This document shows positions 1 through 31,378 of a stretch of 31,378 bases of DNA, piece after piece. Below the pieces are notes generated by a model. The model had not been told where the DNA came from, did no database searches, and was given only the letters and a program-made list of their open reading frames with translations. Each line of letters starts with the position of its first letter. Position 1 is the first letter of the stretch. The position numbers and the translations under genes are program-made. The stretch lies in IMG/VR virus record IMGVR_UViG_3300027754_000298, positions 1 to 31,378 of that record; one strand, written 5' to 3'. This stretch comes from a virus.

Positions 1-12
1 ATTGTTTTGTCT
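1..12. repeat. Left copy of 12-bp terminal direct repeat
   Basis: The sequence ATTGTTTTGTCT opens the window and is also its last 12 bases. An exact 12-bp match between the two ends is very unlikely by chance. It implies a circular map, a terminal redundancy, or a duplicated cohesive end. The small terminase gene follows directly, as in cos phages. Confidence 0.8.
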
Positions 13-86
13 CCAAGGGAAAGTGAGAGAGAAGTGGTGAAAACCTTAACGCAGCCAGCCCGCCACGGTTTGCGTGTTCTTGCGCG

Positions 87-93
87 TTTGACA
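87..93 (+). promoter_or_regulatory. TTTGACA intercistronic motif, 13 nt before a start
   Basis: TTTGACA is followed by 13 nt and then the ATG at 107. No SD is visible. It is one of ten such sites in the window (see findings). Confidence 0.5.
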
Positions 94-106
94 GCGCCCG
101 CGCAAT

Positions 107-778
107 ATGGCCCGCGCCCTCTCCCTTATCGTCAAAGACTACGCACGCGACACTGGTTGCGCATTGCGCACTGCCCAGCTCCACGCGAAGCTCGAGGATC
201 CCCGCTGGAACGAGTATCTCGCCGCTCGCGGTGCGTCTGTTCCCGGCCCTGCGGCCCCGACTGAGCAAATCCAGCCCTCGAACGAGATGGAAGCTCGCGT
301 CCGGGAGCGCGCGGAGATGCACCAGCTCGTGAAGACGGAGGTCGTCCGCTATCTGGCCGCTGGTGACATCACCATGTTCGTCACCCTGAGCCGACGCGAA
401 GAGGAACTCGATGCCGCGTGGAGAGCCGCCACCAAAGACTGGCTCGACTTCGAGAAGCGCGCCGGTCGCCTGGTCGAGCGCGACCGCACCCTCAACGACT
501 TCCGCCGCACCCTCGCCAGCATCGACGCCGTCCTCCGCAATATGCCCAACGAACTCGGTCCCCGCCTCATGCCCATGTCCCCCACCGAGGGGATCGCCGC
601 CGTGCGCGAGTGGAAAGCCACCCGCCTCGACCCTCAGATCGCCGCCGCCCGCGCCAAAATCAATTCGCCCATCACCGAAGAACACGCTGTGACGCCTCCC
701 TCTAACGAAAAAAGGGGCGCGGGGGAGGAAATCACCTCCCCCCGCGTATCCAGCACAGACCCCGTCATCGATGCCTAG
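107..778 (+). CDS. Terminase small subunit-like protein
   Basis: This 223-residue protein is the first gene and lies two genes before the large terminase, the usual place for the DNA-recognition subunit that loads the packaging motor. Residues 10-40 could form a helix-turn-helix. Residues 60-130 are charged and probably helical or coiled-coil, fitting an oligomeric ring. The C-terminal 35 residues are low-complexity and probably disordered. The ATG at 107 is chosen because TTTGACA lies exactly 13 nt upstream, the spacing seen at several other starts. The 3' end overlaps the next gene by 8 nt. Assignment rests on position and architecture rather than a diagnostic motif; it could be another DNA-packaging accessory protein. 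Confidence 0.6.
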   Translation: MARALSLIVKDYARDTGCALRTAQLHAKLEDPRWNEYLAARGASVPGPAAPTEQIQPSNEMEARVRERAEMHQLVKTEVVRYLAAGDITMFVTLSRREEELDAAWRAATKDWLDFEKRAGRLVERDRTLNDFRRTLASIDAVLRNMPNELGPRLMPMSPTEGIAAVREWKATRLDPQIAAARAKINSPITEEHAVTPPSNEKRGAGEEITSPRVSSTDPVIDA

Positions 779-1475
779 CCTCACCGGGAAAGACCTCATC
801 GACCTCCGTGGAGCGCGCACCCTGCGCGACATGCTAAAAATCGCACCCCCCGCGAAAACCACGCGCCACGAAACCGCCTTCACCCTCCCCGCGAACCTCA
901 TCCACGTCAAAAAAGCCACCATCCGCGCCCAAGACAAAAAGCGCGCCGGGATAAAGCGCCTCATCAAACCCGAAAACGCCCGCGCCGTCCTCGCCAACCT
1001 CCCAGAAGACCCCGATGACCGCACCCACTGCGTCCTGCGCGGTGACTTCATCTTCGGGGACATGCTCGCCCTGCTACTCACCGACCGCCTCGCCGCCCGC
1101 GTCCGCGTCTCCACGCTCAGCATGAGCCTCGCCAACGCCCGCACCCTCGCCTCCCTCGTCTCCACCGGTCGCGCCTCAGCCGTCAGTATGCTCATCAGCC
1201 ACTACTTCACTGAAATCGAAAAGGATGCCATGTGGCCCGAAGCTATGAAAATCATGCGTCCCCACGTCGCCGTCAGCGTCGCCCGGATACACACAAAAAT
1301 CATCACCGCCGAGATGCTCGATGGTGCCCGCTACGTCTTCGAGGGGAGCGCCAATCTCCGAAGCAGCGACACCGTCGAAAACCTCTGCATCATCAACGAC
1401 CCCGCCACCCACGACTTCCACGCCGCCTGGATGGATGAAATCGCAGCACGCCCCCCGCTAGAAATCACGCCATGA
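771..1475 (+). CDS. Phospholipase D-fold protein (single HxK motif)
   Basis: This 234-residue protein carries one PLD-superfamily signature near its C-terminus: H174-x-K176, then EGSANL at 191-196 and S199/E203/N204. This is the HxK...GSxN pattern of PLD-type nucleases and phosphatidyltransferases. Only one motif is present, so an active enzyme would have to dimerise, as Nuc-type nucleases do. The Asp usually found a few residues after HxK appears as E181. It sits between the two terminase genes, overlapping the first by 8 nt and the next gene by 4 nt (ATGA). That suggests a role in DNA packaging or end processing, which is inference. A lipid substrate is unlikely, as there is no signal peptide or membrane segment. 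Confidence 0.65.
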   Translation: MPSLTGKDLIDLRGARTLRDMLKIAPPAKTTRHETAFTLPANLIHVKKATIRAQDKKRAGIKRLIKPENARAVLANLPEDPDDRTHCVLRGDFIFGDMLALLLTDRLAARVRVSTLSMSLANARTLASLVSTGRASAVSMLISHYFTEIEKDAMWPEAMKIMRPHVAVSVARIHTKIITAEMLDGARYVFEGSANLRSSDTVENLCIINDPATHDFHAAWMDEIAARPPLEITP

Positions 1476-1756
1476 GCCAAACACCAAGAACAGATGCCGA
1501 CTACAATCTCCACGGAGGATCCGTTTGTCCCGAGTTTTGTCGCCAACTTGAAAAAGAACTGAACTCGCTTACAAAGGAGCGCGATGACTCCTACGAGGAG
1601 GTAGTCGTTCCGTTAGTAGCTGAGCGCGATGCGCTGAAAGCCAAGCTGGAAAAGATAAACTGCATCGCGAGTGCTTTATTCGCCCGCACGACAAGCAGTG
1701 AAGTCACTGGAGAGATGGCCGAAATAGGTCGTCTGTCGAGAGCGGATGGCATATGA
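1472..1756 (+). CDS. Small coiled-coil protein of unknown function
   Basis: This 94-residue protein starts with a TPRTDA sequence, has CPEFCRQLEKEL at about 19-30, and continues as a charged helix through about residue 62 that is probably a coiled coil. It overlaps the PLD gene and the large terminase by 4 nt each (ATGA at both ends), so it is co-translated with them. Its codon use is less C-rich than its neighbours (GTTAGTAGCTGAG-type stretches), suggesting later insertion as a small accessory gene. I do not recognise a function. Confidence 0.6.
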   Translation: MSQTPRTDADYNLHGGSVCPEFCRQLEKELNSLTKERDDSYEEVVVPLVAERDALKAKLEKINCIASALFARTTSSEVTGEMAEIGRLSRADGI

Positions 1757-3558
1757 CCACCCTCGCCTCACTCCTCGGAGAACGCGACGACCCCATCGCG
1801 GAACAAATGCTCAGCGTGCTCGACCGTGGTGAAATCCCTCAGCCCGTCGAGTGGGCCGAGCGCCAGTCATTTTCGCAGCGCATCAGCCCCGCCGCGCCGG
1901 GACTCTTCTCGTTTTCGCTCACGCCCTACCTCCGCGATTTCGTCGCATCGTTCGCGGATCCCACCGTGACCGATGACACCGCAGTCATGGCCTCGCAGGT
2001 CGGGAAAACCACCGCCCTCATGCTCGGGGTCGGGTGGTCCATCCTCCACCAGCCCGGTCCCACCCTCTGGGTCACGCCCACCGAAGCCTTCGCCCGCTCC
2101 TTTTCGCAAACGCGCTGGATGCCCTTCGTGAACGACAACCCCGAGCTGTCCGCCATCAAGCCCACCGACAAAGACCTCTTCAAACTCCTTGAACAGCATT
2201 ACCAAAGCTGCACCCTCAATTTCGTCGGGTCAAACAGCACCTCCCAGCTCATCTCCCGCCCCATCCAGCTATTCATCGGTGATGAAATCGAAGAATGGCA
2301 GCGTGCCACGAACGATGGCACCAGCGCCCTTCGTCAAGGAGAGCAGCGCACCAAAGCCGTCCCCGGAGCCAAGCGGATAAAATGCGGAACCCCCAAGCTC
2401 ATCGCCGGTGAGCTGTGGCAAGACTTCCTCGCAGGTGACCAGCGCCACTACCAAATCCCATGCCCCGATTGCCACGTCCCTTTCATCTTCGAGATGAAAA
2501 AAAACACGCTCCAGTGGAGTCACGAAGCCAAAGACAAAACCGGAATCTGGAATCACGCTAAAGTCCTCGAAACCGCCCGCTACCACTGCCCAGCCTGCGA
2601 TTTCCAAATCCGCGATCATCATAAGCCCGCCATGCTCCGCGCTGGAGCCATGCACCGCGCTCGCCCCGAAGCCCCCGCGCATCGCCGCTCCCGCCACCTC
2701 AACTCCTTCTATTCCCCGTGGGTCAGCTTTGGCCAGATGGCCGTCGAGTTTCTCCGCGCACAAGATTTATTCGGTCTGCAAGATTTCACCAATGGTTACC
2801 TTGGCCTCCCGTGGGAAGACCAGGTCGCCGGTGTGCACGATGACAAAGTCCTCGCCCTGCGTCGCGATGACTTCGCGTTCTACTTCCGCGACCTCGGAGG
2901 TGGCTTGTCATGCTGGGCCGCCACCGAGTGCCCGTGTGACCCCGTCATCGTCACCCTCTGCGCAGACCCCGGCCAAACCAAAACGCACTGGAGCGTCGAA
3001 GCCCGCGAAAGCGATGGCACCGCATGGCTGCTCGCCTACGGAACCGTGCTCAGCATCGAGGACTTGCTAAAAATCGTCCCCCTCCTCGAATGGCCCATCA
3101 AAGGAACCGAGCGCACCGCCCGCGTGCAAGCCGGGCTCGTGGACTCCGGTGATTTCACAAACCGCGTGTATTCCATGTGCGCCCGCAGCAAAAACGTCCT
3201 TTTCCCCAGCAAAGGATCCACCGCGCAGTTCGGCACATGGGGACAAAGCGAAACCCGCGACTACCCCGGTCTCATCCTCTACACCTACACCGATTTCAGC
3301 GCCAAGTGCGCCCTTTACCTCGAAACCATCGCCCAAAAACTCCCGCCCCGCCTATGGTGGCCATCCAACGCAGGACACGAGTTCATCAGCGGACACATGG
3401 GTCAGAAGATGGTGCAAACCCGCACCGCACGCGGATACACCAAATTCTGGAAACCCCAGCCCGAGGATCATTTCGGAGACTGCTCCAAACTCCACCGCAT
3501 CTCCTGGTGGATACTAGAACACAAACTAGGTCGCACCCCCGAGCCGCAGCCCGCCTAG
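1753..3558 (+). CDS. terL: Terminase large subunit, GpA family
   Basis: This is the ATP-driven DNA-packaging motor and nuclease, 601 residues, close to the length of lambda gpA-type proteins. The Walker A-like loop is ASQVGKT (80-86) and Walker B is LFIGDEIEEW with D177/E178. A Cys4 zinc-ribbon insert follows, with CPDC (237-240) and CPAC (279-282). The RNase H-like nuclease domain has candidate metal ligands in CADPG (D405), LVDSGD (D464/D467) and HFGDC (D576). The ATG overlaps the upstream stop as ATGA. TTTGACT begins 2 nt after its stop codon, ahead of the next gene. Confidence 0.95.
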   Translation: MTTLASLLGERDDPIAEQMLSVLDRGEIPQPVEWAERQSFSQRISPAAPGLFSFSLTPYLRDFVASFADPTVTDDTAVMASQVGKTTALMLGVGWSILHQPGPTLWVTPTEAFARSFSQTRWMPFVNDNPELSAIKPTDKDLFKLLEQHYQSCTLNFVGSNSTSQLISRPIQLFIGDEIEEWQRATNDGTSALRQGEQRTKAVPGAKRIKCGTPKLIAGELWQDFLAGDQRHYQIPCPDCHVPFIFEMKKNTLQWSHEAKDKTGIWNHAKVLETARYHCPACDFQIRDHHKPAMLRAGAMHRARPEAPAHRRSRHLNSFYSPWVSFGQMAVEFLRAQDLFGLQDFTNGYLGLPWEDQVAGVHDDKVLALRRDDFAFYFRDLGGGLSCWAATECPCDPVIVTLCADPGQTKTHWSVEARESDGTAWLLAYGTVLSIEDLLKIVPLLEWPIKGTERTARVQAGLVDSGDFTNRVYSMCARSKNVLFPSKGSTAQFGTWGQSETRDYPGLILYTYTDFSAKCALYLETIAQKLPPRLWWPSNAGHEFISGHMGQKMVQTRTARGYTKFWKPQPEDHFGDCSKLHRISWWILEHKLGRTPEPQPA

Positions 3559-3560
3559 CC

Positions 3561-3567
3561 TTTGACT
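3561..3567 (+). promoter_or_regulatory. TTTGACT intercistronic motif, 13 nt before a start
   Basis: TTTGACT lies 2 nt after the terL stop and exactly 13 nt before the ATG at 3581. There is only a weak purine tract (GGTGG) in the spacer. Confidence 0.5.
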
Positions 3568-3580
3568 CTCCCGGTGGTGC

Positions 3581-3919
3581 ATGGCCGCACCCGAGTCCCG
3601 CAACTACATCCGCGCTTTCCTTCGTCGCACTCACACGCTCGCCCAGCTTCAAGCGCACAGCCTTGCCATTGGGAACAGCGTCATCACCGGGGATTGCAGC
3701 GAGGTCGAGGTGCTGCTCACCAATGCGGGATTCGAGGGAGGAAATGCGGGAGGTGTAGTGCGCGGTGTGGACCGTTTCGACATCGGGAACATCTGCGAAG
3801 AACTCATCTCCGAAATGGTGCAAGCCGGCGTGACCTCGTGGACTGCCGCGCTAAGCTCCACCGACTTCCGCCGCGCCACCGTCACGCACTCCCGCGCTGC
3901 CGTCTATGGCACATTCTGA
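3581..3919 (+). CDS. Small protein at head-tail connector position
   Basis: This 112-residue protein has a basic N-terminus (residues 1-20), a Gly/Asn-rich turn near 52-58 and predicted helices. It lies between large terminase and portal, where lambda carries gpW, a head-tail joining protein of 68 residues. I see no clear sequence signature of gpW, so the role is inferred from position only. The start is supported by the 13-nt spacing from TTTGACT. Confidence 0.6.
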   Translation: MAAPESRNYIRAFLRRTHTLAQLQAHSLAIGNSVITGDCSEVEVLLTNAGFEGGNAGGVVRGVDRFDIGNICEELISEMVQAGVTSWTAALSSTDFRRATVTHSRAAVYGTF

Positions 3920-4145
3920 TGCGATGTGCTGGTGTGGTCGAATCAAAAAGACCACCGCACAAATCAGAAACGGTGTCGTCTTTTCCCGCCTCACTTGCGA
4001 GCGGGGACACTTTGACAGTCTCCCTCCGAAATGCCGTCCAATTCAAATGACCTTCCCACCAAATCAAAACGCGGAGGTGCCCGCACAGGTGCAGGTCGCA
4101 AATCTCTCGGTTCACAAATCGCGCAGGGAGTTGTCGCTGGAATAG
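3906..4145 (+). CDS. Possible small CxC/CxxxH zinc protein overlapping the portal start
   Basis: This 79-codon frame overlaps the end of the preceding gene by 14 nt and the portal start by 115 nt. Its first 45 residues look protein-like, with C8, C10, C31, H35 and C43 placed like metal ligands. The remainder is read across the portal start in another frame and is low-complexity. The TTTGACA motif of the portal lies inside it. It may be a real overlapping gene, a decayed gene whose C-terminus now runs into the portal, or chance. Confidence 0.3.
   Translation: MAHSDAMCWCGRIKKTTAQIRNGVVFSRLTCERGHFDSLPPKCRPIQMTFPPNQNAEVPAQVQVANLSVHKSRRELSLE
4011..4017 (+). promoter_or_regulatory. TTTGACA intercistronic motif, 13 nt before portal start
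   Basis: TTTGACA is followed by 13 nt, mostly pyrimidines with no SD, and then the portal ATG at 4031. Confidence 0.5.
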
Positions 4146-5566
4146 CAGCCATCGAAAACCGCAGCTACGAAGCCGCAGAGCGCTACCAGCAAAACCGCCA
4201 CCCCGTCTATTCGCCCACCTCCCCGCGTCTCGACTTCCAAGCCTACGACCGCACCGAGCTGGCCCGCCTCGCGTGGTGGGCCTACAACAACAGCCCCGAA
4301 ACCCGTCGCGGAATTGATGCAACCTGCCGCTACACCGTGGGAGCCGGACTCATCCCGCAATCGCTGGTAAAAGACACCACCATCCGCGCCCAATACGAAA
4401 CCACCTTCCGTGACCGCTACACCACAAACGCCTTCGCCTTCGACCTAGCAGCCCGCGACAATTTCCTCACCGCACAAACCAGCATCCTCAAGCATACCAT
4501 GCTCGCGGGTGATTTCTTCGGTCAGTTCGTCCTCGATACCAACGGTGGAGCCATGATGCGCTTCATCCCCGGTGAAAACGTCGCATCGCCGGGAGAAACC
4601 GATGCCGCGTGGTTCGATGGAGCCAAGATCAACAGCAACGGTCGCACCATCGCGTGGAGAATCTACGAAGCAGTCGGTGGAAACAAAGCCACCGAAGTCC
4701 CCGCCGAGTCCCTGCTCCATTTCGTGGATGACCACCGCAAAGGATACGTCCGTGGCCCTTCTCACCTCGCCCCCGCGCTCAACGACATCCGCGACACGAT
4801 GGAGATGATCGGTTTCACGAAGCAAGCGTTCAAAGCCGCCGCGCAGCATCCTTTCGCCATCTTCTCGCCCGATGCCGGAAAAATCGGTCTCGGTGCCGCG
4901 CTCACCGCAGCCAACGCCAGCGGAAACACGCAGGCCATGATCATCGACCAGCTCGACAGCAGCGTCGGTCGCATGGAGATGAAGCCCACGGATCGCATCG
5001 AGCACTACAAAAACGAGCACCCCGGAGAAACCTTCGAGCCGTTCATGGACTTCTTGCAGCGTCGCATCGCCTGGGCACTCGGTCCCGCCCCCGAGATTAT
5101 CTTCACCGGAAAAAACACGGGAGGTGTGGACTTCAGAGCCAAGCTCGCAGACGCGCAAATCTTCTTCGATTCCCGCCGCAACTGGCTGGTCGAAAAATTC
5201 TGCCGCCCATTCTGGACATTCGCCATCTGGCACGAAATCGAAGCCGGTCGCCTCCCATACACCGAGGACTGGTATCGCGTCGGATGGCAAACCCCGCCCG
5301 ATGTCACCGTGGATTTCGGTCGCGACTTCAAAACCCTCTGCACCCTCGCCAGCGAAGGTCACATCAGCAGCGACACCGTAGGTCGCCTCGTCGGGATAGA
5401 CCCCGATGCGGAAGATGACCTCATCATCAACCGAGCGATCGCCCGCCGCAAAAAAGTAGAACTCGCAGCCAAAGCCACAGGAGTCTCGATCACCTTCGGG
5501 GAAGTCTTCGCCGGTGACGGAATGCCTGCCCAAGTGCCCACAGCAGCGCCAGCGGTGCAACGATAA
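4031..5566 (+). CDS. Portal protein, lambda gpB-like family
   Basis: This 511-residue protein fits the lambda-family portal, the dodecameric ring at the capsid vertex through which DNA passes. A basic, Gly-rich N-terminus (GARTGAGRKS) precedes a region typical of the family, with LARLAWWAYNNSPETRRGID near residues 75-95 and GAGLIPQS shortly after. Family-like aromatic and acidic segments continue through residue 440 and the C-terminus is Ala/Pro-rich. The ATG at 4031 is preferred because TTTGACA lies 13 nt upstream. It is placed between terminase and capsid protease as expected. A long open frame on the opposite strand at 4445-5560 is a shadow of this gene. Confidence 0.9.
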   Translation: MPSNSNDLPTKSKRGGARTGAGRKSLGSQIAQGVVAGIAAIENRSYEAAERYQQNRHPVYSPTSPRLDFQAYDRTELARLAWWAYNNSPETRRGIDATCRYTVGAGLIPQSLVKDTTIRAQYETTFRDRYTTNAFAFDLAARDNFLTAQTSILKHTMLAGDFFGQFVLDTNGGAMMRFIPGENVASPGETDAAWFDGAKINSNGRTIAWRIYEAVGGNKATEVPAESLLHFVDDHRKGYVRGPSHLAPALNDIRDTMEMIGFTKQAFKAAAQHPFAIFSPDAGKIGLGAALTAANASGNTQAMIIDQLDSSVGRMEMKPTDRIEHYKNEHPGETFEPFMDFLQRRIAWALGPAPEIIFTGKNTGGVDFRAKLADAQIFFDSRRNWLVEKFCRPFWTFAIWHEIEAGRLPYTEDWYRVGWQTPPDVTVDFGRDFKTLCTLASEGHISSDTVGRLVGIDPDAEDDLIINRAIARRKKVELAAKATGVSITFGEVFAGDGMPAQVPTAAPAVQR

Positions 5567-5625
5567 CCCAGAACAAAACCCGCCCGATGAATCTCATACC
5601 GGTGAGCATGAGCGCGAATGGCTGA

Positions 5626-5632
5626 TTTGACA
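5626..5632 (+). promoter_or_regulatory. TTTGACA intercistronic motif before protease gene
   Basis: TTTGACA abuts the TGA of a 12-codon mini-frame (5587-5625) and lies 17 nt before the protease ATG at 5650. Confidence 0.45.
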
Positions 5633-5649
5633 CGCACGAAGTTTGCAAC

Positions 5650-6552
5650 ATGACCGAGCTTTATCTCTACGACACCATTGGAGCCTTTGGGATTTCCGCG
5701 AACGCATTCATCGAGCAGATTCAAGCCGTCCCCGCTGACTCCGCAATCACCGTCGCAATCAATAGCGATGGTGGAAGCGTGACCGATGGCAACGCAATCA
5801 TCGCCGCCCTTCAGCGTCACCCCGCAGGATATACCGCCCGCGTCGATGGTCTCGCCGCTTCGATGGCCGCAGTCATCGCCTTCACCGCCCCGAGCTGCGT
5901 CGCCAGCGATGGTGCGATGTTCATGGTGCACAACGTCCAGGGTGCCGCAAGCGGAGATGCCGATGAAATTCGCGCCTACGCTGACATCATCCAGAAATTT
6001 AACGACTCCATCGTGGGTCGTATCGCCGCGAAGACCGGAAAGAGCGTCGAGGAAATCGCTGCGATGCTCGATGAGGAAACATGGCTCAGCGCACAGGAAG
6101 CGCTCGACATGGGTCTCATCGCCAGCATCACCGCCGCACTCGCCGCAGCCGCGCAGCTCAAAGAATTTCCAATAGTAGCCAAGGCCCAGCTCGGAAACAT
6201 CGTCGCCGAACTCAAGAGCCTGCGAGAAATCGTCGCGGTGAAGGAAAACGAAATCCTCGCACTGCGTAGCTCGACCACGGAGCTGACATCAAAATACGAA
6301 GCCGAATCCGCGAAGACATCCGCTGCGCAGAGCGAGGTGACTAAATGGAAAGAACTGCACGCGCAGCTCAAAGCCTCGCTCGGAATCGCACCCGCCGCAG
6401 TGGTCCCGCCCATCGCAGCCGCTTCCAAATCTCCCGCTGAAATCGCAGCGCACCTCCAGACCATCACCGACCCCGTGATGCGCGCATCCTACTTCCGAGA
6501 AAACCGTGACGCGCTGCTCGCAGCGAACAACGCCGAGCGCGCCCGGAAGTAA
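5650..6552 (+). CDS. Capsid maturation protease (ClpP-like) fused to a coiled-coil scaffold
   Basis: This 300-residue protein has an N-terminal ClpP/S49-like serine protease domain (about 1-160). It shows INSDGGSV at 38-44, the nucleophile in GLAAS71MA, and H94 in MVHN; the acidic triad member is probably D103-D118. Residues 185-240 form a long charged coiled coil, like the scaffold domains fused to capsid proteases in other phages (lambda gpC/Nu3 is the known precedent). It would shape the procapsid and then be degraded as it cleaves. It lies directly before the major capsid gene. Confidence 0.88.
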   Translation: MTELYLYDTIGAFGISANAFIEQIQAVPADSAITVAINSDGGSVTDGNAIIAALQRHPAGYTARVDGLAASMAAVIAFTAPSCVASDGAMFMVHNVQGAASGDADEIRAYADIIQKFNDSIVGRIAAKTGKSVEEIAAMLDEETWLSAQEALDMGLIASITAALAAAAQLKEFPIVAKAQLGNIVAELKSLREIVAVKENEILALRSSTTELTSKYEAESAKTSAAQSEVTKWKELHAQLKASLGIAPAAVVPPIAAASKSPAEIAAHLQTITDPVMRASYFRENRDALLAANNAERARK

Positions 6553-6581
6553 TCATCCAACCAATCAACAACTAAAACAAA

Positions 6582-7466
6582 ATGGCAACATACACCAATC
6601 TCGACAACGAGATTTTTAGCAACGCAGCGCTGGAAACGTTTCTCAAAACGCTCCTGCCGTTCAACGCATTCAGCACCAACTTCTCACCGGACCCCGTTCA
6701 AAAGGGAGCCACTGTGCTCGTCCCGCTGATTGCATCACTCACCGCCACGACTTTCGGTGGTAGCTACGCGCTCTGCGGTGGCACACAGAGCGTCGTCACG
6801 ATCAGCATCAACAAACACAAGCACGTCCCAATCGGTCAAAACGACCTCGACGCCGCGAACAGCTCCCGCGCCTCGCTGGAGAGTTTTGCAGCGCAACAGG
6901 GCCGCGCGCTCGCACTCGCCGTGCTCCAGGATGTGTTCACGCTCTGCACGACTGCAAACTTCTCGCTGGCCACAGCGGTCGCAAGCACCGCGCTCGATGT
7001 GCCGCAGCTCCGCGCCACGCGCCTCGCGCTTAACCAGAACGATGTGGCCGCAGACCCGCGTTCGCTCATCCTCGACTGCGTCCCGATGGATGCACTGCTC
7101 AGCGTCACAAACTTCGTGCAAGCGCAGATGTTCCGCGACCAGGGTGTGCTCGCCGATGGTAAAGTCGGTCGTGCGCTGGGATTCGGAATGTATGAGCTGA
7201 ACAACCTCTTCCCGAGCACTGGCTCGGTCATGGGTTTCGCCGCTCACGCATCCGCCATCGCCATCGCGATGCGCTACCTAGCACCGCAGGCCGGCAACAC
7301 CTACAGCGATGCCCGCGCAGTCACGGATCCCGGAACCGGAATCACCATCGGTCTCCGCGACCACTTCGATAACAACACAGGGACTCGCTACCTCAACCTC
7401 GAAGCGAACTACGGATACAGCGTCGGTCTCACCACCGCAGCGCGCATCCTCAAGCGCACGGACTAA
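6582..7466 (+). CDS. Major capsid protein (HK97 fold expected)
   Basis: This 294-residue protein follows the protease-scaffold gene, as capsid proteins do. It has a polar N-terminal arm, an Ala-rich helix around residues 98-130 (a spine-helix candidate) and a beta-rich C-terminus. No maturation cleavage site is obvious. The ATG is preceded by an A-rich leader (CAACTAAAACAAA) and no SD; the gene at 10842 has a near-identical leader. Three hairpins follow the stop codon, so a high level of this transcript relative to downstream genes is plausible. Confidence 0.85.
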   Translation: MATYTNLDNEIFSNAALETFLKTLLPFNAFSTNFSPDPVQKGATVLVPLIASLTATTFGGSYALCGGTQSVVTISINKHKHVPIGQNDLDAANSSRASLESFAAQQGRALALAVLQDVFTLCTTANFSLATAVASTALDVPQLRATRLALNQNDVAADPRSLILDCVPMDALLSVTNFVQAQMFRDQGVLADGKVGRALGFGMYELNNLFPSTGSVMGFAAHASAIAIAMRYLAPQAGNTYSDARAVTDPGTGITIGLRDHFDNNTGTRYLNLEANYGYSVGLTTAARILKRTD

Positions 7467-7488
7467 TCGCTAGTCAATTCACGAACAT

Positions 7489-7521
7489 CCCCGCGCGAGG
7501 TTTGGACGCGCGGGGATTTCT
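7489..7521 (+). terminator. Intrinsic terminator-like hairpin after major capsid gene
   Basis: The arms CCCCGCGCG (7489-7497) and CGCGCGGGG (7507-7515) form a perfect 9-bp GC stem with a 9-nt loop, followed by ATTTCTT. It starts 22 nt after the capsid stop codon. The U tract is imperfect, so its strength is uncertain. Confidence 0.6.
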
Positions 7522-7546
7522 TCACCCAAAACTGACCGAAAGGTCA

Positions 7547-7590
7547 CAAGGGCCGTCTCATCCAAACCATGAGCGGCCCTTGTCTTTTTT
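7547..7590 (+). terminator. Strong intrinsic terminator ending 4 nt before a start codon
   Basis: CAAGGGCCG (7547-7555) pairs with CGGCCCTTG (7574-7582). After a single T bulge, CTCAT (7557-7561) pairs with ATGAG (7569-7573). The loop is 7 nt and the run TCTTTTTT follows directly. The next gene begins at 7595, leaving no room for a promoter, so downstream expression would require read-through or antitermination. Confidence 0.75.
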
Positions 7591-7594
7591 ACTT

Positions 7595-9814
7595 ATGAAA
7601 ACCACACCAAAAATCTCCCTCTGCCTCATCGTCGGGAACGTCGAGGAATACATCGACCGCTGCCTCACTTCCTTCGCGCCAATCGCGGATGAAATCTGCG
7701 TCGTCCGAGCCATTGGCAACGCCACCCCTGACCGAACTCTCGACATCGCCCGCGAGAAATTCGGTGCCATTGTCTCGGAATACAAAAACGCAGCCGGTCA
7801 CGAAGACTGGCCGCACGTGGATTCATTCGCTGCTGCCCGCAACGCCTCATTCGCGCTCGCCACCGGGGATTACTGCTTCTGGTGCGATACCGATGACATC
7901 CTCGAAAGCGGTGCGGAACTCATCCGCCAGCACGCAGAGCGCGGAGGATATGCCGCGTATCTTTACCCCTACAAGATACTCGGGAAAGGGGTGAACATCC
8001 TGCGCGAGCGTCTCATCTCTCGCGGAAGCGGAAAATGGATTTACCCCGTGCACGAGTGTTTTGATTTTGCCATCCAGCCCATCCAGAGCGTGCAGGATGA
8101 CCGCGTCATCATCACCCACCTCCCGCACCTCGACAAAAGCGGAAGCAACGAGCGAAACCTCCGCATCCTCAAAAGCATCCCAGAGGAGCAATACACCGCT
8201 GGCCTGCTGTATCATATGCAAGCCGAACTCGCCGCAGCCGGAGACCACGAGGGAAGTATCGCAGCCGCGCAGCGCGCCCTTGCCATGCCCGAACTCGCCA
8301 AGCCCGAGCGATTCGAGCTTTTCCTCAACCTCGCCAACATGACGCAGGATCCATCGCAGAAAGAAACCTGCTATCTGCAAGCCTACGCCACCGACCCTCG
8401 CCGCGCTGAGCCGCTCGCATTTCTCGCGTGCAACTGCATGGACTACGGTCGCAACGAGGACGCGCTCGCCTTCGCCCGCCAGATGCGCGCGACACGCCAG
8501 CCGCAGAAATACGAGTGGAACGAACGCCCCGAAATCTACTCATGGCTCGGTGATGAAATCTACGGTCAAGCCCTGCGCGTGAACGGAAAGAAGAACGTCG
8601 CCGAGATCGTCCGCAAAGAAACCATGCAAAAGGCCGGTGGCCCGCGCATCGCCCTGCTCCACGCCACCCGTGGTCGCCCGCAACAGGCCGCCATAGCCCG
8701 TAAAACGTGGGTCCATCTCGCAGAGCAGCCCGACCGCATCGAGCACATTTTCGTGTGCGATGAGGATGACGCAGCCAGTTTCGCGCTCCAGCGGATGCAC
8801 CACCTCATCATCCCTCCGGGTGGTGGATGCGTCGCAGCATGGAACCACGCCGCATTCAGCACCGAAGCCCCCGTGCTCGTGCAGCTCAGCGATGACTGGT
8901 TGCCCGTGCCGATGTGGGACAAGCTCATCCTCGAACGCCTCGGTGACATCACGAAGCCTGCGGTGCTCGCGATTTCCGATGGCTCGCGCAAGGACGAACT
9001 GCTGTGCATGGCCATCTGCACCCGCGCCTATTTTGAGCAGGATTATTTTTTGTTCCACCCCGCATTCACCGGGGTCTATTCCGATAACTATTTCACCGAA
9101 CTCGCCTACAAACGAGGACAAGTCATCGAAGCCCGCGACATCGTTTTCACACACCAGCACCCCGCGTTCATCAAAGACATCGCCTTCGATGAAACCTACC
9201 AAAAGCAGAACGCGCCCGAGCGCTACGCCTACGGGAGCGCGGTCTATCAGCGACTCAGCCAGGGGAACGACTGGAGCACCGTGCCTGGATTTACAAACTA
9301 CTGGCTGCTCTACCAAAGCATCGCAGCCAACGTGAAGGATGGAGACACCATCGTCGAAGTCGGGGTCTGGATGGGAAGGTCCATCATCTTCCTCGCGCAA
9401 GAACTCCAACGCCTCGGAAAAACCAAGTGCAAGCTCTACGCGGTGGACACATTCGTCGGTGAGAAAAACCAGCCCGCCCACACCGCCACCATCGAGGAGC
9501 ACGGAGGAAGCCTGCGCGATGTCTTCGTGGAAAACATCACCCGCTGCGGAGTCGCTGACATGATCACCATCATCGAAAACGACAGCGCAGAAGCCGCAGC
9601 GTGCTTCGCCCCGAAAAGCGTGGATTTCTGCTTTGTGGATGCCGCGCACGACTACGAAAGCGTGAAGCGCGATGTGGCCGCATGGCTCCCCAAAGTGCGA
9701 GGAACCATCGCAGGCCACGATGCCCAGCACGAGCCGGTGCTGCGCGCCGTGCGCGAACTCATCCCCGGCGCCATCCGCATCGGCCCATGCTGGATTCAAG
9801 GAAACATCCAATGA
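7595..9814 (+). CDS. Multidomain glycosyltransferase-TPR-glycosyltransferase-methyltransferase
   Basis: This 739-residue protein has four apparent modules. Residues 1-190 form a GT-A family 2 glycosyltransferase resembling the WaaE/KdtX group (SLCLIVGNVEEYI at 8-20, DTDD at 98-101). Residues 200-310 look like TPR-type helical repeats. Residues 350-530 form a second GT-A-like domain (CDEDDA at 388-393, LSDDW at 431-435). Residues 570-739 form a class I SAM methyltransferase of the Methyltransf_24 type (VEVGVWMGRS at 587-596, YAVDTF at 615-620, FVDAAHDYESVKRD at 680-693). It would transfer sugars and perhaps methylate them; its position after the capsid gene suggests virion glycosylation, which is inference. 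The ATG at 7595 is the first after the terminator; upstream in-frame codons run through the hairpins. Confidence 0.85.
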   Translation: MKTTPKISLCLIVGNVEEYIDRCLTSFAPIADEICVVRAIGNATPDRTLDIAREKFGAIVSEYKNAAGHEDWPHVDSFAAARNASFALATGDYCFWCDTDDILESGAELIRQHAERGGYAAYLYPYKILGKGVNILRERLISRGSGKWIYPVHECFDFAIQPIQSVQDDRVIITHLPHLDKSGSNERNLRILKSIPEEQYTAGLLYHMQAELAAAGDHEGSIAAAQRALAMPELAKPERFELFLNLANMTQDPSQKETCYLQAYATDPRRAEPLAFLACNCMDYGRNEDALAFARQMRATRQPQKYEWNERPEIYSWLGDEIYGQALRVNGKKNVAEIVRKETMQKAGGPRIALLHATRGRPQQAAIARKTWVHLAEQPDRIEHIFVCDEDDAASFALQRMHHLIIPPGGGCVAAWNHAAFSTEAPVLVQLSDDWLPVPMWDKLILERLGDITKPAVLAISDGSRKDELLCMAICTRAYFEQDYFLFHPAFTGVYSDNYFTELAYKRGQVIEARDIVFTHQHPAFIKDIAFDETYQKQNAPERYAYGSAVYQRLSQGNDWSTVPGFTNYWLLYQSIAANVKDGDTIVEVGVWMGRSIIFLAQELQRLGKTKCKLYAVDTFVGEKNQPAHTATIEEHGGSLRDVFVENITRCGVADMITIIENDSAEAAACFAPKSVDFCFVDAAHDYESVKRDVAAWLPKVRGTIAGHDAQHEPVLRAVRELIPGAIRIGPCWIQGNIQ

Positions 9815-10407
9815 CAACGCCCATCCTCAGTATCCTCACGCCCGCAGTGCCTTCGCGCCTCGACCAGCTCGCCACGCTGTGCGAAGAAATTGACCATCAA
9901 ATCGGGAGTCAGCCGGTCGAGCACCTTGTGCTGCTCGATAACAAAAAGCGCACCGTGGGTGAAAAGCGGGATGCACTTCTGCGCATGGCTCATGGTCAAT
10001 ACGTCGCCTTCGTGGATGATGATGATGACATCTCCCGCGATTACGTCTCGCGTATCCTCGCCGCAGCGGAGAGTCGCCCGGATGTCATAACATTTGACCA
10101 GCACGCCACGGTGAACGATCAAAGCGCCCGCATCAACTTCAAGCTCGGAAACCCCAACGAGCCATTCTACGGAACCGCATCAGCCATCGCATCAACGCCC
10201 ATTATTAAGCGCAATGCGTGGCACATCTGCGCATGGTCGCGTCGTCTCGCCATCATGTCGCATTTTCCCGCGAGCAACTACGGGGAAGACTGGAGTTTCG
10301 CCGCCCCGCTCTGCGCGCTGCCCAATCTCCGCGAAGTCCACATCCCCGAGGTGCTGCACTTTTACAATCACAGCACAGCCACCACCGAAGCCCCGCCACC
10401 GCAATGA
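9811..10407 (+). CDS. Glycosyltransferase family 2 protein
   Basis: This 198-residue GT-A protein starts with ILSILTPAVPSR, the usual first strand. It has VFLD-like sequence YVAFVDDDDDIS with D69-D73 as the metal/nucleotide-sugar site, and an acceptor-side GEDWSF motif near residue 155, as in family 2 enzymes. It overlaps the upstream multidomain enzyme by ATGA and the downstream gene by 4 nt. It probably acts in the same sugar pathway. Its short length implies a catalytic domain only, with no membrane anchor. Confidence 0.85.
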   Translation: MTTPILSILTPAVPSRLDQLATLCEEIDHQIGSQPVEHLVLLDNKKRTVGEKRDALLRMAHGQYVAFVDDDDDISRDYVSRILAAAESRPDVITFDQHATVNDQSARINFKLGNPNEPFYGTASAIASTPIIKRNAWHICAWSRRLAIMSHFPASNYGEDWSFAAPLCALPNLREVHIPEVLHFYNHSTATTEAPPPQ

Positions 10408-10829
10408 CCGCTCAAGAAGAACGCGCACTTTTTAAGGAATGCTGCCTCACGGGAAAAAAGCCGGTCATCGAGCGCCCGTGGCTCATTTCCAATCTCTGCC
10501 GGGGATGCAATCAGCCCGTCACCGCTGCGAATATCGCCATCTGGCACACCTACTGGAAAGCGATGTGGGCCGCGTGCCATGTCGAGTGCCGCACCGAGGG
10601 GATGAAAGCCGAAGCCTACGAGTGCCAGCTCATCGACAAGTCGTGCTCGGATTGCCGTCATTTCGTGCGCGGGAAAGAACTCATAGAGCTGAAAGGATTC
10701 GGAACCGGAACCTTCATCGGTCACTGCGCGCACCACAACCGCACCACCTTCGCACGAGCCTGCCACAGCTACCCGCAAAACGCAGAATGCTTTTCGCATC
10801 GTCGCCAACAAATTACCGAAAACCCATAA
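10404..10829 (+). CDS. Cys-rich, probably zinc-binding protein of the sugar cassette
   Basis: This 141-residue protein has two Cys/His clusters. C32/C35 with C58/H59/C62 could form one zinc ribbon, and C81/C84 with C108/H110/C120/C129 a second. It overlaps the glycosyltransferase stop as ATGA, which fixes the start at 10404. I do not recognise the family. The context suggests a partner of the sugar enzymes or a structural zinc protein of the virion. Confidence 0.65.
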   Translation: MTAQEERALFKECCLTGKKPVIERPWLISNLCRGCNQPVTAANIAIWHTYWKAMWAACHVECRTEGMKAEAYECQLIDKSCSDCRHFVRGKELIELKGFGTGTFIGHCAHHNRTTFARACHSYPQNAECFSHRRQQITENP

Positions 10830-10841
10830 CTAAAAAACAAA

Positions 10842-11045
10842 ATGGAAATACTACAAGAAAGCAAAATCAATCCCACGTTCGTCGGAAAGTGTGATATATG
10901 CGAAACGCAATTTCGCGCCACCCTCGATGACGAAATCCGTTCCATCGTCACCGAAGAGGAGCCAGATTTCGAAGGTTACGCCGTGCGATGCCCGAACCGC
11001 AAATGCCCCTGCACGCTGGTCTATGTGCGAAAGGAGCCAGCGTGA
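10842..11045 (+). CDS. Small zinc-ribbon protein
   Basis: This 67-residue protein has paired knuckles C17-x-x-C20 and C50/C55/C57, a probable single zinc ribbon. An acidic stretch around residues 29-43 separates the knuckles. The leader AACTAAAAAACAAA is very like the one before the major capsid gene and contains no SD. Function unknown; it is part of the cassette between capsid and connector genes. Confidence 0.6.
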   Translation: MEILQESKINPTFVGKCDICETQFRATLDDEIRSIVTEEEPDFEGYAVRCPNRKCPCTLVYVRKEPA

Positions 11046-11248
11046 ACGCGGAAGCTACTGCCATCGCCAAAATCAACGAAGACGCATGGAGCGTAGATGT
11101 AGAGATAAACGAAAGCGCATACCCGCCGGGATCTAATTTTGTGAAAATACGCAGAATGCTCACCCGCCTCATTGCCGCAAAAGCGCCAGAGACAATGGCC
11201 CGCGAAATCCTCCTCGATGCAATCTGGGAAGGATACGAGATAAAATAG
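11042..11248 (+). CDS. Small protein of unknown function, GTG start
   Basis: This 68-residue protein starts at a GTG overlapping the upstream stop as GTGA. The upstream in-frame ATG at 10988 would overlap the zinc-ribbon gene by 58 nt and is less likely. It reads as a mixed alpha/beta fold with no motif I recognise. It is the last gene of the capsid-adjacent cassette; TTTGACA and a large hairpin follow. Confidence 0.55.
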   Translation: MNAEATAIAKINEDAWSVDVEINESAYPPGSNFVKIRRMLTRLIAAKAPETMAREILLDAIWEGYEIK

Positions 11249-11260
11249 AGCGCGGTAATT

Positions 11261-11267
11261 TTTGACA
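11261..11267 (+). promoter_or_regulatory. TTTGACA motif before a 10-codon mini-frame
   Basis: TTTGACA lies exactly 13 nt before an ATG at 11281 that opens a 10-codon frame (to 11313, TGA). The real gene starts further down, after a hairpin, so this may be a leader peptide or a stranded motif. Confidence 0.4.
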
Positions 11268-11323
11268 CCCCGCATCGCTCATGCGTCCACGTCTAAACCA
11301 TTTCACTTTCTGAGGGGGAATAG

Positions 11324-11366
11324 GTGCGGGGGTGTGAGGTTTTGTGGACTTCCTCAGCCCCCGCAC
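11324..11366 (+). terminator. Large GC-rich hairpin before connector genes
   Basis: GTGCGGGGG (11324-11332) pairs with CCCCCGCAC (11358-11366), and TGAGG (11335-11339) with CCTCA (11352-11356), around a 12-nt loop. No T run follows immediately, so it may be a weak terminator, a processing site or a translational control structure rather than a classical terminator. It marks the 3' boundary of the sugar cassette. Confidence 0.5.
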
Positions 11367-11382
11367 TGACCCGCTTTTCGCC

Positions 11383-11559
11383 ATGATCGCTCTCAGCAAT
11401 TACATCCTCAGCATCACCCGAGTTACCGAAGTTACCGGTCAAGCGTGGAAAGTGGTCATCAACAACCACGCGCACACCACCATCATCGAGCAACGCCTCG
11501 CCGCAGCGCTCCTGCGCGCCCGCGAGTTTCGCCAGATGACCGAGGAGGGAAACGAATAA
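11383..11559 (+). CDS. Small protein before connector genes
   Basis: This 58-residue protein starts at the ATG just downstream of the hairpin. The in-frame GTG at 11344 lies inside the hairpin loop and is less likely. Most of the chain reads as beta strand followed by a charged helix (residues 30-55). The stop overlaps the next ATG by one base (TAATG). Function not recognised. Confidence 0.5.
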   Translation: MIALSNYILSITRVTEVTGQAWKVVINNHAHTTIIEQRLAAALLRAREFRQMTEEGNE

Positions 11560-11921
11560 TGGCATCCCCGCTCACCGCCTTCCTCGCCTTCGCGCAGAAT
11601 GGAACGCAGTCGCTCGCGCTCGAAAACCTCAAGCCCTGCACGCTCGTCATCGGGAGCACCTCGATGACCGCATCGTGCGGAGTGTGGAGGAGCGGGGTGG
11701 AGTTTGATGACATGGGTCAAACCCAGAACGAAACTCGCACCATCAGCGTGCGCGTGCGGAAAGCCCTGGTGTCTGCCGCCACGCTCACCATCACCCCCGA
11801 CACCACCGACTGCACCGTGAACGGAATCACGGCCCGCATCCGCGACATCGCCAGCAGCACCGAGGACCCGTGCTTTCACCTCACGTGCGTTGCAGCCAAC
11901 CCCGCCACCGTCCAAAGCTAA
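11559..11921 (+). CDS. Probable head-tail connector or tail protein
   Basis: This 120-residue protein is beta-rich with Thr/Ser/Val alternation, and is acidic overall. It overlaps the preceding stop (TAATG), and its own stop is followed directly by the ATG at 11922. Between capsid and tail-tube-like genes, siphophages encode head completion and tail terminator proteins, so this role is inferred from gene order only. Confidence 0.6.
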   Translation: MASPLTAFLAFAQNGTQSLALENLKPCTLVIGSTSMTASCGVWRSGVEFDDMGQTQNETRTISVRVRKALVSAATLTITPDTTDCTVNGITARIRDIASSTEDPCFHLTCVAANPATVQS

Positions 11922-12410
11922 ATGTCCACACCTCTTCATACCAAAATCAAGCTCGGTCTGCTCAAATTCGTCGAGACCCGCGCGCTCGGTGCGCTCTCCG
12001 GGTATTCCTACGTTCGCGGGATTCGCGCTGGCCTGCTCACCATGCCGTGCGTCGCCTTCGCCGTCACGAAACGCGAGCCTGCCTTCGATGAAAATGAATC
12101 CCCGGTGTGGAAATGCACCGCTGAAGTCTGCATCCGCACCCGCGCGGATTTCACCACCGCCCACGCCAGCTCCACCGCAGAGGATGCCCACGAAGCCGCA
12201 GTCGATGCCATCGAAGCCGCGATGACCCACGATGCCGTCCGCGCCTTCGTGAACGCCGAGAATACCACGAACCGCCCCATCACCTCCTTCCACCTCAGCG
12301 AGTTTTCCCGCCCCTCGGTCGAGTCCCACTATGATGCACCGGGAACCGCCTTCCTCACCGTCCTCACCTTCGATGACCTCATGGTGATGGCCTCGGATGG
12401 GGATGCTTAA
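11922..12410 (+). CDS. Probable head-tail joining or tail terminator protein
   Basis: This 162-residue protein has a basic N-terminus, a beta-hairpin-rich centre (WKCTAEVCIRTRADF at about 64-78) and an Ala-rich helix around residues 85-105, a layout seen in tail-terminator proteins. There is no diagnostic motif. Its TAA is followed without a gap by TTTGACA. Confidence 0.55.
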   Translation: MSTPLHTKIKLGLLKFVETRALGALSGYSYVRGIRAGLLTMPCVAFAVTKREPAFDENESPVWKCTAEVCIRTRADFTTAHASSTAEDAHEAAVDAIEAAMTHDAVRAFVNAENTTNRPITSFHLSEFSRPSVESHYDAPGTAFLTVLTFDDLMVMASDGDA

Positions 12411-12417
12411 TTTGACA
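12411..12417 (+). promoter_or_regulatory. TTTGACA intercistronic motif
   Basis: TTTGACA abuts the upstream TAA (12408-12410) and lies 19 nt before the ATG at 12437. A second, partial ACTGACA lies at 12425-12431 in the spacer. Confidence 0.45.
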
Positions 12418-12436
12418 CCCGCAAACTGACACCAAC

Positions 12437-12841
12437 ATGGCCGCCATTACCCATACTTTCGCCTACCTCCGCGCTCTTCCTATCGCTGGAACCAACATCA
12501 CCCCATCGGGTGGTTCTGCGCTCACCACTTGCCGCGTCGTCGGTCCAATTACCGAGGAACGCGAACACCGCATCAACAACGAGGACACCAACGAAAGCGG
12601 TCAGCTCGTCGGGGAATATCACGATGACCTCGTCACCCGCATTTCACTTTCCATCAAAGTGCCCACGAGCTTCTCCGTCCCGCTTCTCAACAGCACCGTC
12701 ACCATCGCCAGCGCCACCACGCTCACCAACCGCTACAACGGAGTGTGGAAAATCGAGAAAGCGCCCATCGAATTTAAGAGCGATGATGCCGCAGAGGTCA
12801 AACTTTCGCTCGTGAAACACGAAAACCTGACCTACACGTAG
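12437..12841 (+). CDS. Probable major tail (tube) protein
   Basis: This 134-residue protein is almost wholly beta-like, with a repeating polar/apolar pattern and a small helix near residues 50-55. That matches the compact tail-tube fold, though at the short end of its size range. Its position, two genes before the putative chaperone and ahead of the tape measure, supports this. No SD is visible. Confidence 0.55.
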   Translation: MAAITHTFAYLRALPIAGTNITPSGGSALTTCRVVGPITEEREHRINNEDTNESGQLVGEYHDDLVTRISLSIKVPTSFSVPLLNSTVTIASATTLTNRYNGVWKIEKAPIEFKSDDAAEVKLSLVKHENLTYT

Positions 12842-12859
12842 TCGGTCACTCCCCTCGCC

Positions 12860-13618
12860 ATGCCTGACTCCAAGTTTTTGAAGTCGCAAACGGCCCGCTC
12901 GCGATGTGCAGCGGGTCAGTTTGTTTTAATGGGTCGCACCCTGCACGCCTTTTCGCTCGCGCACCTTTCCGTGCTCGATGAACTCATCGGTGGTGATGTG
13001 TGGGATTCCGCGCCCGATGCCCCCACGCTCGACATCATCTCCCGCGTCTGCACCCAGCGCGAGCCGGGGACTATTCTCGACCCGATGTCCACCGAGGAGC
13101 GTGACCGATATGCGCACAGTCTGATGCAGTTCGACATCGAAGCGGAGCGCGTGACGTGGGTCGCCTACATGGATTTGTGCGCGCTCTCCCGCCCACGCAC
13201 CCGGATGCGCACCGATGGCTCGCTGCTCGATTTGCGCGCACCATACGCCCTGCTTGTCGTCACCTACATCCTGCGTCACATGAACGGAGTCACGCACGAT
13301 GAGCTGCTGCACGACTGGCCCCTCGCAAAAGTCTTGTGGCAATACGAAAGCCTCCGCGAACAAATCGGCGAGGTCAGTTATTTTGCAGACTCCGATGAGC
13401 CTGACCCCGAGCCAACGCCCGAGGAAACCGAATCACAAAAGCGCCACGATGCGCTCGCCGCGCGCATCCTGGAGCAAGCTGACAGCGCCCACGCAAAAGC
13501 CACCACGCCCACAGAACATCAAGCCGCGGATGCAGAGATGTCCCGCCTGCTCGCCCTCGCCCTCGAAGGTCGCCTCAGCGATGACCTCACGGAAATCCCC
13601 GAAAATATAGCGGAATAA
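12860..13618 (+). CDS. Probable tail assembly chaperone
   Basis: This 252-residue protein has a helical N-terminal half, rich in Leu, and an acidic Pro/Glu-rich linker (about 175-190) before a charged helical tail. Siphophages place a tape-measure chaperone between tube and tape-measure genes, often as a frameshifted pair. I see no obvious slippery site, and the frame runs intact to TAA. Here the ligase, the ribbon-helix-helix gene and an unknown gene lie between it and the tape measure, so the role is tentative. Confidence 0.5.
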   Translation: MPDSKFLKSQTARSRCAAGQFVLMGRTLHAFSLAHLSVLDELIGGDVWDSAPDAPTLDIISRVCTQREPGTILDPMSTEERDRYAHSLMQFDIEAERVTWVAYMDLCALSRPRTRMRTDGSLLDLRAPYALLVVTYILRHMNGVTHDELLHDWPLAKVLWQYESLREQIGEVSYFADSDEPDPEPTPEETESQKRHDALAARILEQADSAHAKATTPTEHQAADAEMSRLLALALEGRLSDDLTEIPENIAE

Positions 13619-13655
13619 TTATTGACGCCAACATTTCTGCACATAGGATGTGTGC

Positions 13656-14204
13656 ATGAAACCGATGCTCGCCCATGTTTATGACTCCACGCAAAGCGTG
13701 GAGGGATGGCTGATTTCGGAAAAGCTCGATGGATGGCGCGCAATCTGGGATGGTGCGCAGCTCGTGTCGCGCCTCGGGAATCGCATCAACGCCCCCGAGT
13801 GGTTCACCCGCCAGCTTCCCGCAGGGGTCGTGCTCGATGGTGAGCTTTTCATGGGTCGCGGAAACTACTGGAAACTCACCAGCGCCCTCAAGAAATCCAC
13901 CCCGCTCGATGCGGAGTGGATGCAAATTCAGTTTTGCGTTTTTGATGCACCGTCGCCCGCTCCTTTCGCGCAGCGCCTCGCCGCTGCCACCGCAGCCGTG
14001 GAAGGATGCGAAGTCGCGCAAATAGTGAAGCACCGCCCGTGCTCCGGTGAATGGGATGCCATGAACGAGCTGGCCCGCGTGGTCGCGCTCGGTGGCGAGG
14101 GTGTGGTCCTCCGCAATCCCGCCTCGCTCTACGTGGAAAAGCGCAGCCACGACTTCCTCAAGCTCAAGCCCTATGACTCGGAAACCGAAAAGCGCGCAGC
14201 GTAA
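13656..14204 (+). CDS. Minimal ATP-dependent DNA ligase, adenylation domain only
   Basis: This 182-residue protein contains the nucleotidyltransferase motifs of ATP-dependent ligases in order. Motif I is EKLDGWR with K23 as the AMP-accepting lysine. SRLGN follows at 38-42, motif III is LDGELF (60-65), IIIa is FCVFDAP (93-99), motif IV is GEGVVLR (147-153), and motif V is FLKLK with K169/K171. It ends 11 residues after motif V, so the OB-fold domain with motif VI present in ordinary ligases is absent. It would seal nicks only weakly or with a partner. The start is the ATG at 13656; ATTGACG lies at 13621-13627 and an ATGTGTGCATGA mini-frame overlaps the start. Confidence 0.85.
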   Translation: MKPMLAHVYDSTQSVEGWLISEKLDGWRAIWDGAQLVSRLGNRINAPEWFTRQLPAGVVLDGELFMGRGNYWKLTSALKKSTPLDAEWMQIQFCVFDAPSPAPFAQRLAAATAAVEGCEVAQIVKHRPCSGEWDAMNELARVVALGGEGVVLRNPASLYVEKRSHDFLKLKPYDSETEKRAA

Positions 14205-14343
14205 CGCGGGCCGCCCCGCTGAGGGTCGCGTGAAAATGACCGTGCATGTGCTCCCGCGCACCGCCCGCGCCATCGCCGCGCTGGTGGATAAAACCGCCGC
14301 CACAAAAAATACGCAGGGAAAAGTCATCGACGCCCGTTTTTGA
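14173..14343 (+). CDS. Small ribbon-helix-helix-like protein
   Basis: This 56-residue protein has a basic, Gly/Pro-rich N-terminal arm, a short strand (KMTVHVLP at 21-28), then two helices, the second ending in GKVIDARF. This resembles Arc/MetJ-type DNA-binding domains. It overlaps the last 32 nt of the ligase gene in another frame, and its stop codon lies inside the next TTTGACT motif. It could be a local repressor. Confidence is limited by its size. Confidence 0.5.
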   Translation: MTRKPKSAQRNAGRPAEGRVKMTVHVLPRTARAIAALVDKTAATKNTQGKVIDARF

Positions 14344-14345
14344 CT
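14339..14345 (+). promoter_or_regulatory. TTTGACT intercistronic motif, overlaps a stop codon
   Basis: The TGA of the upstream gene (14341-14343) is embedded in the motif. Exactly 13 nt downstream is GTG 14359, which helps choose that start over the GTG at 14353. Confidence 0.45.
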
Positions 14346-14358
14346 CTGCGCGGTGAGC

Positions 14359-15201
14359 GTGAACGAACTCGGTATCTACGCGCTCATTGATGATGCCGCT
14401 CTGCAAGCGTCGCTCGATGGTCTTGCCGCGGCCACGGGGAGAACACAGGGGGAGGTTTTACGCGCTGGAGCGTCCACTTTTGCCCGCTACCTCGCAGGGA
14501 ACACCATGCCCGTCATCGTCTCCGCTGCGAACCCCGAGAACCCCGATGGTGGTTCGCTGGCCGCGCGCAACATGGGAAGGAAAGCGGTCGCGCGGGATCT
14601 CGCTCGGGTGTATATCTCGCCCGCAAAGATTTTCTCGCAGCTCAAAAACTGGAGCAACGCCAAGCTCGGAGCCTCCATCGCCCGCCAGTTCTACAAAGCC
14701 ATTAAGTCCGGGAACATCTCGGAAGCCCGCAGCATCCTCCGTCGCTCTGGAATTTCCGCGCAGCACCTCGAAATCATTGATTGGGACTCAGGAGCGCACC
14801 ACCGCAAAAGCCGCAACAAATACGGGAGAGTGCAAACGAGCAACAAGCCCGTCATCGTCACCGACCCCAAGCGCATCAAGGAATATGTGAAAGCGAAACA
14901 AAAACTTGTGGGATGGGCAAAGTCGGGATGGATTGCAGCCGGTCGCCAGGTGAACGGAAAAGGAACCGCCTCTGCGTGGATGTCACAGCCCGCGCCAGCC
15001 ACGGGAAAAGATAACACCAAGAACACCGAAACACCATCGGTCTCTTTGACTAATCGCGTCTCGTATGCCCACGCCGCACTCAGAGAAAAATACAACGCAT
15101 CTGCGGGTGCTGGTTTCGTCAAGACCCTTGTCAAACAAACCGATGCCATCCTCGCCAAACAAGCCGCGAAAGAGCAAGCGCGCGTGAACGGAAAACACTG
15201 A
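14359..15201 (+). CDS. Unknown virion or tail assembly protein, GTG start
   Basis: This 280-residue protein has an Ala-rich helical N-terminus and a very basic centre (about 95-195) with many Lys/Arg. A SGWIAAGRQVNG segment near 193-204 recalls minor tail/HK97 gp10-type proteins, but not firmly. The C-terminal helix is charged. It lies directly before the tape measure with a 3-nt gap. A second start GTG at 14353 is also possible. An out-of-frame TTTGACT-N13-ATG lies inside it at 15045-15067. Confidence 0.55.
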   Translation: MNELGIYALIDDAALQASLDGLAAATGRTQGEVLRAGASTFARYLAGNTMPVIVSAANPENPDGGSLAARNMGRKAVARDLARVYISPAKIFSQLKNWSNAKLGASIARQFYKAIKSGNISEARSILRRSGISAQHLEIIDWDSGAHHRKSRNKYGRVQTSNKPVIVTDPKRIKEYVKAKQKLVGWAKSGWIAAGRQVNGKGTASAWMSQPAPATGKDNTKNTETPSVSLTNRVSYAHAALREKYNASAGAGFVKTLVKQTDAILAKQAAKEQARVNGKH

Positions 15202-15204
15202 CCC

Positions 15205-16749
15205 ATGCCCGCCATCACTTACGAAATCGGTGGAAAAAACACCAAGCTGCGCCAGTCCTTGCAAGACTCGAAGCAAGCTGTCCGCGATTTCCGCCAGAAT
15301 CTCAAAGCGCAGACTGCTGGTATGCACGCGGATGCGAAAGCCGCTGGTGGTGGTAAGGGTATTTTTGGAAACATGCTCGGTGGAGCCGTCGTGGGAGCTG
15401 CCGCAGCCGCAGGTGCGATCAAGAAAGTGGTAGGTGCCGTTGATGAGCTGACAAACGCATCCGAACAGCTCAACATCCCAGTCGAGACACTTTCGCGAAT
15501 GCAACGCGTCATGGAGGGGTCGGGGGTGGAAACGGAGCAACTACGAAAAGCGCTGCAAAACATGAACGAATTGCAGACCGCCGTCAAAGAGGGTGGCTCT
15601 GCGGGAGAAGCCGCTGCAAAGAAATTTGCTGCGCTGGGAATTGAGATGCAAAGCGTTACCAAAGCAAGCCCGGAAGAACTATTCTATGCAGTCTCGGATG
15701 GCCTTAAGAGCGTGACCGATGAGGGGAAGCGCGCAAGCGCAGCGCTTGGAATCTTCGGAGCAAAAAACGGGAAGATGGTGTCATCGCTCGGACAAGGAAG
15801 CGCAGAGTTTAAGAAGAACATGGCCGCTGCGCGCGGAGTCGCAAGTAACGAGAACGCAAAAATCGTAGATACACAAGCTGACGAGGTGACGGGGATAGTG
15901 TCTGGAGCAATGGGTGTGGGAACCAATGTGCTCGGTGCAACCCTTAAGGGAGCTGCGAACGTAAGCGATACAGTGGTCGGTGCGTTCATGGCCCCGGAAA
16001 TTGATTTTAAGGTGCCGCAGAATGTGGAGGAATACAGAAAACGCCGTGAAGCGCAGCGCAAGGCCGATGCCGCAAAACCGGAAAACATCAAAGCCGCAGA
16101 GCAAGCCGCAAAAGCGAAAGCCGATGCGGATCAAAAGGAATTTCAAACTCAGGATAAGAAACGATTAAACGCCATCGCCCAAGTCGCCGCAATGACAGAG
16201 GATGTCGCGCTCACAAAGGAGAAGGACGACATCTCGCAGCGAATCGCGAGCGCACAGAAAGACATCGCGGATTCACTGCGCTCGCAGTGGACTTTCGGGG
16301 AGAAATACAACGTCGCGCGCTCGGAGCTGATTAAAAAAGAATACGCCTATCAAGCCTCGCTGAAAAAAACGGGTGACGCAGTTGGTCAGGAGCGCGCCCT
16401 CGCTGAGCGCGATGAAGCGAAAGCAAAGTTTTTAGAGTTGAAGAAAACCGCCATCGAGCGCGCGGGAATGCCCATCGCGGAGCAAAACCGATTGCAGGAG
16501 CAGGAGAAGCAGCAAGCGCGCGACCGAGATCGCGCCACCCGCACGCTGAACGCACAGGAGCGCGACAAGCTCGACCGCCAGTTTCGCCGTGGTGAAATCA
16601 CGATGGACGCGCGGGATCACGCCATCCAAGCGCTCAATGCACTCAAGCCAGATACCGCCACCAATGACGCGGTCAAAGAAACCGCTGCGAACACGAAAGC
16701 GAGCGCGGAATTTCTGAAAAAATTCACGGATAACGTGGTCAAAATATGA
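15205..16749 (+). CDS. Tail length tape measure protein
   Basis: This 514-residue protein has coiled-coil ends, a Gly/Ala-rich hydrophobic segment at about 52-75 (MLGGAVVGAAAAAG) and long charged helices from 270 to 500. It includes the NASEQLNIPVETLSRMQ segment (about 83-99) typical of tape measures. At the known ratio of about 0.15 nm per residue it predicts a tail near 75-80 nm, short for a siphovirus. Its stop overlaps the next start as ATGA. Confidence 0.85.
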   Translation: MPAITYEIGGKNTKLRQSLQDSKQAVRDFRQNLKAQTAGMHADAKAAGGGKGIFGNMLGGAVVGAAAAAGAIKKVVGAVDELTNASEQLNIPVETLSRMQRVMEGSGVETEQLRKALQNMNELQTAVKEGGSAGEAAAKKFAALGIEMQSVTKASPEELFYAVSDGLKSVTDEGKRASAALGIFGAKNGKMVSSLGQGSAEFKKNMAAARGVASNENAKIVDTQADEVTGIVSGAMGVGTNVLGATLKGAANVSDTVVGAFMAPEIDFKVPQNVEEYRKRREAQRKADAAKPENIKAAEQAAKAKADADQKEFQTQDKKRLNAIAQVAAMTEDVALTKEKDDISQRIASAQKDIADSLRSQWTFGEKYNVARSELIKKEYAYQASLKKTGDAVGQERALAERDEAKAKFLELKKTAIERAGMPIAEQNRLQEQEKQQARDRDRATRTLNAQERDKLDRQFRRGEITMDARDHAIQALNALKPDTATNDAVKETAANTKASAEFLKKFTDNVVKI

Positions 16750-17393
16750 GCGCCATCACCCACCGAGCCTCGACTCTGACTCTTTTGCGCCAAGCGCAGC
16801 CAGCTTTCCAGCGCACCCGTCGCGGTCTCTTCGATGTGGGGACTCGCCGTTTCAAGTGCCTCACCACCGCTTGGAAAACGTATCTGCGCACCACGTTCAA
16901 GGATGGCACGAGCGATTTGAAAATCATGGCTCAAGCCACGGGTGGAACGCGCACCGGGGAAAAGCTGATGTTTGTGGACTCGGTGAACATCGATGAGGAA
17001 ATCGGTGTCACCACGATTTTCAGCGTCAATTACAAAGGACTCATCACCACGAAGGAAGATGATGTGATTCCCTCGGTGGAAATGCGTTCGCTCTCCGAGG
17101 TGCCCACGGGTGGATATGTGACCCCCGTCACCTTCCAGTCGCCAGTGCCCACGGTCACGCATCTCTACGTGAGCGATACGCGCCCGGATGTATTTGCCGT
17201 GGGGACTGCGAAAGTGCCGCCCACTTTTCCGAATAGCTCGACCCTCTCGAACTACTTCACTGCGTATCGTGCGGATCAGACTGCGATTTTTGTGGGGTGG
17301 ATTCTTAAATCGCGGGTTCCGGAGCAGTGCGGGGGTCTTTTCCAGACCGTGGATACTTATAGCTACGAGACAATCACGGCACCTACGCTCTGA
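16746..17393 (+). CDS. Probable distal tail or baseplate protein
   Basis: This 215-residue protein is beta-rich with one basic N-terminal region (about 16-50). It follows the tape measure, where siphophages encode distal tail and hub proteins. The stop overlaps the next start (TGATG). No motif I can name, so function is inferred from gene order. Confidence 0.6.
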   Translation: MSAITHRASTLTLLRQAQPAFQRTRRGLFDVGTRRFKCLTTAWKTYLRTTFKDGTSDLKIMAQATGGTRTGEKLMFVDSVNIDEEIGVTTIFSVNYKGLITTKEDDVIPSVEMRSLSEVPTGGYVTPVTFQSPVPTVTHLYVSDTRPDVFAVGTAKVPPTFPNSSTLSNYFTAYRADQTAIFVGWILKSRVPEQCGGLFQTVDTYSYETITAPTL

Positions 17394-18145
17394 TGAAACT
17401 CCCGCATCCCGCTCAAATCGACAAGGGGAAAACCTACGTCCTCGGAGGTGAAGCGCTCATCGAGCTGATGAAGCGCCCAAAAATCATCGGCACACAAAAC
17501 GAAATCCTCGTGCGCGAGGAGGAGGATGGCACGCGCATCCTCAGCCTCGCGCACAATGCGCCCACCCCCCCGCCCTGGCTGTCTCCGTGGAATTGCTATA
17601 TCACCGCTGCCACCGCGAACTCGCTGACCGTGAAGGTAAATCCGATTTCCCGCCTTCTTAAAACCTTTTCCTACAAAGGTGACTGGAAAGAAACGGAGTG
17701 GTCCGATGCATTCGATGTGGACACCATCAGCAGCTTTACCTCCCCGCTGGTGCTCACAGCCTACACGCACAAGGTGTGGATGGAGATTGCGGTCTTGAGT
17801 GGGAGTATTTCGAGCGTCCAGATAAAAAACGGAGTGCCCGCCGATAACGGGTGGGAAAACTACCCGCACCTCGCCTCGGACTACACCACGCGCACCGCAT
17901 CAGCCGAGCTGCGCGCCTCTGGTTCTGGTGATTTTCGATGGTATCAACTGCTGGCTTACTTCAAGGAAGTCGATACAGGAGAGCAGCGCGATGTGAAATT
18001 TGGGTCGCTCTTTTATCGCCTCATGTGCCCCACCACCACGCACTTGATGCAGGGTTTTGTCTTTGGCATCCATGACGGGGACAATACCACGCCCGAAGCC
18101 CACTATGCCATCGTCCCGTGGACTGGGTGTATTACCCCTCCCTAG
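17393..18145 (+). CDS. Probable tail tip or baseplate protein
   Basis: This 250-residue protein has many aromatic residues and beta-like segments, with W/Y clusters around residues 60-170 suggesting a carbohydrate- or protein-binding surface. The start overlaps the upstream stop by one base. TTTGACA begins 2 nt after its TAG. No catalytic motif seen. Confidence 0.6.
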   Translation: MKLPHPAQIDKGKTYVLGGEALIELMKRPKIIGTQNEILVREEEDGTRILSLAHNAPTPPPWLSPWNCYITAATANSLTVKVNPISRLLKTFSYKGDWKETEWSDAFDVDTISSFTSPLVLTAYTHKVWMEIAVLSGSISSVQIKNGVPADNGWENYPHLASDYTTRTASAELRASGSGDFRWYQLLAYFKEVDTGEQRDVKFGSLFYRLMCPTTTHLMQGFVFGIHDGDNTTPEAHYAIVPWTGCITPP

Positions 18146-18147
18146 CC

Positions 18148-18154
18148 TTTGACA
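18148..18154 (+). promoter_or_regulatory. TTTGACA intercistronic motif
   Basis: It lies 2 nt after the upstream TAG and 16 nt before the ATG at 18171. Confidence 0.45.
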
Positions 18155-18170
18155 AATCGCGCTCCCTGAG

Positions 18171-19274
18171 ATGGAGCTTTTCGTCAATCGTCCGCGTCGC
18201 AAAATTCAGACAGCTCGCAGCTATCAAGCCGCGACTGAATCGCTCACGGTTTCGCGCAATGAAACGATCTATCTCAAGGTCGGATTCATGGCCGACAACA
18301 CGACCACCCTCGATGACCCGAACACCGCCCCAGCCATCACGAATGTCCGTCTGACCTGCAAAAACTCCACCTCGGATCAGGGTTACGATGAAAACCCGCT
18401 CGTGGATTACATGAGTTTCGCCCGCACCTTGGTCGGTAGCGAATATTTCATGATCGGGAGCGTCCCTTTCACCAGCGGAGGACTCGATAAGCTGCTCGGG
18501 ATTGATGACTCTTCCGCCTACGAAGTGAACGCCGTGCAGTGTGTCGCGGATTCGTCCGGGTCGCTGCGCGCAAAGTCTTTCCGGGTGCCAACGGGAGCCG
18601 CAACGTGGGATCGCGTCTGGTTTCAAGTCGGGGGAACAGGAACCGCACCCACCGCCGCCACAGGGGAAACCCTCAAGATGGCCGTTATTTCAGCAAACGC
18701 CACCGCGACACAGGTCGCCACCTCGCTCGTCACGCTCTACTCGGGAAGCGTGGTTTTCACCGTCACGAGCGTCTCGGATACCGCAACTTTCACCGACCTC
18801 TCCCAAGGTGCTCGCGGGAATCCTGCCGCGCTGGATTCGACTTTCGTCATAAGCACCGCCACCGCTGGAAAAACCGCATTTTCCGTGAGCGATGTGGGCT
18901 CGGTGGACCTCAACGCATGGCTGAGCTACTACGAAGGAGGAGTGCTCCAAGTGCTCCCGATGTTCACCATCACCGTCGAAAACAACGGGATTCGCCCTGG
19001 CACACCGAGCGCGATCTACGGGGGAGGTTCGCGCACGCAGACCACCACCATCGGAAACGGTGACAGCACGGTCGCAGTCACTTTCGCCACCGCATTCCCG
19101 CACGCCACCTACAAAGTCGCGAGCTGCGAAGTGGTGAATACCACCGATGGCTCTCCGCTTGGGATTTCCGTGCAGACCATCACGGCCCGCTCCACCACGG
19201 GTTTCACCGTCGCGCTGAGCTGCGCCACTGACTCTGCAAACTACACCCTCGACACCATCGCTCTCATCTCATGA
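18171..19274 (+). CDS. Tail protein with beta-sandwich modules, possible fibre base
   Basis: This 367-residue protein is Thr/Ser/Val-rich and mostly beta, with repetitive TATFTDL-type strands in the middle and an Ig-like pattern near the C-terminus. It is followed, with a 4-nt overlap (ATGA), by the fibre gene, so it probably anchors or forms the base of the fibre. The exact fold is not visible. Confidence 0.55.
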   Translation: MELFVNRPRRKIQTARSYQAATESLTVSRNETIYLKVGFMADNTTTLDDPNTAPAITNVRLTCKNSTSDQGYDENPLVDYMSFARTLVGSEYFMIGSVPFTSGGLDKLLGIDDSSAYEVNAVQCVADSSGSLRAKSFRVPTGAATWDRVWFQVGGTGTAPTAATGETLKMAVISANATATQVATSLVTLYSGSVVFTVTSVSDTATFTDLSQGARGNPAALDSTFVISTATAGKTAFSVSDVGSVDLNAWLSYYEGGVLQVLPMFTITVENNGIRPGTPSAIYGGGSRTQTTTIGNGDSTVAVTFATAFPHATYKVASCEVVNTTDGSPLGISVQTITARSTTGFTVALSCATDSANYTLDTIALIS

Positions 19275-20782
19275 TCCGCCCGATTCTCAACGCCCGCCTC
19301 GATGGAGCCGCCACACTTCCCAGCGGAGCCAGCTTTACCGCAGCCAGCGGGAGCACCGTTGACCTTTCCGCCGCCACCGTCACGCTTCCCGGCGCAAATA
19401 GCATCGCCCGCGTGACAGCCGCTAATCAAGCCGCCCGCTACGCGCTCACCACTGCCAGCGTGCAGAACGGTGACTACGTTTACCAGACCGACACTACAAC
19501 GCTCTACGAGGTCACGGACCAAACCGCACTCAGCGGTGCGAGCGGATACACCGCCCTCGCCACGGTAACCGTCTCGCAAATCACGGGTCTCGGAACAGGA
19601 GTCGCCGCCGCCCTTGCGATCAACATAGGGAGCGCCGGTGCTTTCATCGCTTTCAACGGAGCGCTCGGCACGCCAAGCAGCGGAACGCTTACAAGCTGCA
19701 CAGGACTACCAATCAGCACGGGCGTTTCCGGCCTCGGCACTGGCGTTGCCACATGGCTCGCAACTCCGTCATCGGCAAATCTCGCGGCAACGATCACAGG
19801 CGGAACAGGAAGTGGCGCGCTGGTGTTTGGCACATCGCCAACGCTAGTAACTCCGGCGCTCGGAACGCCAAGCAGCGCCACGCTTACAAGCTGCACCGGA
19901 CTACCAATCAGCACGGGCGTTTCCGGCCTCGGCACTGGCGTTGCCACCTTCCTCGCAACTCCATCCGGAGCAAACCTAGCCACCGCGCTCACATCCGCGA
20001 TCCCTATCACAAAGGGCGGAACTGGCGGAACCACCGCTTACACAGCGATCACAGGGCTAGGTAGCGTTTCGCCCCTTGGTGCCCTTTCGCTAAAAGACGA
20101 TTTTTTCACGGGGACTAATGTGGCTGGATCGATAGGCGAACTTGGTTGGACGGTGTATAACGTAGCGGGCTCTGGCTCCGGCGCCTACGAAGTGAACAGC
20201 TTTTTAGGTGCTTTCAAGATTACGACAGGCAGCACGTCTGGAAACTGCACACAACTGTATTTCCCGAATAGTAGCGCTGTGAACGTCAGCGGCGTGAACG
20301 CGGCGGTGTTTGAAATGTGGTGGCGCGTGAAAATCGACACCGTAACAAATGTCGCTGCGTATCTTGGCTTCTCTTGGAACCAACCCGTTGTAACGAAAGT
20401 GGATAACGCAGGAAGTGGAGCAAATGACAAAGGCTATTGGTTTCGTTTTGATACCAGCCTCAATGTTGCCGATGCCCAATGGACATTAGTGACTTGCGAC
20501 GACGCAACGGGAACCACGGGTCACGTTCTGTCCGCTGCGTTCACTGGCTCAATCTCGGCGGGAGTCTATTACACGCTCAAGATGAGGGGCGACGGGACGG
20601 GCGCAATATACGGCACGATGTATGATAGCACGGGCACCATTGTTGGTAGCGAAATCAGCGTGGCGAACACACGGTCAATCAGTAACGGGATGTTCTTAAT
20701 TCCGCAGATAACTACAAAGACCTCCGCTACTCGCGCACTGAGTATTGATTTTTTTGGCCTAGCAATCAACCCATCAAGATAA
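19271..20782 (+). CDS. Tail fibre with internal repeats, mosaic
   Basis: This 503-residue protein has a phage-typical N-terminal part (about 1-115), then two copies of a repeat with core GTPSSxTLTSCTGLPISTG (about residues 135-160 and 200-225). A C-terminal beta-rich domain (275-503) resembles a lectin-like or jelly-roll head and would bind the receptor. From about 19600 to the end the Gly codon GGC, rare elsewhere in the late genes, becomes common, and base composition is less C-rich. That is a sign of recombination. The N-terminal attachment end stays native, as expected for host-range swapping. Confidence 0.75.
   Translation: MIRPILNARLDGAATLPSGASFTAASGSTVDLSAATVTLPGANSIARVTAANQAARYALTTASVQNGDYVYQTDTTTLYEVTDQTALSGASGYTALATVTVSQITGLGTGVAAALAINIGSAGAFIAFNGALGTPSSGTLTSCTGLPISTGVSGLGTGVATWLATPSSANLAATITGGTGSGALVFGTSPTLVTPALGTPSSATLTSCTGLPISTGVSGLGTGVATFLATPSGANLATALTSAIPITKGGTGGTTAYTAITGLGSVSPLGALSLKDDFFTGTNVAGSIGELGWTVYNVAGSGSGAYEVNSFLGAFKITTGSTSGNCTQLYFPNSSAVNVSGVNAAVFEMWWRVKIDTVTNVAAYLGFSWNQPVVTKVDNAGSGANDKGYWFRFDTSLNVADAQWTLVTCDDATGTTGHVLSAAFTGSISAGVYYTLKMRGDGTGAIYGTMYDSTGTIVGSEISVANTRSISNGMFLIPQITTKTSATRALSIDFFGLAINPSR
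19661..19752 (+). repeat. Fibre-gene direct repeat, copy A
   Basis: A 92-bp unit with 4 differences from copy B. The last 50 bp are identical. It encodes the GLPISTGVSGLGTGVAT segment. Confidence 0.85.
19856..19947 (+). repeat. Fibre-gene direct repeat, copy B
   Basis: Same frame as copy A and 195 bp away, so unequal exchange would remove or add 65 codons without a frameshift. Confidence 0.85.
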
Positions 20783-20784
20783 TT

Positions 20785-21252
20785 ATGAACATACACATCG
20801 CAACCTTCGGTAAAGTAGTCATTGACGATCAAGATTCCGGCAACGTGTTCGCCGCCTGTCGCGCAAACCCTTCAGCCGCAGCTGACATTGAACAAAGGGC
20901 AATAGCCTACGTGAGCAGACTCGCTGAGTCTGATGCTCGCGTGACGCAGCTTGATCGCGACACTAACGCCGCCAATACCTCGCTGGCTTCCTTGCGGAAA
21001 GAGAGCGAAGCGCTCACCAAGGAGAACGAAGAACTAAGCGCCGCAGCCTCAGAAATCCAATCACTGAAAGAAGACCGTGACCGTCTCGCTGTTTTGCTCG
21101 CCACCGCATCCGCCGCTTTCGACGCTGGAGACATCGCCGCACTGAAAGCGATGCGCGCTGCTGCACTGCAAACCAAGAACGAGAAAAAGCTCGCCGCCGC
21201 ACTCGCTAAAAAGGCGGAGGCGGAAGCGGAGATTGCGGAACTCAGCGAATAA
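20785..21252 (+). CDS. Coiled-coil protein after fibre gene, possible fibre chaperone
   Basis: This 155-residue protein has a short beta-like N-terminus, then one long helix from about 45 to 150 with heptad-like Leu/Ala spacing and many Lys/Glu. It starts 3 nt after the fibre stop and shares its GGC-rich composition, so the two were probably acquired together. Proteins at this place are often fibre assembly factors, which is inference here. Confidence 0.6.
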   Translation: MNIHIATFGKVVIDDQDSGNVFAACRANPSAAADIEQRAIAYVSRLAESDARVTQLDRDTNAANTSLASLRKESEALTKENEELSAAASEIQSLKEDRDRLAVLLATASAAFDAGDIAALKAMRAAALQTKNEKKLAAALAKKAEAEAEIAELSE

Positions 21253-21255
21253 GCC

Positions 21256-21525
21256 ATGCCCGACCCCATCGCCATCGCCAACGAAGCCTCGAAGCACGAC
21301 GACAGATGGCTCTTCATCGCCCTCCTCATCATCGGCCTTATCGCCGTCTGGATGATCGTCCAATACTTCATGCGCCAAATCCAGATGCTCTCTCAGCGCA
21401 TCGACGCCATCCACACCGAGTATCAAAGCTATCTCCGCGATCAAAACGCGCACCTCTCGAAAATCATCGCAGAAAACACCGCCGTCCTCTCCCGGGTCGA
21501 AAAGCGCATCCCACTCGCCGCGTAA
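21256..21525 (+). CDS. Small single-pass membrane protein, holin or spanin candidate
   Basis: This 89-residue protein has one clear transmembrane segment (about 18-38, WLFIALLIIGLIAVWMIV) followed by a charged helix, a layout of inner-membrane spanins (i-spanins) or type III-like holins. It starts the lysis region, and its composition returns to the native late-gene type. TTTGACA follows its stop. Confidence 0.6.
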   Translation: MPDPIAIANEASKHDDRWLFIALLIIGLIAVWMIVQYFMRQIQMLSQRIDAIHTEYQSYLRDQNAHLSKIIAENTAVLSRVEKRIPLAA

Positions 21526-21526
21526 C

Positions 21527-21533
21527 TTTGACA
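21527..21533 (+). promoter_or_regulatory. TTTGACA intercistronic motif, 14 nt before a start
   Basis: It lies 1 nt after the TAA of the previous gene and 14 nt before the ATG at 21548. Confidence 0.45.
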
Positions 21534-21547
21534 CCCGTCAAAGTTCC

Positions 21548-22012
21548 ATGAACCTCGTCGAAAAACTCTTCGGAGCAAACTGGCGCACCACGATCACCGG
21601 ATGGCTCGAAACCGTAAGCTGGATTCTCGCCCTGCTCGCCGGAGCACCCTACACGCTCGGAGAAGTCGCAAACATCCTCCCACCCGAGTGGAAAGCCACC
21701 ATCTTTAAAATCTCAGCGTGCGCAGCCGGGGTGCTCGCCTTCCTCAATCGCTCGCTCACGAAGGACAAATCCATCACCGGAAATGGAACACCCGATGCCC
21801 CCTACCAAGTAAAAGACACCGCCTCGCTGGTTGAAAATAACCGCATCGTCCCGCTCATCGCCCTCTGCGCCATTCTGCCATTCGCGCTCACGAGCTGCGT
21901 CACCATCCCTGTCACCGCCCGTCTCACCTATGGAGCCGCGTCTATCGGATACGATGGAAAAAGCGTCGCCATCGAAGCCGATGCCGCATCGCTCCTCGGT
22001 TTTCAAAAATAG
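21548..22012 (+). CDS. Holin-like membrane protein with a C-terminal lipobox
   Basis: This 154-residue protein has two hydrophobic segments at about 19-33 and 52-67, like a class II holin. A third segment is at 101-117, ending in a lipobox L114-T-S-C117. The residues after it, 118-154, are beta-like. The third part reads like a lipoprotein signal peptide plus a short mature domain, as in outer-membrane spanins, but no good internal ATG or GTG precedes it. It may be a holin fused to a spanin-like part, or the cysteine may simply end a membrane helix. The order holin then endolysin supports a lysis role. Confidence 0.6.
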   Translation: MNLVEKLFGANWRTTITGWLETVSWILALLAGAPYTLGEVANILPPEWKATIFKISACAAGVLAFLNRSLTKDKSITGNGTPDAPYQVKDTASLVENNRIVPLIALCAILPFALTSCVTIPVTARLTYGAASIGYDGKSVAIEADAASLLGFQK

Positions 22013-22015
22013 CAC

Positions 22016-22633
22016 ATGAGCCTGCTTCCCTCATCGCGCCCGAAGCTCGCAGAGACTCGCGTCCGCGAAATCCTCGCGAAACACGGAATCCCCACCGCCG
22101 CCGAGCCGGTCGCCATGCTCGGAGTGCGCGCCTATTACCGCGATACGATGGGGGTCGATAAAGCGAACGATGTCGGGATCTACGATGACGCCATCTTCCT
22201 CGTCTCGCATCTCCCCATGCTGGCCTGCAATGCCAACACGGACCCATCCCGTCTCGGATGGAATGCCGGAGTGGATAAACCATTCGCCGTGCTCCAGCCG
22301 GGTCTTTGGTATTTCCGCAGAGGTCCACACAAAGCACACCCCCGCGCGCTTCGCCAGTGCACCGATGAGGAAGCGGACAACCTCAATGCGCCAAACGATG
22401 GAGAATTTACCGTCGAGCGAAGCAGAGGAGTGAATGACCCGCGCAACTACAAAGAGAGCGGATATTTCGCAATCAACATCCACCCCGGAGGACAAAACGG
22501 AACATCGAGCTGGGGATGCCAAACCATCCCGCCCGATCAATATCCCGCATTCATCGCCCGCGCATGGAGCGAATCACTTTCTGCAAATCAACACCGCATC
22601 CCCTACCTGTTAGTGGATGGCCCGCTCATCTAA
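22016..22633 (+). CDS. Endolysin candidate with L,D-transpeptidase-like H...SxGC motif
   Basis: This 205-residue protein contains NIHPGG (H156) then TSSWGCQTIPP (S164-C168), the His/Ser/Cys arrangement of YkuD-like L,D-transpeptidase or carboxypeptidase folds. Here it would cut or remodel peptidoglycan cross-links during lysis. It has no signal peptide, so it would need the upstream membrane protein to reach the wall. The N-terminal half is unassigned. A different Cys peptidase fold is the main alternative. Confidence 0.65.
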   Translation: MSLLPSSRPKLAETRVREILAKHGIPTAAEPVAMLGVRAYYRDTMGVDKANDVGIYDDAIFLVSHLPMLACNANTDPSRLGWNAGVDKPFAVLQPGLWYFRRGPHKAHPRALRQCTDEEADNLNAPNDGEFTVERSRGVNDPRNYKESGYFAINIHPGGQNGTSSWGCQTIPPDQYPAFIARAWSESLSANQHRIPYLLVDGPLI

Positions 22634-22639
22634 AAAGCC

Positions 22640-22870
22640 ATGCCCACTCAGATCGCATCCCTCTCCTCGAAAACGCTCACCGAGCGCATCCGCGACTTTG
22701 TGAAAACGCTGCCCGATGGAGAGGGATGGTCCACCACCGAGATGATTGAGCGATTCAATGCGTCTCCATCAATCGTCAAAGATACCGCCACGCGATTCGG
22801 GATCAAGCGCGAGGGAAAATGGTTTTTCGTGAACCCAAAAACCCGCGCAAAATATGCCCAAAAGAATTGA
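22640..22870 (+). CDS. Small winged-helix-like DNA-binding protein
   Basis: This 76-residue protein has an HTH-like WSTTEMIERFNASPSIVKDTATRFG stretch at about 30-54 (named by positions), with a C-terminal wing strand and basic tail. It could regulate transcription of the late or early region. It overlaps the next gene by 17 nt in another frame. Confidence 0.55.
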   Translation: MPTQIASLSSKTLTERIRDFVKTLPDGEGWSTTEMIERFNASPSIVKDTATRFGIKREGKWFFVNPKTRAKYAQKN

Positions 22871-23894
22871 CCTATCGCCCGAGCAGGAAGTCATCGCCGC
22901 GCTCGAAAACAAGCTGCGCGCCAAGGATGCCGCAGCCGCCGACCTAAAGGACAGCGTAAAGCGCGCCCGCCATGATGCGGACAAATGGCGCGAGAAATTC
23001 GATGAACTGCTCGCCATCAAAGAACCCATCAAATGTGCCCCGCTCTGCACGCCATCGCGCATCGGTCGCTCGTCCGGGGTCGCAGTCGCCATGTGGTCTG
23101 ACTGGCACGTCGCAGAGCGCATCGAGCGCCAAAAGGTGAGGGGACTCAATGCCTTCTCGCCCGACATCGCCCGCAAGCGTGCCGCCAAGTGCGCAGACTC
23201 CACGCTTCGCCTTTTCCGTCACGTCCGCGAGTCGTATTCCGTGGACACGCTCATGCTTTATCTCGGAGGTGATTTCATCACCGGTTACCTCCACCCCGAG
23301 CTTGCGCAGACAAACTACATGGGACCCATCGAGGAGGGTCGCTTCGCGGAGGAATTGCTCATCGGGTGCATCAACAAGCTCGCAGAGGAAAATGGGATCA
23401 AGAAACTGCGCATCGTTTGTCAGCGCGGAAACCACGGTCGCACCACGCCAAAGATGCAGTATAAAAACGACTTCGAGACCTCGTATGAAACGTGGATTTA
23501 CGCGCACCTCGCCTCGCTTTTCAAAAGCCCGCGCATCGATTGGGATATACCACAAAGCGATGTCCACTGCGTCGAAGTCCTCCCCGACTGGAGGATGCGG
23601 GTCTTTCACGGTCACCAGGTGAAATACAACGATGGCATCGGAGGGATCGGGATCCCGCTCAATAAATGGGAGAGCAAGCAAGACATCACCCGCGCCTGCG
23701 CGCACAACCTCATGGGTCATTACCACACCTACATGGAGGGAAACACCCGCACCACGCTCAATGGTTCGCTGAAAGGTTACGATGAATACGCAGCCAGCGC
23801 GGGATTCCCGTATCAAGACCCGCTTCAAGCCTTTTTGCTTATCGACGCTGACCGCCGCATGGTCGCACAGCGGATGCCCATTTTCTGCACATGA
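22854..23894 (+). CDS. Metallophosphoesterase (calcineurin-like)
   Basis: This 346-residue protein has a coiled-coil N-terminus (about 8-55) and then the five dimetal-phosphoesterase motifs: SDWH (D83, H85), GGD (138-140), GNH (192-194), FHGH (H252/H254) and GHYH (288-291). The family includes nucleases such as SbcD/Mre11 and cyclic-nucleotide phosphodiesterases; a DNA role is likely in a phage but the substrate is unknown. Its stop overlaps the HExxH gene as ATGA. Confidence 0.85.
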   Translation: MPKRIDLSPEQEVIAALENKLRAKDAAAADLKDSVKRARHDADKWREKFDELLAIKEPIKCAPLCTPSRIGRSSGVAVAMWSDWHVAERIERQKVRGLNAFSPDIARKRAAKCADSTLRLFRHVRESYSVDTLMLYLGGDFITGYLHPELAQTNYMGPIEEGRFAEELLIGCINKLAEENGIKKLRIVCQRGNHGRTTPKMQYKNDFETSYETWIYAHLASLFKSPRIDWDIPQSDVHCVEVLPDWRMRVFHGHQVKYNDGIGGIGIPLNKWESKQDITRACAHNLMGHYHTYMEGNTRTTLNGSLKGYDEYAASAGFPYQDPLQAFLLIDADRRMVAQRMPIFCT

Positions 23895-24148
23895 GCAAAA
23901 AGCTCAAGCAACCCCGCGTCATCGACTCCCTGCTCGGTCGACGCAAAGCACTCGGACTTTACCACCCGGATGCTGGAACCATCGAAATTGACAAACGTCT
24001 CACCGGAAAAGCCCGCCTAGACACCCTCATCCACGAATATCTCCACCACATCTCGCCAGCCTCCGAGGAAGAAGTGAACGCAGCCGCGACCGCAATGGCT
24101 GATTTTCTTTGGAAAAACCGAATCCGCATCATCGACTCCAATGACTGA
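23891..24148 (+). CDS. Small HExxH zinc metallopeptidase-like protein
   Basis: This 85-residue protein has LIHEYLHH (H48, E49, H52), a zincin signature, with E59/E60 as possible third ligand. It resembles the short SprT or ImmA-like cores. It overlaps the metallophosphoesterase by ATGA and the next gene by 8 nt. A host-factor protease or an anti-defence role is possible. Neither can be shown here. Confidence 0.6.
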   Translation: MSKKLKQPRVIDSLLGRRKALGLYHPDAGTIEIDKRLTGKARLDTLIHEYLHHISPASEEEVNAAATAMADFLWKNRIRIIDSND

Positions 24149-24578
24149 CACCGAAAAGAAAGAACACGCCACGCTCATCGAGAAGTGGAACGCCACCGAC
24201 ATCACGCGCGAACAAACCGAGCGCCTCGAGCAGCTCGACGCCATCGCTACGCTCGCCCACCGCACCAGCATCCCCGAAAGCGCCCGCAATGACCGCGAGG
24301 AAATCATCCACGCAGCCCGCGAGGAGCTTCGCATCAAGTATGACCACGGTCAGCACGAGCACCGCACCGACCTTCCATCTGGTGGCCTCGCCTGGTTCAT
24401 CAACGCCACCCGCGAAGAAGCCCTCGACCTTATGGCCTACACCCACCACCTGAAAGCCAAAGCGGCCGCCCTCCAAGAACTGCACGAGCAAATGGAAACG
24501 CACACACTTTCGCTCGATGAGTCAGCGGCTGCGCTTTGGGAAATCATCAGCGAAACCCCGCCCCGCAAGCATCCATAA
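24141..24578 (+). CDS. Helical protein of unknown function
   Basis: This 145-residue protein is charged and helical, with a conserved-looking centre (SGGLAWFINATREEALDL at about 80-97) and a His-rich turn (THH). It ends the C-rich late segment. No family recognised. Confidence 0.5.
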   Translation: MTDTEKKEHATLIEKWNATDITREQTERLEQLDAIATLAHRTSIPESARNDREEIIHAAREELRIKYDHGQHEHRTDLPSGGLAWFINATREEALDLMAYTHHLKAKAAALQELHEQMETHTLSLDESAAALWEIISETPPRKHP

Positions 24579-24716
24579 AATTAACTCGCCAGCAATGCCG
24601 ATTTGCACCGCAAACGCCCACCCAGATCGCCATCGGTGACGATTACCATGTAGGATAGAACCTGTATTTTTCGAGGTGCGAAGGATTTTGTGTCTCACCG
24701 GTTAGCGTTAATTCGG

Positions 24717-24753
24717 TTTGTCGCTCACGAAACGCGCTTTGGTTAGCGACAAA
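24717..24753. promoter_or_regulatory. 9-bp inverted repeat, operator-like
   Basis: TTTGTCGCT (24717-24725) and AGCGACAAA (24745-24753) are perfect inverted arms around a 19-nt centre. The second arm overlaps a copy of GGTTAGCG that is repeated from 24700. This could be an operator or a hairpin. Confidence 0.45.
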
Positions 24754-24850
24754 GTGTTTACGCCGCCTAAAAAATGCGTAATGGCGGACAAGCAGACGCA
24801 AGGGAAGTGGGATGCCTTTCACTGCATTTAAGAATTTAAAGCAAAAATAT

Positions 24851-24865
24851 TTGCACGCAATGCAA
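24851..24865. promoter_or_regulatory. TTGCA-N5-TGCAA palindrome
   Basis: TTGCACGCAATGCAA lies in an AT-rich stretch just before the early genes. It is the size and shape of a dimeric repressor site, though one of the small DNA-binding proteins as its ligand is only a guess. Confidence 0.35.
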
Positions 24866-24888
24866 GATTTTTATTGACGATGGTTTCA

Positions 24889-24895
24889 TTTGACT
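24889..24895 (+). promoter_or_regulatory. TTTGACT in early leader, without normal spacing
   Basis: It lies 35 nt before an ATG at 24931, outside the usual 13-19 nt, and ATTGACG lies just upstream at 24873-24879. It may have a different role or be chance. Confidence 0.25.
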
Positions 24896-24975
24896 GCAAA
24901 TGCTCCCACGTCACGCGAAAACGAGACCAAATGAAAAACCTCAACACCACATCACGCAGTCTTGGAAAATCTTTT

Positions 24976-25060
24976 GAATCCCGATCATCGGTTCAGGACT
25001 GCTCACTCCGCATTCGCGGAAGTTTTGAGGTTCTCGTTTTCGCCCCGGTGGTCGGGATTC
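24976..25060 (+). ncRNA. Structured leader RNA abutting the first early SD
   Basis: Positions 24976-24991 pair with 25045-25060 over 16 contiguous base pairs (14 Watson-Crick and 2 G-U). Inside, TCCGC (25007-25011) and GCGGA (25016-25020) form a small stem with an ATTC loop. The stem ends exactly one base before AGGAGGT, the SD of the first early gene. Such a structure could hide or expose the SD, or act as an RNA stability element. It could also be a binding site or a riboswitch-like leader. I do not recognise a known family. Confidence 0.5.
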
Positions 25061-25067
25061 AGGAGGT
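25061..25067 (+). promoter_or_regulatory. Strong Shine-Dalgarno AGGAGGT
   Basis: It lies 4 nt before the ATG at 25072 and decides that start. The same frame is open from an ATG at 24931, which has no SD and would read through the RNA stem. Confidence 0.7.
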
Positions 25068-25071
25068 AACC

Positions 25072-25176
25072 ATGAAAAAACACACCAACGCGACTCCCTC
25101 GAAAATTAAAAAGACCAACCCAAAGTGGCTTCGCGATTTAAAAACATCCACTTCTTTTATTGGAGGTGCGAAATGA
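25072..25176 (+). CDS. Early small basic peptide, first of ATGA chain
   Basis: This 34-residue peptide is Lys/Thr/Ser-rich and ends in FIGGAK. The last codons GGA-GGT-GCG-AAA are also the SD region of the next gene. The start follows a near-consensus SD. If the frame began at 24931 it would have 81 residues, but the codons there overlap the paired RNA stem, so this is less likely. Function unknown. Confidence 0.55.
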   Translation: MKKHTNATPSKIKKTNPKWLRDLKTSTSFIGGAK

Positions 25177-25180
25177 GCGC
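25162..25180 (+). repeat. Start-cassette repeat, copy 1
   Basis: GGAGGTGCGAAATGAGCGC, containing SD, stop and start, is present again at 25437-25455. It encodes GGAK-stop in one frame and the MSA start of the next gene in another. Confidence 0.85.
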
Positions 25181-25451
25181 CACGATTTGCCAGAAGGATG
25201 AGCAGGTCGCGCTGCTTGGTGAATTGAATGCGCTGCGCGTGTCGGTGCTTTCTGTGATGGAGGAACTGGGAAGCATGTGCTGCAATTTGCGCGATGCTGA
25301 GGAGTGGACTGCCACGAGCAACCCTTCACTCTCGGTGATTGAAAATGCGAAGTGCTCGGTGGAGAGCGTCGCAGCGGGAGCGCAGGAAGCCATGAATGTG
25401 CTTTTAAAGATTTTCCACAAGTGCGAGGAAATCACAGGAGGTGCGAAATGA
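25173..25451 (+). CDS. Early 92-residue helical protein
   Basis: The protein begins MSATICQKDEQ and is mainly amphipathic helix, with C49/C50 and further cysteines. It ends ITGGAK like the first gene because the SD-start cassette repeats. The start overlaps the previous stop as ATGA and is preceded by GGAGGTG. Function not recognised. Confidence 0.65.
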   Translation: MSATICQKDEQVALLGELNALRVSVLSVMEELGSMCCNLRDAEEWTATSNPSLSVIENAKCSVESVAAGAQEAMNVLLKIFHKCEEITGGAK

Positions 25452-25455
25452 GCGC
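25437..25455 (+). repeat. Start-cassette repeat, copy 2
   Basis: It is identical over 19 bp to 25162-25180 and spans the ATG at 25448. Confidence 0.85.
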
Positions 25456-25630
25456 GACTATCGCTTTTGTGATGCTGGGTCTGATGTTTGCCGCGCTGGT
25501 GGCCCTCGCGTTTTTTGCGGGTCGGGATTGCGGATGGAGAAGCGGGTGGCGCGCAGGGGTGCAGGATGAGAAGCTTCGGGATTCGCGGATGCTGGCCCGC
25601 TTTGACCAGCGCAAAGGGGGTGTCCTATGA
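25448..25630 (+). CDS. Early small membrane protein
   Basis: This 60-residue protein starts MSATI like the preceding gene, then has a transmembrane helix (about 5-24, AFVMLGLMFAALVALAFFAG) and a charged cytoplasmic-type tail with many Arg. It is linked by ATGA on both sides. It could be a membrane-anchored inhibitor or superinfection factor, which is inference only. Confidence 0.65.
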   Translation: MSATIAFVMLGLMFAALVALAFFAGRDCGWRSGWRAGVQDEKLRDSRMLARFDQRKGGVL

Positions 25631-25872
25631 GACACAATGGAACTGAGATCCACAACGGCCCAGCGCACCGGATGGCCACGCTCGATATGGATGCGGGTTT
25701 GCCGAGCTGGTATGATCGCGGGGAGGTCTGGAGGAGTGTCGCCGCTGCTTGCAACGCATGGCTCGCGAAGCGCAAGATTCCGATGTCGAGCGGATGGCGC
25801 GCGATAAATCCGGAATCGAAGGAGCAAAAGCTGAACATGGATGCGCTACGGAAAGCGAGGGGTGAGCAATGA
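25627..25872 (+). CDS. Early 81-residue protein of unknown function
   Basis: The protein is mixed and hydrophilic, with WYDRGEVWRSVAAACNAW near residues 28-45 and a Lys-rich C-terminus. It has a G-rich SD (AAAGGGGGTG) and ATGA overlaps on both sides. No family recognised. Confidence 0.6.
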   Translation: MRHNGTEIHNGPAHRMATLDMDAGLPSWYDRGEVWRSVAAACNAWLAKRKIPMSSGWRAINPESKEQKLNMDALRKARGEQ

Positions 25873-26006
25873 GTTTCCTGCGCAAACTGTTTTTGATGCC
25901 GCTCGCCGGGGTGCTTTTGATTGTGATCGCCCCTGCCCTGCTCGCGTCTGTTTTTATCCTGCCGGTGCTGATGCTTTTTACGGAGCGCAAGGAGGGGGAC
26001 CAATGA
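25869..26006 (+). CDS. Early 45-residue hydrophobic membrane peptide
   Basis: The peptide has one long hydrophobic run (about residues 8-37) with a possible kink at AP (21-22), a basic N-terminus (FLRKL) and a charged tail, ERKEGDQ. It overlaps both neighbours by ATGA, which supports a real gene despite its size. It could be a small holin-like or membrane-stress peptide, but its position in the early chain argues against lysis. Confidence 0.6.
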   Translation: MSFLRKLFLMPLAGVLLIVIAPALLASVFILPVLMLFTERKEGDQ

Positions 26007-26233
26007 GAACGGGATATGCCTGGACTCGCACGCCCAAGTGGAAAGCTGCTTTTGCGCGTCGCCGCAAGCTGGTGGTGCCAAAATGGAAGCGTGCGTGGGA
26101 GATGCGCGAGGGTGGAATGAAATACTGGGAGATTGCGTCACGTTTCGGGGTGCGCATTGCCACGGTTTTCAAGTTTGTCGCGAACTACGAAGAGCATCGC
26201 ATCAACACGCAAGCGAAACGGAGGACCGCATGA
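26003..26233 (+). CDS. Early HTH protein
   Basis: This 76-residue protein is very basic. An HTH-like segment at about 32-54 (GGMKYWEIASRFGVRIATVFKF) follows a Trp/Arg-rich arm. Its SD is AAGGAGGGGG. It is probably a DNA-binding regulator of early genes; the target is unknown. Confidence 0.65.
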   Translation: MRTGYAWTRTPKWKAAFARRRKLVVPKWKRAWEMREGGMKYWEIASRFGVRIATVFKFVANYEEHRINTQAKRRTA

Positions 26234-26433
26234 GCGCTTTCCCTGCTGATACTGCGGTCATGGTCGCGGAGATTCACCGCACTGCGCCGTATTCGTTCGA
26301 GGAGTTGGGTGCGCGGTGGTCGTGCTCGGTGGAGCGGGTGGTGCGTCATCGGTTTCTCAAGGTAGGGAGGACCCGCATGGTGCGTCCGGGGACTTTACTG
26401 AAAATTGAGGAAGAGATGGAGGGTGCACGATGA
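26230..26433 (+). CDS. Early small DNA-binding-like protein
   Basis: This 67-residue protein has PYSFEELGARWSCSVERVVRHRF at about 20-42, which resembles the HTH of MerR/excisionase-type proteins, and an RTRMVRPG hairpin after it. It is joined by ATGA to both neighbours. It may be a recombination directionality factor or a repressor, though no integrase is present to partner it. Confidence 0.6.
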   Translation: MSAFPADTAVMVAEIHRTAPYSFEELGARWSCSVERVVRHRFLKVGRTRMVRPGTLLKIEEEMEGAR

Positions 26434-26540
26434 TCTTCCCGCTTCTTATCATTAGCCTTGAGGGGGTTTCGTGGGTGGTTTCTTCATCGGGACAGCGTCC
26501 ACTTGCTGCATTTCTGAAAATGCGAAGGAGGAGGAAATGA
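26430..26540 (+). CDS. Early 36-residue peptide
   Basis: The peptide has a hydrophobic N-terminus (MIFPLLIISL), a polar centre and a very basic end (MRRRRK). It has a GGAGGG-type SD upstream and overlaps both neighbours by exactly 4 nt (ATGA). The arginine run is encoded by the purine-rich SD of the next gene. It is the weakest member of the chain, but the unbroken overlap pattern favours it. Confidence 0.5.
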   Translation: MIFPLLIISLEGVSWVVSSSGQRPLAAFLKMRRRRK

Positions 26541-26755
26541 AGGTGGTCGGAAAGATGTGTGCGAAGGAAGTGCGCGGGGAGGTTCGCTTTTTCGCGCTGT
26601 ATGCGCGAAGGGTGGGTCTGATTTTCCGGTGGACGATGCTGCCAGAGCTTGCCAGCACTTTTGCGGATGAGGGCTATGCGCTCGCCATCGCGAGCCGGAT
26701 GGGTGCCTCGGTTCTCGACCGCGCGGATGAAATCAAGCGGGAGGTGCTGCCATGA
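26537..26755 (+). CDS. Early 72-residue protein of unknown function
   Basis: The protein is compact, with a Lys/Arg-rich first half and an Ala-rich helix (TFADEGYALAIASRMGASVL at about 42-61). It is preceded by GGAGGAGG and joined by ATGA on both sides. It ends EVLP, because its last codons form the SD of the next gene. Confidence 0.6.
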   Translation: MKVVGKMCAKEVRGEVRFFALYARRVGLIFRWTMLPELASTFADEGYALAIASRMGASVLDRADEIKREVLP

Positions 26756-26757
26756 TT
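26740..26757 (+). repeat. Second start-cassette repeat, copy 1
   Basis: GGAGGTGCTGCCATGATT is repeated at 27114-27131. It covers SD and start and encodes VLP-stop in the upstream frame. Confidence 0.8.
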
Positions 26758-27129
26758 AAGCGACCGCTAGACCCGCGTTTCAATAAGTCGGTGCTCGCTG
26801 GTAAAAAGACTACCACGATCCGAAATAAGCCGTGGCCCGTAGGGGTGCCAGTCATGCTCTACAACTGGAGCGGAGCGCCTTACCGCTCGAAGCAAATCAA
26901 CGTCGCCGCAGTGGTCGTGAAAGGTTTCTGGACCATCCGCATCACCCGTGAACGCGATGACTCGATGAGCTACGAGTGCCGGAAGAAAAGCCCGCCCGCA
27001 CTGCATGAGTCGGAGGGTTTCGCCTCGCAGCGTGAAATGGATGAATGGTTTCGCCCTTTGGTAAAAGTCGATGAGACCATCGAAAAAAGTCTGATGCTAT
27101 TTGCAAAAAAAGTGGAGGTGCTGCCATGA
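26752..27129 (+). CDS. ASCH-domain protein
   Basis: This 125-residue protein matches the ASCH (PUA-like) layout. It shows a FNKSVLAGKKTTTIR beginning at residues 10-24, followed by PVGVPVMLYNWSG and a beta-rich core (AAVVVKGFWTIRI). ASCH proteins are predicted RNA-binding or modified-nucleotide recognition modules. The two ends are joined to neighbours by ATGA overlaps. In a phage it could act on mRNA, tRNA or modified nucleotides, which is inference. Confidence 0.75.
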   Translation: MIKRPLDPRFNKSVLAGKKTTTIRNKPWPVGVPVMLYNWSGAPYRSKQINVAAVVVKGFWTIRITRERDDSMSYECRKKSPPALHESEGFASQREMDEWFRPLVKVDETIEKSLMLFAKKVEVLP

Positions 27130-27131
27130 TT
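27114..27131 (+). repeat. Second start-cassette repeat, copy 2
   Basis: It is identical over 18 bp to 26740-26757 and spans the start at 27126. Confidence 0.8.
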
Positions 27132-27371
27132 TCCAAAGCTATCCACCAAGCGTCGTGCGATGGAACCACGACTGCCTCGCTCGGTCGGGAGCGTTGCACT
27201 TCGGGGGAGTCGTTCACCGCGCCTGATGAGAGGATGTCGCGCTTTGAACTGACTGCGTTTTTTGTGCTGAGCCGCCAAGGATGGAAGGCTCGCGGGGGTC
27301 GTATTTTTTGCCCGCGCTGTGCGCAGAATCTCGGGTGCGAGGTTCGCAAAACCACGGAGGGTCACGCATGA
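27126..27371 (+). CDS. Early zinc-ribbon-like protein
   Basis: This 81-residue protein has C62-x-x-C65 and C71 near its C-terminus, with C11 and C24 possibly completing the site. It has a basic C-terminal tail. Joined by ATGA at both ends. Function not recognised. Confidence 0.6.
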   Translation: MISKAIHQASCDGTTTASLGRERCTSGESFTAPDERMSRFELTAFFVLSRQGWKARGGRIFCPRCAQNLGCEVRKTTEGHA

Positions 27372-27913
27372 GCGAGCACGAACATCACGCCACGGAGGAG
27401 ATGGTGGTTGAAAAGCATTTCGATTCATCCACCACGCCGGATATGGCTGAGGAGATTGACAAGCCCGAGGAGATTCTCGCGGAGAAGCTCGGGATCTCGA
27501 AAATGGCCGCGCGCCGGGTGCTGGAATGGCACGCAGGGGAAGTCGCAAATGAGAGCGAGAAAGCGCGACGGCATCAAATCGCAATCATTCTTTCGGAGCT
27601 GGTGCCTTCGCGCCCTGGTAATCTCGAAGCCATCGTGCTCGGTCTGATGTTTGCCTCGGGGACTGCGAATTTCGCGCAGCTCGGGTCGCAATCGGAAGCT
27701 GCGAAGCGGATGGCCCGCTCGGTGAAATGCCCGCACTGCGGGAAGGCTCACGAGCAAACGGTGACGCGCGCGCTCATCAGTCACTACACGCTGAGGTGGG
27801 CCGACAAGCTGCACCTCACGAATTACCGTTTCCGCAGAGCGGAGGAGACGCGGGAGAATTGCAGGAAAGCCCGCATCGCCATCATCGCGCCACCGAAAGT
27901 TTCACACCCCTAG
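27368..27913 (+). CDS. Early protein with HTH-like and CxxC parts, last in the ATGA chain
   Basis: This 181-residue protein has an acidic N-terminus, an HTH-like LGISKMAARRVLEWH segment (about 41-55), an Ala/Gly-rich helix (83-105) and C121-x-x-C124 followed by a basic helix to the end. It may bind DNA or act in replication. Its SD is GGAGGG. A 23-nt gap separates its stop from the next gene, where the chain ends. Confidence 0.6.
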   Translation: MSEHEHHATEEMVVEKHFDSSTTPDMAEEIDKPEEILAEKLGISKMAARRVLEWHAGEVANESEKARRHQIAIILSELVPSRPGNLEAIVLGLMFASGTANFAQLGSQSEAAKRMARSVKCPHCGKAHEQTVTRALISHYTLRWADKLHLTNYRFRRAEETRENCRKARIAIIAPPKVSHP

Positions 27914-27936
27914 AGCGACACAACACAAAAAACCAC

Positions 27937-28542
27937 ATGAGCAAAAAACTTCTCACTGACATCGCTGCGAGTCTTCAAATGTTTGAAGCGCGCAGTCTCA
28001 ATCTCCCGCCTGATATAACGCTGGAGCAATTTTCAGATATTGGCCGTTTTCTGAAACAATGCTCGGATGCGTCTCAGCTTTGGCTTCAAGACTGGAAGGC
28101 CCAAGGGGAGCGCATTCTTGGCTCGGATGCGGTTTCGCTGACTTGTCAGCAGCTCGAACTGGAAATCGGAAGTCTGCCCGCGCTGGTGGCTCCCGAGGAC
28201 CGCATCAAATCGCTTTCGCCTGAGCATCACTTTGTGGCTGCCCGGATGTGTGAGGATGCTTTCGATGCGAAGAATTGGCTGGAGACTGCGGTCGAGGCCA
28301 ACCTCGATGCGCGCCAGCTCGCGCTGAGCATTAAAGCGGGAGAGGTTCGCCGCGCCTCTCCGCAAGCTGCGGGTGCGCGCATGGGTGTCGCGACTCCGCA
28401 CACTGTGCTGCTTGCTTGGCAACATTTCCGCAGTGCTGTGGATCCCGCGAAATACAATGGAGATGATGCTGATGAGGTGCGTGGTGTTTTGATGCCACTC
28501 ACCGCTGAAATTAAAGCGTTCTGCACGCTGCTTAAGGACTAA
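27937..28542 (+). CDS. Protein before primase, replication-associated candidate
   Basis: This 201-residue protein is helical, with SLSPEHHFVAARMCE (about 92-106) followed by WLETAVEANLDARQLALSI. The latter resembles a helical module seen next to replication or partition functions in phages and plasmids. The start has an A-rich leader without SD, unlike the preceding chain. It lies 3 nt before the primase gene. Role tentative. Confidence 0.55.
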   Translation: MSKKLLTDIAASLQMFEARSLNLPPDITLEQFSDIGRFLKQCSDASQLWLQDWKAQGERILGSDAVSLTCQQLELEIGSLPALVAPEDRIKSLSPEHHFVAARMCEDAFDAKNWLETAVEANLDARQLALSIKAGEVRRASPQAAGARMGVATPHTVLLAWQHFRSAVDPAKYNGDDADEVRGVLMPLTAEIKAFCTLLKD

Positions 28543-28545
28543 GCC

Positions 28546-29442
28546 ATGAGCATCGCTGACTGCCGCAGTAAATTACCCATGCCTGCGCTTTGGCGTATGC
28601 TTTGGCCCGGTGTGGAAGGTCCGCACGAGGGGAAGCGTGCGCAGATGGTGGTGGCTGCTTGGAGGGGGGAGAATACGCCCTCGGTCAATGTGACGATGAA
28701 TGGGGATGGATGGCTCTTTTTTGACCACGGTCAAAAGGCCGGTGGTGATGAGTTGAAGCTGGTGGAGCTGGCCCACGGGTGCGAGCGGAAGAAGGCAATG
28801 GAGATTTACCACACGATGGCTGGGGTGGAGTGGAAGACTGCCGCCGCGCCTTCGGGGGATAGGAACCCGAACGCGAATATTGTCGCGTGCTATGATTATC
28901 TCGATGCGGACGGAAAGCTCAAGCATCAGACTGTGCGCTTTGAACCTGGTCTGCGCCCGGGTGAGCGGAAGTCGTTTCTCCAGCGCAGGCCCGCGCAGCC
29001 GGGGATGACTCAAGCGACTCGCTCGGGTCGCAAGGAAGCGAAGAAGGATAACCGCGATGGTCGCTGGTGGCTGTGGACTCTTGAAGGGATTGAGCCGGTG
29101 CTTTTCAATCTGCCAGCCATCATGTCCACATCGGGGGAGATATGGCTCGTGGAGGGTGAGAAGGATGCGCTCGCGCTGGGGAAATTCGGAGTGGTCGTTA
29201 CGACTGCACCGATGGGTGCAAAGAATTGGAGGGAGTCTTACACGAAAGCGCTCGCGGGTCGGGATGTGGTGCTTTGCGGTGACTCGGATTCTGCGGGGGT
29301 CGCGCATCTGCTGACCGTGGGTCGCGCACTGCGCACAGCGGGGTGCTCGGTGAGCACGATGAAGTGGGAAGCGGTGGTCGGGGAAAGCGCGACTACGGAG
29401 AAATGGGATGCTGCAAAATTTTTAGAGCAAAAAGAGAACTGA
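28546..29442 (+). CDS. DNA primase-like protein with TOPRIM domain, zinc ligands replaced
   Basis: This 298-residue protein has an N-terminal CHC2-like segment with AAWRGENTPSVNV at 37-49 and WLFFDHGQKAGGD at 56-68. The order matches primase zinc-binding domains, but the Cys ligands are absent. The TOPRIM core follows with E203 in VEGEKDAL and D246/D248 in CGDSDSAG. It would make primers, or act as a TOPRIM protein supporting the next gene. It ends 45 nt before the helicase. Confidence 0.8.
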   Translation: MSIADCRSKLPMPALWRMLWPGVEGPHEGKRAQMVVAAWRGENTPSVNVTMNGDGWLFFDHGQKAGGDELKLVELAHGCERKKAMEIYHTMAGVEWKTAAAPSGDRNPNANIVACYDYLDADGKLKHQTVRFEPGLRPGERKSFLQRRPAQPGMTQATRSGRKEAKKDNRDGRWWLWTLEGIEPVLFNLPAIMSTSGEIWLVEGEKDALALGKFGVVVTTAPMGAKNWRESYTKALAGRDVVLCGDSDSAGVAHLLTVGRALRTAGCSVSTMKWEAVVGESATTEKWDAAKFLEQKEN

Positions 29443-29444
29443 CC

Positions 29445-29451
29445 TTTGACT
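29445..29451 (+). promoter_or_regulatory. TTTGACT motif before helicase gene, spaced by a hairpin
   Basis: It lies 2 nt after the primase stop and 36 nt before ATG 29488. The hairpin at 29453-29470 lies between; removing its 18 nt leaves 18 nt, within the range at other sites. Confidence 0.4.
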
Positions 29452-29452
29452 G

Positions 29453-29473
29453 CCCGCGCCCCCTCGCGGGTTT
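29453..29473 (+). terminator. Short GC hairpin with T run between primase and helicase
   Basis: CCCGCG (29453-29458) pairs with CGCGGG (29465-29470) around a 6-nt loop, followed by TTT. It could be a weak terminator or a spacer of the translation start. Confidence 0.4.
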
Positions 29474-29487
29474 CCCAACCACAAAAA

Positions 29488-31065
29488 ATGCCCACACCTA
29501 TCGATCAACTCCGCGCAGGAATCGTCCCTTTCGATGAATGGGAGGCTGAGCACATGGAAGCCGCGCCTGCGGTGCAGCCGGTGGTGGTGGATGGGGATTT
29601 CCGCGAGCGGATCAAGATGCCAGGGGATGGTCAGGATCCGCGAGATTTTCTCATTGCGATGGGAAAGCTGGCTGCGCGCAATGGGTTTTACTTTCGCGCT
29701 GGTCAAGCGTGGTTTTATGATGTGAGACAGAAGATGCTCCAGCCGGTGAACTCCACGGGGTTTTGTGGGAGGATTTTGGATTTCTGTATCTTGGAGCAAT
29801 GGGTTGAGAACAAAGGTCGCTACGTTTCCGTGATGACTAGCGGAGAGCTTGCAGGTCGGATTATTGCGTCGCCACAGTTTTTGATGGAATTGCCTGAGAT
29901 TGCGCGGGTGTCTCAGGTGCCTCTGCCGGTGCTGCGAAAAGGGAAGCTGCGCCTGCTTTCCGATGGGTATGATGCGGAGACAAAGACGCTCGTCATCGAG
30001 AAGATGAAGCTGCCCGAGATGTCTGCGGAGGATGCGGTGGCTGGCCTGCGCGCTCGGTGGCTCGGTGAGTTTCCGCTGAAGGACAAGGAGAAGGATTTTG
30101 CGGTGCTGGTTACGGGGATGCTCACGCCTTTTTGTGAGCTGCTGGTGCCCGCGTTCGCTACGCGGCCCGCGTTCGTTTTCACATGCAATCGCGAGGGTGG
30201 TGGGAAGACGTTGGCTGCGCGTTTGTGTCTTTGTCCGGTGCATGGGAAGGTGGAAATCACGCCGCCTCCAGAGCGGAAGAATGATGCGGAGTTGAAGAAG
30301 CTACTGGGGTCGGTGGCTGCTGCGGGGAAATCTTACATTTTGTTTGATAACTGGAAGGGGGATGTGGAGTCGGGTGCGCTGGAGGGGTTCATCACCTCGA
30401 ATGTTTGGAGCGATCGCACGCTGGGGAAGTCCGAGCTTTTCACTGCGGAGAAGTCGTGTCTGGTGTATGTCACCGGGAACTCTGCGAAGGTGTCGCCGGA
30501 TATGCGTCGTCGGTCGCTGTTCGTGCATCTTTTCGTGGAGGAGGTTAGGACCGAGAGCAGACACATCACTCGGAGGATTGATGAGGAGGACATTTTGACC
30601 GACCGCGCGGAGCTGCTGGGGTATCTTTGGAGCATGGTGAAGCATTGGCACGCGAAGGGGATGCCCAAGGCGAGCGTGGACCACGGTAGTTTTGGTAAGT
30701 GGGGTCATGTGGTGGGAGCCATCGTGGAGGCCGCCACGGGGTCGTGCCCGCTCGTGCAAGCTGCAGATGATGGGGATGACGTGCTCAGCGCGTTTGAGCG
30801 ACTGCTGTCGCGATTGATGGAGGACGTGAAGGAACAGAGCGTGGAATTTAAACCGTCCGAGCTGCTTGAGGAAGCGCGCATCCTTGGTGGATTCGAGAAG
30901 ATAGAAGAGGACAAACCAGAGGACGACAGCGCGAAGATGAGAGAGAGGTCGTGGTTCTCCGCTATTTGCAAACGATTCGTGGGGAGTAGGTTTGCGCAGT
31001 TTCGTTTCGACATGAGCAGTGGGTCGCGTGCGTCACGCCGCTACATCATCACGCGGGTCGCGTGA
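29488..31065 (+). CDS. P-loop replicative helicase/ATPase (SF3/AAA+-like)
   Basis: This 525-residue protein has a Walker A NREGGGKT (234-241), Walker B YILFDNW with D287, a sensor-1 VTGN (328-331) and an arginine-rich segment MRRRS (339-343) that could supply an arginine finger. That order fits SF3/D5-type or virE-like phage helicases. The N-terminal 200 residues may be a DNA-binding or primase-associated part. ATG 29488 with leader CCACAAAAA is chosen; TTG 29446 overlaps the motif and hairpin and is unlikely. It is the last gene before the iteron region. Confidence 0.8.
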   Translation: MPTPIDQLRAGIVPFDEWEAEHMEAAPAVQPVVVDGDFRERIKMPGDGQDPRDFLIAMGKLAARNGFYFRAGQAWFYDVRQKMLQPVNSTGFCGRILDFCILEQWVENKGRYVSVMTSGELAGRIIASPQFLMELPEIARVSQVPLPVLRKGKLRLLSDGYDAETKTLVIEKMKLPEMSAEDAVAGLRARWLGEFPLKDKEKDFAVLVTGMLTPFCELLVPAFATRPAFVFTCNREGGGKTLAARLCLCPVHGKVEITPPPERKNDAELKKLLGSVAAAGKSYILFDNWKGDVESGALEGFITSNVWSDRTLGKSELFTAEKSCLVYVTGNSAKVSPDMRRRSLFVHLFVEEVRTESRHITRRIDEEDILTDRAELLGYLWSMVKHWHAKGMPKASVDHGSFGKWGHVVGAIVEAATGSCPLVQAADDGDDVLSAFERLLSRLMEDVKEQSVEFKPSELLEEARILGGFEKIEEDKPEDDSAKMRERSWFSAICKRFVGSRFAQFRFDMSSGSRASRRYIITRVA

Positions 31066-31104
31066 TTTTCCCGCGCCCTTTGTGGCGCATTCCGGCCATC
31101 GTTT

Positions 31105-31125
31105 GGGGGTTTACGGGTTTACGGT
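31105..31125 (+). repeat. Left arm of 21-bp inverted repeat (two iterons)
   Basis: The arm contains GGGTTTACGG twice in tandem. It is the perfect reverse complement of 31203-31223, with 77 bp between the arms. Confidence 0.85.
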
Positions 31126-31157
31126 GGACGTGCTTTTTCTATATCGCTGCGGGTTCT

Positions 31158-31179
31158 CACGCAGATCTGCGCCTGCGTG
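31158..31179. repeat. Palindrome inside the inverted repeat
   Basis: CGCAGATCTGCG (31160-31171) is a perfect 12-bp palindrome. Alternatively CACGCAG (31158-31164) pairs with CTGCGTG (31173-31179). The two structures are mutually exclusive. Possible initiator site or nicking hairpin. Confidence 0.6.
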
Positions 31180-31202
31180 TGTTATGTGTAGTATAGCAAG
31201 CG

Positions 31203-31223
31203 ACCGTAAACCCGTAAACCCCC
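31203..31223 (+). repeat. Right arm of 21-bp inverted repeat (two iterons)
   Basis: The arm carries CCGTAAACCC in tandem. It is followed by further C residues and, from 31268, by more iterons. Confidence 0.85.
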
Positions 31224-31267
31224 CCCAAGCTACTACGAAGAAAGACAAGCACTTACGAAAAGCGGGA

Positions 31268-31318
31268 GGGTTTACGCCCCACGTTCTGACCGTAAACCCC
31301 CCGTAAACCCCCGTAAGC
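31268..31318. repeat. Iteron cluster
   Basis: GGGTTTACG (31268-31276) is in one orientation and CCGTAAACCC (31290-31299, 31301-31310), then partial CCGTAA (31311-31316), in the other. Direct and inverted copies with about 11-bp spacing are typical of initiator-binding sites. Confidence 0.7.
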
Positions 31319-31366
31319 TCAGCCACCCCACATCAAAGGAATCTTTTTCCCTGATCCATTCTCTCG

Positions 31367-31378
31367 ATTGTTTTGTCT
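31367..31378. repeat. Right copy of 12-bp terminal direct repeat
   Basis: Identical to positions 1-12. Only 58 bp separate the iteron cluster from the end of the window. Confidence 0.8.

Follow-up and report, generated by a model that had tools for sequence, protein, structure and literature searches.

Does the heptamer TTTGACW, which recurs a short distance ahead of start codons in a viral genome fragment, act as a signal for its late genes, and is it read in the DNA or in the mRNA? The fragment, here called the window, is IMG/VR record IMGVR_UViG_3300027754_000298, positions 1–31,378, taken on one strand. The late module (107–24578, + strand) encodes the terminase subunits, portal, ClpP-like protease, capsid and tape measure, and is followed from about 25 kb by an early module with a GC skew opposite to that of the late module; the skew flips at about 25000 although the gene direction is unchanged. 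Shine-Dalgarno sequences are found at some early genes and not at the late genes. The protein encoded at 7502–9814 (770 aa) combines two regions resembling glycosyltransferases with a C-terminal region resembling a DNA methyltransferase, and relatives of it are present in fragment G003 and in phages of a clade with 48% GC.

Of the named phages, Akkermansia phage Moulinsart is nearest to the window; still closer to it are IMG/VR contigs and one contig of a Spartobacteria metagenome-assembled genome (MAG). The host group is therefore the Verrucomicrobiota. Scans with single proteins of the window gave few relatives. The 48% GC clade is separate from the clade of the window, with a terminase that is about 31% identical.

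Boxes in the window

TTTGACW is present in 13 copies against 6.8 expected, and at least 13 were obtained in 5 of 100 shuffles, so that the abundance by itself is weak evidence. The strand bias is 12:1 in favour of the + strand, which agrees with the count of the sequence-only reading, and the single copy on the − strand is located at 15129–15135. Eight of the 12 copies on the + strand have an ATG 13–17 nt downstream, where 1.05 would be expected (P=1.2e-6).

The sequence-only reading placed ten of these copies ahead of start codons, in the late genes, and in five cases at a gap of exactly 13 nt. The gene sites at 87, 3561, 4011, 5626, 14339, 18148 and 21527 are well supported and the one at 12411 is probable (Table 1), whereas the copy at 11261 precedes a minimal frame and the copy at 29445 (gap 36), like the one at 24889, has a spacing that does not fit; the last two are located in the early half. 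The gap does reflect a positional constraint, with a range of 13–17 nt and not exactly 13, and the heptamer does mark a real element, but its core is TTGACA. Most late genes that open a new unit are boxed, the capsid gene being an exception, and late genes that start at most 6 nt from the previous stop codon, or overlap it, have no box. At 14353 a frame opens that is longer than the one starting with GTG at 14359. The start of the terminase small subunit is likewise boxed in contig L093, as is the start homologous to 3581 in L016/L017 (40% identity).

Table 1. Copies of the box in the window, and the two early genes that are discussed with it.
Feature	Position	Strand	Remarks
Box TTTGACA	87–93	+	Gap 13 to ATG 107, terminase small subunit; present in L007/L008
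Box TTTGACT	3561–3567	+	Gap 13 to ATG 3581, 112-aa gene after terminase large subunit
Box TTTGACA	4011–4017	+	Gap 13 to ATG 4031, portal
Box TTTGACA	5626–5632	+	Gap 17 to ATG 5650, ClpP-like head protease
Box-like copy, unproven	11261–11267	+	ATG 11281, 13 nt on, opens only 10 codons
Box TTTGACA, probable	12411–12417	+	Gap 19 to ATG 12437 (134 aa); outside the 13–17 of relatives
Box TTTGACT	14339–14345	+	Gap 13 to GTG 14359 (280 aa)
Box-like copy, unproven	15045–15051	+	Inside gene 14359–15201; ATG 13 nt on opens 40 codons
Box TTTGACA	18148–18154	+	Gap 16 to ATG 18171 (367 aa)
Box TTTGACA	21527–21533	+	Gap 14 to ATG 21548 (154 aa)
Family C, HTH DNA-binding protein with CPHC..H insertion, candidate box reader	27368–27913	+	Profile match, alignment
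Family B	27937–28542	+	Directly downstream of family C in window and prophages; BLAST to prophage family, 27% identity

Core, spacing and conservation in relatives

TTGACA ranks first of all hexamers by its excess of ATG at 13–17 nt, in each of the two phage clades separately, and its one-mismatch variants show little or no excess in either clade. Summed over the motif-bearing phages, ATG follows TTGACA at gaps of 12 to 18 nt in 1, 20, 25, 16, 13, 13 and 1 cases, and 87 of the 154 copies have it at 13–17 nt. For TTTGACA the corresponding numbers are 24 of 33 in the wider clade of the window and 26 of 30 in the 48% GC clade, and the ATG-distance profile after TTTGACA is flat in Clostridia prophages, Moulinsart and the Verrucomicrobia phage P8625. 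Starts of orthologous genes have TTGACA unaltered down to protein identities of about 60%, while their spacers and Shine-Dalgarno sequences diverge; some 17 orthologues of the protease in the 48% GC clade have the hexamer without a change. No second conserved element was found upstream or in the spacer in the clade of the window, where the spacer between box and start is GC-rich.

The capsid gene and the adjoining small head gene have A-rich leaders in place of the box, several boxes are stacked upstream of the capsid gene, and most phages with stacked boxes have a terminator hairpin after it. In the 48% GC clade, and also in L015, a box stands ahead of the scaffold's own start, which is internal to the protease gene and in frame with it. 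A second arrangement is seen downstream of the capsid gene in G150, G153, G154, G157 and L055, where TTGACA is followed after 11–15 nt by a conserved GAAATCCTA and the gene starts 23–30 nt after the box; this gene is of glycosyltransferase/methyltransferase type and in most cases preceded by a terminator hairpin.

Verrucomicrobiota prophages carry the element as well: an ATG follows at 13–17 nt in 63 of their 131 sense copies of TTGACA (P=5e-38), compared to 3 of 21 on the other strand. Five of the 16 copies of TTGACA-N13-17-ATG in genome G083 (3.76 Mb) are located in the prophage region, against none of nine with the control spacing N20-24, and in G133 eight of 67 copies fall within 24 kb, all on one strand. 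Outside the prophages N13-17 is no commoner than N20-24 in host genomes; genome-wide totals in other Verrucomicrobiota genomes are near or below the control spacing, and the family of MAG G001, a genome that includes a contig of a related phage, agrees with this. A host-wide non-Shine-Dalgarno start signal was rejected, as the hosts' own genes show no such usage, and TTCTCAC, considered as a host motif in G001, is noise. A gene at 7418 of L198 (G001) is boxed at 14 nt, and its protein, starting MSYLLFLDESGHD, is DUF3800-like by eye. A family of small proteins (106–136 aa), by eye of Vsr/DUF559-type nuclease appearance, is present in the 48% GC clade and in the prophage regions of G251 (12396), G074 (21540), G083 (15124) and G152 (28538).

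TTGACA 13–17 nt before the start codon is thus a phage-specific late-gene start box, its sequence, spacing, strand, conservation and absence from host genes all being established. Related phages are strongly enriched for it at this position and depleted of it on the other strand, and together with host genomes and controls they uphold the functional start-site element proposed by the sequence-only reading; for the choice between translation start, RNA processing and a non-canonical promoter, and hence between RNA and DNA level, the evidence is mixed.

Possible late promoter or translation-start element

The core is exactly the −35 hexamer of a σ70 promoter, and a minor class of copies, with ATG 28–31 nt after TTGACA, resembles ordinary near-leaderless promoters. 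No −10 region follows the box: over 82 sites the best match to TATAAT averages 2.16 at spacers of 15–19, compared to 2.6–2.8 in control windows, and of only two promoter-like matches in positions 1–20000 of the window none is at a box. The motif is not a σ70 promoter, and the sequence-only reading was right to notice that no −10 box follows. Degenerate −35 sequences are not tolerated, unlike in σ70 promoters. With a −10 at the right distance rarer than in control windows, P values from 1e-6 to 5e-38 and only the exact hexamer in use, ordinary σ70 promoters or chance are very improbable as an explanation, and for the 13–17 nt class already refuted.

The best explanation, to which we give a probability of about 0.45, is a single-box late promoter that acts on DNA, is read by family C and gives mRNAs with short leaders. 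The family C protein would bind TTGACA DNA and recruit the host RNA polymerase, and transcription would begin in the short interval that separates the box from the start codon, yielding mRNAs with a short leader or none. Late units that do not overlap would each start on their own, and transcription would accumulate towards the capsid gene. We infer the reader, the DNA level and the position of the transcription start from several lines of evidence: the phage-specificity and strict sequence of the box, the co-occurrence of family C and its likeness to sigma factors, the avoidance of antisense copies, the terminators before boxes, the stacking upstream of the capsid gene and the hairpins at prophage ATGs. 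The missing −10 and, in the clade of the window, the GC-rich spacer count against it.

A profile built without the window, after one extension, matches its family C gene with E=6.9e-6. By BLAST the family is found in seven of eight prophage regions, all but G083, and the profile reaches G083, L021, L093, G004 (the same record as L068) and the 48% GC phages. L091, which is boxed and outside the building set, is matched at 1.3e-22, and L107 (0.008) gives a generic weak HTH match. Family C is thus present in motif-bearing phages whose early genes are readable; the boxed G003, with no match, is a 19.7-kb fragment containing mostly late genes, and Moulinsart and P8625, outgroup phages without the motif, gave nothing significant. 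The likeness to sigma factors is weak (Pfam Sigma70_r4 0.011; PHROG sigma factors 7e-4 and 0.003). The best fold matches in the PDB are for the most part sigma chains, none of them at E≤0.001, a KorA-type HTH is also matched, and the AlphaFold model of the window protein has low confidence. That the two occur together in a single group of phages hints that family C reads the box but does not prove it, as both could belong to one clade with no interaction between them. The same co-occurrence would be seen if the HTH protein were a repressor that keeps the late genes silent until induction, as a protein bound at the box could block initiation. An operator would be unusual if it consisted of one hexamer that is not palindromic and kept a fixed distance from starts, internal ones included, and we regard a repressor as quite improbable.

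Inside genes of the 48% GC clade two antisense copies of TTGACA were seen against 24–25 expected after codon shuffling, a depletion that is absent in Moulinsart, P8625 and Clostridia prophages and that is expected if TTGACA can start transcription. In the coding sequence of MAG G001 TTGACA is under-represented on both strands (sense 9 versus 15.5, antisense 7 versus 24), a deficit that G162, G129 and the sense strand of G144 do not share; as G001 also avoids the hexamer, the avoidance may only reflect an ordinary −35. Terminator hairpins end at or just before the box at G152 11630, G151 12701, G004 3280, G220 38306 and G251 31467. In the prophages, hairpin stems of at least 5 bp surround the ATG in 41% of cases versus 17% in shuffles, and these would shut off read-through RNA, whereas RNA with its start beyond the 5' arm would escape them.

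The chief difficulty of the late promoter is that a −35-type hexamer without a −10 is located so near the start codon. In the standard geometry of sigma region 4, transcription would start within the gene, about 30 nt after the box. Shine-Dalgarno cores are present between box and ATG in 17 of 38 sites of the 48% GC clade, versus 4.4 expected, and in 12 of the 38 the core begins 0–2 nt after the box and would be missing from transcripts with a start further downstream, which argues against a promoter. It is a doubtful extension that an exact TTGACA and a sigma-like phage HTH protein make promoter and start codon one signal, without a −10, in phages throughout the phylum. That transcription then starts at or next to the AUG, as a code of a kind not described before, is equally tentative.

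The main rival is close, and we hold it to be a real possibility: on a polycistronic late mRNA, UUGACA would position the 30S subunit (or a phage factor attached to the subunit) 14–20 nt upstream of the start codon and thereby pick out the late translation starts, either by itself or together with a Shine-Dalgarno sequence. The hard 5-nt spacing window, the Shine-Dalgarno cores of the 48% GC clade, the use at the internal start of the scaffold and the absent −10 are all consistent with such an mRNA element. It agrees poorly with the strong antisense depletion, the lack of wobble or one-mismatch tolerance, the terminators that precede the box at several sites, the lack of use by hosts and the missing box at the capsid gene, probably the most expressed one. 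The 16S rRNA of G001 ends GGATCACCTCCTTTCT, which is ordinary and also speaks against the mRNA element; a Shine-Dalgarno identity by pairing to the 16S 3' tail was rejected as there is no complementarity. Nor is the motif significantly more unpaired than shuffled flanks (t=1.2). The exact complement of TTTGACA, TGTCAAA, is found at about position 1935, in the h16 region, of the Spartobacteria 16S on L213, but pairing to it is probably coincidence as it is on the wrong side of the 30S subunit. A perfectly complementary phage small RNA was rejected, TGTCAA being almost absent from late-strand sequence.

Alternatively, the box could be a strict RNA-processing site, where a phage or host endoribonuclease cuts just upstream of the ribosomal binding site and creates monocistronic 5' ends. 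The strictness of the hexamer is in line with this, as is its position, in many cases, at the upstream stop codon or immediately behind it, with the box's own TGA as the stop in 13 cases. Processing needs no tight distance of 13–17 nt to the start codon, antisense copies are avoided too, and no family match was noticed that suggests a ribonuclease, making this explanation improbable.

Comparison with known systems

Literature searches found no prior description of the box. It provides a rule for where late genes start in phages of the Verrucomicrobiota, a host phylum with little phage genetics, helps annotation by pointing to genuine starts and to nested genes like the scaffold, and offers a one-gene hypothesis for the control of late genes. 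If the DNA reading is true, a promoter would be made from a −35-type hexamer alone with the start codon at the place of the −10; if the RNA reading is true, the box would be an undescribed upstream translation-start element.

The late promoters of phage T4 depend on gp55 and have a TATAAATA box with no −35/−10 pair, and some T4 late genes (lysozyme) have hairpins that silence read-through RNA. Like these promoters the box is one short near-invariant sequence before many late genes with no −35/−10 pair, but it is TTGACA and not TATAAATA, has a fixed distance of 13–17 nt to the start codon and is found in a genome of only about 31 kb. Relatives of gp55, gp33 and gp45 were not seen by Pfam or PHROGs, the sigma-like matches of family C being weak.

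In phage P8625 (L013) TTGACA is also located at a fixed distance before several late genes, but the arrangement differs, being TTGACA-N17-TATnnn-N7-ATG with a gap of 30, a GTATCC/GGATAC repeat and no excess at 13–17 nt. The sites are at 5412, 10736 and 15558, with the GTATCC..GGATAC-type repeat perfect, or nearly so, at the first two, and they are putative regulated near-leaderless σ70 promoters.

With Shine-Dalgarno and non-Shine-Dalgarno ribosomal binding sites the box shares a narrow fixed distance to the start, but it is located further upstream, is strict, belongs to late phage genes only and coexists with Shine-Dalgarno sequences in one clade. The epsilon sequence of T7 gene 10 is a short translational enhancer just upstream of the Shine-Dalgarno sequence of a phage late gene, and the box is similarly short and upstream, but unlike epsilon it serves many genes with an invariant sequence and spacing.

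Follow-up and report, generated by a model that had tools for sequence, protein, structure and literature searches.

A putative glycosylation enzyme encoded beside the capsid gene in a lineage of uncultured phages

To our knowledge, virion glycosylation has been shown in few phages, and the enzymes of mycobacteriophages are the best known of these. Mycobacteriophages are reported to glycosylate both capsid and tail tube, Che8 being named as a phage that glycosylates its virion (PMC12363180); a further paper places the modification at C-termini (PMC12619734). In Corndog-type phages, the genes between portal and protease include one for an O-methyltransferase and three for transferases, which have been suspected since 2015 of modifying the capsid (PMC4351075). 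SunS and ThuS, the glycocin S-glycosyltransferases, glycosylate a ribosomal peptide. GmaR of Listeria is a flagellin O-GlcNAc transferase with a TPR domain to which recognition of the protein substrate has been ascribed as a proposal (PMC9638930). FlmG, a glycosyltransferase of another fold that also glycosylates flagellins, has a TPR domain too (PMC7591256).

The sequence analysed here (the window; 31,378 bases) makes up a whole virus record of IMG/VR, in which genes for terminase, portal, head-maturation protease and major capsid protein, assigned by PHROGs and family matches, lie upstream of a gene for a 739-residue enzyme. This gene is the first of five plus-strand open reading frames, all of which were found as the preliminary description had given them. 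The features of the locus are as follows.

6582..7466, plus strand: major capsid protein gene (294 aa; phrog_283, E 7e-22), fixed neighbour of the enzyme gene and its proposed acceptor
7487..7517, plus strand: hairpin directly 3' of the capsid gene, an inverted repeat with an 11-bp perfect stem (fold z -2.8)
7546..7590, plus strand: second hairpin with a T run, directly 5' of the enzyme gene (inverted repeat 7546-7555/7574-7583; fold z -5.1)
7595..9814, plus strand: 739-aa enzyme with three catalytic modules (Pfam, PHROGs, AlphaFold2 model, structural alignment, motif conservation)
Residues 1-288 of the enzyme: module 1, GT2 plus helical repeat, SunS-like (VIA-align Z 22-24)
Residues 349-558 of the enzyme: module 2, second GT-A domain (VIA-align Z 18.8)
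About residues 557-739 of the enzyme: module 3, sugar-O-methyltransferase-like domain (VIA-align Z 19.1)
9811..10407, plus strand: second, separate GT2 protein (198 aa), its start overlapping the enzyme gene (PF00535, phrog_14775)
10404..10829, plus strand: 141-aa Cys-rich protein (12 Cys), open reading frame with no family match
10842..11045, plus strand: 67-aa protein with 5 Cys and CxxC motifs (zinc-ribbon-like), open reading frame
11042..11248, plus strand: 68-aa protein with a GTG start, open reading frame with no family match

The gene at 6582-7466, earlier taken for the major capsid gene, was confirmed as such: besides the phrog_283 match, its family profile matches phage capsid proteins of solved structure, with E values as low as 3.9e-9, and all 27 family members tested match both phrog_283 and phrog_267. 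A tblastn search of 50,697 GenBank phages gave zero matches to the capsid protein and just partial matches to the large enzyme in 7 records, the best covering 24% of its length.

The large chain had been read from the sequence as a GT2, a TPR scaffold, a second glycosyltransferase and a methyltransferase, and profile searches, structure prediction and structural alignment bear out the three catalytic modules. Glycos_transf_2 (PF00535) matches residues 8-119 with 37.6 bits against a gathering cut-off of 23.3, PHROGs places the second transferase at residues 351-541, and the chain also matches Methyltransf_24 (PF13578; 66.8 bits, cut-off 26.3) and TylF (PF05711; 23.8 bits, cut-off 23). The AlphaFold2 model, built with 19 relatives, has a mean pLDDT of 89.8 and a pTM of 0.84. 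Given this model, residues 1-288 align with SunS and ThuS over 267-275 residues (Z 22-24, rmsd 2.5-3.0), residues 349-558 align with GT-A enzymes such as WrtF over 183 residues (Z 18.8, rmsd 2.7), and the C-terminal module aligns with MeT1 (Z 19.1), MycF (18.4) and SpnH (17.9). As to the scaffold, the model shows helical pairs at about 184-346 that form a helical-repeat domain. No Pfam TPR profile matches at E <= 1, and we therefore call the middle of the chain TPR-like. Sequence conservation revealed that the acidic DxD-type motif of the first transferase (D98, D100 and D101) is unchanged in all relatives compared (71 of 71), which represent both clades described below. D433 of the second transferase domain does not vary wherever it is aligned, and all aligned family members with a methyltransferase domain keep its SAM motif together with D682 and D709.

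SunS and ThuS have the same GT2 plus helical-repeat fold as module 1, at about 18% identity, but they lack the second transferase and the methyltransferase that are fused to the chain here, and no glycocin peptide gene was recognised. Module 1 may work like SunS, as the likeness of fold suggests, though it is not filed as SunS, since it scores 21.4 bits with the SunS equivalog TIGR04195 against a curated cut-off of 350. Its best PDB sequence match is GmaR (E 1.3e-5), which likewise has an N-terminal transferase followed by a TPR domain; GmaR carries an additional antirepressor domain and acts on flagellin, whereas a second transferase and a methyltransferase follow here. Module 3 shares its fold (Z 17.9-19.1), SAM-binding motif and acidic residues with sugar O-methyltransferases of the MeT1/MycF/SpnH/TylF type, which are stand-alone enzymes with small-molecule or saccharide substrates and not fused to glycosyltransferases. 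Transfer of a methyl group to a sugar hydroxyl is thus a putative activity of this domain, based on similarity of fold and motif.

Relatives were collected by capsid-alignment and enzyme scans of viral contigs and by one enzyme scan of cellular genomes, yielding 206 loci with the capsid gene, 96 after dereplication, 81 of them with at least 300 nt downstream. All 81 have a GT-helical-GT enzyme encoded 3' of the capsid gene on the same strand; most loci were found with capsid queries and the genome contigs L093-L097 with the enzyme, giving this count a small bias towards presence. The median distance from the capsid gene to the first transferase is 138 nt (81 loci), and the usual arrangement has a terminator hairpin in between, a T-tract hairpin following the capsid stop at 69 of the 81 loci.

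The linked loci fall into two capsid clades, about 40% identical to each other in the capsid, and the enzyme is found in both. Among 34 loci of clade A, that of the analysed phage, with at least 3.6 kb downstream, 33 have the methyltransferase and 32 the second GT2; among 28 such loci of clade B, which were sorted by enzyme score, the corresponding numbers are 1 and 2. The conserved core is therefore the capsid gene plus the GT-helical-GT unit, with the methyltransferase and second GT2 as additions almost confined to clade A. The sole clade A locus without the methyltransferase (L005) has another GT2 gene directly 3' of the enzyme. At one or more clade B loci (L141), the second transferase domain is shortened and followed by a separate open reading frame that, by eye, looks like a family 1-type glycosyltransferase. 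More distant capsid homologues from Verrucomicrobiota-associated MAGs, at most 36% identical to the enzyme-linked capsids, have no adjacent enzyme, one of them (L215) being on a short contig; the pairing thus belongs to this lineage of capsids and is not a general trait of head genes.

Within clade A, mean identity is 0.64 for the capsid and 0.61 for the enzyme, and 0.27-0.36 for portal, protease and TerL; enzyme and capsid thus diverge at about the same slow pace. Distances of capsid and enzyme are correlated, with a Mantel r of 0.96 when all loci are taken together and of 0.62-0.90 in the individual clades and subsets. Portal distances also correlate with those of the capsid (clade A, 0.80 for portal and 0.87 for enzyme; clade B, 0.83 for portal), so co-inheritance explains part of the capsid-enzyme correlation.

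We consider it likely that the large gene encodes a cytoplasmic, phage-dedicated virion glycosylation enzyme, which most likely acts on the capsid protein of the preceding gene. Sugar modification of the virion is indirectly supported by the linkage in 81 of 81 loci, by the SunS/ThuS-like fold and by the absence of a membrane segment from the large chain (maximum 19-residue hydropathy 1.26).

Adjacency by itself may also reflect placement in the late operon, in which case the acceptor could be another virion protein, such as a decoration, head-fibre or tail tube protein. Some relatives have one or a few small genes in the gap between capsid and enzyme genes, and in several of them these encode small Ser/Thr-rich proteins; furthermore, the mycobacteriophage tail tube is reported as glycosylated besides the capsid (PMC12363180, PMC12619734). 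Yet the analysed phage and many relatives, with gaps down to 76-186 nt, keep the enzyme while having no gene in the gap, and it is a capsid gene rather than a tail gene that constantly adjoins the enzyme gene. We thus judge a different virion acceptor to be unlikely.

Still less probable is an action on the host envelope, in which the enzymes would alter the O-antigen or another surface glycan and thereby block superinfection or change the serotype. Some phages do encode glycosyltransferases that act on sugars of the host surface, as in the gtr operons of Salmonella (PMC3688519), and module 2 also resembles the polysaccharide and teichoic-acid transferases WrtF, RmlT and TarP in structural comparison. 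A gtr O-antigen conversion cassette, however, is characterised by a membrane-embedded transferase and a flippase, whereas neither transferase protein here has a membrane segment, the maximum 19-residue hydropathy of the 198-aa GT2 protein being 0.95. Module 1 resembles transferases acting on peptides and proteins, and an accessory conversion gene would not be expected to stay strictly linked to a single capsid family in both clades. That the enzymes put sugars on phage DNA bases against restriction is very improbable: DNA-glycosylating phage transferases exist (PMC12619734) and the closest PHROG of the methyltransferase domain bears the name 'DNA methyltransferase', but the domain folds like sugar and small-molecule O-methyltransferases, module 1 resembles a peptide transferase, and the scanned genes of the window included no recognisable base hydroxymethylase or further gene for hypermodification.

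Virion modification with a methylated sugar, by analogy with the mycobacteriophages, is the best explanation of these genes. The clusters of Corndog/Firecracker and of Che8 (gp108-110) likewise combine several transferases with an O-methyltransferase, and in Corndog/Firecracker the sugar genes lie among head genes, as here (PMC4351075; Firecracker region inspected). Firecracker gp33 and Che8 gp108 have methyltransferases of the same Methyltransf_24/TylF families, and gp108 is in addition a GT2-methyltransferase fusion. The single chain, described at the outset as unusual, does combine two transferases, a helical repeat and a methyltransferase, but the fusion of a GT2 with a methyltransferase thus has a precedent. 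Except for gp108, the mycobacteriophage clusters encode separate proteins in place of one fused chain; those of Che8 are located at the extreme right end of its genome, and no SunS-like helical-repeat unit was recognised in the mycobacteriophage systems in the comparisons made. Homology to the Firecracker transferases was rejected, as profile comparison of gp34-36 with the modules of the 739-aa chain revealed none. Since the transferases are not recognisably related, the locus is placed beside mycobacteriophage virion glycosylation by analogy, not as a proven member, and the best reading is a system that would work like those of Corndog and Che8 with unrelated transferases.

These comparisons enable us to propose a putative model of capsid glycosylation. 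Initially, the SunS-like GT2 and helical-repeat module would dock on the capsid protein, or on a partner bound to it, and transfer the first sugar to a side chain. Afterwards, module 2 and the GT2 protein of the next gene would add further sugars, and the methyltransferase domain would O-methylate a sugar. The terminator between the capsid and enzyme genes probably allows a large excess of capsid over enzyme. We infer the acceptor, the sugars, the order of steps and the effect, which may be shielding or an altered particle surface. Several Ser/Thr residues, including T56, T57, S95, T124, S215 and others, are kept in enzyme-linked capsids and not in five enzyme-less homologues; they are only candidates for acceptor sites, because with just five controls, all of them distant, an effect of function cannot be told from one of phylogeny. 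In its most specific form, which we offer tentatively, the enzyme may be a single-chain glycan assembly line, dedicated to one structural protein, that combines priming of the capsid by a SunS/GmaR-like transferase and its repeat scaffold with extension and methylation, needs no carrier lipid, and has become indispensable to a lineage of HK97-type capsids whose phages infect Verrucomicrobiota or other uncultured bacteria.

The boundaries of the system differ from those first drawn. Hairpins had been placed on both sides of the five genes. Upstream, two strong ones lie between the capsid and enzyme genes, the second of which, with CTTTTTT after the stem (7546-7583), resembles an intrinsic terminator; the downstream one (11324-11366) was rejected as a boundary, since it folds no better than shuffled sequence (z -0.87). 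The second GT2 protein holds up (31.3 bits with PF00535, whose cut-off is 23.3; phrog_14775, E 4.6e-27) and is likely a chain-extending transferase. Both Cys-rich genes are present as described; the 141-aa protein is probably metal-binding, and the 67-aa protein has a weak MJ0042-type zinc-finger match (14.1 bits, below the cut-off of 20.9). None of the last three genes (10404-10829, 10842-11045 and 11042-11248) has a relative at 92 related loci, nor does the first of them have one among the viral contigs searched. We thus rejected the five genes as a single cassette, and the Cys-rich genes and the last small gene probably lie outside the system. The genes 3' of the five had been called connector genes, a name that is conjectural because they matched no family in our searches.

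Scanning cellular genomes with the enzyme found five contigs in MAGs, four of Verrucomicrobiota and one of Armatimonadota; two of the four belong to Chthoniobacteraceae and come from one MAG. This host evidence is weak, as the contigs are binned phage contigs.

In summary, this study describes a large group of uncultured phages in which every member that could be tested has a putative glycosylation enzyme next to its capsid gene. As its sequences come from environmental metagenomes and not from phages that face animal antibodies, the group allows the question of why phages glycosylate their capsids to be tested independently. The enzyme itself is a candidate compact protein-glycosylating enzyme with built-in methylation, open to reconstitution in E. 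coli.

In clade B, the clade whose capsid is about 40% identical to that of the window's own clade, one related locus (L141, 6314-8625) carries a truncated version of the second transferase, the GT-A domain proposed to extend the sugar, followed by a separate 327-aa ORF. By eye, this ORF looks like a family 1-type glycosyltransferase, and the arrangement looks like a modular exchange of the extending enzyme. Partial matches to the second transferase also occur in the related loci L140, L142, L144, L145, and L185.

The sugar-O-methyltransferase-like domain of the enzyme is matched by a gene of Synechococcus phage S-P4 labelled 'DNA methyltransferase' (L219, 4878-5507; 31.8% identity), and likewise by phrog_2675, which bears the same name. 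This name may be wrong.

In some relatives, the gap between the capsid and enzyme genes encodes small proteins rich in Ser and Thr. They come in several kinds that look unrelated to one another, by eye resemble decoration or head-fibre proteins, and are possible alternative acceptors. In others, it holds an ORF whose N-terminal part appears, by eye, similar to GIY-YIG homing endonucleases; the L074 version is shortened and fused to the next small ORF.

ORFs in the capsid-enzyme gap of related loci
L004 9606-9884, small Ser/Thr-rich protein
L024 6363-6737, small Ser/Thr-rich protein
L051 4193-4606, small Ser/Thr-rich protein
L118 6899-7285, small Ser/Thr-rich protein
L038 2641-3417, GIY-YIG-like ORF (by eye)
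L045 1806-2720, GIY-YIG-like ORF (by eye)
L074 517-819, GIY-YIG-like ORF (by eye)

Elsewhere in the window, an ATP-dependent DNA ligase-like gene (13650-14204; phrog_114, E 5.9e-31) lies within the tail gene region, directly ahead of the tape-measure part. Within 25000-31000, the GC skew reverses its sign around 25 kb and is positive from there through to the end, yet the primase- and polymerase-like genes there remain on the plus strand.

A capsid homologue with 34% identity to the window's is encoded at 8192-9058 of locus L212, on an 81-kb G002 contig from a Verrucomicrobiota MAG. Its neighbourhood lacks an adjoining glycosylation enzyme, and this capsid is a natural comparison for studying acceptor sites.
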